64,000 nt of DNA from Nitrosomonas ureae. GTDB lineage: Bacteria; Pseudomonadota; Gammaproteobacteria; Burkholderiales; Nitrosomonadaceae. The notes under the pieces were generated by a model. It had not been told where the DNA came from. It saw nothing but the letters and a program-made list of their open reading frames with translations, and searched no databases. The position numbers were made by a program, and so were the translations under genes. Of this stretch, positions 1 to 64,000 are shown piece by piece (positions within the stretch are counted from its first letter, which is position 1; every line of letters starts with the position of its first letter). The stretch is from positions 62,001 through 126,000 of the forward strand of contig NZ_LT907782.1 in assembly GCF_900206265.1 (NCBI RefSeq), read 5' to 3'.

Positions 1-55
1 GTATTACAGTAAAAGGAGATACTGCTACCATATCATGATAACCCATTTTTAATTT

Positions 56-163
56 AATCTCTGCGGGTTTAATTCCCCGCCCCCTTGGGGCGAAAGCTGG
101 TTGAAAACCAGCAGATTGTAGAGCGCAGTTAATACCCCGCTGCTTGCGGCGGGGTGCTTTATT
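56..163 (+). repeat. 108-bp three-hairpin repeat, copy A (IS200/IS605-derived, PATE/MITE-like)
   Basis: This 108-bp unit is identical to those at 14417-14524 and 18175-18282. It folds into three hairpins: a CGCCCC/GGGGCG stem with a 3-base loop, a GCTGGTT/AACCAGC stem, and a long GC-rich stem near the right end. Its two ends match the ends of the IS200-type element at 4931-5375 (minus strand): the left 43 bp match the hairpin next to tnpA, and the right 30 bp match the hairpin beyond the tnpA stop. The middle is unrelated. It is best read as a non-autonomous element mobilised by an IS200/IS605 TnpA. This copy lies about 100 bp upstream of comEC. Confidence 0.85.
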
Positions 164-267
164 TGACATGATTTAATGAGATAAATATTAAAAATATCCG
201 ATTAGGATCTATCTACAAAATTGTGCATTAAAGTAAATGAATAGTGCGATTGCAGATATAAATAAAT

Positions 268-2676
268 TTGAAGAATACGTGTGTAAGATTAAATATCCTG
301 GTGTTTGTTTTGGGTGTTGGCTGGCTACAGCATCAACCGGCATTGCTGGAAATAGAATGGATTGGGCTGTTGTTGTCAGTCGCAGTTACAGCTGGAATAT
401 TGGGTTTTTCTCAATTAGCAAATCATCTTGTAATAAGCAGAATCTTGTTGGGTATTTTCTTTCTTATATTTGGATTTTGCTGGGCGGCAATTTTAGCGCA
501 TTGGCGTTTGGACGATTCCCTACCTCATGTCTGGGAGCGTAAGGCTATCCAAATAGTTGGTGTGATAGCCACTGTACCGCAAAAAAGTGATAGAAGAGTG
601 CGTTTTCAGTTTGATGTTGAGCATGTGAATACTGAGGGTGCGATTGTGCCCAAGCGGATTGCATTATCTTGGTATAAAGTGCGACAATCGGGAGCTACTC
701 AAGTAGTATTGCCTGTAGTCAGGGTAGGTGAACGTTGGCGGTTGACGGTGCATTTGAAACGACCGCATGGCAATCAGAATCCGCATGGTTCCGATTTTGA
801 AAGATGGGCGTTGGAACGTAATATCCGGGCCATTGGATATGTTCGTGTATCATCGGATAATCAACGTCTGCACCCTATGGTGCAACATCCTGCATATTGG
901 ATAGCGCATATTCGTGAGGGGATTCAACATCGTTTTGCTGCGAGCCTAGCCAATCAAGCTTATGTGGGAATATTGCAGACATTGGCAACGGGTGATCAGA
1001 ATGCAATTCCTCGTGATCAATGGCGAGTATTTACACGTACTGGAACCAATCACCTGATGGCGATTTCCGGTTTGCATATCACGATGATTTCTAGTTTGGC
1101 ATTCGTAGTAGTATATTGGTTATGGCGTTGGAATACTTATCTCACATTACGTCTGCCGGCGCGGCGTATTGCTGCGATGGCTGGATTGATTGTAGCCTTA
1201 GGCTATGCTGTACTTTCTGGTTTTGCAATTCCGGCGCAGCGGGCATTTTATATGCTGGTGGTAGTGGCGATTGTGTTATGGATAGGACGTCAGACAAGTG
1301 TAACCACGGTGTTGGCATGGGCGCTTTTTGGGGTGATATTGTTAGATCCTTGGGCAATTTTAGCTCCTGGATTCTGGTTATCCTTTGGTGCAATTGCCGT
1401 CATAATGCTATTAACTGCCGGTCGGATCGGAAAAATACATTGGCTTAGTAGTTGGTTGCGGATTCAATGGGCTATTACGTTGGGCTTAATTCCTTTATTG
1501 TTGGCATTATTTCAGCAGGTATCCTTAATATCACCGGTCGCTAATGCAATTGCCATTCCTCTGATAAGCCTTATAGTGGTTCCGTTAACATTGTTAGCTA
1601 CCATACCTGTATTCGATTTTATGTTACCGTTCATCCATGACGTATTAAGCGTCATTATGGTAATTCTGCAGTCATTGAGCAATTTATCGCATACGGTGTG
1701 GCAGCAGCATTCTCCACCAATGTGGGCAATAAGTGTAGCGGTTATAGGGGTTGTGTGGATGTTGTTGCCGGGAAGCCTAGGAGTAGGGTTTTTTTCTGGT
1801 TTTCCCGCGCGTTGGTTGGGTGTAATTGCAGTATTACCTGTGTTTCTGGTTAAACCGCCTCAACCAAAAACCGGGGAACTGTGGCTGACTGTGCTTGATG
1901 TGGGTCAAGGACTTGCGGTTGTGGCTCGTACCGAGCATCATGCATTACTATTTGATACGGGCCCTGAGTTCGGTGAGATCGACAGTGGTAATCGTATTAT
2001 CGTGCCTTTTTTACGCGGAGAAGGAATTGTAAAGCTTGATGGCATGATCGTATCGCATGCAGATTCGGATCATAGTGGTGGTGCACGATCAGTATTAAAT
2101 GAGATCCCGGTTAGGCAGCTGTGGTCATCGCTGGACGATAAGCATCCCATAACGCAGATGGTAATCTCAAAGAATCAGTGCCATAAGGGACAATTCTGGC
2201 AATGGGACGATGTGCATTTTGAATTGCTACATCCCTTGAAGCAAGATTACTTGAATTCAAAACGTAGTACTACAAATGCAAAAAGTTGTGTATTAAAGAT
2301 CACATCAGCTCATGGCAGCGTATTATTACCGGCTGATATTGAGAGGAGAGATGAGCAGGCATTGCTAGCTCGAGACGGCGACAAGCTGCGTGCGACAGTA
2401 TTGATTGCGCCGCATCATGGCAGCCACACTTCATCAACCGATACTTTTGTGCAGAAAGTAAGCCCTTCTTTGACAATTTTTCCAGTTGGCTATCTCAATC
2501 GCTATAATCATCCGCGCGAAATTGTAACTTCACGTTATCATAATTCAGGTAGTCAGTTGATGCGTAGCGACAAAGATGGTGCTATCTTAATTAAGTTTGA
2601 AAATAATGATTGGGTGGTTAACAGTTGGAGAAAACTAAATCAGCGCTATTGGCACAATAACTCTGAATTGAATTAA
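268..2676 (+). CDS. comEC: ComEC/Rec2 family DNA uptake channel protein
   Basis: The 802-residue inner-membrane protein is the predicted channel that passes single-stranded DNA into the cytoplasm during transformation. It has N-terminal membrane helices and a DUF4131-like soluble part (about residues 1-210), a Competence domain with many hydrophobic helices (about 230-520), and a C-terminal metallo-beta-lactamase-like domain (about 545-790). That last domain shows LDVGQG, HADSDHSGG and APHHGSHTSS, consistent with the nuclease-like domain of full-length ComEC. The length is typical. The frame opens after a TAA at 256-258 and the first usable start is TTG at 268, with no strong ribosome-binding site, so the start is uncertain by a few codons. 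It stands alone, downstream of hairpin repeat A. Confidence 0.92.
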   Translation: MKNTCVRLNILVFVLGVGWLQHQPALLEIEWIGLLLSVAVTAGILGFSQLANHLVISRILLGIFFLIFGFCWAAILAHWRLDDSLPHVWERKAIQIVGVIATVPQKSDRRVRFQFDVEHVNTEGAIVPKRIALSWYKVRQSGATQVVLPVVRVGERWRLTVHLKRPHGNQNPHGSDFERWALERNIRAIGYVRVSSDNQRLHPMVQHPAYWIAHIREGIQHRFAASLANQAYVGILQTLATGDQNAIPRDQWRVFTRTGTNHLMAISGLHITMISSLAFVVVYWLWRWNTYLTLRLPARRIAAMAGLIVALGYAVLSGFAIPAQRAFYMLVVVAIVLWIGRQTSVTTVLAWALFGVILLDPWAILAPGFWLSFGAIAVIMLLTAGRIGKIHWLSSWLRIQWAITLGLIPLLLALFQQVSLISPVANAIAIPLISLIVVPLTLLATIPVFDFMLPFIHDVLSVIMVILQSLSNLSHTVWQQHSPPMWAISVAVIGVVWMLLPGSLGVGFFSGFPARWLGVIAVLPVFLVKPPQPKTGELWLTVLDVGQGLAVVARTEHHALLFDTGPEFGEIDSGNRIIVPFLRGEGIVKLDGMIVSHADSDHSGGARSVLNEIPVRQLWSSLDDKHPITQMVISKNQCHKGQFWQWDDVHFELLHPLKQDYLNSKRSTTNAKSCVLKITSAHGSVLLPADIERRDEQALLARDGDKLRATVLIAPHHGSHTSSTDTFVQKVSPSLTIFPVGYLNRYNHPREIVTSRYHNSGSQLMRSDKDGAILIKFENNDWVVNSWRKLNQRYWHNNSELN

Positions 2677-2679
2677 AAT

Positions 2680-2710
2680 GCAATGATGAGTTCGAAGCAT
2701 TGCTATTTTA
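2680..2710 (+). terminator. Possible terminator between convergent genes
   Basis: A GCAATG/CATTGC 6-bp stem with a 12-base loop is followed by TATTTTA. It lies between the comEC stop and the convergent kinase gene. The stem is short and the T run is interrupted, so this is a modest candidate. Confidence 0.35.
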
Positions 2711-2726
2711 TCTCGAGGTAATTTAA

Positions 2727-4199
2727 TCAAGATGAATGGGTATTAATGGAGTTTATTGGCGTAAAACTTCCAGTTGCTAGAGGTAACTCGATGGTGCTAA
2801 AAATCACAGTAAATGTAGTTCCTGCACTTGGCTCACTGACAACCTTTATTCTCAGTTGATTATTTTCTGCCGCGATCTTGACGATGGACAAACCAATGCC
2901 GCTCGTTGCTTTGTTATGGAGTGCTGCTCTAGGAGAATAAAAATATTCGTTAAAAATGTTGGGCAAATCTTTATCTTCGATACCAATGCCATGGTCAGTG
3001 ATGGTAATGCAAGCATGCAAATTATTTCGATCGACTCGAGATGAAATTTCAACGCTAGTATTTTCATGCGAATAGGTAATCGCGTTAGTAATAATATTTT
3101 CTATAAGTATTTCTAATTGATCAGGAATTACTTTGCAAATAAAATTTTCAATGGATAAATTGAGCGTGACATTTTTAGAACTGGCAACCGGGGTTAATTT
3201 CTCGATACATTTTTGCAGGGTAGATTGAATTTCAATAGGTTCGAAAACTGCAGTGTCAAGGCAAGTGTCTTTCAATCGCTCCAATCTGAGAAGATCAAGT
3301 ATTAGGCTGGACATATTTTTTGCCCGAAGATCCATTTGCTCTAATGCCGTACTTACCTCAGGTGTTGTTTCGCCCAAATAACCTTCTTTGATTAAATTTA
3401 TTTTGCTGCGTATAGCATCGAGCGGGGATTTAAGTTGATGCGTGATCAATAATGCATATTGGTCTTTTTCTACTTGCGCCTGGTTGATTTGTCGGTATGC
3501 GTCAACAAGGTGGCGTTCATGAGCGCGAACAATTAGAGAAAGCCTTGAAACTACATACCATACAACAAGAAAAAGAATGTCAAGGAAAAACATCCATGTC
3601 AAAGCGCCATCTTTGCGTGCACTTTCAGACAAGAATTGACTGTTTATTAATGCCGAGAGTGGTGCTTGGGTGATTAGAAAGTTATCAATAATGATTACGA
3701 TCGAGTCCATGAAGCAGACCAATATGGTTACATATAAGCTTTCACGGGTAGAAAAAAAGATGCAGGCAAGAGCAATATGCAGTACGTAGAAAAAAGAAAC
3801 GGGGGTGGAGGTACTGCCAATATAATGCACGACGACTGACAAGCAGATCAGGTCAACAATGATCTGAATCCATAGATTAATCGAAGGCGAGTTATATTTG
3901 CTTGATTTGCAATGATCTAATGCGAAGATGTAAGCAATATTGGCTACAATCAGTATGATAATGATAGCTATTGGCCATTTTTGCTGCTCACTAATGCCTA
4001 ATTGTGCCAGAGTATTCGATGCCGATAGCATCAGGATTTCGAAAAAAACCAGGGCAGCAATCAATATCCAGCGGAAGGTTATGAACCAGCGGATATTACT
4101 AATCAAAACATCGTCACTAAGCTTTAGTTTATCTCCCTTTATTTCAAGTAGTACGTTTTGGCTATTGGGTTTGTTCCAAGAGAATTCAGTGCTTGCCAT
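2727..4199 (-). CDS. Membrane sensor histidine kinase
   Basis: This 490-residue sensor kinase has six hydrophobic segments (about residues 37-60, 75-96, 108-127, 132-149, 153-175 and 200-223), then a dimerisation/phosphoacceptor helix with His254 in ITHQLKSPLDAI. The catalytic ATPase domain follows, with an N box (ENIITNAITYSHE), G1 (DHGIGIED) and G2 (GIGLSIVK). It has no large periplasmic sensor, so it probably senses within or near the membrane. It begins 20 bp after the stop of the receiver gene at 4220-4609 and is almost certainly co-transcribed with it; that protein is the likely partner. The signal cannot be told from sequence. Confidence 0.88.
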   Translation of the reverse strand: MASTEFSWNKPNSQNVLLEIKGDKLKLSDDVLISNIRWFITFRWILIAALVFFEILMLSASNTLAQLGISEQQKWPIAIIIILIVANIAYIFALDHCKSSKYNSPSINLWIQIIVDLICLSVVVHYIGSTSTPVSFFYVLHIALACIFFSTRESLYVTILVCFMDSIVIIIDNFLITQAPLSALINSQFLSESARKDGALTWMFFLDILFLVVWYVVSRLSLIVRAHERHLVDAYRQINQAQVEKDQYALLITHQLKSPLDAIRSKINLIKEGYLGETTPEVSTALEQMDLRAKNMSSLILDLLRLERLKDTCLDTAVFEPIEIQSTLQKCIEKLTPVASSKNVTLNLSIENFICKVIPDQLEILIENIITNAITYSHENTSVEISSRVDRNNLHACITITDHGIGIEDKDLPNIFNEYFYSPRAALHNKATSGIGLSIVKIAAENNQLRIKVVSEPSAGTTFTVIFSTIELPLATGSFTPINSINTHSS

Positions 4200-4219
4200 A
4201 CGAGTGTATATTGCAAAAA

Positions 4220-4609
4220 TTATGCAGCTTCTCCCGTTTTCTTCAAGCGCTCATTAATCGTTGCCATGAGACTGACTGGCTCAACCGGTTTTTCCATGAT
4301 GCAAACCCACTCATGCGAGCCATCTTCAAAATATGGCCGAATCATGTCACCTAGAGACGTCAGAAAAATAGTTTGAATTTGCGGAAATTGCTTGTGGATT
4401 TTTGCATAAGTGATCAAACCAGCATCCATGGATTCAACCATGACATCCAAGATGGCCAAATCCGGTCTTTTAGTTTCATCTTGTAGTGAATCGATAAATT
4501 CCTGCATTGATAAATAACTATCAACTTCATATCCATTTTTAAATAGTATTCGTTGAATTGATTCGCGGATATCCGAATCATCATCAACGTGAGCAATTCT
4601 GAGTGCCAT
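4220..4609 (-). CDS. Single-domain response regulator (receiver only)
   Basis: The 129-residue CheY-like receiver has an acidic pocket at Asp9-Asp11, phosphoacceptor Asp55 (in LAILDVMV), Thr84/Ser85 and the conserved Lys107 (EKPVEP). There is no output domain, so it probably acts by protein contact or as a phosphorelay intermediate. It is the first gene of a two-gene minus-strand operon with the membrane kinase at 2727-4199. The start is ATG at 4609 with a purine-rich AAGGAGAATT just upstream. Confidence 0.88.
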   Translation of the reverse strand: MALRIAHVDDDSDIRESIQRILFKNGYEVDSYLSMQEFIDSLQDETKRPDLAILDVMVESMDAGLITYAKIHKQFPQIQTIFLTSLGDMIRPYFEDGSHEWVCIMEKPVEPVSLMATINERLKKTGEAA

Positions 4610-4930
4610 AATAATTAATTCTCCTTGCTTATATTCTCTTGTAAAAACTGCAGCTTAGAAGCAGTTAAAATAAACCGTTCAATTATTGAGGTTATTGTTT
4701 AATAGATCATATCGTAGCATATGTGAATAATGTGTGAAATGTGAATATCGGTCATATATTGGAAAAATATAATCTTTGGGAGAAATAAATCTACGGAAGA
4801 GATGAGTAAATTTTCTTGAGCTGAGCAATTCCAGTAATTTGATCTGAAGAAATTTCTGGGAATATTCTATGCTTAAGAAATATGAGTATAAATTACATTT
4901 ATTTAAGTTTTAGGTCTGTGAATATCAAAC
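4610..4930 (-). other. Intergenic region upstream of the two-component operon
   Basis: About 320 bp of AT-rich sequence without a convincing ORF lies between the receiver gene and the IS200-type element. It presumably holds the promoter of the two-component operon. No confident -35/-10 pair was identified. Confidence 0.5.
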
Positions 4931-5375
4931 AATGAACAACCCCGCCGCAAGCGGCGGGGTATCAGAAGAGAGCGAGTTGTCTGTCTTCGTATAACTGCTG
5001 ATAGACATCTCCGTGCTTTTTAACGTAATCTCTTATTGTGTCCTCATCGCCATGACGGCCAACTGTACTGACGAAATAACCATCAGTCCAGAATTCCCCG
5101 CCCCACAACTGTTTCTTCACATGAGGACATAAGCGAAATACCTCCCGCGCCGTGATACTCTTGATCAGTGTCACCAGTTTTGTGACACTGTATGCGGGAA
5201 CCGACTGCACCAGAAAATGCACATGATCCTTATCTGTACCAATCTCCATGAATTTCAACTGGTAACGCCGTTCGAGATCTAAACAGACATCCCGCAACAC
5301 CCCGTCCACAGCTTCATCAAATACGGCGCGGCGATATTTCGCCCCAAGGGGCGGGGAATAAATCCCGGAGAGATT
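4931..5375 (-). mobile_element. IS200/IS605-type element, probably 5'-truncated
   Basis: The element ends are set by alignment with the 108-bp repeats: AATCTC at 5375 (minus strand) and the GC-rich terminal hairpin at about 4940-4962. Between them lies a Y1 HUH transposase. At about 445 bp it is shorter than usual IS200 elements (about 700 bp). The end hairpin abuts the codons for KYRR directly, so the natural start of tnpA appears to have been deleted. Confidence 0.7.
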
Positions 5376-5423
5376 TAATATCTGACAGATGTGATTCCTT
5401 CCTTTGAGAGCGGGATCATTCAT
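4962..5423 (-). CDS. tnpA: IS200/IS605 family Y1 transposase TnpA (likely non-functional N-terminus)
   Basis: The 153-residue ORF carries the HUH signature (His67-Val-His69 in DHVHFLVQS) and the catalytic Tyr133 (RDYVKKHG). It also has KYRR at residues 29-32, which in this family normally follows the first beta-strand. Here residues 1-28 do not look like that strand; residues from about 17 to 28 are encoded by the element's own end hairpin, and the ATG at 5423 lies about 48 bp outside the element end. No good ribosome-binding site precedes it. It is probably a deleted copy, though expression from the outside start cannot be excluded. Confidence 0.75.
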   Translation of the reverse strand: MNDPALKGRNHICQILNLSGIYSPPLGAKYRRAVFDEAVDGVLRDVCLDLERRYQLKFMEIGTDKDHVHFLVQSVPAYSVTKLVTLIKSITAREVFRLCPHVKKQLWGGEFWTDGYFVSTVGRHGDEDTIRDYVKKHGDVYQQLYEDRQLALF

Positions 5424-5475
5424 TGCCGGTAACCGTGTTATGGTATTTACAATCTAGAACGCAATGTGTTGAGTC

Positions 5476-6330
5476 TTAATGAATGGTCGGTTCGACTTCT
5501 CGAAAAATTGCATCAATAGCCAGTGCATCTAAGCGATATTTACGATTACAGATATCGTCGCTAACAATGACTTCGCCAAATTCTTTCAGAATTGAATTAA
5601 CTTCTTTGCGCCCAAGTGATCGAAGCATGGAATAAATCTTAGCAGGATCTTCCTGGCAACCGTATTGAACGGATTGAGCATCGAAAATGCGAATGGTTTC
5701 TTCATAAAATAAACGTGTCAAGATTTCTTCTGCAGTTAGATCGAATAAATTATGATCCTGGATTGTGGCCGCTAGAGCCTCGGTACGAACCCAGCCATCG
5801 GGATCCTGTAAGTCGGCATTTGGCAGTTTTTGTAGCAATAAACCAAAAATGGCATTGTGAGTTGTAACCAGAAATAAACGCGATGGCAGTTGATCGGATT
5901 GCCTGAAGTAATGTTCAAAAATTTCAGCAATTGTTTTGCCATCAAGCGGTACGATGCTTTGATATGATTCTCGCATTGATGGCATATCGAGTGTAAGGAC
6001 TAAGTGGCCATACCCAAGTAAATCGGGAACTGATTGCACTTCGATGCTTTGTTCGCATTTCGCCATGCCACGGAGATGCAGGCTATCAGTACAATCCATT
6101 ACCAGCATGGAGATAGGGCCGTTACCTGTTAGTTGTATGATCAAGCGCCCGGTTTGTTTGAGGTTCTCGCCCAGCAGCAAGGTAACTGCGCTCATTTCAC
6201 CCAGCAATTGTGTGACAGACTGAGGATAGTTGCGCCCGGATACCATTTCCTGCCAGACAGAATCGAGATGTACGACAGCGCCGCGTATATCCAAATTTTC
6301 CAGTAGGAAACGTTGTACATAATTGCTCAT
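5476..6330 (-). CDS. hslO: Hsp33-type chaperone HslO with incomplete zinc switch
   Basis: This 284-residue cytoplasmic protein is full length for Hsp33, the redox-activated holdase chaperone. The N-terminal substrate-binding fold is well kept (for example SVTQLLGEMSAVTLLL and GRLIIQLTGNGP). Hsp33 normally binds zinc through a CxC plus a CxxC motif near the C-terminus. Here the CxC position reads Cys225-Gln-Glu227 and the CxxC position reads Asp258-Asp-Ile-Cys261, so two of the four ligands are missing although the surrounding segments (LGRKEVNSIL, CNRKYRLD) are conserved. It stands alone with an ATG at 6330 and an AGAGGGTTATA leader. The fold is sure; normal redox regulation is doubtful. Confidence 0.9.
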   Translation of the reverse strand: MSNYVQRFLLENLDIRGAVVHLDSVWQEMVSGRNYPQSVTQLLGEMSAVTLLLGENLKQTGRLIIQLTGNGPISMLVMDCTDSLHLRGMAKCEQSIEVQSVPDLLGYGHLVLTLDMPSMRESYQSIVPLDGKTIAEIFEHYFRQSDQLPSRLFLVTTHNAIFGLLLQKLPNADLQDPDGWVRTEALAATIQDHNLFDLTAEEILTRLFYEETIRIFDAQSVQYGCQEDPAKIYSMLRSLGRKEVNSILKEFGEVIVSDDICNRKYRLDALAIDAIFREVEPTIH

Positions 6331-6701
6331 TATAACCCTCTGATTGTGATAATTGGTTGATATTACGAGCGAGTATTGTGCAATGTCATCCAGGTTTAAT
6401 CGAATGCAATAGCGCTAGCACCAAATTGTGATTGCTCCGAATAAATAGTAGATGGATTTGATGAGATCAATCACTTCACTAAATCACTCTGTAATATCGT
6501 ATTGTAAAAATGCCGGATCGAAATTTGATATTTCTTTGCGACTCTTTCAATCTGGGTTGTCAGTCATTCAATTGATGTTGCATGAAATAAGGCTGCATAA
6601 GAGAAGTTTTATTTCAAATTGCGATGGTAGATCATCGTTAATGATAATAGAGAAATGGAGAGAAATTCAAATTATTTCTTTTGTAATTCGATAACTGTTA
6701 A
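6331..6701. other. Intergenic region without a convincing gene
   Basis: This AT-rich stretch lies between hslO and the IS5 remnant. One 80-codon ORF (6452-6694, plus) has no recognisable domain or ribosome-binding site and is not called. It probably contains the hslO promoter. Confidence 0.45.
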
Positions 6702-6900
6702 GGAAACGCTGAACAACTAGCGGTTCCCAGATTTTTCAGTACTGCTGCCCGTCTTTTTCAACAGGAATGCTCGTCAATTCATTTTTCAGTGGTATTTTGT
6801 CGTCAAATTCCCCTTGTTTCTGCTCATTGCCCGCCGTTTCTTGTAACTGTGTAGTCAAGATCTGTGAAGCTCGATTGGCGTGACATGGTGTAATATTATT
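6702..6900 (-). mobile_element. Internally deleted IS5-family remnant
   Basis: Read on the minus strand, a start region with ATG at 6886 encodes MSRQSSFTDLDY, a typical IS5 transposase N-terminus. It runs directly into sequence matching the transposase C-terminus, seen in another frame as GEFDDKIPLKNEL. The terminal sequence GGAAACGCTGAACAA follows at 6702. Both ends resemble the IS5 relic at 29261-31322: the leader TACACCATGTCA.GCCAATC and the tail KIWEPL/KIWKPL are shared. Nearly all of the transposase has been lost. Confidence 0.65.
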
Positions 6901-6967
6901 ACCATGATTCACATGACCAGTGGAAGACTAACTTGAATATTGTTTAAGAATTTAAATTTGTAAGTTT

Positions 6968-8434
6968 ATGACTGAAATAGGATCTCAATCGAAATGGATT
7001 AAATTGACCTGCTTATATGAAATTTCTCGTGATATGTTAGCAATTCATTGTGTTGACGAATTGTGTCAGAAATTGATAAAGCATATAAAATCGATATGGC
7101 ATGTATCAGATCAAGTTTTTCCTTTTATCGACATTGATGACAAAAGCTATACGGAAGGTAGAATTCCACAAGGGTTAGAGCATAGGTTTTCTATTTCGAT
7201 AATCACGAATGGCAAAATTCGAGGACAGATAGGAGTCCACTGTATGGATCAATCCATTATATCTTTGATGGAAAATGAGGATCCAATTTTTCTACCGAAC
7301 ATAGCAGTTGATCTTGGTTCATGGTTGGAACGGAATCAGCAATTGGATAAAAAAGTACTTCTGGATGCAGCTAGAGTGATTGAAAGAGTATTTGATAGGC
7401 ATGTGATCATAGCAATTACGGATAATTTGGGAATAATAAATTATGTCAATGAAAGATTTTGTACTGTCTCAAAATATTCATTCGAAGAATTAATCGGTCA
7501 AGATCATCGAATTATTAATTCTGGTCATCACTCCAAAGAGTTTTTCTTTAGCTTATGGAGCACAATTACGAAAGGCGAAACATGGAAAGGAGAAATTAAG
7601 AATCGCGCTAAGGATGGAACTTATTATTGGGTTGCTACAACAATTGTGCCTTTTCTTGATGATGTTGGATTGCCGTATCAATATGCTTCAATATTGAATG
7701 AAGTAACCGAATATAAGCAACTGGAACAAAAAATGGAGAAACAAGTTATAGAATTGGCGCGATCAAACGATGAGTTGGAACAATTCGCATATGTTGTTAC
7801 TCATGATCTGCAAGAGCCACTTAGGGCTATTAATAGCTTTGTTCAATTGCTCAAAAAATACTGCTACACACAATTGGATCAGCGTGCGAATAATTTGATT
7901 TCGCATGCAGTTGCCGGTACTGAGCGTATGCAGCAGCTTATCGACGATTTGTTGACCTATGCTCAGGCGAATGCAAGTCAAGACTTCATAGAAATAGATT
8001 GTGAACAATTGTTAAATAATGTGGAAGCGGATTTATTTATTACCATCAGCGAATGTAGTGCAATCATTACGCATGATCATCTTCCCGTTGTTAAAGGAAT
8101 TCATTTCCAGTTTATTCAGCTGTTTACCAATCTAATCAATAATGCGCTTAAATTTCAAAGGGCTCAACCACCCCAAATACATATTGGAGTGGAAGAAAAG
8201 CAAGATGAATGGATTTTTTTGATATCGGATAATGGAATCGGTATCGAGAAACAATACCTAAAGCGGATTTTTCGAGTATTTCAGCGGTTGCATAGTCGCA
8301 ATGACTATGCAGGTACTGGGATTGGTTTGGCAATATGTAAAAAAGTGGTAGAACATCATGGGGGAAAGATATGGGCTAGTTCAGAACTCAATGTAGGTTC
8401 ATCGTTTTATTTCACCATACCTAAAATAGAATAA
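6968..8434 (+). CDS. PAS-domain sensor histidine kinase
   Basis: The 488-residue cytoplasmic kinase has no membrane segment. Residues 1-125 form a degenerate GAF-like or unknown input region. Residues 135-250 are a PAS domain (NYVNERFCTVSKYSFEELIG) with a PAC tail (ASILNEVTEYK). A short coiled coil leads to the phosphoacceptor His279 in VVTHDLQEPLRAI, the form seen in phytochrome-type kinases. The ATPase domain has NNALKFQ, DNGIGIE and GTGIGLAICKKV. It is the first gene of a tightly packed cluster with 8440-8886, 8893-10347 and 10340-10972, so it likely phosphorylates the small receiver just downstream. Confidence 0.88.
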   Translation: MTEIGSQSKWIKLTCLYEISRDMLAIHCVDELCQKLIKHIKSIWHVSDQVFPFIDIDDKSYTEGRIPQGLEHRFSISIITNGKIRGQIGVHCMDQSIISLMENEDPIFLPNIAVDLGSWLERNQQLDKKVLLDAARVIERVFDRHVIIAITDNLGIINYVNERFCTVSKYSFEELIGQDHRIINSGHHSKEFFFSLWSTITKGETWKGEIKNRAKDGTYYWVATTIVPFLDDVGLPYQYASILNEVTEYKQLEQKMEKQVIELARSNDELEQFAYVVTHDLQEPLRAINSFVQLLKKYCYTQLDQRANNLISHAVAGTERMQQLIDDLLTYAQANASQDFIEIDCEQLLNNVEADLFITISECSAIITHDHLPVVKGIHFQFIQLFTNLINNALKFQRAQPPQIHIGVEEKQDEWIFLISDNGIGIEKQYLKRIFRVFQRLHSRNDYAGTGIGLAICKKVVEHHGGKIWASSELNVGSSFYFTIPKIE

Positions 8435-8439
8435 ATGCA

Positions 8440-8886
8440 ATGCGCCATAAAAATAGTATTGAATCCAATACCATTCTGATGATTGACGACAATCCTACTG
8501 ATGTTTTGTTGATTAAAGAAGCTTTTGCTTTATGTGGTGAAAATTGTGAGGTGTATGTAGCAGAAGATGGTGTGTATGCATTAGAGTTTTTAAAACAGCA
8601 AGGGCAATATAGTCATGTTCCTCGCCCAAATATTATTTTGCTGGATTTGAATATGCCGAGAAAAAGCGGATTAGAAGTACTAAAAGAACTCAAAGATGAT
8701 CTTGATTTGAGAAGCATACCTGTCATCATTTATACTTCCTCTACAACTAAAGAGGATGTCAGATCCGCATACCGGAGTTATGCGAATGGTTATATCAAAA
8801 AATCAGCTGATTTTGATGGTTGTATAAAAATAGCCAAAACGATCCAATATTATTGGTTTTTTACCTCAATACTCAATGAGCCTTAA
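8440..8886 (+). CDS. Rcp1-like single-domain response regulator
   Basis: The 148-residue receiver domain resembles the regulators paired with phytochrome-like kinases. It has an acidic pocket in MIDDNPTDVLLIKEAF, the phosphoacceptor Asp in ILLDLNMPRKSG, TSS in the switch region and a Lys in YIKKSADF. The insertion between the phosphorylation strand and the preceding helix (QGQYSHVPRPN) is typical of this subgroup. It follows the kinase stop by 5 bp and precedes the next gene by 6 bp, so translation is probably coupled. It has no output domain. Confidence 0.88.
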   Translation: MRHKNSIESNTILMIDDNPTDVLLIKEAFALCGENCEVYVAEDGVYALEFLKQQGQYSHVPRPNIILLDLNMPRKSGLEVLKELKDDLDLRSIPVIIYTSSTTKEDVRSAYRSYANGYIKKSADFDGCIKIAKTIQYYWFFTSILNEP

Positions 8887-8892
8887 TGTGCA

Positions 8893-10347
8893 ATGATCAT
8901 ACCTAAGATTCATATCTTACTAATTGAAGATAATGAAACTGATGCAATACTGGTAGAGAGTGATTTGCAACAAGCAATGGGTGATCAGATAGCGGTGACT
9001 CATGTAGAGCGATTAAGTTCTGCGATAGAGTTAATTCACAAAAAATCTTTTGATCTGATTTTGTCAGATCTGACTTTGCCCGATAGCGACGGGATTACAA
9101 CGATAAAGCAATTGAGGGAACATGCGATAAGCACACCCATTGCTGTCTTATCTTTTAGGGATGATGAAAAGCTTGCGATCAAAGCAATAAAAGCCGGTGC
9201 CCAAGACTATCTCGTGAAGGGCAGTCTTACTGAAGGTGTGCTTGCACGAGTGATTCGCTATTCAATTGAGAGACAGCGTATCGAGGAAAGTAACAGGAAG
9301 GCGCAGAAAAGATTTCAAACCATTTTTGAGAAAGCCCCTTTGGGCATTGCATTGGTTAATTTGCATACCGGAAGATACTATGATGTGAATCCAAAGTATG
9401 CATCTATTGTAGGTAGGCATATGGATGAGCTTATCAATATCAGTCATGCGGATATTATTCATCCAGATGATTTGCAGTCTTATCATGATGATATTGAAAG
9501 CTTCTTAAATAGCGGGCTGGTTGATTGCAAAATAGAAAAAAGAATTCTGCATCAGGATATTTCAGTTATCTGGATTAAAATTTCTATTGTGCCGTTTGAG
9601 GCAATTGCGAGTAATGAAATATGTTATTTATGTATGATCGAAGACATTACTGAACGTAAACAGATGATTGAGAATTTACATCAATTGGCTGCGCATTTAC
9701 AAGACATACGAGAAGAAGAAAGAACCAGGATTGGTCGTGAAATACATGATGTTCTCGGGGGGACTTTAACTGTTCTAAAGATGGATCTAGATTGGCTTTC
9801 AAAAAAAATAACCGCGGAGCCAATGCACGAACGAATCAAATTATTATATCAATTAACGGGTGAAGCTATAGAAACCGCACGTCGAGTTTCAGTAAATTTA
9901 CGTCCCAATGTACTGGATAACTTAGGGCTATTGGGTGCAATTGAGTGGCTCGTGCGTGAATTGGAGCAGCGAACAAAAATTGATTGCATATTGGAATCAA
10001 CAATATCGAATTTATCTTGTCATAACAAAAGTTACGAAACAGCTATTTTTAGAATTATTCAGGAAGTATTTATCAACATTACCCGGCACTCGAATGCAAC
10101 CAAAGTTGATGTAGAGCTTGTTGAGGACGAAGATAATATTATTATTACGATTAAGGATAATGGTGTTGGCATTACAAAATTGCAAATACTAAATCCTCAA
10201 TCATTTGGAATTATCAGCATGTATGAAAGAACGCAACAATTTGGCGGTGAGTTTGAAATATCGGGTATAGCGTCACAAGGTAGTGTCGCAATACTTAGAA
10301 TACCACTCGCTTTAGTAACATGTGTTGAGGAATCAATCAATGGTTAA
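8893..10347 (+). CDS. Hybrid receiver-PAS-NarX-type histidine kinase
   Basis: The 484-residue protein has an N-terminal receiver (residues 5-120, phosphoacceptor Asp59 in ILSDLTLPDSDG), a PAS domain with PAC tail (about 135-255), a HisKA_3 dimerisation domain with phosphoacceptor His in TRIGREIHDVLGG, and a C-terminal ATPase domain (FIRIIQEVFIN-like N box, KDNGVGI, SFGIISMYER). HisKA_3 kinases usually partner NarL/FixJ regulators. The next gene is one and overlaps this gene by 8 bp (ATGGTTAA). The leading receiver suggests that it takes input from the upstream kinase, giving a relay. Confidence 0.88.
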   Translation: MIIPKIHILLIEDNETDAILVESDLQQAMGDQIAVTHVERLSSAIELIHKKSFDLILSDLTLPDSDGITTIKQLREHAISTPIAVLSFRDDEKLAIKAIKAGAQDYLVKGSLTEGVLARVIRYSIERQRIEESNRKAQKRFQTIFEKAPLGIALVNLHTGRYYDVNPKYASIVGRHMDELINISHADIIHPDDLQSYHDDIESFLNSGLVDCKIEKRILHQDISVIWIKISIVPFEAIASNEICYLCMIEDITERKQMIENLHQLAAHLQDIREEERTRIGREIHDVLGGTLTVLKMDLDWLSKKITAEPMHERIKLLYQLTGEAIETARRVSVNLRPNVLDNLGLLGAIEWLVRELEQRTKIDCILESTISNLSCHNKSYETAIFRIIQEVFINITRHSNATKVDVELVEDEDNIIITIKDNGVGITKLQILNPQSFGIISMYERTQQFGGEFEISGIASQGSVAILRIPLALVTCVEESING

Positions 10348-10972
10348 GGTGCTGATTGCAGATGATCACGCATTATTTCGTGATGGGCTTAAACGGATTT
10401 TCAGTGAAACGGATGATATTAAAGTTGTTGCAGAAGCGATTAATGGCAAAGATACTATAAAAAAGGCGAAGGAATACAATTGGGACATTGCTCTATTGGA
10501 TATTAACCTTCCTGATATGAATGGATTGGAGGTTTTAAAACGAATTTCATCTGCAAATTTACCTTCATATGTATTGGTTCTTAGCATGTATCCCGAGGAA
10601 GAATATGCGATCTGAGCGATTCGTTCAGGAGCATCGGGATATATGACAAAAGATAGTCCGACCGATCAACTTATTAATGTAGTTCGTCGTCTTGCTAATG
10701 GTGGTAAATATGTTAATCCAGAGCTGGCAGAAAAACTTTTGTTTACTCCGCTCATAAATTCAGAGAAATTGATACATACCACATTCTCAGACCGGGAATT
10801 TCATGTTTTTAAACTTATCGTCTCTGGAGAATCTTTAACCTCTATAGCCAATAAACTGTCTCTCAGTGTCAAAACCGTTAGTACTTATCGTTCACGTCTT
10901 CTGGAAAAGATGCGTATGAAAAATAATGCACAACTGGTTCGATACGCAATTCAGCACAGGCTAATTGAGTAG
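10340..10972 (+). pseudogene. NarL/FixJ-family response regulator interrupted by an in-frame TGA
   Basis: The intact frame would give about 210 residues: a receiver (AIL.DDH-type acidic pocket, phosphoacceptor in IALLDINLPDMNG) and a LuxR-type helix-turn-helix at the C-terminus (FSDREFHVFKLI, SIANKLSLSVKTVSTYRSRL). A TGA at 10613-10615 (codon 92) cuts the receiver before its last strand and the conserved Lys in YMTKDS. The same frame continues without further damage to TAG at 10972. The TGA stands where the family has Arg in RAIRAGASGY, so one CGA-to-TGA change explains it. The start is ATG at 10340 (overlapping the kinase gene), not the upstream ATG at 10322. Confidence 0.88.
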
Positions 10973-11367
10973 GAAATAGTATTATATATATGTATTTAAT
11001 CTCTTTCGGACTGATTTCCTGCTCCTTTCGATGTAGCGGAAGTGTTTCTTGCTTAATATATTAGATTGTTTTCGAGAATGTGATTTGCTCAGGATCAGTT
11101 TTGTATTTTGCAATCATGATGACTATCATATTGAGACCTTTACAAAAATACGCGATTTTTTATTTTGATGAAATTCTGGGTTTATCTTTATATGGCAGTG
11201 TGATTTTTAGCCATTTTTCTACAAATGAGCAGGGAATAATCACTCTAAACCGGGCATTCCCGATCAAGAAGACGCAATATCCCAATCCCTATGTTTGCGT
11301 GATTAATCGGCGATCGGCGAAGTGTTTGGGTAATCCCCCCATTATTAACCGAAGTTAAAAGTAGAGG

Positions 11368-12198
11368 TTAATGCGCTAACTGAGCGAGCTTTTGTTTTGG
11401 TGTTATTCCTCCAATGGCCGTATTAGGCTGTTCATGATTATAGGTCCACAACCATTTTGTTGCATAGTCCTGAACTTCGGCGATTGACTCAAAGCAGTGC
11501 TGGCTTAACCAGTCATAACGTACGGTTCTGTTGTAACGTTCAATGTAGGCGTTTTGCTGAGGTTTGCCGGGCTGTATGAATTCCAGTTGTATGCCGTTCT
11601 TTGCCGCCCAGGCAGAGAGTAAGCCGCTGATGTACTCAGGGCCGTTGTCACAGCGAATCCGCTTTGGCTTGCCGCGCCATTCGATCAGGCGATCCAGCGT
11701 GCGTATGACGCGCCCTGCAGGTAAGGAGAAATCCACCTCTATTCCCAATCCTTCACGATTGCAGTCGTCCAGTATATTGAGTAACCGAAAGCTGCGGCCA
11801 TCTTCCAATTGGTCATACATGAAATCCATTGACCAGGTTTCATTGATGGTTAACGGTACCGCCAGCACTTCCGGCTTGTCACGTTTGAGCCGCTTTCTCG
11901 GCTTGATCCGCATGTTCAGTTCCAACTCCCGGTAAATACGATAAACACGCTTGTGGTTCCAGAAAAAACCTTTTACATTGTGTAAGTACAGAAAGCATAA
12001 ACCAAACCCCCAGTTTCGCTGATTGTGCGTCAACCGCAGCAGCCAATCGGCAATGATACGGTTATCAGCATTGAGCCTGGCTTGATAACGGTAACATGTT
12101 TCGCTGATATCATAGATCTCACACGCCAGGCGGATACTGATCCTTTTTTGCTTAACAACCTGTTTAGCCATGTCGCGCCGCTGCCAGGGCGCTACCAC
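11368..12198 (-). CDS. IS407-group transposase OrfB (DDE integrase domain), copy 1
   Basis: The 276-codon frame carries an HTH_21-like N-terminal part and an rve integrase core. The core has the first Asp in WSMDFMYDQ, the second Asp in [10 protein letters not shown] and the Glu in [11 protein letters not shown], the DDE triad of IS3 transposases. It overlaps orfA by 7 bp. The upstream run A7 followed by G (slippery A AAA AAG, at about 12199-12206) is the expected -1 frameshift site that yields the OrfAB fusion. The GTG at 12198 is a formal ORF start only. Confidence 0.92.
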
Positions 12199-12458
12199 TT
12201 TTTTTCGAGGGCTTCCTTACGTAGCTCGGATTTTAACCGTTCCTCAGCATACATCTTTTTCAACCAGCGATTCTCTTCTTCAAGTTCCTTGAGTCGGGCT
12301 ATCATTGATGCATCCATACCGCCGTATTTGCTGCGCCATTTGTAAAATGTCGCATTACTCATACCGTGTTCACGGCACAATTCAGGCACCGGCACTCCTC
12401 CCTCGGCCTGTTTGAGTATCGCCATGATCTGGCTGTCACTGAATTTCGATTTCTTCAT
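12192..12458 (-). CDS. IS407-group OrfA (helix-turn-helix and leucine-zipper protein), copy 1
   Basis: The 88-residue protein has an HTH_Tnp_1 domain ([34 protein letters not shown]) and a C-terminal leucine-zipper helix ([19 protein letters not shown]). It binds the element ends and is fused to OrfB by -1 frameshifting at A AAA AAG near its stop. It has a clear leader AGGAGATTCTGCA before ATG 12458. Confidence 0.92.
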
Positions 12459-13681
12459 TGCAGAATCTCCTGTCTATATAAATTACAAGAAAATTCTACT
12501 TCTGACTCCTGTTATTTTCTGGGGAGATTACCTTTGGGCAGCCTTTTCAAGTTATACGCCATCGCCAGGAGCAGATGCCAGGCATGCGCTTTGGCCAGAC
12601 CACGGTAACGCAGGATTTTGGCATTGAACCAGCTTGCCTGGCTGCCGAAGGTGCGCTCTACCCCATACCGCGCTTTCGCGATCAGGTGATTGCGCCATAA
12701 CTGCCGGCGCGTCAACGGGTTGTGCTTCGCGGCTTTATCCTGAATGCCGTTTTTAATGCCGCGTGATTTCAGCGCAACGCGATGTTTCTGGCTGCTATAC
12801 GCCCTGTCGGCGTGAACACGGACTCCCGGCTGGATATTGGCTTTGTCGAGCAAATCCAGCAGTGGCTTGCTATCATGGCAATTGGCCACGGTAGTTTCAA
12901 CCACCAGCACCAAACCATTGTCATCGACTACCGTAGCTGGGTCGCTTCAACGACTTGCACGCTGTCCGGGCATCCGCTTCATCATCCCGTTCTTCCCGAT
13001 CACTCACCACTTCATAAGCAGGCCTGGCTTTAAGTTTACGCGGACTCTGCGTAATGCTCGCATCAATATGATTGCCTTTCATGACCATAATGTCGTACAT
13101 TTGTATTTGCTCATTTATCCGTGTTAACAATCCATCCCAAGCGCCCGCTCCCGTCAGCCGGGTTCGAAAGCGCGACAGCACGGAATGATCCGGCACATCG
13201 TCTTCCAGTGACAGTCCCAGAAAGCGCATCACGTGCAGATTCGAGTTCGCCATGTCTTCCACCGACTCATCGCTTAAACCGCCGTTCCAGATTCCTACCA
13301 GCAGCATCTTGAACAGCAGCAAACCCGGATACGCCGGACGGCCCGCTGCATCCAATACCGGTGCGTAATGGACTGTGATCGCTTTCTCTATCGAATTCCA
13401 GTCTATCAATTGATCAATCTGCTTCAGGAAATTCCCTTTCCGCGTGCGGCGGGTTACATCATATTCCGAAAAACTCATGACCATCGCTTCAATTCATTGT
13501 TTCAAAATATAAATTATATCATCCGATCCATTGCTCCAGGATTGTAACCGCGCAAAGGTCTCATATTAAAGCATTTGTTTCTATATGGGGAAAGACTGAT
13601 AGTTGCACCGATACACACATTAAAGGATAATTACGATTTTTTGGTTTCCCTTGGGAGCTGAATAATTTAAGGATATTAGTA

Positions 13682-13882
13682 ATGAAAGCAGAGATTCATC
13701 CAGATTATCATGAAATAACTGTAACTTGCAGTTGTGGTAATGTTTTTAACACGCGCTCGACTATGAATAAACCTTTAGCTATTGAAGTATGTTCACTTTG
13801 TCATCCATTTTATACGGGTAAACAAAAAATTGTTGATACTGCTGGTAGAGTTGAGAAATTTCGCCAAAAATACAATAAATAG
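13682..13882 (+). CDS. rpmE: 50S ribosomal protein L31
   Basis: This 66-residue protein is full length for the zinc-binding form of L31. It has the ribbon cysteines Cys16, Cys18, Cys37 and Cys40 (CSC and CSLC), the start MKAEIHPDY and the ending VEKFRQKY, all typical. It sits between two IS-rich blocks (the nested IS5/IS407 ending at 13562 and IS407 copy 2 from 14565). An AAGGATATTAGT leader precedes the ATG. Confidence 0.96.
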
Positions 13883-13920
13883 TGATCTAAATAACTGTTG
13901 ATACTTAACGTTAATAAGCC

Positions 13921-13951
13921 AGTATCTTCAGCTATATTGGCTGAAGATACT
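13921..13951. terminator. Stem-loop between convergent rpmE and cupin genes
   Basis: This is a perfect 12-bp inverted repeat (AGTATCTTCAGC with GCTGAAGATACT, 7-base loop) in the 97-bp gap between two convergent genes. There is no long T run on either side, so a bidirectional terminator or 3'-end stabiliser is likely but not certain. Confidence 0.5.
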
Positions 13952-13979
13952 AAACGCTTGGTTTCGGTATATATTTTCA

Positions 13980-14291
13980 TCAATAATGAACGGCGAGCCA
14001 GATAGTTTCGTTTTCTGGATTTGTCCATGAGACCCTGTGCTTTTTATGGGCGGGGATATTGATAAAATCTCCTTCTTTAAGTTGCACAGAAGTTTGATCC
14101 TCAAAAGTAATTATGGCTTCTCCTTTGAGAACTATCACCCATTCATTCTTTTTCTGATCACACCAAGACGATGATTGTTGACCTTTTGAAATAATTCTTT
14201 CAATTATTATCGTATCATCGTTGATTAAAGGCTCAAAAATTTCACACTTCAAATTTTTAGGAATTTTTGAGAAAATATTTTGTGATTTCAT
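13980..14291 (-). CDS. Cupin-domain protein
   Basis: A small single-domain cupin of about 103 residues. It matches the family with a conserved start (NIFSKIPKNL), a central DQKKNEWVIVLKGEA strand pair, LKEGDFINIPAHKKHRV and the ending ETIWLAVHY. Metal-binding His residues are in PAHKKHRV. I chose ATG 14291 because the family begins close to this point. The frame stays open to a GTG at 14357, but those extra 22 residues look unrelated. The substrate is unknown. Confidence 0.8.
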   Translation of the reverse strand: MKSQNIFSKIPKNLKCEIFEPLINDDTIIIERIISKGQQSSSWCDQKKNEWVIVLKGEAIITFEDQTSVQLKEGDFINIPAHKKHRVSWTNPENETIWLAVHY

Positions 14292-14416
14292 TCTCGTTTG
14301 ATCAATAAAACAAGGTGGTTCAAAAAATTGTAATGGCTCGTAGTGCAGTAACCTCACAGTAATAGGTGCTTAAATTGCGAGCCGATCTAAACATTCTCTA
14401 GTATTTGTTTTATTTG

Positions 14417-14524
14417 AATCTCTGCGGGTTTAATTCCCCGCCCCCTTGGGGCGAAAGCTGGTTGAAAACCAGCAGATTGTAGAGCGCAGTTAATACCCCG
14501 CTGCTTGCGGCGGGGTGCTTTATT
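14417..14524 (+). repeat. 108-bp three-hairpin repeat, copy B
   Basis: Identical over 108 bp to copies A and C. It lies upstream of the cupin gene and 40 bp from IS407 copy 2. No target duplication is visible, as expected for IS200/IS605-type movement. Confidence 0.85.
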
Positions 14525-14603
14525 CTAAGTATTAGAAAAAATATTGCTCGTGTTTTCTTTAGCTGGTAATCCCCCCATTATTAACCGAAGTTAAAAGTAG
14601 AGG

Positions 14604-15434
14604 TTAATGCGCTAACTGAGCGAGCTTTTGTTTTGGTGTTATTCCTCCAATGGCCGTATTAGGCTGTTCATGATTATAGGTCCACAACCATTTTGTTGCA
14701 TAGTCCTGAACTTCGGCGATTGACTCAAAGCAGTGCTGGCTTAACCAGTCATAACGTACGGTTCTGTTGTAACGTTCAATGTAGGCGTTTTGCTGAGGTT
14801 TGCCGGGCTGTATGAATTCCAGTTGTATGCCGTTCTTTGCCGCCCAGGCAGAGAGTAAGCCGCTGATGTACTCAGGGCCGTTGTCACAGCGAATCCGCTT
14901 TGGCTTGCCGCGCCATTCGATCAGGCGATCCAGCGTGCGTATGACGCGCCCTGCAGGTAAGGAGAAATCCACCTCTATTCCCAATCCTTCACGATTGCAG
15001 TCGTCCAGTATATTGAGTAACCGAAAGCTGCGGCCATCTTCCAGTTGGTCATACATGAAATCCATTGACCAGGTTTCATTGATGGTTAACGGTACCGCCA
15101 GCACTTCCGGCTTGTCACGTTTGAGCCGCTTTCTCGGCTTGATCCGCATGTTCAGTTCCAACTCCCGGTAAATACGATAAACACGCTTGTGGTTCCAGAA
15201 AAAACCTTTTACATTGCGTAAGTACAGAAAGCATAAACCAAACCCCCAGTTTCGCTGATTGTGCGTCAACCGCAGCAGCCAATCGGCAATGATACGGTTA
15301 TCAGCATTGAGCCTGGCTTGATAACGGTAACATGTTTCGCTGATATCATAGATCTCACACGCCAGGCGGATACTGATCCTTTTTTGCTTAACAACCTGTT
15401 TAGCCATGTCGCGCCGCTGCCAGGGCGCTACCAC
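14604..15434 (-). CDS. IS407-group transposase OrfB, copy 2
   Basis: The 276-codon integrase-core frame differs from copy 1 at one residue, Arg instead of His in the LYLRNVK segment. The DDE residues are intact ([25 protein letters not shown]). It is expected to be made as an OrfAB fusion by -1 frameshifting at the A7-G run overlapping orfA. Confidence 0.92.
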
Positions 15435-15694
15435 TTTTTTTCGAGGGCTTCCTTACGTAGCTCGGATTTTAACCGTTCCTCAGCATACATCTTTTTCAAC
15501 CAGCGATTCTCTTCTTCAAGTTCCTTGAGTCGGGCTATCATTGATGCATCCATACCGCCGTATTTGCTGCGCCATTTGTAAAATGTCGCATTACTCATAC
15601 CGTGTTCACGGCACAATTCAGGCACCGGCACTCCTCCCTCGGCCTGTTTGAGTATCGCCATGATCTGGCTGTCACTGAATTTCGATTTCTTCAT
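15428..15694 (-). CDS. IS407-group OrfA, copy 2
   Basis: Identical in protein sequence to copies 1 and 3 (88 residues, HTH plus leucine zipper). The AGGAGATTCTGCA leader is present. The element looks intact and possibly active. Confidence 0.92.
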
Positions 15695-15768
15695 TGCAGA
15701 ATCTCCTGTCTATATAAATTACAAGAAAATTCTACTTCTGACTCCTGTTATTTTCTGGGGGGATTACC

Positions 15769-16296
15769 AGTTCATCTGCTTATCTGTCACATATTCTAAA
15801 TATAAAGAACAAAATAAGGTGTAATAGTTAGATTGTTTATTAATTTAACATTTCTTAAGAGTATCAGAATAGAGGTATGTACTAACTCATAATGAAATTT
15901 GATGTAAGATGCTGTTAGTTAGTTGAGATTAATCTTTGTATTCAAATTTACCTTTCTTGATGTGAAGGATTAAAAGATAAGAAGTACAAATTAATATCGT
16001 GTATGTACTTAAGAGGAGATGATTATTTAAATTTTTTCTTTAAGTTTATTAATATGTATATGATTTATAATAAATATTTGTATTTTTGGTAAGGTCGCGA
16101 CTTGAATGTTAAAGTTTTAAATTGAATTGTCGTAGCTAGGCTTAGCTTGAAATAGTTTTTGATCTTTCTAATATTATAGTTAATTGTTTTAACTTCAATT
16201 TAATTTAATCTTGTTACGGTATAGCTTGTATTATTTAGGGATATATATAGAGAGCAGTTTGATTGAAATTGTCATCATAATGAAGAGGAAAGCACT
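15769..16296 (+). other. AT-rich leader region of the exopolysaccharide locus
   Basis: About 530 bp without an ORF of interest lies between IS407 copy 2 and epsD. It is very AT-rich and ends with an AGAGGAAAGCACT ribosome-binding site before epsD. It is the natural place for the main promoter of the eps operon. I found no convincing sigma-70 or sigma-54 hexamers by eye. Confidence 0.5.
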
Positions 16297-17265
16297 ATGG
16301 TATTAGCACACATAAGAATGATTTCGATAATAGGACTAGTGTTTATTACCGTTCTCACTCTTACTGCTTGCGATAAAGAATCTAACACAAAAAAATCTGG
16401 GCAATCAATAGTAAGTGTTAATGGTTCTGAGATTACTATGCTTCAACTTAACGATGAAATAAGGCGGAGTAATATCCGGGCTGATCAATATGAGAGTGCG
16501 CGCGAACAATTATTGGAATCGCTCATTGCTCGTCAATTGATAGTTGACGAAGCTATAAGGAATAAGCTTGATCGTACACCTGAAGTGATGCAGGCACGGG
16601 AGCGTGCGAATGCCCAAGTGATTGCACAAGCATATTTACAGGGAATTATCAGTAAGATCGCAAAACCATCTAAAGCTGAGATTGAAGATTATTTCCAGAA
16701 AAATCCAGAGTTGTTTGCACAGCGCAAGCAATTTGATTTGACTACCGTACGAATTGCAACTAGTGATGTCAGTGAGGAGTTAAAGAGAGTAATAGATGCA
16801 GCAAAATCTATCGAAGAGGTTGTAACTTGGCTTGATAAAAATAAAATCCAATATTTTCGTACCCTGGCAACCCGAAGTAGTGCTGATCTACCGTTACAAT
16901 TAGTTTTAATGTTGCGTGAAAAAAGTAAAGACACTATTTATATCATCAATGAGCAAGAAAAAAGTATCTTGATTTCAGTTAATGCAATTAAAGATAATTC
17001 AGTTTCAGAGACTGCTGCGGCACCACAAATTGAAAGATTTTTGATCAATCAAAAATATAAAGAAGCAACAGATGCTGAAATTACACGTTTACGTACTTCA
17101 GCAAAAATTGAATATCTAAATGCGAAAACACCAGAACCCACTAATATAGAGAAATCGGAGAATCAGTCATTAAAAATTTTTCCAGAAACTTTGGGTAATA
17201 TTGACAATCCATCTGGAACAATTTCTGAAGGAGTAATTGAGCGGGGTATTTCAGGGCTAAAATAA
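16297..17265 (+). CDS. epsD: EpsD-family peptidyl-prolyl isomerase lipoprotein
   Basis: A 322-residue exported lipoprotein: the signal peptide ends in LTAC with Cys25 as the lipidation site. The body resembles SurA/PpiC-type chaperones (SVNGSEITMLQLNDEI, then QLLESLIARQLIVDEA), as in EpsD of methylotroph and Nitrosomonas exopolysaccharide loci. It probably helps fold outer-membrane or secreted components of the export machinery. It is the first gene of the eps operon, with a GAGGAAAG leader. The C-terminal 50 residues are low-complexity and hydrophilic. Confidence 0.82.
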   Translation: MVLAHIRMISIIGLVFITVLTLTACDKESNTKKSGQSIVSVNGSEITMLQLNDEIRRSNIRADQYESAREQLLESLIARQLIVDEAIRNKLDRTPEVMQARERANAQVIAQAYLQGIISKIAKPSKAEIEDYFQKNPELFAQRKQFDLTTVRIATSDVSEELKRVIDAAKSIEEVVTWLDKNKIQYFRTLATRSSADLPLQLVLMLREKSKDTIYIINEQEKSILISVNAIKDNSVSETAAAPQIERFLINQKYKEATDAEITRLRTSAKIEYLNAKTPEPTNIEKSENQSLKIFPETLGNIDNPSGTISEGVIERGISGLK

Positions 17266-17306
17266 ACATTTAGCTGTTGGATATAGGACAAATTAAGGAT
17301 AAGTAC

Positions 17307-18122
17307 ATGGAAAATATTATGAAGAAAGGGTGGCTATTGATTGTGTTTATGGTACTACTCTGGATAACTGGCATCGCTACTGCAGCTAATGGAGAAAAAA
17401 AAGAAAGCGTATTGGGACCCGGAGATACATTAAAAATATTTGTATTTGGTCAGCCAGATATGACTACTGAAGTGAAAGTAAGTGAGGCTGGAAATATAAC
17501 TTTTCCTCTATTAGGTGAAATATTTGTTGATGGACTAACACCTTCTGAAACTGAAAGAAAAATAGTTAAGCTGCTTGAGAGTAAAGATATTTTACGTAAG
17601 CCACAAGTAAACATCATTACTGCTTCGTTACAAAGTCAAATGGTATCTGTACTTGGCTATGTGCGTAACCAAGGGCGATATCCAATTGAGGGTAAACGCA
17701 GGTTGACCGAAATTCTGGCTATGGCAGGAGGGATTATTCCTGATGGGGCAGAACAGATTACTTTAATTCGTTCGAATGGTAGTAAATATGTTAAAGATGT
17801 AATCGATGTTTTGGAGATGATTCGGTCTGGCGATTTAAATCGTGATTTGAACATACGAAGTGATGATCTTGTCTATGTTGAAAGAGCCCCTCGTTTTTAT
17901 ATTTATGGTGAAGTACAACGTGCTGGAGTATACAAGCTTGAGCGTAATATGACAGTTATGCAAGCGTTGTCTGTGGGGGGTGGATTAACTCAACGAGGAA
18001 CTGAACGTGGTTTGCGGATTCAGCGTCGCGGGGTAGGGGGGAATCTGCAAATTCTAACTGTTAAATCGAGCGATTTGGTAGAGCCTGACGATGTAATTTA
18101 TATAAAAGAAAGTCTGTTTTGA
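17307..18122 (+). CDS. epsE: EpsE, Wza-type polysaccharide export protein
   Basis: A 271-residue periplasmic/outer-membrane exporter with a signal peptide (KKGWLLIVFMVLLWI). A Poly_export domain follows (LGPGDTLKIFVFGQPDMT, ITFPLLGEIFVDGLT) with two SLBB domains (VSVLGYVRNQGRYPIEG, FYIYGEVQRAGVYKLE). I chose ATG 17307 over TTG 17277 because AAGGAT lies 6 bases upstream and the signal peptide then starts normally. It has no lipobox, unlike E. coli Wza. It is followed by hairpin repeat C before epsF. Confidence 0.88.
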   Translation: MENIMKKGWLLIVFMVLLWITGIATAANGEKKESVLGPGDTLKIFVFGQPDMTTEVKVSEAGNITFPLLGEIFVDGLTPSETERKIVKLLESKDILRKPQVNIITASLQSQMVSVLGYVRNQGRYPIEGKRRLTEILAMAGGIIPDGAEQITLIRSNGSKYVKDVIDVLEMIRSGDLNRDLNIRSDDLVYVERAPRFYIYGEVQRAGVYKLERNMTVMQALSVGGGLTQRGTERGLRIQRRGVGGNLQILTVKSSDLVEPDDVIYIKESLF

Positions 18123-18174
18123 TATTTGCTTCAGGATTTTTCGATTTGTGCTGTGAAGTACACAGTGTAAGTTT

Positions 18175-18282
18175 AATCTCTGCGGGTTTAATTCCCCGCC
18201 CCCTTGGGGCGAAAGCTGGTTGAAAACCAGCAGATTGTAGAGCGCAGTTAATACCCCGCTGCTTGCGGCGGGGTGCTTTATT
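18175..18282 (+). repeat. 108-bp three-hairpin repeat, copy C, inside the eps operon
   Basis: Identical to copies A and B. It sits in the 184-bp gap between epsE and epsF, whereas neighbouring eps genes are close or overlap. Its GC-rich hairpins could pause or attenuate transcription or protect mRNA ends, so it may separate expression of epsDE from epsFG. Confidence 0.87.
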
Positions 18283-18306
18283 GAGGTTAGAAATAGGATT
18301 GTACGC

Positions 18307-19671
18307 ATGGATTTTTCTCGATTTTTTCTTATTATTTTAGCCCGCCGTACACTGATACTCTTAACACTTGTTGTGACAATGTCAACCACTTTATTGGTTA
18401 GCTTGTTAATGTCAAAGAGCTATAAGTCAACAGCGGTGATGGTACTTACCCATAAGGGGGCGGATCCTGTAACGGGATTGATAATGTCACCACAGCAAAT
18501 TACAGGTTACATGGCGACACAATTAGACATTATTAAAAGCTCAAGAACTGCATTGATGGTAGTTGATCAACTACGACTTGATCAGAATGAAGCTGTTGTG
18601 AGTCAACACAAACAAAGCAATTCTTCGTTGGGAATGCGCGAATGGTTGGCTGCTTTGCTCCTTAAGAATCTGGAAATTGAGACATCACGTGATAGTAGTG
18701 TGATTCGTATAAGTTTTAAAGGTACTGATCCTGCCTTTACTTCTGTTATTGCTAATGCTTTTGCAAATGCATATCAAGAAATTAGCATACGCCTTACAGT
18801 TGAGCCTTCACAAAAGGCAGCAACTTATTTTACTGATCAGCTTAATGTATTACGTGATAGATTGGAGATTGCACAAAAAAAACTAACTCAATATCAACAC
18901 TCACATGGAATTATTGATGCAGATTTTCGGCTTGATGTTGAAACAAAACGATTGAATGATCTGGCTAGTCAATTGGTGGCGGCACAAGCAGATCTGATTG
19001 GTGCAGAATCAAAACAAGAAGACGGTAATCGGAGTGGCGAGGCACATAGTGTTGCTAGAAATGCGGTAATTAACAATCTTAAAATCAATTTGTCGCAAGC
19101 TGAATCAAGGTTCTCTGATATTGCTCAAAAACTAGGTAAAAATCATCCTAGCTATATAGGAGCAAAAGCAGAAGTTGACAAACTTAGATCTGAGCTAAGT
19201 AGGCACATAAGCTTTACTGATAGAAGCGCAATCCATCAGGAAGCTGAGATTCGTAAGGCTCTTGAAGAGCAGAAAACAAAAGTGCTGACATTAAACCGTT
19301 CAAGAGATGAACTTCAAATTCTTGAAAGAGAAGTGGATGGTGCGCAGCAGGCGTATAACAGTGCGATGCAACGTTTAAATCAAACTAATCTTGAAGGACA
19401 ATCCAATTTATCGAGTGTTTCTATACTTGACACAGCAAAAACTCCAGATAAGCCAGATAGTCCTAAAATATTACTCAATTTGACTTTATCAGCATTTTTG
19501 GGAACTTTACTGGGAGTAGGGGCAGGATTGCTTGCAGAAATGATTGATCGACGAGTTCGCTCGGCAGAAGATCTAGTCGAAGTTCTCCATGCTCCTGTAT
19601 TGGGTATTATAAAGCGCGGCATTCCGAAAGAAAGACGCTTACAATTAGAATTGCCTCGTTTGCTACGATGA
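18307..19671 (+). CDS. epsF: EpsF, chain-length determinant (polysaccharide co-polymerase)
   Basis: The 454-residue inner-membrane protein has two terminal membrane helices: one at about residues 14-35 (LILLTLVVTMSTTLLVSLL) and one near 400-425 (LLNLTLSAFLGTLLGVGAGLL). They flank a long periplasmic region rich in coiled coil (about 170-370). This is the Wzz/GNVR architecture that controls polymer length and contacts the Wza-type exporter. The C-terminus is short and carries no kinase; the kinase-like partner EpsG follows with a 4-bp ATGA overlap. Confidence 0.88.
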   Translation: MDFSRFFLIILARRTLILLTLVVTMSTTLLVSLLMSKSYKSTAVMVLTHKGADPVTGLIMSPQQITGYMATQLDIIKSSRTALMVVDQLRLDQNEAVVSQHKQSNSSLGMREWLAALLLKNLEIETSRDSSVIRISFKGTDPAFTSVIANAFANAYQEISIRLTVEPSQKAATYFTDQLNVLRDRLEIAQKKLTQYQHSHGIIDADFRLDVETKRLNDLASQLVAAQADLIGAESKQEDGNRSGEAHSVARNAVINNLKINLSQAESRFSDIAQKLGKNHPSYIGAKAEVDKLRSELSRHISFTDRSAIHQEAEIRKALEEQKTKVLTLNRSRDELQILEREVDGAQQAYNSAMQRLNQTNLEGQSNLSSVSILDTAKTPDKPDSPKILLNLTLSAFLGTLLGVGAGLLAEMIDRRVRSAEDLVEVLHAPVLGIIKRGIPKERRLQLELPRLLR

Positions 19672-20606
19672 ATGATTCAGAAAGCTTTAAAGGAAACAAG
19701 ATGAGCATTCCAGATTCTTTAGAAACAAAGAAGCTGAACGATTCCAGTTTTATTACTACAAATGCAACTTCTGTACGTAAGTTTAGCATTGGGCACATTT
19801 TGCTAGATATGGGGAAAATTACGCCTGTTGAAGCTGAGCGTGTATTACGCTTGCAGAAAGAAAGCGGCTTACGCTTTGGTGATGCAGCCATAAAGTTAGG
19901 TTTAATAACCGAGGCGGATATCCAGTTAGTATTAGCACAACAATTTGATTATCCCTATTTGTTACCTGGACAAGGGAGTCACCCGCCGGAGTTAGTGGTT
20001 GCATATCAGCCGTTTGGTGCTCAAGTTGAAGTTTTTCGTGCAGTGAGAAGTCAATTAATGTTACGTTGGTTCACTTTTGAACGTAAAGCGCTAGCGATAA
20101 TTAGTTGTAACCCGAACGAAGGGGCGAGTCTTTTTGCCGCAAATCTTGCGGTGGTATTTTCTCAGCTTGGTGAGCGGACATTATTAATTGATGCTAATTT
20201 ACGTTGTCCGCAACAGCATGAGATTTTTAATCTGAAAAATAAGCAAGGTTTGTCTGATATACTCGTTGCTCGTGCTAATGTTTCAGAGGTTATTGCTAAA
20301 ATAGATTCATTTGTTGATCTTTCGGTGTTGCCTGCAGGCACGCTACCACCAAATCCTTTGGAGCTTCTTAATCGTTCGTCATTCGACGAAATGAACAATC
20401 AACTTGCGAGTCAATACGATGTTATTCTCTATGATACTTTAGCATTTTCTAACGGAGTTGATGCACTTGCTATTGCCGCTCGTACAGATGGCGCACTAAT
20501 AGTTGCACACAAGAACAATACTCGCTTGACTGATATCAACGCTATGAGTGAACAACTCAAATACAGTGGCACTGAGGTTGTAGGTTCAGTACTAATTGAT
20601 TTTTAG
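19668..20606 (+). CDS. epsG: EpsG, BY-kinase-like ATPase with altered nucleotide motifs
   Basis: The 312-residue protein has an N-terminal region resembling the GspE/MshE N-terminal fold (ILLDMGKITPVEAERVLRLQ, LGLITEADIQLVLAQQ) and a C-terminal ParA/MinD-type domain (about 125-312), as in EpsG tyrosine kinases paired with EpsF. The Walker A region reads NPNEGASLFAANLA, where Lys or Arg is expected before Ser. Walker A' reads LIDANLR instead of LIDADLR. No C-terminal tyrosine cluster is present. It may therefore regulate EpsF without normal kinase activity. Its start overlaps the epsF stop (ATGA). Confidence 0.82.
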   Translation: MNDSESFKGNKMSIPDSLETKKLNDSSFITTNATSVRKFSIGHILLDMGKITPVEAERVLRLQKESGLRFGDAAIKLGLITEADIQLVLAQQFDYPYLLPGQGSHPPELVVAYQPFGAQVEVFRAVRSQLMLRWFTFERKALAIISCNPNEGASLFAANLAVVFSQLGERTLLIDANLRCPQQHEIFNLKNKQGLSDILVARANVSEVIAKIDSFVDLSVLPAGTLPPNPLELLNRSSFDEMNNQLASQYDVILYDTLAFSNGVDALAIAARTDGALIVAHKNNTRLTDINAMSEQLKYSGTEVVGSVLIDF

Positions 20607-20624
20607 TAGATAATTTATTTATCC

Positions 20625-21515
20625 ATGCCTGTATATCAATTTAAAAGCCTCAAATCGGAGATTCTAGACTGGTGGCCTATCATTCTAGGAGGATTGGCTT
20701 TATATATTCCCACTTTTTATAGTCTGATGAATGGGATATGGACAAATGAGGAACAAGCTCATGGACCGATTATTTTGATACTTTCATTGTGGCTTATACT
20801 TCGAAAGTGGAAAACAATGATGAAAAAGAGTGATGGTCAATCAGCCTCAGCTTTCGGATGGATAATTCTTCTGGTCGCTCTTATTTTTTACATCGTTGGC
20901 GGCTCTCAACAGATATTAATACTAGAGATTGGTTCTTTTATTCTAATTTTAGCAGCAATCCTGCTTATTAAGCTGGGTTATGTTGCACTCAAAATCATGT
21001 GGTTTCCGTTATTTTTTTTATTATTTATGATTCCGTTGCCCGGTGCAATAGTTAGTTTCTTTACTATGCCAATGAAGATGGCTGTTTCGTATGTGGCAGA
21101 GAATATTTTGTTCTGGGCAAATTATCCCATCGCGAGAAATGGTGTAGTTTTGCAAATTGGACAGTATCAACTTCTTGTGGCTGATGCTTGTGCGGGACTA
21201 CAAACATTGCTAACTTTGGAAGCATTAGGCTTATTTTATTTGAATCTAGTGCATCATACTTCGGTTTTTCGGAATGTAGCACTGGCTATTCTTATCATAC
21301 CCATTTCTTTTACAGCTAATGTTATTCGCGTTATTGTTCTTACTTTAATTACTTATCATTATGGTGACGCGGCAGGACAAGGCTTTCTTCATGGATTTGC
21401 TGGTATGGTCTTATTTATTAGTGCATTAATATTGATTCTTGGGGTAGATGGATTGTTGCAGTATTTTTCGCGAACACAGCATGTCAACGTGATTTCACCA
21501 GTAAGAAATATTTAG
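20625..21515 (+). CDS. xrtB: Exosortase B (XrtB)
   Basis: A 296-residue multi-pass membrane protein of the exosortase/archaeosortase family, the predicted transpeptidase that recognises PEP-CTERM proteins. The catalytic residues are visible: Cys189 in VADACAGLQTLL, Arg235 in TANVIRVIVLT and His256 in GFLHGFAGMVLF. The position between epsG and epsI, and the match of EpsI to the B-type partner, identify the B subtype. A PEP-CTERM substrate is encoded at 57959-58486. It follows epsG by 18 bp. Confidence 0.92.
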   Translation: MPVYQFKSLKSEILDWWPIILGGLALYIPTFYSLMNGIWTNEEQAHGPIILILSLWLILRKWKTMMKKSDGQSASAFGWIILLVALIFYIVGGSQQILILEIGSFILILAAILLIKLGYVALKIMWFPLFFLLFMIPLPGAIVSFFTMPMKMAVSYVAENILFWANYPIARNGVVLQIGQYQLLVADACAGLQTLLTLEALGLFYLNLVHHTSVFRNVALAILIIPISFTANVIRVIVLTLITYHYGDAAGQGFLHGFAGMVLFISALILILGVDGLLQYFSRTQHVNVISPVRNI

Positions 21516-21639
21516 TTCTAATATTGTCTTATTTTTTTGTACCTATGAATCAATTTCAGCTTAATTTGCCTTAAGCTGCAAGCTCAACAGGATAAGAGAG
21601 TAAGTGAGAAAAGTAAGGAACTGAATGTGTTGGAGTAGC

Positions 21640-22440
21640 AAAAGCATTACGGAACGGAGAAGATCAGTGTCCAAGCATTATTTCAGCAATCTGGATAAGA
21701 GGATTTCTCTGCCTGAGCTGTGGGCATGATCATGGTTATGCCATAACAGCCTGTTACATTCGGGAATGGAGTTGTTGCCATAAGCAAACGTCGCTGACTG
21801 CAGAAACATTGTTTCATTCGACCAATCTATCGTTGGTTAAGTGGTTTTGGGTAATTTATCTGTTAGCTTCAGATAAAGGCGGTATTTCTGCGTTATGTTT
21901 ATTAAAGTAGTTTAATGTATCGTGGATTACGGTCAGTCGGATGTTGCGCAAAATTTGAATCGTCATGGAATGCCAGGATAGCATCTCTCAGTTAGAAGAA
22001 TTGACTGAAATTGACGATGCACTGATAGGAGGGCGACAGACTGGGGAAAATGTGCTGGGTTTATTGTCATTTAGTAATTTTCAGGCCTTAACTAGGAAAC
22101 GGTATCGCAATTTGTAAAACGACATCTCTCGCCTGATCAACGAGTGCTTAGTGATGCATTGCACTCACTGGCTGAGATCGGAAGAACTCAGGATATGATG
22201 CTGAGTGACGCTATCCCATAAAGCTGGAGAATGGTTACGCTGGGTACATACTGCGATTGGTAATCTTAAGCACTGTTGCTTGGAAACACCATGGGGGTAT
22301 CGTAAAAATACTTACAAGAAGTATCTGAATGAATTTTGTTATCGTTTTGACAGAAGAGCATGAGAAGCCGAATTACTCTCTAGACTCCTCAATGCATGTT
22401 TGACACATACTCATGCCAAACTGAGAATGGTATAGAGCAT
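21640..22440 (+). pseudogene. Decayed IS1595-family transposase
   Basis: Translation in shifting frames gives fragments of an IS1595 transposase: a zinc-ribbon-like start (GFLCLSCGHDHGYAITACY), then CCHKQTSLTAETLFHSTNL and FWVIYLLASDKGGISA, a middle part EIDDALIGGRQTGEN, and a C-terminal part WVHTAIGNLKHCCL then YLNEFCYRFDRRA. Several stops and frameshifts are present, so it is long dead. It fills most of the 979-bp gap between xrtB and epsI, two genes that normally lie side by side. No clear terminal repeats were found. Confidence 0.8.
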
Positions 22441-22494
22441 ACTGTTTTGTAGTCTTTATGGAATTTAAGACGCTAATAAGTAAGGAGAATATTA

Positions 22495-23181
22495 ATGCAT
22501 AAATCTCTGGTAGTTAACATATTAATTGGAGTATTGATGATCTCGTCTGGTGCTTTGACAATGGCTTTAACTCCTACCCAGAAGATTGCTGATCAGCAGG
22601 AAAAAATTAATCTCGAAATGATGATTCCTGACAGATTTGGAGATTGGAAAATCGATAGAACAATTGTTCCACTCCAGGTAGATGCCGAAACTCAGGCTAA
22701 ACTTGACAAAATCTATAACCAAACATTAGCTAGAACTTATGTTAATTCTCAAGGTGAACGGATTATGCTTTCAGTGGCTTATGGAGGGGATCAGAGTGAT
22801 AGTTTGTCGATACATAAACCCGAAGTATGCTACTACGCTCAGGGTTTCGAGATAAAAAATATTTTTCCTGGGGAACTACTCACTCAATATGGAAAATTAC
22901 CAATTAAGCGTTTGCTGGCCACTAAAGGTAATCGAAATGAGCCTATTACATATTGGGTTACAGTTGGTAATAGAGCTGTTCTACCCGGGTTTGATCAAAA
23001 GCTGCAGCAATTACGTTACGGTTTGACAGGGAGTATTCCAGACGGTATTTTGGTGAGAATTTCTTCTATAGATAATAATAATGACGTGGCTTATCAGCTT
23101 CAAGCTATTTTTATTCAAGATTTATTGTTAGCTGTTAATGTTAATCAGAGAGTAAGATTAATAGGTACTTTCCAGACATAA
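22495..23181 (+). CDS. epsI: EpsI, exosortase-associated protein (B type)
   Basis: A 228-residue membrane-anchored protein with one N-terminal helix. The EpsI-type body has PDRFGDWKIDRTIVPLQV, RTYVNSQGERIMLSVAYGG and the conserved HKPEVCYYAQGFEI with its Cys. EpsI accompanies or is fused to exosortases and is needed for exopolysaccharide production in related systems. It is separated from xrtB by the dead IS1595 element but keeps an AAGGAGAATATTA leader, so it is still well translated if transcribed. Confidence 0.88.
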   Translation: MHKSLVVNILIGVLMISSGALTMALTPTQKIADQQEKINLEMMIPDRFGDWKIDRTIVPLQVDAETQAKLDKIYNQTLARTYVNSQGERIMLSVAYGGDQSDSLSIHKPEVCYYAQGFEIKNIFPGELLTQYGKLPIKRLLATKGNRNEPITYWVTVGNRAVLPGFDQKLQQLRYGLTGSIPDGILVRISSIDNNNDVAYQLQAIFIQDLLLAVNVNQRVRLIGTFQT

Positions 23182-23431
23182 TGGCAATTTGTCAATGATG
23201 TGTGGGTACTCTAGAAACATACTAAAGTCAAGCAGGTCCGATTCTATAAATTCGTGTTCATTATTGGGGAATATAAGTGCAGAATATAAGAGTTTTTTTG
23301 CACAACAGGCTTGACAACAATGTGCGATTTCTTAATTGAAGCAAATAAGACTAAAGCAGTGTGCTTGCGAAACTGGCCAAGCCCTCATGTATATAACACT
23401 AATTAGGTGAGATCAGGCAGAGCTTTTTATT

Positions 23432-24937
23432 ATGAAAGCAGAAATATCATCATCCAGATTGTTTAATAATCTAGACTCTAAGACATTAATTTTTACCTTG
23501 CTGGTATTTAGCGTACTGGTTTTATCAATTCTTAGTGGCATACTTGCCGCATCTGGTAACATAATTTTTCTGGTTCCTTTGCTGGTTTTGTATGGCGTTT
23601 TTTTTATTCTTGCTGCACCAGTTGCTTGGACGGTCTGGATATTATTTTGGGGAGCATTTCTGATTACCGGACCCAGTGCTTATTTTATCCGTTTTTCACA
23701 GCTTCAGTGGTTTACGGTATTGGTGAGTGCAGCACTATTGTTGCCTTTATTGCTTCATTTGTTACGTGCTAAAACGGGTATAAAGTCAGTTTCATTCTCT
23801 GGTGATCTTATGGGTCCCATTGTCTTGGTTTTGCTGGTATTTTTTTCTACTGCCATTGACCAACCTCATTTTTCTGAATTTATAAATGCATCACGGTATT
23901 ATCTTCTAATGTGGCCATTAATGCTGGTTATTATGTTTGGCTTAATAACCGATAAAATGATAATGCAACTATGGAAAGCGCTTATGATTGTAGCAGTTTT
24001 ACAATTCCCGATGGCGATTTATCAATATTTTTTTGTAGTTCCAAGTAGTACGCGAACGTCCCGATGGGATGCTGTAATAGGCACATTTCATGGGGTTATA
24101 GAAGGTGGGGGAGATAGTGCCGCAATGGCTATTATGTTGTTGATTGCAATGTTAACTGCAATTGCATTGTGGCGCGAAGGAAAACTTAATGGTTTAAGAA
24201 TGGCTTTAGTTGTATTGTTTGGGCTTTTTACACTAGGCTTAGCAGAAGTTAAAGCAGCAGTTATGTTGCTGCCGATTGTTATAGGCTTGTATTATCGTAG
24301 AGAACTATTGAAACGGCCTGTAGAGTCAATTATCGTCATAATAGGAGCTGTTTTATTAGTCGGAGTTTTATTTACATTTTATGAGAAACTGCACTATGGA
24401 GATGTCTCTACTCATACCTTCAAGCAGAATCAGGTTACTTCAACGTATGATCGAGTGATGCGAGCAATAGATCCTGAGGCTCAGACATATGATGGTCGTG
24501 AATTGGGTCGTGTAAATCTTTTACTAAGTTGGTGGAATATTAATATCGGTAGTGGTGATCTACAACACAGTTTATTCGGTTATGGTATGGGTGCAACTTA
24601 TGAAAGCAGAATCGGGGTAGGCGAGTTAGTGGATCGTTTTCCATATAAGATAAATACATCTTCATCGCTTATATTATTATGGGAGATAGGTATTTTGGGA
24701 CATTTGGTTTTTCTCTTTATATTATTATTAGGAGCAAAAGCTTCGGAACGCGCTGCTGATAATGATGTTATTCCAGAAATTCATCGTATTTTTCTAAGGA
24801 TAGGCACAGTAGGACTGTTATTGTTGGTTTTAACGATGCCTTACAAGAATTTTCATTTGTATTCCAACCCGATCCAGTTTCTTATGATGTTGATGTTAGG
24901 TCAGGCTGCTTATTGGTCAAGATTCTTAAGTAAGTAA
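23432..24937 (+). CDS. O-antigen ligase/polymerase-like membrane protein
   Basis: The 501-residue protein has about a dozen hydrophobic segments and a large periplasmic loop (about residues 315-400, containing SRWDAVIGTF-like and DGRELGRVNLLLSWW segments), the layout of Wzy/WaaL-type proteins. In this locus it most likely polymerises repeat units in the periplasm. Family assignment rests on topology and context rather than on a sharp motif. Confidence 0.75.
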   Translation: MKAEISSSRLFNNLDSKTLIFTLLVFSVLVLSILSGILAASGNIIFLVPLLVLYGVFFILAAPVAWTVWILFWGAFLITGPSAYFIRFSQLQWFTVLVSAALLLPLLLHLLRAKTGIKSVSFSGDLMGPIVLVLLVFFSTAIDQPHFSEFINASRYYLLMWPLMLVIMFGLITDKMIMQLWKALMIVAVLQFPMAIYQYFFVVPSSTRTSRWDAVIGTFHGVIEGGGDSAAMAIMLLIAMLTAIALWREGKLNGLRMALVVLFGLFTLGLAEVKAAVMLLPIVIGLYYRRELLKRPVESIIVIIGAVLLVGVLFTFYEKLHYGDVSTHTFKQNQVTSTYDRVMRAIDPEAQTYDGRELGRVNLLLSWWNINIGSGDLQHSLFGYGMGATYESRIGVGELVDRFPYKINTSSSLILLWEIGILGHLVFLFILLLGAKASERAADNDVIPEIHRIFLRIGTVGLLLLVLTMPYKNFHLYSNPIQFLMMLMLGQAAYWSRFLSK

Positions 24938-25129
24938 GTAATTCGTTGAATTATATGAGAAGTTTAAAAATATTCGATGGGAAATGCAATTGCCTGATTC
25001 TTTCAGCTTAATCTTAAATTACAAGAAGGGTTTTAAATATTGAAAGAACACTCGATAAGAGTGTGGGTGTTCATTAAGTTATGTTTAAAAATAAAATATA
25101 TTTTTATAATAATTTTTAAGGAAATTTTG

Positions 25130-25849
25130 ATGCAAGGATGGCTCAAAGAGGCTTACGAAAAAATTATTCCTTTCGGGGTACGCCAAGATATTAAAGGATA
25201 TACTCGGCGAAGACAATACAAAACACTAAGATTGCAGGTCAGTAGCGATGGTTATTCCCTAAAACCTTACGATGACTTGCATTGTATTTTTATACACATC
25301 CCTAAGACTGCCGGGATATCAGTTTGCCAAGCGCTCTTCGGTTGTTTAGGTGGAGGACATCTCACAGCACGAACTTATCAAGTGATATTTGGGGTTGAGT
25401 GTTATAAAAAATATTTTAAGTTTGCTTTTGTACGTAACCCTTGGGATCGATTAGTATCTGCGTATGTTTTTTTAAAGAAAGGAGGCTTAACTGAACAGGA
25501 TAAAGCATGGGCGCATGGATATCTGGATAAATTTGATAGTTTCCAGGATTTTATTATCCATGGATTAACATCTTCTGACATTTACCGCATTTTACATTTT
25601 ATTCCACAGTGGGAATATGTGGTCGATAAGAACGGCAAGGTCGATGTAGATTTTATTGGTAGGTTCGAAACCTTGGAGAGCGATTTTGAGATATTAGGTG
25701 ACAGATTGGGAATATCGACTAATTTATTAAAAATTAATCACACTCAGAAAGGGGATTATCGTAGCTATTACAATGATGCTAGTGCTGAGGTGGTGGCTAA
25801 ATTGTACTCACGCGATATTGAGTTGTTTGGTTATTCATTTGACCATTAA
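25130..25849 (+). CDS. Sulfotransferase family 2 protein (sulfotransferase 1)
   Basis: This 239-residue protein has the PAPS-binding 5'-phosphosulfate loop in FIHIPKTAGISVCQALFG and the 3'-phosphate motif in FAFVRNPWDRLVSAYVFL, typical of carbohydrate O-sulfotransferases (Sulfotransfer_2). No signal peptide is seen, so it would act in the cytoplasm on lipid-linked or nucleotide-linked sugars. I chose ATG 25130 (AAGGAAATTTTG leader) over the upstream TTG at 25040. It is the first of four sulfotransferases in the locus. Confidence 0.87.
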   Translation: MQGWLKEAYEKIIPFGVRQDIKGYTRRRQYKTLRLQVSSDGYSLKPYDDLHCIFIHIPKTAGISVCQALFGCLGGGHLTARTYQVIFGVECYKKYFKFAFVRNPWDRLVSAYVFLKKGGLTEQDKAWAHGYLDKFDSFQDFIIHGLTSSDIYRILHFIPQWEYVVDKNGKVDVDFIGRFETLESDFEILGDRLGISTNLLKINHTQKGDYRSYYNDASAEVVAKLYSRDIELFGYSFDH

Positions 25850-25889
25850 TTAACATGTAGATATCGTATATTTTCTAGAATAATTAAAT

Positions 25890-26777
25890 ATGAAAATCAA
25901 TTTTATAGGTGTTGGTGCACAGAAATGCGCATCAACATGGGTCCATCGTGTTCTATCAGATCACCCGGAAGTAGCGATATATCAAGGCAAGGAAAGTGAT
26001 TTTTTTTCAACTTATTACGGTCGTGGTTATCAGTGGTATGAGAAACAAGTAGGAGATACGAGTACAGTAAGTGTCAAAGGAGAAATTTCACCTTCGTATT
26101 TTGCTGATAGCGATACACCTAGTCGCGTTTTTCTATACAATTCGGCAATGCGGATCGTGCTATTGCTGCGAGATCCTATCGAACGTGCCTACTCGAATCA
26201 TTTGCACGTAGTTAGGCAAGGTTATCTTACAGGTCAAAAATTAAGTTTTGAAGATGGATTAGCCAATAATCCAATGTATATAGAACAGTCACGCTACGCC
26301 CGGCACCTCGCTCGCTGGTTTGAAGTTTTTCCAAAAAATCAAGTGCTAGCAATTTTTCAAGAAGATATTCGCGATAACCCTCAGATGCAAGCACGTAATT
26401 TATACCGTTTCTTAGGAATTAATGAGAATCATCAATCTTGGTTTTTAGAAAAAAGAGTGAATGAAAGCGTGGTTGTTAAAAATGCAAAATTAGATTTATT
26501 TCTCAAGCGGTTGGGTAAGATTGGTCGATATGCAGGTGGAAAAAGAATCGTCGAGGCGGTTAAGAATAATGATTTAATCCGAAATTTACGTCAGAATCAT
26601 AATCAAATCCAATTACGTGAAGTTATTCCGCCGATGCGTGAAGATACACGAAAGCATTTGCAAGATGTATTAGCCGATGATATGAACGAATTGTTGTGTC
26701 AACTTAACTTAGAGAAGTTACCTTGGGAGAGTTGGTTGGCGCTGCAAAACAAATCGAGTATGAATCAATTACAATGA
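25890..26777 (+). CDS. Sulfotransferase domain protein (sulfotransferase 2)
   Basis: A 295-residue protein with the 5'-phosphosulfate loop GVGAQKCASTWVHRVL and the 3'-phosphate motif IVLLLRDPIERAYSNHLHV, of the Sulfotransfer_1/3 type. The Lys in QKCAS is the expected PAPS contact. It lies 40 bp after sulfotransferase 1 and is probably in the same transcript. The C-terminal region (about 200-295) is divergent from the others, suggesting a different acceptor sugar or position. Confidence 0.86.
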   Translation: MKINFIGVGAQKCASTWVHRVLSDHPEVAIYQGKESDFFSTYYGRGYQWYEKQVGDTSTVSVKGEISPSYFADSDTPSRVFLYNSAMRIVLLLRDPIERAYSNHLHVVRQGYLTGQKLSFEDGLANNPMYIEQSRYARHLARWFEVFPKNQVLAIFQEDIRDNPQMQARNLYRFLGINENHQSWFLEKRVNESVVVKNAKLDLFLKRLGKIGRYAGGKRIVEAVKNNDLIRNLRQNHNQIQLREVIPPMREDTRKHLQDVLADDMNELLCQLNLEKLPWESWLALQNKSSMNQLQ

Positions 26778-27055
26778 CTTGAATGAAAGTTTTGTTTAAC
26801 TGATAAGCGGCTTCTTTTTATGTTAAAAGTAATTTGCTAAGTTCAATAGAATTCAGTTAAATTAAATCTTGCTATGGTCGTGATACTGGATGAAGTCGTT
26901 TAAGAAGTGTGTAATTATAACTTGTGGCATATATTTTCTTATAAGATGTTACCGATTTTCCAGAGTAGAGCATAGCATGGCTATCAGTTTATTTTGTGTA
27001 GCTCTCGATTCGAGCGCTACCAAGATAAAACTATATATAACACTTTAAATTACCT

Positions 27056-28198
27056 ATGAACGTCACGAGTGCCATAATCAAATTAATTGAATTTAATCTC
27101 CCAAGCTCGATTAAACAAAAGCAGCATTCTGTTTGGATTGTATTGTTTTTTACTATAAATATTTTCTTGTTTAGTCACGATCTGATGGCTAATCCAGTAA
27201 AATGGCATCCAGGACATTACTGTACGATTTTAGGTCTTGGCAAAAATGACCCTAAATATATGGCACAAGTATATAAGGAGCTTAACGCAACACCAGCATT
27301 GCGGGGTATCCAAATTCGTTATTTTTGGGCAGAATTAGAAACAACAAAAGGAGTGTATGACTTTACATCAATTGATCAAAGGCTTGCTGATCTTGCAGCA
27401 ATAGGAAAGCGACTTGTCATTCAAGTACAAACAAAATCATTTGTTCCAACAGGAGAACTTGTACCAGATTACTTAAAAGCAAGTGAATACGATGGTGGTG
27501 CATTTGCTTATAGAAGTTACGGCAGCATGGCGCCAAGAGGATATAACCTTGCTCTGTGGAATTCACAAGTACATGATCGTTTAGTAGAGCTATTTAGGGT
27601 AATGGGAGAGCGTTACAACTCTCATCCATATTTTGAGGGTATCGGTATGATAGAAACTGCGTATGGAGAACCGATTGTTTCTCAGCCTGCTCATCAGATG
27701 TCCAAGTTTTATGATAATTTACTTAGCGTTCATCAGAAAATGCGGTCATATTTTCCAAACACAATGACGATCCAGGAGGTGAATTATCCGCACTCAATTT
27801 TGAAGTCATTCGTGGGAAAACTAAAAGAAATGGGAACAGCATTAAGTGGTCCGGATGTTTTTAAAGATGAACCAGGATTGAATCGCAATATGCGGAATGC
27901 ACCAAGAGGTATATATCATTTTTATCCAGAACTTTCAGGAATTATACCTTTGGCTCCTCAAGTGATGCATAAAAATTATATGAATACTCGAAATGATGGT
28001 GCCGGTAATGTACCAACTATTTCAGAGATTTTTGCTTTTGCACGAGATAATCTGAAATCCAATTATATTTTCTGGACGCGTAATCCGAAATATTATTCCA
28101 AAGTACTTGAGCTACTAAATGAACCTGATATAGTGAAAGACCCTTTTGGTGGCTTGAGCTCGGTTTGCCCTAAGGCCTATACTTCTTGTGTTGATTAA
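27056..28198 (+). CDS. Secreted glycoside-hydrolase-like protein
   Basis: A 380-residue protein with an N-terminal hydrophobic segment (about residues 27-42, IVLFFTINIFLFS) that looks like a signal peptide, cleaved before ANPVKW. The body looks like a TIM-barrel glycosidase: an early strand RGIQIRYFWAELETTKGVYDF, as in GH-A clan enzymes, and a strand with GIGMIETAYGEP holding a candidate catalytic Glu. No exact family could be assigned. Between sulfotransferase genes it could trim or degrade the polymer in the periplasm or outside. The C-terminal tail has two Cys that may pair (SVCPKAYTSCVD). Confidence 0.6.
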   Translation: MNVTSAIIKLIEFNLPSSIKQKQHSVWIVLFFTINIFLFSHDLMANPVKWHPGHYCTILGLGKNDPKYMAQVYKELNATPALRGIQIRYFWAELETTKGVYDFTSIDQRLADLAAIGKRLVIQVQTKSFVPTGELVPDYLKASEYDGGAFAYRSYGSMAPRGYNLALWNSQVHDRLVELFRVMGERYNSHPYFEGIGMIETAYGEPIVSQPAHQMSKFYDNLLSVHQKMRSYFPNTMTIQEVNYPHSILKSFVGKLKEMGTALSGPDVFKDEPGLNRNMRNAPRGIYHFYPELSGIIPLAPQVMHKNYMNTRNDGAGNVPTISEIFAFARDNLKSNYIFWTRNPKYYSKVLELLNEPDIVKDPFGGLSSVCPKAYTSCVD

Positions 28199-28285
28199 AA
28201 ATAGAAAAGTTTTTTGCTTTAGTCGAATGCCAATTCAAAGAAATTTGTTGATATAAATTATTAACTAACTACATGAGAGCTACTA

Positions 28286-29161
28286 ATGTTACCTGACTTC
28301 GTAGTAATTGGCGCATTTAAAGCGGGATCGACTTCGTTGCATCATTATTTTAGCCAGCATCCTAGTGTTTTTATGACCAAAGTAAAAGAGCCGAATTTCT
28401 TTGCTTTTGATTCAAAAAATAAAGTACATGCTGAAATGAATCGTCAGCAGTTTATGGTAACCAGTCTTTCCGAATATGAATCGCTATTTGATGCTGCTAG
28501 GGTTGATCAAATTAAGGGAGAAGTTTCCCCTTATTATTTATATAGCTCTGTTGCTTTGCAGAAAATGAAAGAAATAGTGCCGACGATTAAAATGATTGCA
28601 TGTTTACGGAATCCGGTGGGAAGAGCTTATTCGCATTATCTAATGCGACTTCGCTCAGGGAAGGAAACAAAATCACCCGAGGAAGCGTTTTCTGAAGACG
28701 CTTTTTGGGTTAGAGCTAGCTTGTATGCCAATGCAATACAAAGTTATCAGCAAGTTTTTGATAACAAACAACTTAAATTTGTATTGTTTGATGATCTTAT
28801 CAATGATCCACAAACACTGATGTCCGAACTATTTAGCTTTATAGGTGCCGATTCAAATTTTCAGGTGAATACTGATTATAGATTCAACCCCGGCGGTACC
28901 CCCAAGTTGCCATGGTTACATCATGGGTTGAGTGCATTGAAGCGTATACCTGGGTTACGTCAATATACCCCACCTTTTATCAGAAACCGTCTTGCGCGAA
29001 TTAGAGATAAGAATCTTGCGCCTGCAAAAGTATTATCAATGGATGTGCAGCAACAATGGCTGAAATTTTATCGGGATGATATTTCACGTGTACAAGATAT
29101 TTTGCATCTTGATCTATCAGACTGGTTAAAAGTTAAAAAGCCCAAAAATCAAGCAATATAG
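28286..29161 (+). CDS. Sulfotransferase domain protein (sulfotransferase 3)
   Basis: The 291-residue protein has the PAPS 5' loop VIGAFKAGSTSLHHYF and the 3'-phosphate motif MIACLRNPVGRAYSHYLM. The intervening SPYYLYSS motif is typical of heparan-type Sulfotransfer_1 proteins. No signal peptide is present. It lies directly before the relic IS5/IS407 block, which may cut the transcript. Confidence 0.87.
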   Translation: MLPDFVVIGAFKAGSTSLHHYFSQHPSVFMTKVKEPNFFAFDSKNKVHAEMNRQQFMVTSLSEYESLFDAARVDQIKGEVSPYYLYSSVALQKMKEIVPTIKMIACLRNPVGRAYSHYLMRLRSGKETKSPEEAFSEDAFWVRASLYANAIQSYQQVFDNKQLKFVLFDDLINDPQTLMSELFSFIGADSNFQVNTDYRFNPGGTPKLPWLHHGLSALKRIPGLRQYTPPFIRNRLARIRDKNLAPAKVLSMDVQQQWLKFYRDDISRVQDILHLDLSDWLKVKKPKNQAI

Positions 29162-29324
29162 CTGTTTGACGACAAAGGATGTAATAGATATTCCATATTT
29201 CCCTGAAGGGTTTTCTGTGCCTGTATATAGATTAATAGTGATTCTCTTAAATTGAGCCAAGGAATCGCTGAACAAATCCAGAAGTTTGGGATAATCGTGT
29301 TTTCTGATAATTTTTTAATACACC

Positions 29325-30046
29325 ATGTCATGCCAATCTTCGCATCTATTGTCTGCAGAATGGGTTCCATCTGCCTGACCGGCAGATGGAAGATGCCTTG
29401 TACAAGATCGATAGCTCACAGCGCTTTGCGGGATTCAGCGGAGTTACCGATGCTCTGCCGGACGAGACCACGATACTGAATTTCCCGCATCTTTTGGAGG
29501 GGCACCTATTGACGGTGGTATTGGTATTGTTTGAGGCGATCAAGGCTCAGAGACCGTTGGTTTCCAAAGGTACCATAGTGGACGCCACACTCATTCATAC
29601 TCCAAGTTCGACCAAGAAACGGGAACGGGCGCGTGATCCTGAAATGCATCAGACGAAGAAGGGGAAGCACGGGCACTTTGGCATGAAAGTGCATGCTGGG
29701 GCAGACGTGGATTCCAGAGCGGCGCATACGGTTGAAATTGCCGCTGCCAATGAAGCCGATATCAACATCCTGTCCAAGCAGCTGTGGGTGGAAGACGAGG
29801 TTACTTTTGGCGATACGGGCTACACCAGTGATGAATACAAACGCGGGGCACGACAGTTTGGATTCACCCGGACCCGCACCGCGGACAGATGAAGAATGCT
29901 GTCCAGGTGAATATACTGTTTGGCCAACCTGCAGGCGACTGCTGACCAGTTGAGGAATAAGGCCGCTCAAAATACCCCGGCGGCAGACGATGAGCGGAAA
30001 CGGGGGAAATTCGGCGGCAAATTGCCGCTGAAGAATAAAGTGCCGC
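29325..30046 (+). pseudogene. IS5-family transposase, internally deleted and interrupted
   Basis: The ATG at 29325 begins MSCQSSHL as in IS5 transposases. The frame then jumps near 29350 to LQNGFHLPDRQMEDALYKID, with loss of about 50-60 residues. From 29386 a long frame carries the DDE domain (ETTILNFPHLLE, IVDATLIHTPSSTKK, FGMKVHAGADVDS, FGDTGYTSDEYKR) to a stop at 29890. The remaining C-terminus appears in another frame (DDERKRGKFGGKLPLKN) and is split by IS407 copy 3 at 30046. Confidence 0.8.
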
Positions 30047-30120
30047 GGTAATCCCCCCAGAAAATAACAGGAGTCAGAAGTAGAATTTTCTTGTAATTTA
30101 TATAGACAGGAGATTCTGCA

Positions 30121-30387
30121 ATGAAGAAATCGAAATTCAGTGACAGCCAGATCATGGCGATACTCAAACAGGCCGAGGGAGGAGTGCCGGTGCCTGAATT
30201 GTGCCGTGAACACGGTATGAGTAATGCGACATTTTACAAATGGCGCAGCAAATACGGCGGTATGGATGCATCAATGATAGCCCGACTCAAGGAACTTGAA
30301 GAAGAGAATCGCTGGTTGAAAAAGATGTATGCTGAGGAACGGTTAAAATCCGAGCTACGTAAGGAAGCCCTCGAAAAAAAGTGGTAG
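30121..30387 (+). CDS. IS407-group OrfA, copy 3
   Basis: The 88-residue HTH/leucine-zipper protein is identical to the other two copies. Leader AGGAGATTCTGCA; ends at the A7-G slippery site. Confidence 0.92.
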
Positions 30388-31211
30388 CGCCCTGGCAGCG
30401 GCGCGACATGGCTAAACAGGTTGTTAAGCAAAAAAGGATCAGTATCCGCCTGGCGTGTGAGATCTATGATATCAGCGAAACATGTTACCGTTATCAAGCC
30501 AGGCTCAATGCTGATAACCGTATCATTGCCGATTGGCTGCTGCGGTTGACGCACAATCAGCGAAACTGGGGGTTTGGTTTATGCTTTCTGTACTTACGCA
30601 ATGTAAAAGGTTTTTTCTGGAACCACAAGCGTGTTTATCGTATTTACCGGGAGTTGGAACTGAACATGCGGATCAAGCCGAGAAAGCGGCTCAAACGTGA
30701 CAAGCCGGAAGTGCTGGCGGTACCGTTAACCATCAATGAAACCTGGTCAATGGATTTCATGTATGACCAATTGGAAGATGGCCGCAGCTTTCGGTTACTC
30801 AATATACTGGACGACTGCAATCGTGAAGGATTGGGAATAGAGGTGGATTTCTCCTTACCTGCAGGGCGCGTCATACGCACGCTGGATCGCCTGATCGAAT
30901 GGCGCGGCAAGCCAAAGCGGATTCGCTGTGACAACGGCCCTGAGTACATCAGCGGCTTACTCTCTGCCTGGGCGGCAAAGAACGGCATACAGCTGGAATT
31001 CATACAGCCCGGCAAACCTCAGCAAAACGCCTACATTGAACGTTACAACAGAACCGTACGTTATGACTGGTTAAGCCAGCACTGCTTTGAGTCAATCGCC
31101 GAAGTTCAGGACTATGCAACAAAATGGTTGTGGACCTATAATCATGAACAGCCTAATACGGCCATTGGAGGAATAACACCAAAACAAAAGCTCGCTCAGT
31201 TAGCGCATTAA
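30381..31211 (+). CDS. IS407-group transposase OrfB, copy 3
   Basis: A 276-codon frame with the DDE core intact; its protein matches copy 2 (Arg in LYLRNVK). It is expected to be expressed as a -1 frameshift fusion with OrfA. Confidence 0.92.
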
Positions 31212-31322
31212 CCTCTACTTTTAACTTCGGTTAATAATGGGGGGATTACCCCGCGAATCCGTGTTCAAAAAACTGGTAGTAGTACCGAAAAATCTGGAAA
31301 CCGCTAATTGCTCAGCGGCTCT

Positions 31323-31690
31323 CTAGGAAACTGATTTACTATTAAAAATAGTGTAGCTTGACCGCATGTGTAAAATTAAATCGAAGTAAATTAACAAATA
31401 CCTAACTTTTTTACCTCAAACTTTCATTTAGAAAAATAATAAATCAGGGTAATATAATGGCCTGAGGTTAATATATTAATTATTTGATATAATTGATAAT
31501 TCTATGTTGTTAGAATTGTGAATATTAACTCATCGAAGATGTGGAGTTTGGTTGGATTGCAAATTGTGCGATCAAGATACGGATTAATAGTGAAATTATT
31601 GTAACCCTCTGCTTACAAAATAGAAATTAAAAATAGAGAACTGAAAGTAAGTATGCTGAATTCTTGTAATCTGTTAATCGATAAAATGCT
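31323..31690 (+). other. AT-rich region between the IS block and the glycosyltransferase genes
   Basis: About 370 bp without a gene. Because the IS block separates this half of the locus from the eps promoter, the second half (31691 onward) probably needs its own promoter here. None could be assigned with confidence. Confidence 0.45.
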
Positions 31691-32905
31691 ATGAAAATGC
31701 TTTATATCGTAGAGGATCGTTTTCCACCATTCCGTGCAGATGTTGTGGAGTTGTTTGCAAAACAGATGCCGGATCGAGGCCATCAGATTGATTGGTTAAT
31801 GCAAAGGGGGCCAGATGCGCTCAATTTGCTATCGCCTACAGATTGGTTGGGGAATGTTGTGTATCTCACTCCACGGAGCAAGTGGCAGGGATTATTTGGC
31901 CGGATACTGAACAACTTGCTAGGCATGCGAGGGGATTTAATGATTTTGTTTCTTGCTTTTAAGAACCGCTATGACGTAATTCAAGTACGCGATAAGTTTT
32001 TTGCTAGCTTAATCGCTTGGTTGGCAGCCCGTTTGACCGGTGCTCGCTTTACTTACTGGATGTCTTATCCGTTTGCCGAGTCTAAACTGTACCAAGCCCA
32101 TAATAAGCTTGTGCCGCATCACCGACTTGTTTGGCTAAAAGGGCAGCTTATTCGAAATTTGCTTTATAAGATAATTTTGCCATCAGCAGATCATATTTTT
32201 GTGCAAAGCGATCGAATGAAAGAAGATGTTGCTCAAGAGGGTATTTCTCCCGACAAGATGACCGCTGTGCCAATGGGTATTCGTGCTGATCAGGTAGGTA
32301 AAGCTGAAGATGCCAAAGCTCTAAACATACATGCACCTCTTTTACTACATCTCGGGATCATTATGCAATTGCGTCAATCAGAGATGCTAGTACGTGTACT
32401 TCAGCAAGTGCGGTTGCGTTATCCTGACGCGCGTTTGCTATATGTGGGCGATGGCCAACTGCCAAGCGATCGTCAAGCAGTAGAGGAGGAAGCATCTCGA
32501 CTGGAGCTATCGAAGGCCGTAACAGTAACAGGTTTCATGCCTATGGAAACTGCCTGGGAGCTGGTCGAACAAGCAGATATTTGCTTTTCGCCTTTCTATC
32601 CTGTTCCGGTGTTACTTTCCACTTCACCCACGAAACTCGTCGAATATATGGCTATGGCTAAATGCATAGTTGCTAATGAACATCCTGAACAATGTCAAGT
32701 AATGGAATCGAGTGGAATTGGACGTTGTGTACCATGGGGTGAACAATCCTTTGTTGATGAGGTTTGCAAGTTGTTGGATGATCCTGAACGTGCGCGAATG
32801 CTGGCATCGAGAGGACCAGACTGGGTACGAAAGTACCGTACTTATGATGTTATTGCCGACCGAGTAGAGTCACAATACAAAAAAATACTTGGATTGACAA
32901 AATGA
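31691..32905 (+). CDS. Glycosyltransferase family 4 protein
   Basis: The 404-residue cytoplasmic GT-B transferase has an N-terminal acceptor domain (MKMLYIVEDRFPPFRAD), then a GT4 donor domain with LLHLGIIMQ, LLYVGDGQLPSDRQ, VTVTGFMPMETAWEL and the E-x7-E-like segment in CFSPFYPVPVLLSTSPTKLVEYMAMAK. It adds a sugar during repeat-unit assembly. It overlaps the flippase gene by 4 bp. Confidence 0.86.
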   Translation: MKMLYIVEDRFPPFRADVVELFAKQMPDRGHQIDWLMQRGPDALNLLSPTDWLGNVVYLTPRSKWQGLFGRILNNLLGMRGDLMILFLAFKNRYDVIQVRDKFFASLIAWLAARLTGARFTYWMSYPFAESKLYQAHNKLVPHHRLVWLKGQLIRNLLYKIILPSADHIFVQSDRMKEDVAQEGISPDKMTAVPMGIRADQVGKAEDAKALNIHAPLLLHLGIIMQLRQSEMLVRVLQQVRLRYPDARLLYVGDGQLPSDRQAVEEEASRLELSKAVTVTGFMPMETAWELVEQADICFSPFYPVPVLLSTSPTKLVEYMAMAKCIVANEHPEQCQVMESSGIGRCVPWGEQSFVDEVCKLLDDPERARMLASRGPDWVRKYRTYDVIADRVESQYKKILGLTK

Positions 32906-34425
32906 ACAGCTCCGGTCTTTATTTCGGTAACCGTTTTCGCCAAGCGATAGTGCATTATTTATTGGGGCGGACTGCACAAGCAATTTCTTCTTTTATTTTT
33001 ATAATCTGGCTGGTTCGCTTATTATCCCCGGTGGATTATGGTGCTTACATGGTTTTGTGGGGCATGGTGGAAATGATGGCGCCATTGAGTTCCTTAGGTA
33101 TGCTCGAGGCGGTGCGGCGTTTTCTACCCGAATTAGCATTGCGAGGAGCACCCAGCGCTCTTGCATGGTTTGTGCGCTGGATGACTCTAATTCGTTTTGC
33201 CATCATGATAATTTGGACAGCACTAATATCTGCTTTTTGGCTGGATATTTCTGCATGGCTGGGTTTCAGTGCTCCGCAGCAAGACGCTACGTTAGTAGCA
33301 GTTGGATTGATTATTACCGTCATTGGTTTTCGGTATGCATCAGAAATGTTGGAATCCCTTTTAGAGCAAAGATGGGCGCAGTTGATTCATTCATTAATGT
33401 CAATTGGACGTTTGGCTGGGGTTGCAATATTAGTATTAATTGAGAGTTTGTCGATCGAACAATTACTGTGGATGGATTTAATTGTTTCATTAGTCTGTTT
33501 AATATGGGCCGAATTTCTCTTAATGCGAAAATTACGCAGCATACAAAGTACGGGGGATTTTCATGTAAGTGCATATGAAATATTTAATTTTGCATGGCAC
33601 ATGGCAGGTGTGAATCTTCTTCGGGCCGTTGCTAACCCTGGTGCGCTGCGTATGCTGGTGGCCAGAACCTTAGGGCTTGAGACTGCGGGAATGTTTGCTT
33701 TTTTGCAGCAATTATTGTTAATTGCTGGACGCTACCTTCCGGCAAAGTTGTTGGCGAATATTATTCGGCCTATGCTGATATCTCGCTATGTAGCGGGAGA
33801 GGTTGATGCGGTTAAAGAGGGAATGGCTTTGTTGTGGAAGAGTAATTTTTTAATAATTGCTATTTGTATGGCAGCATTGAGTGTTGCAGGCAATGAATTA
33901 ATTTCTTTGGCAAGTAGTGGGCGTTTCGTCGATGCTGGCACGGTTATGGTAATTATGCTGCTTGGCTTGGGTGCAACAAGTCAAGGCCAGTTAGTTGTTA
34001 TGATTATGCAGATTTTTCCGTATACACGCCAATTAAGGTACCTCAGCATATTATCGGCAATAACACCGATAGCGGTAATAGTTGGCTCAAACTGGGGATT
34101 GATGGGCGTAGTATGTGGAATCGTGCTAGGTGCATGGTTAATGAATAGTTTGACTTTGCTTTGGTTGAATTATCAGGCTGGTCGTATCCAATTAGATTGG
34201 TTGGGAACTATACGTGGCCTTAGCATTGCTATATTTCTGGCGGCTATCGGCTGGGCAATTGAAGACAAATTAGGAGTATGGTGGACGCTGACATTTGTTT
34301 TAGTAGCTTACGTACCTGGCTTAATGCTGGCGAAGCCATTAAACCAATCAGATATGGCGCTACTTAACCGAGGATTGCGTCACCGTGCCCGGATATTTCT
34401 GCATTTTACTTCGAAAAGTTTATAA
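32902..34425 (+). CDS. Wzx-like polysaccharide flippase (MOP superfamily)
   Basis: The 507-residue membrane protein has about 12-14 hydrophobic segments and the MOP/polysaccharide-synthesis pattern (N-terminal TAQAISSFIFIIWLVRLLS, then DYGAYMVLWGMVEM). It would move lipid-linked repeat units across the inner membrane for the polymerase at 23432-24937. It overlaps the upstream GT4 stop codon (ATGA). Confidence 0.85.
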   Translation: MNSSGLYFGNRFRQAIVHYLLGRTAQAISSFIFIIWLVRLLSPVDYGAYMVLWGMVEMMAPLSSLGMLEAVRRFLPELALRGAPSALAWFVRWMTLIRFAIMIIWTALISAFWLDISAWLGFSAPQQDATLVAVGLIITVIGFRYASEMLESLLEQRWAQLIHSLMSIGRLAGVAILVLIESLSIEQLLWMDLIVSLVCLIWAEFLLMRKLRSIQSTGDFHVSAYEIFNFAWHMAGVNLLRAVANPGALRMLVARTLGLETAGMFAFLQQLLLIAGRYLPAKLLANIIRPMLISRYVAGEVDAVKEGMALLWKSNFLIIAICMAALSVAGNELISLASSGRFVDAGTVMVIMLLGLGATSQGQLVVMIMQIFPYTRQLRYLSILSAITPIAVIVGSNWGLMGVVCGIVLGAWLMNSLTLLWLNYQAGRIQLDWLGTIRGLSIAIFLAAIGWAIEDKLGVWWTLTFVLVAYVPGLMLAKPLNQSDMALLNRGLRHRARIFLHFTSKSL

Positions 34426-34542
34426 CAATTAATTGGTATCATTATTTATGTTCGCATCATGGCAGGTCAATTGAGCGATTTGTATGAGCCATAAAGGCAC
34501 TTTTGATTCTTTTTCCTAATCTTCCTAAATCTTGTATCGGAT

Positions 34543-35667
34543 ATGTCTAAAAACCACGAAAATATAAAGATCATGCATGTTATCAACGGAGAATTTTTCT
34601 CTGGTGCTGAGCGAGTGCAGGATGTATTGGCAGTACGACTACCGGATTATGGTTATGAGATAGGTTTTTGTTGCATAAAGCCCGGAAAATTTTCTGCTTG
34701 CCGGAATTCTACTGTACCGATCTTTGAGACATTTATGAAATCTAAATTTGATCTGGCGCCGGCTTTGGAGATTGCAAGAATTGTAAAGCAAAATAACTAC
34801 TCCTTGTTGCATGCACATACTCCTCGCGCGGTATTAGTGGGACGCATAGCGGCGTGGTTATCCGGCGTACCATTAGTGCATCATGTACATAGCCCGACGA
34901 TACGAGATACAGAAAGCGTGTGGCGTAATCGAATGAATTCACTTATAGAGCGATTAAGTTTAGTGGGCGTAGCGCAATTAATTCCAGTATCGAGAAGTCT
35001 GGAGTTTTATTTGAAGAAGCAAGGCTGGTCAGAGAAACGAATTACAATGGTTGCCAATGGAGTAGTCACGCCGGCCACACTGCCAGTAAGAGATGCGCCT
35101 GGGCCAGAGTGGGTGATTGGGAGTGTGGCATTGTTTCGGCCGCGTAAAGGTACGGAAATTTTGATACAGGCATTGGCAAATCTACGTCAGGCGGGCCGTT
35201 CGGTAAGATTGCGTGCAGTAGGCCCATTTGAGACTATGGAATATGAGAAAACGATTAAAGAGATGGCGGATAGACTCGGGGTAGGGAACATGATCGACTG
35301 GATTGGATTCGCTCAAGATGTCAATGCCGAATTCACTCAAATGGATATTCTTGTTTTGCCGAGTCTCTTTGGAGAAGGTATGCCGATGGTAATTCTAGAA
35401 GCAATGGCAACAGGAGTTCCGGTAGTAGCATCTGATGTAGAAGGTATTCCTGAGGTATTAGAGCATGGTAAAACCGGGTTGATAGTGCCAGCTGGTGATG
35501 TAAAGAAACTGGCTGCTGCCATAGCTGATTTAATCGATAATAAATATGACTGGCGTGCCATGCGAGAAGCTGCTTACCAATTGCAAGTAGCAAGCTTTTC
35601 TGATTACAGTATGGCCAAAGGTGTGGCACGTGTTTATGATGCGATTCTGAATTCTATGCATCGTTAG
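34543..35667 (+). CDS. Glycosyltransferase family 4 protein
   Basis: The 374-residue GT-B enzyme has an N-terminal FFSGAERVQDVLA motif, a HAHTPRAVLVGRIAA strand and a GT4 donor site (FRPRKGTEILIQAL, IDWIGFAQDVNAEF, LPSLFGEGMPMVILEAMA, the last containing the E-x7-E motif). It is a second backbone or side-chain transferase of the locus. Confidence 0.88.
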   Translation: MSKNHENIKIMHVINGEFFSGAERVQDVLAVRLPDYGYEIGFCCIKPGKFSACRNSTVPIFETFMKSKFDLAPALEIARIVKQNNYSLLHAHTPRAVLVGRIAAWLSGVPLVHHVHSPTIRDTESVWRNRMNSLIERLSLVGVAQLIPVSRSLEFYLKKQGWSEKRITMVANGVVTPATLPVRDAPGPEWVIGSVALFRPRKGTEILIQALANLRQAGRSVRLRAVGPFETMEYEKTIKEMADRLGVGNMIDWIGFAQDVNAEFTQMDILVLPSLFGEGMPMVILEAMATGVPVVASDVEGIPEVLEHGKTGLIVPAGDVKKLAAAIADLIDNKYDWRAMREAAYQLQVASFSDYSMAKGVARVYDAILNSMHR

Positions 35668-35703
35668 AATATCAGCTACTAAAGACTCAACCAATCATTA
35701 GGA

Positions 35704-36492
35704 ATGAAACAGAGCATGCATCAAATTCCCTTATTCGGCCTGAAAATAGAAGATACGACGTTAACTGATGCCAGCGCAAATATTGTCAATGATGCTAAAT
35801 CAGGGGTGCAGCGTAAAATATATTTCGTCAATGCACATTGCATAAATGTTGCTGCGGTAAATATTGATTACCTTTCAGTATTACAAGATAAAGCAATGCT
35901 ATTTGCCGATGGCAGTGGTATGCGCTTAGCTGCGGGATTAGCTGGTTTTTCTCTAAAAGATAATGTCAATGGTACCGATTTATTTCCGCTGATCTGTCAT
36001 GATGCCGCTGTAGCTGGTGTCAAATTAGCTTTATTGGGTGCTCGTCCAGGAATTGCAGAACGCTGTGCTGAAAATATGAAAATTCAATTTCCTGAGTTAG
36101 ATATCGCATGGGTTCATGATGGCTACTTTAAGCGGGATACTGAAGAAGATATTATCGCTGCTATTAATCGTAGCGGAGCGGAAATCCTGTTTGTAGCGAT
36201 GGGGGTTCCCATGCAGGAACTATGGATCGCGCGTCATGTAAATAAACTTCGTGCGCCTGTTTTGCTGGGTGTGGGCGCCTTATTTGATTTTTATTCAGGG
36301 GTTATGCCACGAGCGCCCCATTGGATGCGTCGCTTTGGTTTGGAATGGTTATTTCGGTATGGGATGGAGCCAAAACGAATGTTTGTGCGATATATCATAG
36401 GTAATCCCGTATTTATTATTCGAATGCTATGGCGGCGTTTAAAAGGTCAGAAGAATCTACAAGAAGCGGCCTTGCTTGATGGTGTGAAGTAA
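35704..36492 (+). CDS. WecG/TagA/CpsF family glycosyltransferase
   Basis: The 262-residue GT26 enzyme has the conserved ADGSGMRLAAGL, LLGARPGIAERCAENM and VAMGVPMQELWIARH blocks, with PRAPHWMRRFGLEWLFR near the C-terminus. These enzymes add ManNAc-type or glucose residues to lipid-linked intermediates. The ATG at 35704 has AGGA almost touching it; the ATG at 35716 would have better spacing, so the start is uncertain by four codons. Confidence 0.88.
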   Translation: MKQSMHQIPLFGLKIEDTTLTDASANIVNDAKSGVQRKIYFVNAHCINVAAVNIDYLSVLQDKAMLFADGSGMRLAAGLAGFSLKDNVNGTDLFPLICHDAAVAGVKLALLGARPGIAERCAENMKIQFPELDIAWVHDGYFKRDTEEDIIAAINRSGAEILFVAMGVPMQELWIARHVNKLRAPVLLGVGALFDFYSGVMPRAPHWMRRFGLEWLFRYGMEPKRMFVRYIIGNPVFIIRMLWRRLKGQKNLQEAALLDGVK

Positions 36493-36525
36493 AAGCGAAA
36501 AAATTCGCCCTGACTCAGAATATAC

Positions 36526-37473
36526 TTGAAAAATAATGTTGATTTTAAATTTATGAAAGAAATATCTGGTGTGAATCTGGCTAACTTCATTATCGCGGGT
36601 ACGGAGAAAGCCGGCACAACCTCGATATTTACGTATCTAAGTACCCATCCGTCGGTTTGTGGCTCATCTGTTAAAGAAACGGATTTTTTTCGTAATTCAT
36701 TTACTGGTAATCGCGAGAAAGATATTGTTAATTACTCAAATTATTTTGTGCGCTGTTCTCCTGAGATCCGGATTGTTATGGAAGCCTCACCGGGATATCT
36801 GGGTAGTGGTGCAGAAGTGGCAGCTCGCATTCATACATTGGTGCCGAGAACCAAACTACTGTTCATATTAAGAAATCCCATCGACCGAATATACTCTTCA
36901 TTTAATTTTCATGTTGGAAAGCTGAATCTGGCGTCTGATTTAAGCTTTGAGAAATATATTGATAAGTGTATTGCGTATGATTCTGGTCAAAGAACGCCAG
37001 CAGAACTGGGTATTAAAGAATGGTACTTAAAGATTATCAGTTTTGGTCGGTATGCTGACTATTTGAAATACTATTATCAATTATTTCCAGAAAATCAAAT
37101 AAAGATTATGTTTTTTGAGAATATGAGTCAGGATATTGACGGATTCATGTACGAGCTGTGTCAGTTTTTAGAAATTTCTCCAGACTATTTCAATGAATAT
37201 GATTTTAGAAGAATTAATGTTACCTACGAAAGCAAGTTGAAATGGTTGCATAAAATCGCGGTCTACTTTAACGCCAAGTCCGAACGGTTTCTACGGCAAC
37301 GACCCGAATTGAAGCAATTAATGGTGAAATTATACAAGAAAATTAATCAAGCAAGAGAAGGGTATGATGAAATTCCCGATGAAAGCCGTGATCGTTTAAA
37401 ACAATATTATTTACCCAGCATTGTGGCACTGCAAACGTTTACTGGAACAAAAAATATACCCTGGAATATTTAA
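36526..37473 (+). CDS. Sulfotransferase domain protein (sulfotransferase 4)
   Basis: A 315-residue protein with the PAPS 5' loop IIAGTEKAGTTSIFTYL and the 3'-phosphate motif LLFILRNPIDRIYSSFNFH. MEASPGYLG marks the usual strand between them. The start is TTG 36526 or ATG 36553; neither has a good ribosome-binding site. It is the last gene of the locus, followed by a strong terminator. Confidence 0.86.
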   Translation: MKNNVDFKFMKEISGVNLANFIIAGTEKAGTTSIFTYLSTHPSVCGSSVKETDFFRNSFTGNREKDIVNYSNYFVRCSPEIRIVMEASPGYLGSGAEVAARIHTLVPRTKLLFILRNPIDRIYSSFNFHVGKLNLASDLSFEKYIDKCIAYDSGQRTPAELGIKEWYLKIISFGRYADYLKYYYQLFPENQIKIMFFENMSQDIDGFMYELCQFLEISPDYFNEYDFRRINVTYESKLKWLHKIAVYFNAKSERFLRQRPELKQLMVKLYKKINQAREGYDEIPDESRDRLKQYYLPSIVALQTFTGTKNIPWNI

Positions 37474-37483
37474 CCCCCTGCCT

Positions 37484-37530
37484 AAACAAACCAGTGCAAA
37501 TGAAACTACCGACTGGCTTGTTTGTTTTTT
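37484..37530 (+). terminator. Rho-independent terminator at the end of the polysaccharide locus
   Basis: A 12-bp stem with one mismatch (AAACAAACCAGT with ACTGGCTTGTTT) is followed by TTTTTT, 10 bp after the last sulfotransferase gene. The convergent CBS gene stops at 37531, so the structure may act in both directions. Confidence 0.75.
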
Positions 37531-38121
37531 CTAGCTTGCAATCAATGTTGATTCGATTTCCGCAAAACTTCTGGCTACATTGTTCTGTGGAATAATTGTA
37601 CCGAGTTGTTTTTCAATCTGAGTCCAAGAAAAAATGCCGCATATTCTGGGCACACCGATGGTTAGATCGTCGATTACAAGCGCATGCAAGCGACCACTCT
37701 CGCGCAAACTTGTGACGATATTGCCTACTCTGGCGTGCATCACTTCCTCCAATGGAATGGCTTCCAGCATATTTAATGGTGTCATCATGTCCTTTACCAG
37801 GATTTCGCTGTGTTTTATACCTCTTTCTTGGATAAAACGCATAGGCTTCTCACCCAGAATATCGGTCGCAGTGATAATCCCTGCTAAAGAATTGTCATCA
37901 TTCATAACTAGCAATGTGCGCACACCGCGCTGCATCATATATGTATTGGCTATTTCCATTGTAATGTCAGGTGATATGACGGCTGCTTGCACTGTACGCA
38001 AATCGGTCATTACTTCGGAAGCTGGGGAATCATACGTTACTGGATTGGGTAATAGAGGGTTGGAGATGTGTACCGTGCCTGTCAGATACTGCACAGCGAG
38101 AGACTTATATTCTTTAATCAT
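37531..38121 (-). CDS. CBS-domain pair protein
   Basis: About 196 residues with two CBS motifs: a first around residues 40-95 (SEVMTDLRTVQAA, VRTLLVMNDDNSLAGIITATDIL) and a second around 110-170 (VKDMMTPLNMLEAI, LHALVIDDL). CBS pairs usually bind adenosine nucleotides and regulate a partner; none is adjacent. I chose ATG 38121 because GAGGAG sits 8 bases upstream; a GTG at 38130 overlaps that site. Confidence 0.85.
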   Translation of the reverse strand: MIKEYKSLAVQYLTGTVHISNPLLPNPVTYDSPASEVMTDLRTVQAAVISPDITMEIANTYMMQRGVRTLLVMNDDNSLAGIITATDILGEKPMRFIQERGIKHSEILVKDMMTPLNMLEAIPLEEVMHARVGNIVTSLRESGRLHALVIDDLTIGVPRICGIFSWTQIEKQLGTIIPQNNVARSFAEIESTLIAS

Positions 38122-38249
38122 TTCGTGCACTCCTCAATCTTGGGTTGAAGGGAATCACCTGATTTCAAGATAGATCATCAATCTTGAGTATGCACTTTAC
38201 GCTCAAAATAATTTTCAATCAATAGTGCTGATTTGATCAAGGGAAATAT

Positions 38250-39692
38250 CTATTTCCGGTGATAAACCCATCGTATCAATCTATCCATGATGGCATGGGA
38301 TTGTTCGGCTTGATCATGATTAATAAAAAAAACAATGATAACGCGCCGTCCCATCCCGTCAATCAAATAACCTGCCAATGCGCGCACGTTATTCAGTGCC
38401 CCGGTTTTCATATGTGCCAATCCCTTCGCCGGAGTATCCGCGAAACGATTTTTCAGCGTTCCATCCACTGCGGCAATCGGCAATGATGCAATGAACTCCG
38501 GCATCACCGGACTATTGAAAGCAGCAAGTAGTAATTTTCCCATATGCCTGGCACTAATTCGTTCTTTGCGCGATAATCCAGAGCCATTCTCAATTACTAA
38601 TTCTGTAAAGTTCATTTGCTTGCTGGCTAACCATCGTCTGATAGCTGCATTCGATTTAGCCAAAGTAGCTGGTGAGTTATCAATTGAAGAATTTCCAGTC
38701 CCCAATGCAAGATACAATTGACGTGCTGCTATATTATTGCTGAATTTATTAATACCGCGGACAATTTCCGCCAACGGTGGTGATTGATGAATTTTGAGCG
38801 GGGGCAAGTATTGGGGGGCTTGTCCTAAGATGGTATGACCATTAAAGATGCCGCCTTGCTGGATCCACAATTGCCTGAACAAATCATCGGTATATCTCGC
38901 GCTGTCTTGCAGACTCAGCATATACGATTGCTTTCCGCAATGCTGGGAAAAGCGGCCATTCAGAATAACTGTAAAGTTATTCTTACTTTCTTTATCCGCA
39001 ATTGCTTCAATTGTGAGGGAATTCTGCCATGCAACGCATTTGTCTTGTGTAAGTTTTAGATTATTTTTTATGCGTAAGGATTCTGGAACTGGGTCAATCA
39101 CGACACGCACAGAATTTTTCTCAGGTTGTGGAAATAAATGGAACGTAGATGCACGATAATTGATTAACAATGCTTCTGGAGGCACGTTATAGGTACGATA
39201 GGGTTGTTCGTCAAACTTACCGGGATTTTCACGAGAAATCTCATAATGTGAATGATCCAAAATAAGATTGCCTTTAATTTCACGCAATCCAGTGAGGCGC
39301 AGACGATGGACCAACAGCCAGAAATTCTCAAGATCCAGCTTGGGGTCACCATAGCCTTTGATAACTAGATCTCCATATAAAACATCATCAGTAATTTTTC
39401 CATTGGCATAAAGAATGGTCTGCCAAGTATACGCGGGGCCCAATAATTCCAGCCCGGCATATGTGGTCAGTAATTTCATCACTGAAGCCGGATTCATGCT
39501 GGAGTCGGCGTTGATCGTAAGCACTGGCTGGCTTGAGCCAATTTCATGTACATATACGCCAATTGCCGTTTCTGGAATGGCAAGCTGATGGAGCTTTTGT
39601 TTAACTACGAAGGGTAATTCATTAGCGAATAGTGGAGTTGCTAATGCAGTCAGTTCGATCAGAAAGCCAAGACATAAACAAACCCGGGTCAT
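38250..39692 (-). CDS. dacB: D-alanyl-D-alanine carboxypeptidase/endopeptidase (PBP4)
   Basis: The 480-residue periplasmic protein has a signal peptide cleaved near ALATPLFA. The three active-site motifs of class C penicillin-binding proteins are intact: Ser70-Val-Met-Lys73, Ser318-Asn-Asn320 and Lys429-Thr-Gly431. It trims or cleaves peptidoglycan cross-links. The length matches PBP4/DacB. The lipoprotein gene at 39717-40025 lies 24 bp upstream on the same strand, so they may be co-transcribed. Confidence 0.92.
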   Translation of the reverse strand: MTRVCLCLGFLIELTALATPLFANELPFVVKQKLHQLAIPETAIGVYVHEIGSSQPVLTINADSSMNPASVMKLLTTYAGLELLGPAYTWQTILYANGKITDDVLYGDLVIKGYGDPKLDLENFWLLVHRLRLTGLREIKGNLILDHSHYEISRENPGKFDEQPYRTYNVPPEALLINYRASTFHLFPQPEKNSVRVVIDPVPESLRIKNNLKLTQDKCVAWQNSLTIEAIADKESKNNFTVILNGRFSQHCGKQSYMLSLQDSARYTDDLFRQLWIQQGGIFNGHTILGQAPQYLPPLKIHQSPPLAEIVRGINKFSNNIAARQLYLALGTGNSSIDNSPATLAKSNAAIRRWLASKQMNFTELVIENGSGLSRKERISARHMGKLLLAAFNSPVMPEFIASLPIAAVDGTLKNRFADTPAKGLAHMKTGALNNVRALAGYLIDGMGRRVIIVFFINHDQAEQSHAIMDRLIRWVYHRK

Positions 39693-39716
39693 TTTAATGG
39701 CAGAGGTTCGGAATAG

Positions 39717-40025
39717 TTACTGTTTATCTTTGCATAGGGAAAATCCGTCATCCCATCCCATTCGATATTGCTCATCCTTGTCATAGCGATTCAGATCTTT
39801 AAAGGCCCAACTTGTTCTTTTGACGGTTTCACAACCATCGATATAACCTTGCTGAGTACTTACCGGATAACCGGTCAAGTTGTATTTGGGTTTTACACTC
39901 TCGGGTAGAGGACCTGCCGGTCTCTCGGGTTTTCTGGCAGGAAGCGGTTGCTTGGTGGAGATTCCACTACAGGCAGAAACAATGAGCATGGTCAGAATAA
40001 TAAAGAATAATAAATAATAACGCAT
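39717..40025 (-). CDS. Small lipoprotein of unknown function
   Basis: About 102 residues, with a signal peptide (YYLLFFIILTMLIV) and a lipobox ending SAC. A proline-rich linker (QPLPARKPERPAG) leads to a short C-terminal domain with two Cys (DGCETVKRTSW and FSLCKDKQ) and DEQYRMGWDDGF. I recognise no named family. I chose ATG 40025 (GAAGG leader, 8-base spacing) over TTG 40040. Confidence 0.75.
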   Translation of the reverse strand: MRYYLLFFIILTMLIVSACSGISTKQPLPARKPERPAGPLPESVKPKYNLTGYPVSTQQGYIDGCETVKRTSWAFKDLNRYDKDEQYRMGWDDGFSLCKDKQ

Positions 40026-40061
40026 AGTAGGTACCTTCAATAATTACCCCGAAAAAACCGA

Positions 40062-40937
40062 CTACAAAACCGATTTTAATAACTTACCCATCTCAGCCGG
40101 ATTGCGCGTGATTCTGATGCCACACGATTCCATCACTTCAAGTTTTTCTTGAGCTGTTCCTTTACCTCCGGAAATAATAGCACCAGCGTGTCCCATGCGC
40201 TTTCCGGGTGGTGCTGTCACACCAGCAATAAATCCGACCACGGGTTTACGCATATGATCTTTTACCCAGCGCGCGCAATCCTCTTCATCCGTACCGCCGA
40301 TCTCGCCGACCATCAGCACGGCATCGGTTTCGTCATCTTCATTGAACAACTGTATTACATCCAAGTGTTTTAAGCCATTTACCGGATCACCACCAATACC
40401 GATACATGTGGACTGTCCCAAGCCCACCTCCATGAGTTGCGCCACTGCTTCATACGTCAATGTGCCCGAGCGCGAAACGACCCCAATCCGGCCTTTTTTA
40501 TGAATATAACCCGGCATAATTCCGATTTTGATCTCATCCGGCGTAATAATTCCTGGACAATTTGGACCAATCAATCGAGTTTTCTTGCCTTGCATTTTAT
40601 AGCGGGTACGGATCATATCGCGTACCGGAATACCTTCAGTGATGCAGATCACCAAATCCAGTTCGGCCTCAACAGCTTCGTCGATTGCTGCAGCGGCAAA
40701 AGGAGGGGGGACATAAATTACCGAAACATTGGCACCGGTTTGTTGTTGGGCTTCTTTGACCGATGCATAAACTGGGATGCCTTCGACATTCTCACCGGGC
40801 TTGCGCGGGTTCACGCCCGCAACAAAGCACGCGTTGCCGTTCGCGTAGTCGCGGCACATACGCGTATGAAACTGACCGGTTTTTCCGGTAATGCCTTGCG
40901 TTATCACACGACTGTTGCGGTTGATCAAGATAGACAT
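40062..40937 (-). CDS. sucD: Succinate-CoA ligase, alpha subunit
   Basis: A 291-residue CoA-binding subunit of the TCA-cycle enzyme that interconverts succinyl-CoA and succinate with nucleotide phosphorylation. It has the CoA-binding N-terminal domain ([14 protein letters not shown]) and the phosphorylated His250 in [17 protein letters not shown]. The beta subunit gene lies 45 bp upstream, the usual sucCD order. Confidence 0.96.
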
Positions 40938-40982
40938 GGCAAGCGCTCCTTATATTACTGGCTTTAAAATTAACATGCTGGC

Positions 40983-42143
40983 TTATCCGGCTGCGCTAAC
41001 CGCTTTTTGCGCCGCATCAGCCATATTATCCGCAGAAATGATCTTTAACCCGGAATCTGCCAGAATTTTCTTTCCGAGATTGACATTGGTACCTTCCAGC
41101 CGCACCACCAATGGCACCGTAAGCTGAACATCGCGAGCAGCTGCTACAACACCTTGTGCAATGACATCACATTTCATTATGCCGCCGAAGATATTAACCA
41201 GGATTCCTTGCAGTTTCGGGTTGCGAAGCATTAATTTAAATGCTTCCGTGACTTTCTCTGTTGTCGCTCCACCTCCAACATCGAGAAAGTTAGCAGGATT
41301 ACCGCCGTAAAGTTTGATGATATCCATCGTTGCCATTGCTAGGCCTGCGCCATTTACCAGACAGCCTATATTTCCGTCCAGAGGAATATATGACAATTCA
41401 TGTTTTGATGCTTCGATCTCGATGGGATCTTCCTCATCCAAATCACGTAACGCGACGATTTCGGGATGGCGAAACAATGCATTATCATCAAAATTCATTT
41501 TGGCGTCGAGTGCCATCACCCGATGTCCTGCAGTCAATACCAATGGATTGATTTCCAGTAATGATGCATCGGTTTCATCAAATGCTTGATATAAGCCTTG
41601 CAGCAAGGTGACAGCATCTGACAGGCTATGTTTGGGGATGCCAATTTTTTGTGCGACTTCTTCAGCCTGTTGTTGGCCTAAGCCCGTGATGGGATCAATA
41701 AGCACTTTATGAATTTTTTCGGGCGTTTCAGCTGCGACTTTCTCAATTTCCATGCCACCTTCCGAACTGGCCATCAAACATACGCGTTGATGACCGCGGT
41801 CTACCACCATGCCTATATAGAATTCTTTTTCTATTTGTACGCCTTGCTCGATAAAAAGTCTATGGACTATCTGTCCTTCCGGGCCGGTCTGATGAGTTAT
41901 CAAGCGCATGTTCAAAATTTCGCCAGCATATTGTCGTACTTCTTCCAATGACTTAGCCACTTTTACTCCACCGCCTTTACCACGTCCGCCAGCATAAATC
42001 TGAGCTTTCACTGCCCACACTTCGCCCCCTAGTTGCTGCGCAGCTTGCACTGCTTCGTTAACACTAAAGCAGGCAATACCTCTTGGCGTGGTTACATTAT
42101 ATTTGCGTAAAATTTCTTTAGCTTGGTACTCATGGATCTTCAT
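40983..42143 (-). CDS. sucC: Succinate-CoA ligase, beta subunit
   Basis: A 386-residue ATP-grasp subunit ([58 protein letters not shown]). It partners SucD from the same operon. Start ATG 42143 with an AAGGACATCCCG leader. Confidence 0.96.
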
Positions 42144-42306
42144 CGGGATGTCCTTATCAGAATGATTTAGAATATCAAGATTCGAAGTATAACTTAATCC
42201 GGAATAGTGAATTATCCTAGTAGAAAAACTAATTATTTATTCAGTATCTATTCAGACTCTCACCCTTAATATATCAATAACTGTGAAATCAATGGACGGG
42301 GGTTAT

Positions 42307-43686
42307 ATGAAAAAATTTAAAAGGACATGTATGGCGATTGCGCTATGCAGCATCTTTTCATTCAATCCCGCAGGCGCCGAAGACGGCGGAGGCTCTGACG
42401 GGGGAGGGTTTGATGGCGGTGGATTTGATGGTGGTGGTTATGACGGGGGCGGATTTGACGGCGGCTATGATGGAGGGGGTTTTGATGGCGGCTACTACGA
42501 GGGAGGGGGTTATGACGGAGGTGGTTACGACAGCTACGATAGTGGTGGTTATGACAATAATTATGATGACGGAGGGTTTGATTCTGGGGGTTATTATGAC
42601 CAGAATAGCGGGTTCGAAGAGGGTTATGGCCAGGGTGATTTTGGAGAAGGCGATGCATTTTATCCGGATAATGCCTCAGATCAACAGGAAAGCATCGATT
42701 TTGCCGATGATATAAACTCAGAGAGTAATTTTGATCAAACAGGCGAATTTAATCAACCGGATGATTTTGGAGTTAATAATGACTCTGATTCAAATGTCGG
42801 CACCACACAAAGTAAAGAAATTTCACCTGACTCCTTCCAAGAGAATCTGGCAGCGCCTGCTAATGAATCGAGTGAAACCGGAACATCTGTTCAAAACGAC
42901 GGTGTTACTCCCACCGATTCAGCTGTTCAGAACGTAAATAGTGAAATTAATCCTGAGGCTAAACAAGTTTCAACAGGTCAGGAAGATTTAGCCACACCAG
43001 GTACTTCATCCAATGGAGCAAATTCATCGGTTCAAGACAGTGTTTCACCAAATACTGAGGCTCAAGATAATCAAATCACTGAAAATAATGATTCAACCGG
43101 AACAGATCAGTCGACTCAAACCGATGGAACCAATCAAGATGGATCCGATACTCAAAACGTGAATGTTCAAAACAATGTGCAGACGGATCAAAATAATGCA
43201 AACAATGATAATTCTGCTCACCACCATGACCATCATCATGGACATCACCATCATCTGGATGGATTTGGTTTGGGATTTGGCCTGGGGCTGGGACTGGGCT
43301 GGGGATTTGGCCCAAGTTGGGGTTGGGGGTGGGGACCTGGCTGGGGTTGGGGGCCTGGTTGGGGATTTGGTTATGCTGGTTTTGCACCTTTTAATAGCTT
43401 TGGTTTTTACAGCAATTGGAGAGGCGGTGGTTTCTATAATAACTATGCGTTCGGGCCATATCGGCGATTTGAAAGCTATTATCCATTAGGAGGTTATCCT
43501 GTAGGCGTTGTTACCGCACCTATAATGCAAAGGCCAACGTATATTCAACAAAATCCTGCAACTCGGCCAGCTGCTGTGCAAAGAAATAATTATTGGTATT
43601 ATTGTCGTAATCCGGAGGGATATTATCCGTATGTCAAGCAATGCTCTGGAGAGTGGATAAAAGTACCTCCTCAACCATCATCCTGA
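42307..43686 (+). CDS. Secreted Gly/Asp-rich repeat protein with His-rich and Gly-Trp-rich regions
   Basis: About 459 residues. The signal peptide (MAIALCSIFSFNPAGA) is followed by a low-complexity block of about 90 residues built from short GGGFDGGGY-type units. An acidic Asn/Gln/Thr/Ser-rich middle follows (about 110-315), then a His cluster (HHHDHHHGHHHH) and a Gly/Trp/Leu-rich stretch (LGFGLGLGLGWGFG, GWGWGPGWGWG). The C-terminal domain of about 90 residues holds two Cys in YYCRNPEGYYPYVKQC, a motif common in small secreted proteobacterial proteins. The function is unknown; metal binding and a cell-surface role are inferences. I chose ATG 42307 so that the signal peptide is N-terminal. 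Confidence 0.75.
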   Translation: MKKFKRTCMAIALCSIFSFNPAGAEDGGGSDGGGFDGGGFDGGGYDGGGFDGGYDGGGFDGGYYEGGGYDGGGYDSYDSGGYDNNYDDGGFDSGGYYDQNSGFEEGYGQGDFGEGDAFYPDNASDQQESIDFADDINSESNFDQTGEFNQPDDFGVNNDSDSNVGTTQSKEISPDSFQENLAAPANESSETGTSVQNDGVTPTDSAVQNVNSEINPEAKQVSTGQEDLATPGTSSNGANSSVQDSVSPNTEAQDNQITENNDSTGTDQSTQTDGTNQDGSDTQNVNVQNNVQTDQNNANNDNSAHHHDHHHGHHHHLDGFGLGFGLGLGLGWGFGPSWGWGWGPGWGWGPGWGFGYAGFAPFNSFGFYSNWRGGGFYNNYAFGPYRRFESYYPLGGYPVGVVTAPIMQRPTYIQQNPATRPAAVQRNNYWYYCRNPEGYYPYVKQCSGEWIKVPPQPSS

Positions 43687-43771
43687 AAATAAATATGAAA
43701 TTGAATGAAATCATGCTATTGGAGAAAGCTAATTGAATCAATTGTTCTAACAATGAAAACCATAGATGAAG

Positions 43772-43873
43772 ATGGGCCATGAGAGAGAATTGCTCGATGG
43801 TAAATATGGCGGTAGAAGATTTAACTTGGGCCTTAACCAGAAGTTTAAATTAATGCTGGGGTTAAAAGAATAA
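43772..43873 (+). CDS. Possible short peptide gene
   Basis: A 33-codon ORF with a charged, regular composition (MGHERELLDGKYGGRRF, then LGLNQKFKLMLGLKE). No family is recognised and the leader is weak. It may be a fragment of something larger or chance. Confidence 0.2.
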   Translation: MGHERELLDGKYGGRRFNLGLNQKFKLMLGLKE

Positions 43874-43888
43874 AGACGAGATAACGAT

Positions 43889-44266
43889 ATGAATGAAGAA
43901 CAAAAAGACGCAGGAGTTACAACGGATGAATCACATAGTATACGATTACGGGCTGTTATAAGCTGGATTGTCGTAATTATCCTGATTTGCTTTGGAGCAT
44001 TCATGCTGTATAAATTGACCAATTTTCATAATACGCCAGGTGACTATTGGAAAATCATGGTTAAAGAGCAGTTCCCGGTTTTAGTTGGGCTGCCTATGGC
44101 CGGTCTCGGATCACTTTTCGTTACTCTTATTTTGCGCATATCCACGGGGCCCATAGAATTCGAAATCGGTGGGCTTAAATTCAAGGGTGGCGCCGCTCCC
44201 ATTGTATTTTGGATTATTTGTTTTATGGTCATTGTTTTGTCCATTAATTTGCTTTGGCAAAATTAA
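43889..44266 (+). CDS. Small membrane protein of unknown function
   Basis: A 125-residue protein with three hydrophobic segments (about 27-47, 65-86 and 100-122). It has a soluble stretch EFEIGGLKFKGGAAP between the last two. I recognise no named family. An AAGACGAGATAACG leader precedes ATG 43889. Confidence 0.65.
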   Translation: MNEEQKDAGVTTDESHSIRLRAVISWIVVIILICFGAFMLYKLTNFHNTPGDYWKIMVKEQFPVLVGLPMAGLGSLFVTLILRISTGPIEFEIGGLKFKGGAAPIVFWIICFMVIVLSINLLWQN

Positions 44267-44466
44267 TTGGTTTCAGAAGATTGACGCAGCTAAAGAGGAA
44301 GATGATAAGCTTTATAGGCAGTGATCTACGATGGATGATTAAACTGTGCTAATGAATTTAGTTAACTATATCTCGAAAGTGGCTTGCGCTGATCTGCATT
44401 TATTCATGAGGCACTCCATTTCAATCTTCAAGAATTGACGTATCAATTAATTAAGCGGGAAAACTT

Positions 44467-44979
44467 ATGACCATTCCTTATATGTACAAAACATCCATAC
44501 CTATTTTCAAACAGCTATTAAACAGTTTGAATGCTATTCTCACCAAAGCTGAAACTTACGCAACCGAGAAAAAGTTTGAACCGGTAGTGTTACTGAATGC
44601 TCGGCTATATCCCGATATGTTTTCCTTGCTGCGTCAGGTGCAAGTTGCTACCGACTTTGCCAAGAGCGTATCAGCGCGGCTGGCAGGGGTTGAAGTACCG
44701 GTATATGAAGATAACGAACAGACTTTTTCTGATTTACAGGCTCGAATTAATAAGACTCTGACGTTTATTGAAAGTCTTGTGCCTACTCAGTTTGAAGGCA
44801 GTGAAACGCGTGAAATCGTACTGCGCCCGGGCACACCAAAAGAGAAAAAACTATCCGGACACAACTACTTAAATAATTATGGTTTGCCGCAATTTTTCTT
44901 CCATGTGACTACCGCCTATGCGATTTTGCGACACAATGGCCTGGCAGTGGGGAAAGGTGATTTTATGGGTAATTTTTAG
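44467..44979 (+). CDS. DUF1993-family protein (DinB-like fold)
   Basis: The 170-residue cytoplasmic protein matches DUF1993 along its length (MYKTSIPIFKQLLNSLNAIL, LYPDMFSLLRQVQVATDFAK, SGHNYLNNYGLPQFFFHVTTAY, GDFMG at the end). The fold is a four-helix bundle related to DinB. Biochemical function is not established for the family. Confidence 0.85.
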   Translation: MTIPYMYKTSIPIFKQLLNSLNAILTKAETYATEKKFEPVVLLNARLYPDMFSLLRQVQVATDFAKSVSARLAGVEVPVYEDNEQTFSDLQARINKTLTFIESLVPTQFEGSETREIVLRPGTPKEKKLSGHNYLNNYGLPQFFFHVTTAYAILRHNGLAVGKGDFMGNF

Positions 44980-45033
44980 CTGTTGCTGTAATGAATTGTC
45001 TTTATCGATCAATAAAATGCCAATAATTTCTTG

Positions 45034-45394
45034 ATGAAAACCATCACCGCGGAACATGCTGCAGAATTGATTCTGGCGCTTCTCAGAGCACATTCATGGC
45101 TTAATACGCTTGGAGTCATGACGAAAGATGATTTCCATGCGAAAGATGAAGCTATTTTGTTTTTGCAGCAAATGGCAATTCATGGTGCAAGCAACTTTGG
45201 TTCTACCAGTCAACTCACAGCGGATAATCAGCGGATTTTTATTGGACTTAATAAGCAAACTGATGCTTCCTGAGCATCCTCTAAATCGGAAGAGCTGGCA
45301 AGTTGATGACTCAAAGCTGATTCTTGAACAGGCATTGCAGGTTATTGCAGCGGAAATCGTCGGAGACAATTCTCGCTCACAAAGCGTGCACTAA
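45034..45394 (+). pseudogene. Small hypothetical gene with a one-base frameshift
   Basis: Frame 1 from ATG 45034 gives about 79 residues (AAELILALLRAHSWLNTLG, FLQQMAIHGASNFGSTSQL). Near 45250 the sense switches to another frame, which continues LISKLMLPEHPLNRKSWQVD and LILEQALQVIAAEIVGDN to a stop at 45394. Removing one A near 45250 (CTTAATAAGC to CTTATAAGC) joins both parts into about 119 residues. No named family is recognised. A sequencing error would give the same picture. Confidence 0.5.
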
Positions 45395-45429
45395 TACTCT
45401 CTAGCTTGTAAGTCTTCATGATGCGTGAT

Positions 45430-46125
45430 TTATAAATCTACAGTTACACCCAATAATCTGCCGACTGTTGCAGTCAGGCCCATTGCTAGGATCCCCCAGA
45501 ATGTAACTCTGATCGCACCGACAGACATTGCTGCACCGCCTGCGCGTGCGGCAAGACTGCCCAAGATTGCTAGAAATGCAAGTGATGATACTGCGACGAT
45601 GGGTATGAGTTGAGTTCCTGGCATACTCCATGCCACTAATAACGGTAAGGCAGCACCCAGAGTGAATGCGCCCGCCGAGAACAGTGCAGCTTGAATGGGG
45701 CGAGCCCTAGTATTTTCTGCTAAGCCTAATTCATCTCTTGCATGTGCACCTAATGCATCATGTGCCATTAGCTGCTTTGCTACTTGTAAGGCTAGAGCTG
45801 ATTCCAATCCTCTTTTTTCATAAATATTGGCCAGTTCATTCAATTCAAATTCAAAGTCATTTTTTAAGGAATCCTTTTCAAGCTCGAGATCCGCTTGTTC
45901 TGTATCTGATTGAGAACTGACCGATACGTATTCACCGGCAGCCATGGACATGGCGCCTGCAACCAAGCCGGCAACACCAGCAATAAGAATATCAGTATGC
46001 ATTGCCTGAGCCGATGCTACACCGATAATCAGGCTTGCTGTTGAAACGATGCCGTCATTGGCGCCGAGAACAGCGGCACGTAACCATCCCGTGCGATGTG
46101 ATCGATGTTTCTTATAGCGGCTCAT
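45430..46125 (-). CDS. VIT1/CCC1-family membrane protein
   Basis: A 231-residue protein of the vacuolar iron transporter family (AAVLGANDGIVSTASLIIGV, AGAMSMAAGEYVSVSSQSDTE, then three C-terminal membrane helices). Family members move Fe2+ or Mn2+ across membranes. The acidic loop (about 75-115) between helices 2 and 3 is the expected metal-binding region. It stands alone. Confidence 0.92.
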   Translation of the reverse strand: MSRYKKHRSHRTGWLRAAVLGANDGIVSTASLIIGVASAQAMHTDILIAGVAGLVAGAMSMAAGEYVSVSSQSDTEQADLELEKDSLKNDFEFELNELANIYEKRGLESALALQVAKQLMAHDALGAHARDELGLAENTRARPIQAALFSAGAFTLGAALPLLVAWSMPGTQLIPIVAVSSLAFLAILGSLAARAGGAAMSVGAIRVTFWGILAMGLTATVGRLLGVTVDL

Positions 46126-46344
46126 ATATTCCCCGAGGTGTTTTTTTAGGTGCTTTTGAACAAACTGTTTTAATTTTTATTGTGAATTTCCCAGGTTATT
46201 CAGTTTTTATTTATCTTTATTGGTATAAATTAGTATCGATAGGAATAGACTTGTATCAACTAATTGTATCGAAAAGCTTGTTTAAGGGTATATTGAATTT
46301 GTGCAATGAAAACTCGACTCCAATTGCGAGAATGCGTAACAATC

Positions 46345-47073
46345 ATGACTAAATTATTGAAGTATTTCAGTATCAATGTAATGTTTTTATTACTTATGTT
46401 GATTTTTGCCCCGAAATGGATTGCTGCCGGGCCGCTACTGCATACCACGGAAGGTTACGCCTCCGGTCAATTAAGTAGAATAAGCCGTGATAATAATGTA
46501 ACCAGAGCCTATGTTGGGGAAATTTCACTTGGGCATGAAAGTATGACTTTTATCAGTGTTGGAAATCAACCTCCTAATCTGGTTTCCAATCCCTGGCAGT
46601 TTTGTTTTGAAAAGGATCGATACGAGGAGCTTGAGAATCTCATCGGCAATGACGTTGTGCTGGAATTTAAAACACCTAAAAATAATTCACTGTTATCTTG
46701 CGCATCTGTAAACGAGTTAGTGGAAGTTTATCCGGTTATTCAGAATCAACCGCTGGAACAAAAGCATTTTGTTGGTAACATTTATACTATGGACCGGGAG
46801 ATTTCCCACGGTGTTGAGTTCGGAAGAATAACAAATTTGATTAAAAACAAGGGTACCAATAGAAGTTACTTCATGACGATACAAGTAGGTACTGGCGGGA
46901 GTAAATTTCGTCATTTCGTCATAGATGATCATGATTTATATGATTTCGCAATTACCGCTTTAAAGAATGCTGTCATTGTTAAAGTGCACTATAGCGATCG
47001 GCTTGCTTTTTTCACTAATTTTTATGGATTTGGATCCAGATCGGTTGTTTCAGAAATTGAGGCTGTTGATTAG
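46345..47073 (+). CDS. Secreted protein of unknown function with a duplicated domain
   Basis: About 242 residues with a signal peptide (FSINVMFLLLMLIFAPKWIAAG). Two similar halves follow: the first has YASGQLSRISRD and IGNDVVLEFKTPKNN, the second has EFGRITNLIKNKG and LKNAVIVKVHYSDRL, each ending in a segment with NELVEVYP or SEIEAVD. I recognise no family. The frame opens at 46306, but ATG 46345 places the signal peptide correctly. Confidence 0.6.
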   Translation: MTKLLKYFSINVMFLLLMLIFAPKWIAAGPLLHTTEGYASGQLSRISRDNNVTRAYVGEISLGHESMTFISVGNQPPNLVSNPWQFCFEKDRYEELENLIGNDVVLEFKTPKNNSLLSCASVNELVEVYPVIQNQPLEQKHFVGNIYTMDREISHGVEFGRITNLIKNKGTNRSYFMTIQVGTGGSKFRHFVIDDHDLYDFAITALKNAVIVKVHYSDRLAFFTNFYGFGSRSVVSEIEAVD

Positions 47074-47661
47074 ATTTCAAATAATAAAGTAATTTTAAGA
47101 TCGTGCGCTTGGAGTGGATAATTCTTAACATGCTCTGAATATTAAGATAATTGCGGATTCCATCTGTTGGTAAAGTAAACTGGATCAATTTGGATGCTAT
47201 TTTAGATATAACAAAAATAAGGGTGTCGTTGGCGATTTTATCAAATGCGACACATTTCTCGGCAAGATTTCAGGTAAGCACACAACCCTTTGTTCTTTAT
47301 CAAAAGATATATCTGAATTGTTACAAGCATAACCGCATGGATGGTATTTGCAACCAAGCATGATTAAGGTCTCGGCTCTCAAATGTAGTGATTTTGTCTT
47401 TTAATAACAACGATTACTTTATACTTTTATTTATTGAATTTGTAATCTTGTATATGATGATGAGAAAGTTTGGAGCTAATTTAATTTAGTAATTGATTTT
47501 TATATGTTAGATTTGAAGTTTAAATTTTCTTGCTTAAGGTAAATTAAGTAAATGGGGGCGTGAATCTAGGTGACTTTGTTTTGACAATAACAGACACGAT
47601 TGGGAAATTCGATCCGCAGTAATTGATAGCTGAAATTTCATATCATTAGGTAGAGAAAACT
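47074..47661 (+). other. Intergenic region before the diguanylate cyclase
   Basis: 588 bp without a convincing gene; short ORFs on both strands have no domain or leader. AT content rises towards the cyclase start, where the promoter presumably lies. Confidence 0.45.
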
Positions 47662-49326
47662 ATGAACACAACAGAACACAGAGAATTCCGGGAAAGAATG
47701 CGCTTGTTATTAGCATTATTTGCACACGAGCTTCCGGATAGAATGGATGAAATTGAAGTCCTCTGGGATAAATTACAAATCGAATGGGATATCAAAGTGC
47801 TTCAAGAGCTGCATCGTTCTGTGCATAATTTAGTCAGCAATGGCAAAACTTTTGGCTATCCCGAGTTGAGTATAGAAGCGAGGGCATTGGAGCAAGTTCT
47901 CAAGAGCTTGATGCAGAAAGATATACCAGCCGATGCTTTGCAAGCCTCACGAATTTTGCAGCAGATTCTTGAATTGAAAAAAATTGCGACTGAAAAAGAA
48001 TCCATATTAACCATCGAAGTTATTTCAAAGGTTGCGGATGAACATGTGCTTGTTCCGGAAATTCCTGCATCTAATCTGATTTTTGTGGTGGAAGATGATG
48101 TCGAGGCAGCGCAAGAACTTGCTTTGCAGTTACGTTATTATGGTTATGAAGTAGAAGTTTATAATCATCTCGATAAGTTCCGTGCCGCTGTTGAACAAAG
48201 CCCTCATGCGATTATCCTGATGGATATTGAGTTTCCCGAGAATGAAATGGGCGGGATTCAAATCATGGAGCAAATTCAGAAAGGGCGCACTCAACCCGTT
48301 CGAGTGATATTTATTTCAGCTCATGATGATATGGCGTACCGGCTAGGCGCAGTACGCGCCGGCAGTGTCGCATATTTCACAAAACCCATTAACTCCAATG
48401 AATTAATTGATCAACTGGATTTGATCACCGCATCGCAAATTCAGGAACCGTTTCGCGTATTAATTGTGGATGATAGCCCAACGCTGCTTGCTTACCATGC
48501 GGCTATATTGGAGCAAGCTGAAATGCATGTAAAAACGGTATCCGAGCCAATGCAGTTATTGGAAAAGCTGAATGATTTTAATCCAGATATTATTTTGATG
48601 GATTTGTATATGCCAGGATGCAATGGGTTGGAATTGGCAAGAATTATCCGGCAGATCGATGGTTTTCTGAGCACGCCTATCGTCTATCTTTCTTCTGAGA
48701 ACGATTTCAATACGCAACCGGAAGCTATGAGTTTAAGTGGGGATGACTTTTTGGTTAAGCCCATCGATCCTGCCTATTTAATTTCAGCCGTAACAACTCG
48801 CGTAACTCGATCGCGGTTTTTAAGGTCTCTAATGATCCATGACGGATTGACCGGCTTATTGAACCATACCGCTATTAAGGAAGAATTGGCACGTGAAGTA
48901 ATACGTTCCAGTCGACTGAAAACTTCATTATCGTTTGCGATGGTGGATATTGATTTCTTTAAGAAAATCAATGACACTTATGGCCATGCAGCGGGAGATC
49001 GGGTAATCAAAAGCTTGGCGCGATTGTTGAAGCAACGCTTGCGAGAAACGGATATTGTCGGGCGTTACGGCGGCGAAGAGTTTGCAATTATTATGAATGA
49101 TACTGATGCAACTTCGGCGGCAAAAGTGATTGACGAGATACGGAATGTTTTTTCACGGCTATTGCATTTAAGTCATGATGAAGAATTTTCGGTAAATTTT
49201 AGTTGCGGGATAGCGGATCTTGCGCATTTTCCCGACGCTGCAAGCTTGAGCGAAGCAGCCGATGCTGCGCTTTATCAAGCAAAACAAAGAGGGCGGAACA
49301 AAGTCATTGTCAATAAAAATGATTAA
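47662..49326 (+). CDS. Diguanylate cyclase with Hpt-like domain and two receivers
   Basis: The 554-residue protein contains an N-terminal Hpt-like helical domain (LHRSVHNLVSNGKTFGY, His in the phosphoacceptor position), a first receiver (about 140-260, LIFVVEDDVE, ILMDIEFPEN), a second receiver (about 266-385, VLIVDDSPT, ILMDLYMPGCNG) and a C-terminal GGDEF domain (about 395-550). The active site is RYGGEEF near residue 468, and an inhibitory I-site RETD lies just upstream, so the enzyme should make cyclic di-GMP and be product-inhibited. It resembles PleD in having two receivers. Confidence 0.9.
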   Translation: MNTTEHREFRERMRLLLALFAHELPDRMDEIEVLWDKLQIEWDIKVLQELHRSVHNLVSNGKTFGYPELSIEARALEQVLKSLMQKDIPADALQASRILQQILELKKIATEKESILTIEVISKVADEHVLVPEIPASNLIFVVEDDVEAAQELALQLRYYGYEVEVYNHLDKFRAAVEQSPHAIILMDIEFPENEMGGIQIMEQIQKGRTQPVRVIFISAHDDMAYRLGAVRAGSVAYFTKPINSNELIDQLDLITASQIQEPFRVLIVDDSPTLLAYHAAILEQAEMHVKTVSEPMQLLEKLNDFNPDIILMDLYMPGCNGLELARIIRQIDGFLSTPIVYLSSENDFNTQPEAMSLSGDDFLVKPIDPAYLISAVTTRVTRSRFLRSLMIHDGLTGLLNHTAIKEELAREVIRSSRLKTSLSFAMVDIDFFKKINDTYGHAAGDRVIKSLARLLKQRLRETDIVGRYGGEEFAIIMNDTDATSAAKVIDEIRNVFSRLLHLSHDEEFSVNFSCGIADLAHFPDAASLSEAADAALYQAKQRGRNKVIVNKND

Positions 49327-49370
49327 AATGTGTATTGGTGCTAAGTCTAATTTTGCATGAGCTCCTGAAG

Positions 49371-50366
49371 TCAAAGGTCATCGCTGCGTGTGCGTAGGTG
49401 ACGAGGAGGGTGAACATCTGCATCAACGGCGAAGTGAGTTTTGCTGAAAGCAGCGCGTAATTGTGGATTGGGATCAATGGTTCTAAGCGCCTCGATTATG
49501 GCTACACGTGGTGCTAAACCAGCGAAATTGGCCACCTGGATCGCCAAACCGGGACGCGCATTGAGTTCGATAATCATGGGGCCTTGATCCCTGTCCAATA
49601 CCAGATCAGCACCCAAATATCCCAAGCCGGTCATTTCATAACAAGCAGCGGCAAGCTGCAATAGTTTATCCCAATGAGGAACAGTTAATTCTGAAAATGT
49701 CTTGCGGGTATCGGGGTGATACGAAATGGTATCACCATATTGCACGGCATGCAGCGCTTTGCCTGAACCTATATCGATCCCGACACCCACGGCACCCTGA
49801 TGCAAATTGGCTTTGCCATCCGAGACATGTGTTGTCAGCCGTAGCATTGCCATGATGGGGTAACCCCGAAATACAATAATACGAATATCCGGAATACCCT
49901 CGTAACTATAGTCGGAGAAAACCGGATCCAACTGTATCAATGATTCAATCATGACGGTATCGGGCTTGCCACCCAGGCTATGTAAGCCGCTCAGAATATT
50001 TGATACATGTCTTTCAATATCCACTAACTGAATCGAATCACCACTGGGTTTAAAATAGAGATTATGATCGTGTTCGGTAATGACCAAAATACCTTTGCCG
50101 CCACTTCCTTTAACGGGTTTTATAACAAACTGATCATGTGGGCGTAGTAATTCTTTCAGTAGTTTGACATCATGCTGATATTGAACGGTACCGAGTAGTT
50201 TTGGCACTGTAATGCCGGATTTTTGCGCTAACAGCTTGGTCTTAAGCTTATCGTCAACGAGTGGATATAAATGGCGGGGATTATAGCGGGAGATCAAACC
50301 GAAGTTTCTTTGATTCATCCCGATAATGCCCAAGCTTCTGAGTTTTCTAGCGCTTGCCAGAAACAT
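49371..50366 (-). CDS. RimK-like ATP-grasp protein (alpha-L-glutamate ligase-like)
   Basis: A 331-residue ATP-grasp enzyme: GITVPKLLGTV, the nucleotide loop FVIKPVKGSGGKGILV, and metal ligands in IIELNARPGLAIQVANFAG. It is the last of three minus-strand genes that overlap (50347-51897 by 20 bp, and 51897-52661 by 1 bp). The same trio recurs in proteobacteria, and a role in modifying a peptide or protein with amino acids is inferred from ATP-grasp chemistry. Confidence 0.85.
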   Translation of the reverse strand: MFLASARKLRSLGIIGMNQRNFGLISRYNPRHLYPLVDDKLKTKLLAQKSGITVPKLLGTVQYQHDVKLLKELLRPHDQFVIKPVKGSGGKGILVITEHDHNLYFKPSGDSIQLVDIERHVSNILSGLHSLGGKPDTVMIESLIQLDPVFSDYSYEGIPDIRIIVFRGYPIMAMLRLTTHVSDGKANLHQGAVGVGIDIGSGKALHAVQYGDTISYHPDTRKTFSELTVPHWDKLLQLAAACYEMTGLGYLGADLVLDRDQGPMIIELNARPGLAIQVANFAGLAPRVAIIEALRTIDPNPQLRAAFSKTHFAVDADVHPPRHLRTRSDDL

Positions 50367-51897
50367 TGCGTCTTTCCAATGAATGAAAACGATACAATTC
50401 GGATAAACGATAACCGGTATATTGTCCCAGAACCAGGATGAGAGCCAAATTAACCAGCATCAATTCGGGAAAGTTAAAAGACAGATATTCAACGGTCCGG
50501 TTGGTCATAAATAAATAGGCAATCACCGCTGTCAACAAGCTTCCGCTTCCCTGGATAAATACTTCCCGGGGACCATCTTCCTCCCATAACACCGACATAC
50601 GTTCAATGGTCCATGACAAAATGATCATCGGGAAGAAAGTGACTGTCATAGCCTGATCAAGTCCGAGTTTGTTGCTGATAATGCTGATACTGGCGATGAT
50701 TGCGATCACTACAATGATTACAGCTGAAATGCGCGCAACAAACAGAAGATTTAGGCGCGATAAATAAGATCTTATCAGTAATCCAATTCCAACAACTGTC
50801 AGAAAAATGATGATTCCAGTCAGCAAGGTTGTCTGTATCAATGCTAATGCGATCAGGATGGGCATAAAGGTGCCGGAAGTTCTTATACCTATCAGTAAGC
50901 GCATGATAACGACGATTAAAGCGCCAATGGGTAATAATAAAATCATTTTGAACGCATTTTGCTGTTCAATGGGCAGACTGTAGATGGAGAAATCCACCAA
51001 GCCGGCTTGCTTGTTCATGCCGTCCCTAACCACCAGATTGCGGGTTGAGTGAACATTCTTAATAATTGCGAAAGATATTTGTGAATTCTTGCCACCCACT
51101 ACATCAAGCAAAGATTGATCACCACGTTGCCAGATCAGAAAATTTTCCGGCTTTCCATGAACTCCGGAATTCTGATTAAATAAGAGCCATTGCCCCCCAA
51201 TATAAACTTCCACAAAGTTGATCAGCGATTGCCTGCGTCGGCCATCTTCCAGATATAACCCTCGAACGATGCGTGCGCTGATACCTTCCATTGCCAAGAG
51301 ATTGATAATCAAATGCGTCTTATAGTCTTCAGTGGATTTCTCATTTAATAGCAGGCTTTGATTCTGGCTGGGCGTTTTGGAGTTTAATGTAGTAATCAAT
51401 TCACGAGTGAAAATTTCAGTATTGGCAGATTTGCCATGCACTTGTTCCAACAGGGTGATTGCCGCTGTTTTGATCACTTCATCAAATTCAGGTTTTTCAG
51501 GTTCTAGTGGAAGATCGTCTGTTATTTGGGCAGCTACAATTTGCTCGGTTTCATACAGGCTGAGTCGGTAATAAGCTGTTTGCGCGCCGTTTGCGGTTCT
51601 TTTGCTCCATTCGGCACGGCGTCCAGTAGGTGAAATGACTTCACTAAAACCGTAATCAGGGGAAGCGAAATCTTCTTTCATAAAAACAATATCCGGGGTC
51701 TGCGGAGGCAATGCAAAAGATACAACCACAGGGTCGCCTCGCGCGACAAAATTTATCCGGGCTTCAATAGTCCAGACTGATTTCTTGTCATCCGGTAACA
51801 AGGGAAATCCTAAAGCAAAGTGTTTGTATAAAATCAGACCAATTCCAAATCCCATGATCAGGATAACCAGAATATAGAGTCTTAGTCTTGCATGCAT
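50347..51897 (-). CDS. Inactive-transglutaminase-like domain fused to seven membrane helices
   Basis: The 516-residue inner-membrane protein has an N-terminal anchor (about 5-25), a periplasmic transglutaminase-like domain (about 30-310, ISARIVRGLYLEDGRRR and LVDFSIYSLPIEQQ) and a C-terminal block of about seven helices (310-500). The catalytic Cys of true transglutaminases is not evident, matching the described inactive transglutaminase/7TM fusion family. It is the middle gene of the three-gene operon and likely forms a membrane platform for the other two. Confidence 0.82.
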   Translation of the reverse strand: MHARLRLYILVILIMGFGIGLILYKHFALGFPLLPDDKKSVWTIEARINFVARGDPVVVSFALPPQTPDIVFMKEDFASPDYGFSEVISPTGRRAEWSKRTANGAQTAYYRLSLYETEQIVAAQITDDLPLEPEKPEFDEVIKTAAITLLEQVHGKSANTEIFTRELITTLNSKTPSQNQSLLLNEKSTEDYKTHLIINLLAMEGISARIVRGLYLEDGRRRQSLINFVEVYIGGQWLLFNQNSGVHGKPENFLIWQRGDQSLLDVVGGKNSQISFAIIKNVHSTRNLVVRDGMNKQAGLVDFSIYSLPIEQQNAFKMILLLPIGALIVVIMRLLIGIRTSGTFMPILIALALIQTTLLTGIIIFLTVVGIGLLIRSYLSRLNLLFVARISAVIIVVIAIIASISIISNKLGLDQAMTVTFFPMIILSWTIERMSVLWEEDGPREVFIQGSGSLLTAVIAYLFMTNRTVEYLSFNFPELMLVNLALILVLGQYTGYRLSELYRFHSLERRNVSGKR

Positions 51898-52661
51898 TAT
51901 TTGATCTCGCTCGCTGTATCCGAATTTTCTATTTTGGGAGTCGCAACGTTTTTCTTGCTGACATCGACGATAGCCAGATCCTGCAGTAAATTGCGCCCGA
52001 TCAGTACTTGATGTTTGAAGCGGCTACGATCTTCCAGCGTGAAATTGATCTGCTCATCGATATCGGCAAGCATTACACGAATTCTGACCACCGGACGGCG
52101 ATGGGACTCCCTACCACCGCGCCCTTTAATACGTACGTACCGCCGTAGCCGCCGGGTCAGTTCCAGTTTATCTCCAGTTAATGGATGAATTAAACTGAAT
52201 TTAACAAAAGGTTTCCCATCTCTTTCAAACTCGATAATATCAAGCGCGTTCAACGATGAAGTTTGGGCGCCGGTGTCGATTCTCGCACTAAATTCCATAC
52301 CGGGGGGATCAAGAAAAGCATTCTCTATACCGCCCAATAATGTTTTAGTTTTAGTCTCGACGATCTCCGGTGGCTCTTTTACGGGTGCTACATCAAGGTT
52401 TGAATCGCAAGCACACGTTTTTTCCGTTGAGTTCTTCATTGTATCGGGAAGATCTTTGGAATCATTTTTTTCTAACAATTTTTTTTGTTCGGTCATCTCG
52501 GCAAACAGAGTAACTAGCTCTGATTCTCTAGCACTAATCATAGCTTCACGTTCTGTCAGCTGATTCTCACGTGTGTTGCAGGCTAATAAAACGAATACTG
52601 CAAGCATTAACAGTAAATAACGACAACAAGTTTTTGCGTAAGACCGATGAGCAATTCTCAT
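51897..52661 (-). CDS. Retropepsin-like aspartic protease lipoprotein (ATP-dependent zinc protease family)
   Basis: The 254-residue lipoprotein has a lipobox ending LLAC (Cys28), a coiled-coil linker (about 35-70) and a retropepsin-like fold with Asp129-Thr-Gly in ARIDTGAQTSSLNA and the hydrophobic VLIGRNLLQDLAIVD near the end. Databases often name the family ATP-dependent zinc protease, but the visible motif is that of an aspartic protease. It is the first gene of the trio. Confidence 0.85.
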   Translation of the reverse strand: MRIAHRSYAKTCCRYLLLMLAVFVLLACNTRENQLTEREAMISARESELVTLFAEMTEQKKLLEKNDSKDLPDTMKNSTEKTCACDSNLDVAPVKEPPEIVETKTKTLLGGIENAFLDPPGMEFSARIDTGAQTSSLNALDIIEFERDGKPFVKFSLIHPLTGDKLELTRRLRRYVRIKGRGGRESHRRPVVRIRVMLADIDEQINFTLEDRSRFKHQVLIGRNLLQDLAIVDVSKKNVATPKIENSDTASEIK

Positions 52662-52712
52662 AACTTTCTTATTCTTAATTATTCATTTATAGCTTTGCAC
52701 TATCAAATAGTG

Positions 52713-53117
52713 TCAGGGATTGCTTAACTGAATGGATAGTGTTTGATTTTTATAAGTACAAGCGTATCGATGGATTTCCAGACAATGTGATGTGACGGTG
52801 AATTGATAAGTACCTGGGGGTTCGTTTTTAGTATTAAATTTGAATTTAAAATGACCTTTATGATTGCTGGGATAGGATTGATCCACTACTGGCGACCCAT
52901 CAGAACGGATCAATTTAAAATTAAGTAAGACATCGGGCGCAGGCTGTGCATTGTATTCTACCCATCCGTGTAGAGCCACGGGGTTGCCAACAGTATAGTG
53001 GGTTTTAGGGTCGATCAAGATAGGTTTTGAAATATGCGTCGCAAACGAATTTTTTGTACCGCTGCATATAATAAGCAGGGTGATAAATGAAAGGAGATAA
53101 TTTTTTTTAGCGGTCAT
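52713..53117 (-). CDS. Secreted beta-sandwich-like protein of unknown function
   Basis: About 134 residues with a signal peptide (NYLLSFITLLIICSGT). The mature part looks like an Ig-like or bacterial surface-adhesin fold (GNPVALHGWVEYNAQPAP, LIRSDGSPVVDQSYP, EPPGTYQFTVTSHC). Two Cys near the end may pair (SHCLEIHRYACTYK). The upstream-open frame overlaps lpdA, so I chose ATG 53117. No family name is claimed. Confidence 0.6.
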   Translation of the reverse strand: MTAKKNYLLSFITLLIICSGTKNSFATHISKPILIDPKTHYTVGNPVALHGWVEYNAQPAPDVLLNFKLIRSDGSPVVDQSYPSNHKGHFKFKFNTKNEPPGTYQFTVTSHCLEIHRYACTYKNQTLSIQLSNP

Positions 53118-53184
53118 TATAGAAATTAAAATAGTGATGAAGAATGCCCTGTTGACAAAATAACCCGTTGGTTTATTGATAGAG

Positions 53185-54942
53185 TCATTTCTTAGGTACA
53201 AAAAGATCAGTGATGGTTCCTTCTGCCATTTCAGCAGCAAATAAAACTGTTTCTGAGAGCGTGGGATGCGGGTGGATTGTCAAACTGATATCTTGCATGT
53301 CAGCACTCATTTCCAATGCCAGTACGGTTTCAGCAATCAGCTCACCGGCATTGATGCCTGTAATGCCGGCGCCGAGGATGCGGCGTGTATTTTTATCCAA
53401 GAGCAATTGTGTCAATCCTTCTTCACGTGCCGTCGAGATTGCTCTGCCACTTGCGGCCCAAGGGAAACTGGTTTTCTCGTAATCAATGCCCAGTTGAATG
53501 GCTTCCTTCTCGGTCAGCCCCATCCACGCAATCTCAGGATCAGTATACGCCACTGAAGGAATGGTGCGAGCATCAAAGATAGCCTTATCTCCAGCAATTA
53601 TCTCGGCTGCCAGTTTGCCTTCATAGGTCGCTTTATGAGCTAGCATCGGTTCACTGGCAATATCCCCGATTGCCAGGATATGCGGAAGATTGGTGCGCAT
53701 GTGTTGATCCACGGTAATGAAACCGCGTGCATTGATTTTGATGCCAATTTTCTCAGCATCGATCTCCCGCCCGTTGGGGCGGCGTCCGACCGCCATTAGA
53801 ATGCGATCATAAGTTTGAGGTTCCGGAGCATGCTTACCCTCAAAAGTTACAGTCAATCCGGTTCCCCCGGTTTCAATCCGGGTCACTTTGGTTTCAAGGT
53901 AAATCGCTTCGTAGCGTTTCTTGATGCGGCGGTACAATGGCTTCACCAGATCGGTATCAGCGCCAGGAATCAATTGATTCATCCATTCCACTACACTGAT
54001 TCTGCTTCCCAACGCGTCATAGACTGTCGCCATTTCCAGGCCGATAATGCCGCCACCGATAATCAGCATGCGTTGAGGTATATCGCTCAGTTGAAGAGCA
54101 TCGGTGGAATCCATCAGACGTGGGTCATCATAAGGAAAACCGGGAATACGGGTCACGCTGGAACCTGCCGCAATAATGCAGTTGTCAAATGATACCGTTT
54201 TTACACCTTCACTGGTTTCAACTTGTATTAGATGCGGTGTGGCAAATTTTCCGATGCCGTGAATGATTGTCACCTTGCGTTGCTTAGCCAGTGCTTTCAG
54301 GCCTTTGGTCAGCTTGTTAATCACCGACTCCTTCCAGGTACGCAGCTTGTTAATATCGACTTGAGGCTTACCAAATACGATCCCCTGTGCTTGCGCTTCT
54401 TCCGCTTCAGTAATGATTTTAGCGGTATGTAGCAGAGCTTTGGATGGAATACAGCCAACATTTAAACATACCCCGCCGAGGGTGGTATGACGTTCGATCA
54501 AAACCACTTTTTTTCCTAAATCAGCGGCACGGAAAGCGGCTGTATACCCTCCAGGACCAGCACCAAGCACCACTACTTCAGCGTGGATATCGCTTGGTGA
54601 TCTGGATTGGGTTGATGATGTTGCAGAAGCCGGGGTCGTAATCGGCATTTCCCGGTTGATTCCGGTTTCTTTTTTTTGATTCTCTGCGTCTTCGGATTGC
54701 TCGGTTGCCGTCAAGGTGAGGATAACTGAACCTTCGGATACTTTGTCGCCAACTTGGACTTTGATTTCCTTAATCACCCCGGCGTGGGGTGAAGGTACTT
54801 CCATTGAAGCCTTATCCGTTTCCAGCGTAATGAGAGAAGTCTCCTTCTCAACGGATGCACCAGGTGCAACGAGCACTTCAATAACCGGAACATCCTTAAA
54901 GTCACCGATATCAGGAATTTTTATTTCAACAATTCGCGTCAT
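53185..54942 (-). CDS. lpdA: Dihydrolipoyl dehydrogenase with N-terminal lipoyl domain
   Basis: The 585-residue E3 subunit of a 2-oxo acid dehydrogenase complex. Residues 1-80 form a lipoyl domain with the modified Lys44 in TLETDKASMEV. A flexible Ser/Thr/Pro linker (about 82-118) leads to the flavoprotein. FAD binding starts at VVLGAGPGGYTAA, the redox disulfide is Cys159/Cys164 in GGVCLNVGCIPSKALL, and the His-Glu pair is in HPHPTLSETV. Such lipoyl-LpdA fusions belong to pyruvate dehydrogenase complexes of betaproteobacteria. The E1 and E2 genes are not next to it here. Confidence 0.94.
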   Translation of the reverse strand: MTRIVEIKIPDIGDFKDVPVIEVLVAPGASVEKETSLITLETDKASMEVPSPHAGVIKEIKVQVGDKVSEGSVILTLTATEQSEDAENQKKETGINREMPITTPASATSSTQSRSPSDIHAEVVVLGAGPGGYTAAFRAADLGKKVVLIERHTTLGGVCLNVGCIPSKALLHTAKIITEAEEAQAQGIVFGKPQVDINKLRTWKESVINKLTKGLKALAKQRKVTIIHGIGKFATPHLIQVETSEGVKTVSFDNCIIAAGSSVTRIPGFPYDDPRLMDSTDALQLSDIPQRMLIIGGGIIGLEMATVYDALGSRISVVEWMNQLIPGADTDLVKPLYRRIKKRYEAIYLETKVTRIETGGTGLTVTFEGKHAPEPQTYDRILMAVGRRPNGREIDAEKIGIKINARGFITVDQHMRTNLPHILAIGDIASEPMLAHKATYEGKLAAEIIAGDKAIFDARTIPSVAYTDPEIAWMGLTEKEAIQLGIDYEKTSFPWAASGRAISTAREEGLTQLLLDKNTRRILGAGITGINAGELIAETVLALEMSADMQDISLTIHPHPTLSETVLFAAEMAEGTITDLFVPKK

Positions 54943-54963
54943 AACAACCTTTTATTGATGAAT

Positions 54964-56229
54964 TTACTGCCTTATCTGGCCGTCACCCAACACTATAAAT
55001 TTCTGACAGGTCAATCCTTCCAGGCCGACCGGGCCGCGTGCATGAATTTTGTCGGTGGAAATGCCAATCTCCGCACCCAGGCCGTATTCAAATCCGTCCG
55101 CGAAACGCGGGGTAGTGTTGACCATCACCGAGCTGGAATCGACTTCACGCAGAAAGCGGCGTGCCCGCGTATAGTTTTCGGTAACAATCGCATCGGTATG
55201 CTGCGAGCCATACTGTGTAATGTGATCAATCGCTTGATCCAATCCCGCCACAATGCGTATGCTCAGTATCGGTGCCAGATATTCCTCATACCAATCCTGC
55301 TCAGTCGCTGTTTTCATTTGTGGAATAATGTCGCATGCTGTTTCATCGCCGCGTAGTTCAACACCTTTATCGATATAAATTTTGGTCAGCACGGGCAATA
55401 TTCTCGGTGCAATCTCTGCGTGGATCAGTAGCGTTTCCATCGTGTTGCAAGTGCCGTAACGTTGGGTTTTTGCGTTATCCGCTATGCGCACCGCTTTGTC
55501 AAAGTCCGCTTCATCGTCTATATACACGTGACAAACACCATCCAGATGTTTAATCACCGGGACGCGCGCTTCTTTTGTAATGCGTTCGATCAGGCCTTTG
55601 CCGCCACGAGGCACAATCACATCAACAAAATTTTCCATGGTGATCAGTTCGCCAACAACTGCGCGATCGATGGTTTCAATCACTTGTACTGCTGTTTCCG
55701 GCAATCCGGCAAGGCGCAATCCTTCTTTTACACACGCAGCAATTGCCTGATTACTATTAATGGCTTCCGAGCCGCCACGCAGAATTGCCGCATTACCCGC
55801 TTTTAAGCACAAGCCTGCAGCGTCAGCCGTCACGTTCGGGCGTGCTTCATAAATAATGCCGATTACTCCCAGAGGCACGCGCATTTTCCCCACCTGAATA
55901 CCCGATGGACGGTAATTCAATCCACTGATCTCTCCTACCGGATCAGCCAACGCAGCTATCTGCATTAAACCCTCCGCCATTGTGGCCACGCCCTTGGCCG
56001 ACAAAGCCAGGCGGTCGATCATTGAGGCTTCAAGGCCTTTCGCGCGCGCATTTTCCAGATCTTTGGCATTGGCCGTTAATAGTAATGATTCATCACGTCG
56101 GAGGGCATTGGCCATGGCGATTAATGCTTGATTTTTAGTTGCAGTATCGGCCTTCGCAATCAAGCGAGAAGCTGTTCGTGCCTCATGGCCGATGAAATAC
56201 ATATAACTTTTGATGTCTGTGGTGTCCAT
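54964..56229 (-). CDS. proA: Gamma-glutamyl phosphate reductase
   Basis: The 421-residue NADPH-dependent enzyme makes glutamate semialdehyde in proline synthesis. It has the family blocks [30 protein letters not shown] and the catalytic Cys261 in [12 protein letters not shown], with [12 protein letters not shown] near the end. The length is normal. It is followed 21 bp downstream by lpdA on the same strand. proB is not in the window. Confidence 0.95.
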
Positions 56230-56483
56230 GGATTAAATTTTAATCAAAATATGAATCTGCAAATAACTTGAAATTATAGTACAAGATAAGGCTTCTATTA
56301 TAAGCCGCCACAGATGTAATCGGTTGCAAAACTATTTATTATTCAATCCTCACAGGCAAAATGTACGAGAAATGGCTTCGATTAGTTGCTTTTTTTGTTA
56401 ATTTATTTTTTAACATCGTAGCGTAGTCTGAGAGCTGGACAAAACAACTCATATGTCGCCTGGTACAGTGGATAGAGGTATTT

Positions 56484-57344
56484 ATGGAAAAAAGTGCAAT
56501 ATTAGGTGTATTGGCAGCCGAAGTAGAACAAGGGCGATTGATTTTTCCGACATCTGCTACGGCGGCGATCAAGGTCAAGGAAAAATTGGAAGATCCCGAT
56601 TGTAGTATGGATTCTATGGCACGATTGATCCAAGCTGAGCCGCTGCTATCGACAAAAGTGGTTGCAATAGCCAATTCCCCTGTATTTAATCGCTCAGGCA
56701 GGAAAATTACCGACGTACGCTCAGCAGTTACATTAATCGGTATGCGAACGGTGCGAAATTTGGCAACAGCTGTGGTGGTACAGCAGCTGGTAGGGCCGCT
56801 GGCTAAAAGCGAGCAGGTTGCCCAGCTGTGGAAACATTCCGCTTATGTGGCTGCTCTGGCCCAAGTTATCGCACGCCGAATCACCCAGCAAGATCCTGAA
56901 ACAGCCCTGTTCGCCGGAATGATTCATGAAATTAGCTGGTTTTACCTATTGGCTCGGGAGAAGTATTATCCAGGATTAATTGATGAAAGCATGGCGAGTT
57001 CATGGAGCAATGACGAAGAATTGGAGGACGATGGTGAACTCAATTGTGAAATTATCATCGGTACTGCCGTCTTAAAAGCACTTTCAGTTCCGGATCTGGT
57101 ATTGGAAAATATTATTTATCTATGGCAAGGGTACTTAACATTTCCACCCAGCTCGCTCGGCGATACACTGTTAATTGCCAATCAACTGGCTCCGGTCAAA
57201 TCTCCTTTTACTTTGCCCTCTGATCAGAGATATAGCGATGTCCCCGTTAACATTAATTTGTTGATCGATGATACAACACTGGGCGAAATATTAAAGGATT
57301 CGGAAGATGAAGTGCGATTATTGACGGAGGCTTTATGTGCATGA
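56484..57344 (+). CDS. HDOD-domain signalling protein
   Basis: The 286-residue protein has an HDOD domain (about 15-215): IFPTSATAAIKVKEKLEDP, LLSTKVVAIANSPVFN, VTLIGMRTVRNLATA, LFAGMIHEISWFYLL. HDOD proteins are non-catalytic relatives of HD phosphohydrolases linked to signalling and motility control. No other domain is evident. It is transcribed divergently from proA. Confidence 0.88.
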   Translation: MEKSAILGVLAAEVEQGRLIFPTSATAAIKVKEKLEDPDCSMDSMARLIQAEPLLSTKVVAIANSPVFNRSGRKITDVRSAVTLIGMRTVRNLATAVVVQQLVGPLAKSEQVAQLWKHSAYVAALAQVIARRITQQDPETALFAGMIHEISWFYLLAREKYYPGLIDESMASSWSNDEELEDDGELNCEIIIGTAVLKALSVPDLVLENIIYLWQGYLTFPPSSLGDTLLIANQLAPVKSPFTLPSDQRYSDVPVNINLLIDDTTLGEILKDSEDEVRLLTEALCA

Positions 57345-57958
57345 TCTGGTCCCGATGAATATAAAATCTATTGCTTAAACTGCTTTGATCAGGGATGCTC
57401 AGGAAATTATCATCACGCATGAAGAATGGATGTCTTCGTATCAATTGATACGGATGAAATCTGATAACGTACGGTGATTGCAGCAGCTATTGCCAATATC
57501 GGTACCTCTAGGTCGATCAGAATAAATAAAATCTACGGTTAATTTCCACTGGCGACGATTGGTCATTTGCCACCTCATTAAAACAACGGAACATCCTGAC
57601 CATCAATAGTAATCTTTACTATTACGGTATAACCTGCCATCAAAATATACTCTATACAAAGTGAAGGTTGTCGAACAGTGGATTTCGTATTCAAAAAGAT
57701 TATCCGCTGTTTTTAGATATCAACCATCAGTTAGGAAGGAATTGTATATCTTACTGATTACATTTATATAGTCTTGTGGGAGCGGTACGAATGTACTATG
57801 CGGGGTTGTGCAGGCATAGTAAGAAATGAGTAGGAATTTCCTATAGATACAATCAAATAATGAACCTAGAATGCCACCTGTATTGAATTAAAACCTAAGT
57901 AAGTCCAAGGCGGTTGGTTTTTTAATATTTTTCTTTATTTACTCTATCGGAGATTCAA
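57345..57958 (+). other. Intergenic region upstream of the PEP-CTERM gene
   Basis: 614 bp without a gene. It ends with CGGAGATTCAA before the PEP-CTERM start. I looked for a sigma-54 site (TGGCAC-N5-TTGC), common upstream of PEP-CTERM genes, and did not see one. Confidence 0.45.
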
Positions 57959-58486
57959 ATGAGAAACAGTTTTAGACTGAAATTATTAACAGCTGCAATT
58001 CTGATGGTCAGTGGTGTTACTCACGCAGCGCCGACTGTTATGGGCAATTGGGGTGTTCACGATGATCCTGTCGAGCATGCGAGTGTATTGCTAGGAGCTG
58101 GTGCCGGATCGTTTGATCATGTGTTTACATTTAACTTAGCTAATTGGAATGGCCTAGTGTCTATCGCGGTTACCAATGATTTCGGAAAATTTAATGTTAA
58201 TGGCTCCTCTTTGCAGTTATGGAAAGAAACCAGTGTTGATGGCGACTACACTAATGACATCTCTTTAGGTTCATTTGCATTTGATTCTTCATCGGTGGGA
58301 ATGGATTTTGGCAATCTGGGACCCGGTAATTATTATTATGAAATTACAGGTACTGTACTGGGCCTAAAGGGAGGGTCTTACACAGTGGATTCTTACATCT
58401 CTCCAGTTCCGGAACCGGAAACCTATGCAATGTTATTGGTTGGGTTAGGGATGATTGGTTTTTCTATGCGTCGCCGACCAATTTAG
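57959..58486 (+). CDS. PEP-CTERM sorting-domain protein (FxDxF-like)
   Basis: The 175-residue exported protein has a signal peptide ending THAA. A beta-rich domain follows, with FDHVFTFNLANWNG (an FxDxF-type segment). A canonical C-terminal sorting signal follows: PVPEPETYAMLLVGLGMIGF then RRR. It should be recognised and anchored or released by exosortase B (20625-21515), probably with exopolysaccharide. It lies 36 kb from xrtB. Its domain is typical of FxDxF-PEP proteins, whose function is not known. Confidence 0.9.
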   Translation: MRNSFRLKLLTAAILMVSGVTHAAPTVMGNWGVHDDPVEHASVLLGAGAGSFDHVFTFNLANWNGLVSIAVTNDFGKFNVNGSSLQLWKETSVDGDYTNDISLGSFAFDSSSVGMDFGNLGPGNYYYEITGTVLGLKGGSYTVDSYISPVPEPETYAMLLVGLGMIGFSMRRRPI

Positions 58487-58526
58487 AACAGATAATAATA
58501 ATAAAATTCTGAGTAGTGATCTTAAG

Positions 58527-58556
58527 CCACAGGGGAGATTCTTCTGTGGTTTTTTA
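58527..58556 (+). terminator. Rho-independent terminator after the PEP-CTERM gene
   Basis: A CCACAG/CTGTGG 6-bp stem with an 11-base loop is followed by TTTTTT, 40 bp after the stop codon. Confidence 0.7.
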
Positions 58557-58722
58557 TTGATTTGGAGAGTAATAAAGCAACATTGGTCTCATGCGATCAG
58601 CTGATATCAATGCAATTGCCAAAGCACTAGAACATAATCGTGGAGGCGCTCGTAATAGGTAGCAAACTCTTGTTGACTTCGCCCTCATTTATGAAGTGGA
58701 GTTTTTCTTTTTATGAATGAAG

Positions 58723-59106
58723 CTACTGCATAGAATGCAAGCCGATCATATTGCCTTCAGTGTCACGAAGCAGAGCAATAAAGCCGTATTGTCCAATGGA
58801 CATCTTTTCGCGTACAAGGTACCCATCCATAGCGGTTGCGCGATTGGCTTCAACAGCACAATCCGTGCATGTAAAATAGACGAGCACGCCGTTACCCCCT
58901 CCCGGGCCATTTTCCATTTTGACCAACGCTCCGGATGCGCCTGCCTGGTCACTTTTCATTGGAAAACTCCATAACTCAATTTCCATTTCTGCAGGAGCGT
59001 TTAAACGTTCCAGCTTTATTTGGAATACTGATTCATAAAAATATCTGGCCCGATCCATATCCTGCACATAAATTTCAAACCAGCCAACAGGATTATTCAT
59101 CTTCAT
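58723..59106 (-). CDS. VOC (glyoxalase/bleomycin-resistance fold) family protein
   Basis: The 127-residue protein has the VOC beta-alpha-beta repeats (VGWFEIYVQDMDRARYFYESV and GNGVLVYFTCTDCAVEANR, ending LRDTEGNMIGLHSMQ). Metal ligands near the usual positions include the last His. The specific substrate cannot be assigned. Confidence 0.87.
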   Translation of the reverse strand: MKMNNPVGWFEIYVQDMDRARYFYESVFQIKLERLNAPAEMEIELWSFPMKSDQAGASGALVKMENGPGGGNGVLVYFTCTDCAVEANRATAMDGYLVREKMSIGQYGFIALLRDTEGNMIGLHSMQ

Positions 59107-59146
59107 TTCTCCTCAAGTAAATTAAAGCTCCGGCGTTTAACCCATT

Positions 59147-61699
59147 TTACAACCATACCATCAGACCCATTTCCAAAGGATGGGAGAGTAATGAATGATA
59201 AGGATAAATACGGATGAAATATTCCTGCTTGCCGCATAATTCCGGAATCAGTTTAAGTTCGAACGAATGCTCGTGCGAATCCTGAGTGCCGGTGAATTCA
59301 AATTTGAAGTGCTTGAAATTACATAGCTTGGTGGTTTTAAACTGTCGGCATATCAACAGCTCAATGACGACGTCTTCCGGGGATAGGCCGTTCAGATTTG
59401 CGGCCACCTTGAAATCCAATGCTTCATTAAAATGAATTCGTTCACAGGGCGTGTCCAATCGGCGTAATGTAACCCCTTGCCATGCATGCTTTATTTTTGT
59501 TTTCCATGCGGCTACATCCTTTGCCGCGGCAAAGTCGTTCGCTGCATATAACATACCTTTCCTACTGGCAGAGCGATAGAATTTTGTCACATATTCATCG
59601 ACCATGCGGGTGGCATTGTAACGCGGTAGTAGGGATATCATTGAATGCTTGGCCATTTTTACCCAATTGGGCGAATAGCCAAGTTTGCCATAATCGTAAT
59701 ACAATGGAATGACCTGATCCTGCAAAATTTCATACAGTGCACGGCCTTCTTCTTGATCGCGCAACGTTCCTTCCATATCCTCCGGACCGGGTTTGATCGC
59801 CCAGCCATTTTTACCGTCGTAGCCTTCTCCCCACCAGCCATCCAGTACGCTTAGATTGATTGCGCCATTGATACCGGCTTTCATGCCAGAAGTGCCACTT
59901 GCTTCCAGAGGGTAGATCGGATTATTAAGCCAGACATCGACGCCTGCAACTAAGCGTCGGGCAAGCCGTAAATCATACCCTTCGATTAATAAAAGTCGCC
60001 CTTCAAATTCAGGAAGGCTTGCAATTTGACTGATGCGCCGGATCAAATCCTGTCCTGGAACATCAGCAGGATGGGCTTTTCCGGCAAAAAGAAGCAATAC
60101 GGGGCGGTCCTGATCGAAAATGATATTTCGTAACCAATCGAGATTATCAAATAACAATGCAGCGCGTTTATAAGTAGCGAAACGACGTGCGAAGCCCAAT
60201 GTAAGAATGTTCGGATTGATGGGATCAACAAATTTTAGCAGCCGGTCGAGATGTGCTTCAGAGCCGCGGTTCCTGCTATTCTGTTCACTGATGCGAGAAC
60301 GAATGCCATAAAACATTTGTGATTTTAATGATTGCCGTACACTCCAGAACAAATGATCCGGTATCGCATCAATGCTTGACCAATAATCGATATCGCACAT
60401 TTTGTTACGCCATTCATGACCCAAGTATCGATCAAACAAATCGGACCATTCCTGCGCCAGGAAAGTGGGAACATGAACGCCATTGGTGATATAGGAGATC
60501 GGGTTTTCTTCCGGTTCGATTTGTGGCCATAAACCCCGGCAAATATTCGCGGAAACATTGCCGTGTATTTTGCTGACACCATTATGGGTACGTGAGCCAT
60601 GGATTGCCAGCGCGGTCATGTTAAAATCTGGGCTCCCTGGCGCATGTCCGAGTGCCAAGAATTCTTCGCGTGTAATATTCAGGTTACGATAAAAGCTGTC
60701 AAAATAGGTTTGCATGAGATTCGTATCGAAATGATCATGTCCTGCAGGAACTGCAGTATGTGTTGTGAAAACCGTATTGACCGCTACACTTTCCAAGGCA
60801 CTTGCAAAATTGAGTCCTTGCTGTACTAAAGCGTGAATGCGCTCCAGAATCATAAAGGCAGCGTGACCTTCATTGATATGCCATATGGTGGGCTTAATGC
60901 CGAGGGCCTGCAAGGCCCGTACTCCGCCCATACCCAGAATAATTTCTTGTTCTATGCGCATGACTTTGTCGCCGCCATAGAGGTTGTGGGTGATGTAACG
61001 GTCTTGTGGAGAATTTTCCAGTAAATCGGCATCCAGCAAAAACAATGTGACATGGCCGATTTTTGCCTGCCATACTTTTATAGTGATATCACGCTGCGGG
61101 AGGGGAACTATAATTTGCAAACTTGAGCCATCCTCGCGTAGCACCGGCGTAACAGGCAAATCATCAAAGTCCGAAATGGTATAAGCAACTTGTTGATTAC
61201 CTAGGCTATCGATGGTTTGAGAAAAATATCCCTGGCGATAAAGTAAACCAATTGCCACAAAGGGAAGGTGCAAATCACTGGCCGCCTTACAATGGTCACC
61301 TGCCAGGATGCCCAGACCGCCTGAATAAATGGGCAAGCTTTCGTGAAAGCCAAATTCAAAACAGAAATAGGCGATCTGATCTTGTGCATTCAGCTCTTCG
61401 TTAATCGGGACGGCAGAAGCGTCGTGGTAGGAATCGTATGTGGATAGGATGCTGTTATAAGTGGCAAGAAAAACACGATCTTTCGTGGCTTTTATCAGTA
61501 CCGATTCATCCACGCGTTTTAAAAATGCTTTGGGATTATGCCCGACCGCTTCCCATAAATGGGGGTCAAGGCGGGAAAACATGGCGCGTGTAGCACGATC
61601 CCAGCTGTACCAAAGATTGTTGGCCAATTCCTCCAATCGTTTAAGACGATTCGGTATTTTAGGATTGACGGTAATAGTGAAAGCGGTACGCGTAAACAT
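59147..61699 (-). CDS. glgP: Alpha-glucan phosphorylase
   Basis: An 850-residue GT35 phosphorylase that releases glucose 1-phosphate from glycogen-like glucans. It has the DUF3417-type N-terminal region (NRLKRLEELANNLWYSWDRA), HINEGHAAFMILER, and the pyridoxal-phosphate site with Lys in GTSGMKAGINGAINLS followed by LDGWWGEGYDG. This is the archaeal/bacterial short-glucan subtype rather than the E. coli MalP type. Glucokinase lies 82 bp upstream on the same strand; the two could form a glycogen-use unit. Confidence 0.93.
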   Translation of the reverse strand: MFTRTAFTITVNPKIPNRLKRLEELANNLWYSWDRATRAMFSRLDPHLWEAVGHNPKAFLKRVDESVLIKATKDRVFLATYNSILSTYDSYHDASAVPINEELNAQDQIAYFCFEFGFHESLPIYSGGLGILAGDHCKAASDLHLPFVAIGLLYRQGYFSQTIDSLGNQQVAYTISDFDDLPVTPVLREDGSSLQIIVPLPQRDITIKVWQAKIGHVTLFLLDADLLENSPQDRYITHNLYGGDKVMRIEQEIILGMGGVRALQALGIKPTIWHINEGHAAFMILERIHALVQQGLNFASALESVAVNTVFTTHTAVPAGHDHFDTNLMQTYFDSFYRNLNITREEFLALGHAPGSPDFNMTALAIHGSRTHNGVSKIHGNVSANICRGLWPQIEPEENPISYITNGVHVPTFLAQEWSDLFDRYLGHEWRNKMCDIDYWSSIDAIPDHLFWSVRQSLKSQMFYGIRSRISEQNSRNRGSEAHLDRLLKFVDPINPNILTLGFARRFATYKRAALLFDNLDWLRNIIFDQDRPVLLLFAGKAHPADVPGQDLIRRISQIASLPEFEGRLLLIEGYDLRLARRLVAGVDVWLNNPIYPLEASGTSGMKAGINGAINLSVLDGWWGEGYDGKNGWAIKPGPEDMEGTLRDQEEGRALYEILQDQVIPLYYDYGKLGYSPNWVKMAKHSMISLLPRYNATRMVDEYVTKFYRSASRKGMLYAANDFAAAKDVAAWKTKIKHAWQGVTLRRLDTPCERIHFNEALDFKVAANLNGLSPEDVVIELLICRQFKTTKLCNFKHFKFEFTGTQDSHEHSFELKLIPELCGKQEYFIRIYPYHSLLSHPLEMGLMVWL

Positions 61700-61781
61700 T
61701 CGTATTCTCCTTAATAAGAATTATCTTGGTATTGATTCGAAGAGTAAGGTAATCAGGATTAAACCTGAAATAGTCAAATTT

Positions 61782-62780
61782 TCAACTTTGACTATTAAGT
61801 AAATGATGTGCCTCCTGTTTTGCACCGAGCAAGCTGACTTCAGGATTAGTAATTATATACACAGGGAATTCGCGCATTAATTCAGAAAATCTTCCTTTGG
61901 CATGGAACGCCCGCATAAAGCCGCCAAGCTTTAGAATATTGAGAATCCTGGGCGCGATGCCGCCAGCAATATATACGCCGCCTCGCGTGAGTCCTGTCAA
62001 AGCCAGATTGCCCGCATAGGCGCCATAGATATCGGCAAATATATTGATGGATTTTATCGCGATTGGATGTTGGTGGGTAAGTGCAAGTGTCGTAATTGTG
62101 GCGCCGCTATCCTCTTCCAGGTGGATAGGTGCAAGGTTTGAGGCTGTTGTAGAGTTCATTTGCAGGAATTTGAAAATATTGGTTAATCCGGATCCTGAAA
62201 GCAATCGCTCTACGGACACATGGCCGAATTTGTTGTGGAGTGTTTCCAGTAACTGAATTTGTAGCGTGCTGGTTGGAGCAAAATCCATATGACCCGCCTC
62301 GGTAGGCACTGCAAAATAACGGTCTTCAAACCAAGTGAGCCAGGCGACACCCATGCCGGTACCTGCACCGAGTACCACGCGCATTGAGTGTGTCAGCGAT
62401 TTTCCAGCCTGCAGTATTGCCACATCGTCAGGCGACAAGCTTTCAATACCTAAAGCAGCTGCTTCAAAATCGTTAATCAGTTTGACAGCAGGAATTGAAA
62501 ATTCGGTAGAGAGGGTGCTACTGTTGATTTGCCAAGGTAAGTTGGTTAGTTTTGCCTGTTGCGTAACAACGGGGCCTGCGACCGCAAAGCATGCCGCAAG
62601 GGGGCGATCGGTACCTCGGGTTCGGTTCAGAAAATCTTGGAAAATTTCGGAGAAAGTTGCAAAATTGTGATTGTCATAACGGTGTGTGAATAATGCTCGC
62701 ACCTTACCATTACTTATTTCTGCTGATTGCAGAATGGTTTTGGTGCCGCCGATATCTCCACAGACGAATTGCTTATTCAA
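61782..62780 (-). CDS. glk: Glucokinase
   Basis: The 332-residue ROK/Glk-type enzyme has the phosphate loop GDIGGTKTIL, LINDFEAAALGIE, the second phosphate site VLGAGTGMGVAWL, PTEAGHMDFAP, and GGVYIAGGIAPRIL. It phosphorylates glucose with ATP, feeding the Entner-Doudoroff or glycolytic routes, and complements GlgP downstream. Confidence 0.93.
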   Translation of the reverse strand: MNKQFVCGDIGGTKTILQSAEISNGKVRALFTHRYDNHNFATFSEIFQDFLNRTRGTDRPLAACFAVAGPVVTQQAKLTNLPWQINSSTLSTEFSIPAVKLINDFEAAALGIESLSPDDVAILQAGKSLTHSMRVVLGAGTGMGVAWLTWFEDRYFAVPTEAGHMDFAPTSTLQIQLLETLHNKFGHVSVERLLSGSGLTNIFKFLQMNSTTASNLAPIHLEEDSGATITTLALTHQHPIAIKSINIFADIYGAYAGNLALTGLTRGGVYIAGGIAPRILNILKLGGFMRAFHAKGRFSELMREFPVYIITNPEVSLLGAKQEAHHLLNSQS

Positions 62781-62965
62781 GTGTTGTTTATTTGGAAATT
62801 AATCAGAAATATTATTGTGAGACTGATAAACGACTTTAACAAAACCAACGAGCAGTATACCTTGAACGGGTAGTATACATTGATCTACATGTTTTCATTG
62901 CCTCTCGCGTTAATTGACATACAATGGGCTATTCAATGATTAATTCTGGTATTGCATAATTCAAA

Positions 62966-64000
62966 ATGACTGAACCGTTGATTATTGCCAAAATCGGCAG
63001 TGCCGAGTTAGAACTTTTGCCTGAAATGTCCACTCGGCACGGTTGTATCACGGGTGCGACGGGGACGGGCAAGACGGTGACCTTGCAGAAACTGGCAGAA
63101 AGTTTTTCGGGTATCGGTGTGCCGGTATTTATGGCCGATGTCAAAGGCGATTTAACAGGCATTAGCAAACCCGGTTCGCTGACAGATAAAATAAAAAACC
63201 GTCTGAGTATGATGCAGATGCATATTCCTGAATGGAAAGGGTTTCCAGTTACCTTGTGGGATGTGTTACAAGAAAACGGGCATCCGCTGCGTGCAACCAT
63301 TTCCGACATGGGGCCGTTGTTGCTGGCTCGTCTGCTGAATCTCAATGAAACACAGGAAGGTGTGATAACGCTGGTTTTCAAGGTGGCGGATGATTATGGA
63401 TTATTACTGCTCGATCTCAAAGACTTGCGGGCATTGCTGCAATTTGTCGGTGATAATGCTGATAGATTTAAAACTCAATATGGCAGCGTTTCCTCGGCAT
63501 CGATTGGTGCCATCCAGCGTGGTTTGTTACAGATAGAAGAACAAGGCGGGGACCAATTTTTCGGTGAACCCATGTTGAATATTGAGGATTTGCTGCAAAC
63601 TATCGATGGCAAAGGTGTCATTAATATTCTGGCTGCTGATAAGCTATTAAACTTCCCGCGATTGTATAGTACCTTTTTGCTATGGATGCTATCCGAGTTA
63701 TACGAGAATTTGCCGGAAATCGGGGATCGTGATAAACCTAAACTGGTATTCTTTTTCGATGAAGCGCATTTGCTGTTTAGCACAGCATCCCCTGCCTTGC
63801 TGGAAAAAATCGAACAGGTTGTCAGGTTGATACGTTCCAAAGGTGTCGGGGTTTACTTTGTAACGCAAAATCCATTTGATATTCCGCAGAAGGTATTAGC
63901 CCAGTTGGGTAACCGGATTCAGCATGCGTTACGCGCATTTACGCCGCGTGATCAAAAAGCTGTGAATTCTGTTGCTGAAACTATGCGCCCCAATCCGGAG
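62966..64000 (+). CDS. HerA/DUF853-family ATPase (partial, runs off the window)
   Basis: The ATG at 62966 opens a frame that stays open for 345 codons to the window end. It begins [18 protein letters not shown], has Walker A in [29 protein letters not shown] just after it, and Walker B in [12 protein letters not shown], as in the DUF853/YjgR-like HerA ATPases. A C-terminal third would be expected beyond 64000. It is transcribed divergently from glk. Confidence 0.9.

Follow-up and report, generated by a model that had tools for sequence, protein, structure and literature searches.

Among described systems close to the locus reported here, the sulfated capsule locus of the marine Vibrio sp. KMM 8419 likewise joins sulfotransferases and PAPS synthesis genes to a polysaccharide locus; according to the sections of that report available to us, the capsule is exported by an ABC transporter and cysNDC lies within the cluster (PMC11641403). 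The methanolan-type eps/exosortase locus of Methylobacillus sp. 12S is a second comparison system, and sulfation is not mentioned in the part of the paper where it is cited (PMC1569441). Within ammonia oxidisers, the gammaproteobacterium Nitrosococcus oceani AFC132 is described as carrying a sulfotransferase in a polysaccharide cluster (PMC7285500). Granules in which ammonia oxidisers made up 92% of the culture had a matrix that gave a sulfate-ester signal, being positive with Alcian blue at pH 1 (PMC6291783). Sulfated glycosaminoglycan (GAG)-like material was also measured in granular sludge, with few sulfotransferase matches in the abundant genera, and the authors state that bacterial pathways for such material are not well known (PMC10483923). 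Within the titles and abstract openings of the open-licence PMC literature, we found no description of a sulfated-exopolysaccharide or sulfotransferase pathway in Nitrosomonas.

The locus lies in the genome of a Nitrosomonas-like ammonia oxidiser, from which we analysed a stretch of 64,000 nucleotides (the window; Table 1). In contrast to the Vibrio locus, it has Wzx/Wzy-like proteins and XrtB/EpsI, and its PAPS genes are found elsewhere in the genome, cysC being near epsD in five relatives. With the methanolan-type locus, it presumably shares the epsD-epsI backbone, EpsL, the initiating transferase and the gene order. The whole gene content (epsDEFG-xrtB-epsI, Wzx- and Wzy-like proteins, glycosyltransferases and four sulfotransferases) consists of intact open reading frames, and EpsD, EpsE, EpsF, EpsG, XrtB and the type B EpsI all exceed curated NCBIfam cut-offs. 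Reading frames, profiles and synteny bear out the preliminary description, which had placed epsDEFG, the Wzx- and Wzy-like proteins, two GT4 enzymes and one GT26 enzyme here, and in a comparison across related genomes six relatives shared the gene order up to the ends of their contigs, which, with the low dN/dS of the sulfotransferase genes, goes beyond chance. A genome-wide profile search for a WcaJ/EpsB homologue located a WcaJ-type initiating transferase outside the window, adjoining epsL (TIGR03023, 512 bits), and the genome thus holds both the EpsL and the initiating sugar-phosphate transferase of an exosortase-B EPS locus. Pfam and NCBIfam profile searches gave zero matches for the Wzy-like protein. 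A glycoside-hydrolase role for the protein of unknown function is no more than possible, its family matches being weak and its model of low confidence (pLDDT 48). The gene amoC lies ~91 kb from the locus.

Table 1. Features of the locus, with positions in the window.
Feature	Position	Strand	Basis
epsD, peptidyl-prolyl isomerase of EPS locus	16297..17265	+	TIGR02925 160 bits, above cut-off
epsE, export protein	17277..18122	+	TIGR03028 297 bits
epsF, chain-length determinant	18307..19671	+	TIGR03017 523 bits
epsG, tyrosine kinase-like partner	19668..20606	+	TIGR03029 349 bits
xrtB, exosortase B	20625..21515	+	TIGR03113 412 bits (cut-off 275)
Insertion with short ORF remnants, putative old IS	21516..22494		between xrtB and epsI
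epsI, B-type	22495..23181	+	NF045609 302 bits (cut-off 220)
Wzy/O-antigen-ligase-like membrane protein	23432..24937	+	hydrophobic sequence; syntenic; polymerase role inferred
Sulfotransferase ST2a	25130..25849	+	PF03567 2.3e-17, searched from longer start 25040
Sulfotransferase ST1b	25890..26777	+	PF00685 6.1e-15
Protein of unknown function, possibly glycoside hydrolase	27056..28198	+	weak GH-family matches; retained in locus of close relatives
Sulfotransferase ST1c	28286..29161	+	PF00685 2.7e-14
Insertion-sequence block: DDE_Tnp_1 fragment and rve/HTH_21 (IS3-type) transposase	~29386..31211		Pfam
GT4 glycosyltransferase (GT4a)	31691..32905	+	PF13692 1.1e-15
Wzx-like flippase	32902..34425	+	PF01943 1e-5, 25.6 bits, slightly below cut-off 28.2
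GT4 glycosyltransferase	34543..35667	+	PF00534 3.8e-38
GT26 (WecG/TagA/CpsF) glycosyltransferase	35704..36492	+	PF03808 4e-59
Sulfotransferase ST1d	36526..37473	+	PF00685 1.8e-17

Judged from its sequence, the locus probably makes a sulfated exopolysaccharide by a Wzx/Wzy route. In the order of steps that we infer, the WcaJ-type transferase encoded elsewhere would begin the unit with undecaprenyl phosphate as carrier, two GT4 enzymes and one GT26 enzyme would lengthen it, and the four sulfotransferases, if this polymer is indeed their substrate, would transfer sulfate from PAPS to specific sugars of the unit in the cytoplasm. Wzx would then flip the unit for polymerisation by the Wzy-like protein, and EpsE/F/G with EpsL would export the polymer. 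PAPS would be made by CysD and a CysN-CysC fusion, and the leftover PAP would probably be hydrolysed by an adjacent DHH/DHHA1-like phosphoesterase. The preliminary description had proposed such a pathway and tied it to XrtB and PEP-CTERM proteins; glycan-type sulfotransferases, PAPS supply, the initiating transferase, conserved order, purifying selection and the co-occurrence with cysC and the DHH gene strengthen the pathway itself, and the tie to XrtB/PEP-CTERM is the part that fell away.

All four locus sulfotransferases have a Pfam sulfotransferase domain above cut-off (one PF03567, three PF00685). They contain the stretches HIPKTAG, GAQKCAST, GAFKAGST and GTEKAGTT, and RNPWDRLVSAY, RDPIERAYSNH, RNPVGRAYSHY and RNPIDRIYSSF, which we take to be 5'-PSB-like and 3'-PB-like motifs, respectively; the earlier assignment of four sulfotransferases with both motifs was thereby upheld, and they are predicted to depend on PAPS. 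In the PDB, ST1b matched heparan sulfate (HS) 3-OST-5 (1e-22) and NDST (5.5e-16), ST1c matched 3rnl (3.9e-38) and HS 3-OST-3 (2.1e-9), and ST1d matched 3rnl (9.9e-19), HS 3-OST-3 (1.8e-9) and NDST (1.7e-8); ST2a gave no match at E<=0.01. The nearest solved relative, 3rnl, is a bacterial sulfotransferase for which the match tables name no substrate, and the nearest solved relatives of ST1b, ST1c and ST1d with a known substrate are GAG sulfotransferases rather than SULT or TPST enzymes. A Foldseek search with the ST1b model ranked 3rnl, NDST1 and 3-OST-3 best (TM-scores 0.50-0.62 on the query), with TPST and SULT behind. By sequence, the three PF00685 enzymes of the locus thus resemble heparan-sulfate 3-O- and N-sulfotransferases, and the likeness extends to the fold of the ST1b model and to a KExxFF stretch, which presumably ties them to that family; among the 15 rows aligned for ST1b, two from N. 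marina carry Gln in place of its Glu. Unlike the heparan enzymes, those of the locus have a putative acceptor, and ST1b shares 18-26% identity with its Foldseek matches. Pairwise dN/dS of the sulfotransferase genes is 0.05-0.18, and they are under purifying selection. The divergence of the four enzymes suggests, as proposed before, that several sugar positions may be modified.

We then examined how sulfotransferases are distributed among XrtB loci. The 54 such loci of relatives (44 congeneric, 10 of 23 in g3, Nitrosospira/Nitrosovibrio) yielded 48 for the comparison, six with less than 5 kb downstream being dropped and the window itself uncounted. Sulfotransferases were present in 18 of 21 loci with the Wzy type of the window and in 3 of 27 others, and the XrtB backbone also occurs in numerous genomes where the polymer module lacks any sulfotransferase. 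Sulfation therefore tracks the polymer module, not XrtB, and a coupling of sulfation to XrtB/EpsI is rejected; the earlier suggestion that a sulfated matrix and PEP-CTERM proteins are made together finds no support. The Wzy-like protein serves as a marker of the type of polymer module. The same counts bear on whether the sulfotransferases modify PEP-CTERM glycoproteins or another protein-linked glycan instead of free exopolysaccharide, with XrtB anchoring the sulfated glycoproteins. XrtB/EpsI lies inside the locus, 10 of 12 PEP-CTERM matches in the genome are over cut-off, and the granule study, in the part available to us, interprets its own sulfate signal as glycoprotein (PMC6291783). However, sulfotransferase-free XrtB loci are frequent in the family, sulfotransferase presence follows the Wzy type, and the TPST-like matches of the ST1b model fall well below those to glycan sulfotransferases, so we regard this reading as unlikely.

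That the enzymes sulfate a lipid, LPS or a small molecule, and are located in the locus merely by position, is highly improbable: PF00685 is a broad family and two further sulfotransferases elsewhere in the genome match SULT1-type enzymes in the PDB comparison, but three of the four locus enzymes match GAG sulfotransferases, and the genes of all four alternate with those for the polymer in an order that relatives retain. The relatives L143-L147 have no space for the 21516-22494 insertion between xrtB and epsI or for the 29386-31211 block between ST1c and GT4a, and transcription of the locus may be interrupted by these insertions. With promoter-like sites downstream of the block not above chance, the lineage could once have had a working sulfation pathway that the insertions now silence in the window strain, yet all reading frames of the locus are intact and dN/dS is low (although this reflects the lineage more than the time since insertion), and we consider such silencing extremely improbable.

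PAPS synthesis genes lie outside the polysaccharide cluster in the window genome. A search of the rest of the genome found cysD and a cysN-cysC fusion at C1:535-538 kb (CysNC 1066 bits), overturning a supposed absence of PAPS genes. One CysH scores 264 bits against an APS-reductase cut-off of 235 bits, and 153 against the 254 required by the TIGR02057 PAPS-reductase model, and so passes the former and not the latter. PAPS may feed cysteine synthesis too, since NF002537, which bears the name phosphoadenylyl-sulfate reductase, accepts both CysH proteins, and the second falls short of every APS-reductase cut-off. In alignments, the kinase P-loop is intact in 11/11 sequences from sulfotransferase-positive genomes and destroyed, with the CysNC frame kept, in five genomes without sulfotransferases. 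The dN/dS of CysC was 0.13-0.25, against 0.03-0.04 for CysN, in three pairs with decay, and 0.00-0.09 against 0.02-0.06 in three pairs without.

Intact cysC was found in 59 of 63 sulfotransferase-positive and 6 of 22 sulfotransferase-negative genomes of the genus (both, sulfotransferase only, cysC only, neither: 59/4/6/16; Fisher 3e-9, kinship uncorrected), and the corresponding counts for 125 family genomes were 70/4/16/35 (Fisher 2e-14, kinship uncorrected). On a tree of 79 of the 85 genus genomes (G014, G039, G048, G054, G066 and G082 left out), cysC changed the same way in a mean of 4.5 of seven independent sulfotransferase differences and the opposite way in 0.2 (median p 0.125); conversely, across 11 cysC differences, sulfotransferases changed the same way in 4.3 and the opposite way in 0.0, with no difference in 6.7 (median p 0.125). 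These pair tests are not significant and point the same way as the Fisher tests. Four sulfotransferase-positive genomes have no intact cysC: G053, a 100% complete genome in which four PF00685 matches and one PF03567 match stand against no cysC match, and G030, G057 and G061, with assembly gaps possibly accounting for the absence in G057 and G061. Six congeners without sulfotransferases retain cysC, seen intact in five (G015, G023, G032, G051 and G076), and in g3 cysC and the DHH gene often occur without sulfotransferases. A SULT-type enzyme, a class assigned by score and checked against the PDB for the two window-genome copies, is present in at least 56 of 85 congeners among the matches listed, including most of those with any sulfotransferase, and could by itself explain cysC retention; the seven congeners with only non-SULT enzymes among the matches listed all keep cysC. 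Because four sulfotransferases stand in a slime locus and relatives without sulfotransferases tend to have no donor genes, these nitrifiers are probably coated in sulfated polysaccharide.

A DHH phosphoesterase gene located after cysC, a candidate PAP recycler, is present in 49 of 63 sulfotransferase-positive congeners and none of 22 negative ones (49 both, 14 sulfotransferase only, 0 DHH only, 22 neither; p 3e-11, kinship uncorrected), and in the tree pair test, again short of significance, it changed the same way in 4.6 versus 0.0 opposite (median p 0.0625). Known NrnA/DHH-DHHA1 pAp phosphatases (PMC8268124) share the DHH and GGGRKxAAG stretches with this protein, and its place beside cysC would fit PAP removal; unlike theirs, its activity is putative, with weak profile matches and no PDB match. 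The window-genome protein matches DHH/DHHA1 and RecJ profiles weakly, below cut-off, and no PDB entry at E<=0.1, while its relative in G047 scores 36.8 bits with DHHA1, above the cut-off of 25.9. No CysQ exceeded the curated cut-off in the genome (best 112.5 vs 228.8 bits), a strict cut-off passed in 2/14 control genomes; two weaker members of the wider CysQ family are present, and a CysQ-like activity may thus exist. In g4, a relative of the DHH gene occurs in four genomes that lack both cysC and sulfotransferases.

It is conceivable, if somewhat short of probable, that a GAG-like matrix polymer carrying multiple sulfates is produced by many ammonia oxidisers of the genus Nitrosomonas and is one source of the sulfated glycoconjugates of nitrifying granules. 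In this reading, an APS kinase and a DHH phosphatase would form a cassette that supplies PAPS and recycles PAP, can be separated from cysteine synthesis, and is gained and lost together with the sulfotransferases. The locus supplies named genes and strains that carry it, such as N. ureae Nm13 and N. marina Nm22 and Nm71, relatives without sulfotransferases, such as N. oligotropha Nm45, being natural controls. It also provides bacterial relatives of heparan sulfotransferases and a candidate PAP-recycling gene. Of the 47 genus genomes with both genes placed, 40 have the DHH gene no more than 500 bp from the cysC match, the adjacency count covering 63 genomes in all (G107, with its DHH gene in pieces, left out). 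In G019, G020, G047, G048 and G079, a distance of 0.4-1.4 kb separates epsD from cysC and the DHH gene, which point away from it; in G019, a gene stands between cysC and epsD.

Every gene of the exosortase-B exopolysaccharide locus (16297..37473) proved to be an intact open reading frame at the position first assigned to it, on the single contig that makes up the genome (3,064,188 bases; listed completeness 100%; window at G000:C1:62001-126000). EpsD, EpsE, EpsF, EpsG, XrtB and EpsI of type B all scored above their NCBIfam cut-offs, Pfam recovered two GT4 and one GT26 transferases, and the Wzx-like protein matched slightly below its Pfam cut-off. The four sulfotransferases reported in the preliminary description were each found by Pfam profiles (one PF03567 and three PF00685), and the observation of a sulfotransferase-bearing locus was thus correct. 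Three near-identical IS3-type transposase copies lie in the window, two of which, in opposite orientation, bracket the first half of the locus. IS insertions may affect expression in this strain.

Features of the locus and of related regions (window positions, unless an extracted stretch, L, or a position in this genome, G000, is named)
Feature	Position (strand)	Match or remark
Presumed polymerase (Wzy-like)	23432-24937	no family match (Pfam, NCBIfam)
ST2a	25130-25849	PF03567
ST1b	25890-26777	PF00685
ST1c	28286-29161	PF00685
ST1d	36526-37473	PF00685
Two SULT1-like sulfotransferases outside the locus	L011 8473-9402; L010 9257-10156	
DHH/DHHA1-like gene, 319 residues	L008 10164-11123	directly after cysNC; sub-cut-off DHH/DHHA1 matches
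IS3-type transposase	11368-12198 (-)	829/831 bases identical to copy 30381-31211
IS3-type transposase	14604-15434 (-)	829/831 bases identical to copy 30381-31211
IS3-type transposase	30381-31211 (+)	
PEP-CTERM match	58403-58477 (G000:C1:120403-120477)	186-residue frame
Succinyl-CoA-ligase-like beta subunits	40983-42143; G000:C1:1869044-1870189	paralogues, 53% identity

The absence of an initiating transferase and of PAPS genes holds for the window but not for the genome, where a WcaJ-type transferase (TIGR03023, 512 bits) lies directly 3′ of EpsL (306 bits), at roughly C1:180-183 kb. CysD precedes a CysN-CysC fusion of 634 residues (1066 bits), at roughly C1:535-538 kb. An amoC-amoA-amoB run, which identifies the organism as an ammonia oxidiser, is found on the right-hand side of the locus, some 91 kb away; the initiating transferase ends about 7 kb upstream of it, with nuclease and helicase genes intervening (L009 5324-18344, G000:C1:180.3-193.3 kb).

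Gene order was compared among relatives, and the order wzy-ST2a-ST1b-27056-ST1c-GT4a-wzx-GT4b-GT26-ST1d was common to G090, G063, G045 and G085, and to G091 and G089 as far as the contig extends or across two contigs (L143-L149), while a broader set of congeners combines an ST1b-type and further sulfotransferases with the same kind of Wzy. The dN/dS of the sulfotransferase genes was 0.05-0.18, similar to the 0.05-0.20 of the other locus genes (against G090, G045 and G091, the last without ST1d). Among 48 relatives' XrtB loci with at least 5 kb downstream, sulfotransferases accompanied 18/21 of those with a window-type Wzy (at least 500 bits) and 3/27 of the others (Fisher 2e-7, uncorrected for kinship). 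The closest named XrtB loci found were from Nitrosomonas (N. ureae Nm13 at 94%), and 15 of 80 named XrtB loci carried a sulfotransferase (flanks up to 10 kb, own profiles, some contigs short): 14/28 from Nitrosomonas, one "uncultured beta proteobacterium isolate AOB" and 0/51 others. Of the proposed sulfated-polymer pathway coupled to XrtB, the coupling is not supported, sulfotransferase presence going with the type of Wzy, whereas a sulfated polymer is the likely product of the locus, a prediction resting on more than annotation. The genome has 10 PEP-CTERM matches above cut-off, and the one within the window is a possible XrtB substrate.

As to the kind of sulfotransferase, profile searches of the PDB matched ST1b to the Alicyclobacillus sulfotransferase 3rnl (1.2e-28), heparan sulfate 3-OST-5 (1e-22) and NDST (5.5e-16), ST1c to 3rnl (3.9e-38) and 3-OST-3 (2.1e-9), and ST1d to 3rnl (9.9e-19), 3-OST-3 (1.8e-9) and NDST (1.7e-8); ST2a had no match in this search. 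With a predicted ST1b model (pLDDT 75), the top Foldseek hits were 3rnl, NDST1 and 3-OST-3 (from 1e-12 up to 1e-10, with TM-scores of 0.50-0.61 relative to the query), TPST and SULT appearing only from 3e-6 onward. Unlike the locus enzymes, the two other PF00685 proteins of the genome are SULT1-type by match (9e-31 and 3e-23).

We also examined whether the APS kinase gene, cysC, accompanies sulfotransferases. One CysH of the genome scores above the APS-reductase cut-off (TIGR02055) and below the PAPS-reductase cut-off (TIGR02057); both CysH proteins pass NF002537 (named phosphoadenylyl-sulfate reductase), the second being below every APS-reductase cut-off, and both have the CC and CxxC cysteines that mark Fe-S APS reductases. 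APS kinase is then probably, though not with certainty, dispensable for cysteine. Counting cysC as intact from 200 bits and any PF00685 or PF03567 match as a sulfotransferase, 70 of 125 family genomes had both, 4 a sulfotransferase only, 16 cysC only and 35 neither (p 2e-14); the genus gave 59, 4, 6 and 16 (p 3e-9). The four with sulfotransferases but without intact cysC are G030, G053 (100% complete, a clear exception), G057 (kinase split in two pieces over two contigs) and G061 (75% complete). In G034, G035, G038, G039 and G040, which have no sulfotransferase, the CysNC frame is retained but the kinase has a variously broken P-loop and, around KGLYKKARxGELKNFTGIDSPYE, deletion or erosion of the sequence (L203-L207), whereas these parts of the kinase are intact in 11/11 aligned sequences from sulfotransferase carriers, and also in the non-carriers G015, G023, G032, G051 and G076. 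The carriers G026, G052 and G064 have an intact separate cysC plus a weak fused match (by match scores, not alignment). In three pairs with kinase decay, dN/dS was 0.13-0.25 for CysC versus 0.03-0.04 for CysN, and in three pairs without decay 0.00-0.09 versus 0.02-0.06 (dS >1 in several). This co-occurrence is not proof of cause and effect, since SULT-type enzymes are also frequent (at least one copy in 56/85 genus genomes, assigned by score among the matches listed); the 7 genus genomes with sulfotransferases but no SULT-type by score all kept cysC.

The DHH gene, which here follows cysNC, was found in 71/125 family genomes and, within the genus, in 49/63 sulfotransferase carriers versus 0/22 non-carriers (p 3e-11; 49/49 gene carriers have sulfotransferases); in 40/47 genus genomes with both placed, no more than 500 bp separated it from the cysC match. 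In G019, G020, G047, G048 and G079, a distance of 0.4-1.4 kb separates epsD from the DHH gene and from a cysC that retains a CysN remnant, both of them directed away from epsD; in G019 a nucleotidyltransferase gene intervenes. As PAP hydrolysis is described as within reach of DHH enzymes (PMC8268124), and PAP is the sulfotransferase by-product, the protein may recycle it as a candidate PAP phosphatase; a profile search of this genome gave no CysQ above the curated cut-off. However, this reading is weakened because in g3 (a group of 23 genomes, including Nitrosospira and Nitrosovibrio) the gene is unlinked to sulfotransferases (7/1/11/4, p 0.6), and because G118, G119, G121 and G122 have a relative (46-47% identity) without cysC or sulfotransferase. 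In g3 the gene is linked to cysC (17/1/1/4, p 0.003), adjoining it in 0/16. The gene may thus be linked to PAPS rather than to the locus, or have another role.

Shared descent was controlled for with a SucC+SucD tree of 79/85 genus genomes, using pairs on well-supported branches. Across 7 independent pairs differing in sulfotransferases, cysC changed in the same direction in 4.5 on average and in the opposite one in 0.2 (median p 0.125), and the DHH gene in 4.6 and 0.0 (median p 0.0625); across 11 pairs differing in cysC, sulfotransferases changed in the same direction in 4.3, the opposite in 0.0 and were unchanged in 6.7 (median p 0.125). The direction agrees with the co-occurrence, with too few pairs for significance. 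Succinyl-CoA-ligase-like beta subunits occur as two paralogues in this genome.

A study of a marine Vibrio regards the combination of PAPS genes and sulfotransferases as a hallmark of gene clusters for sulfated polysaccharides (PMC11641403). Granular sludges contain sulfated glycosaminoglycan-like material, yet few sulfotransferase matches are reported in their abundant genera (PMC10483923). Alcian blue at pH 1 stained the matrix of granules containing 92% (+/- 4%) ammonia oxidisers, a signal read there as sulfate esters on glycoproteins; the accessible part of that study names no polysaccharide pathway (PMC6291783).
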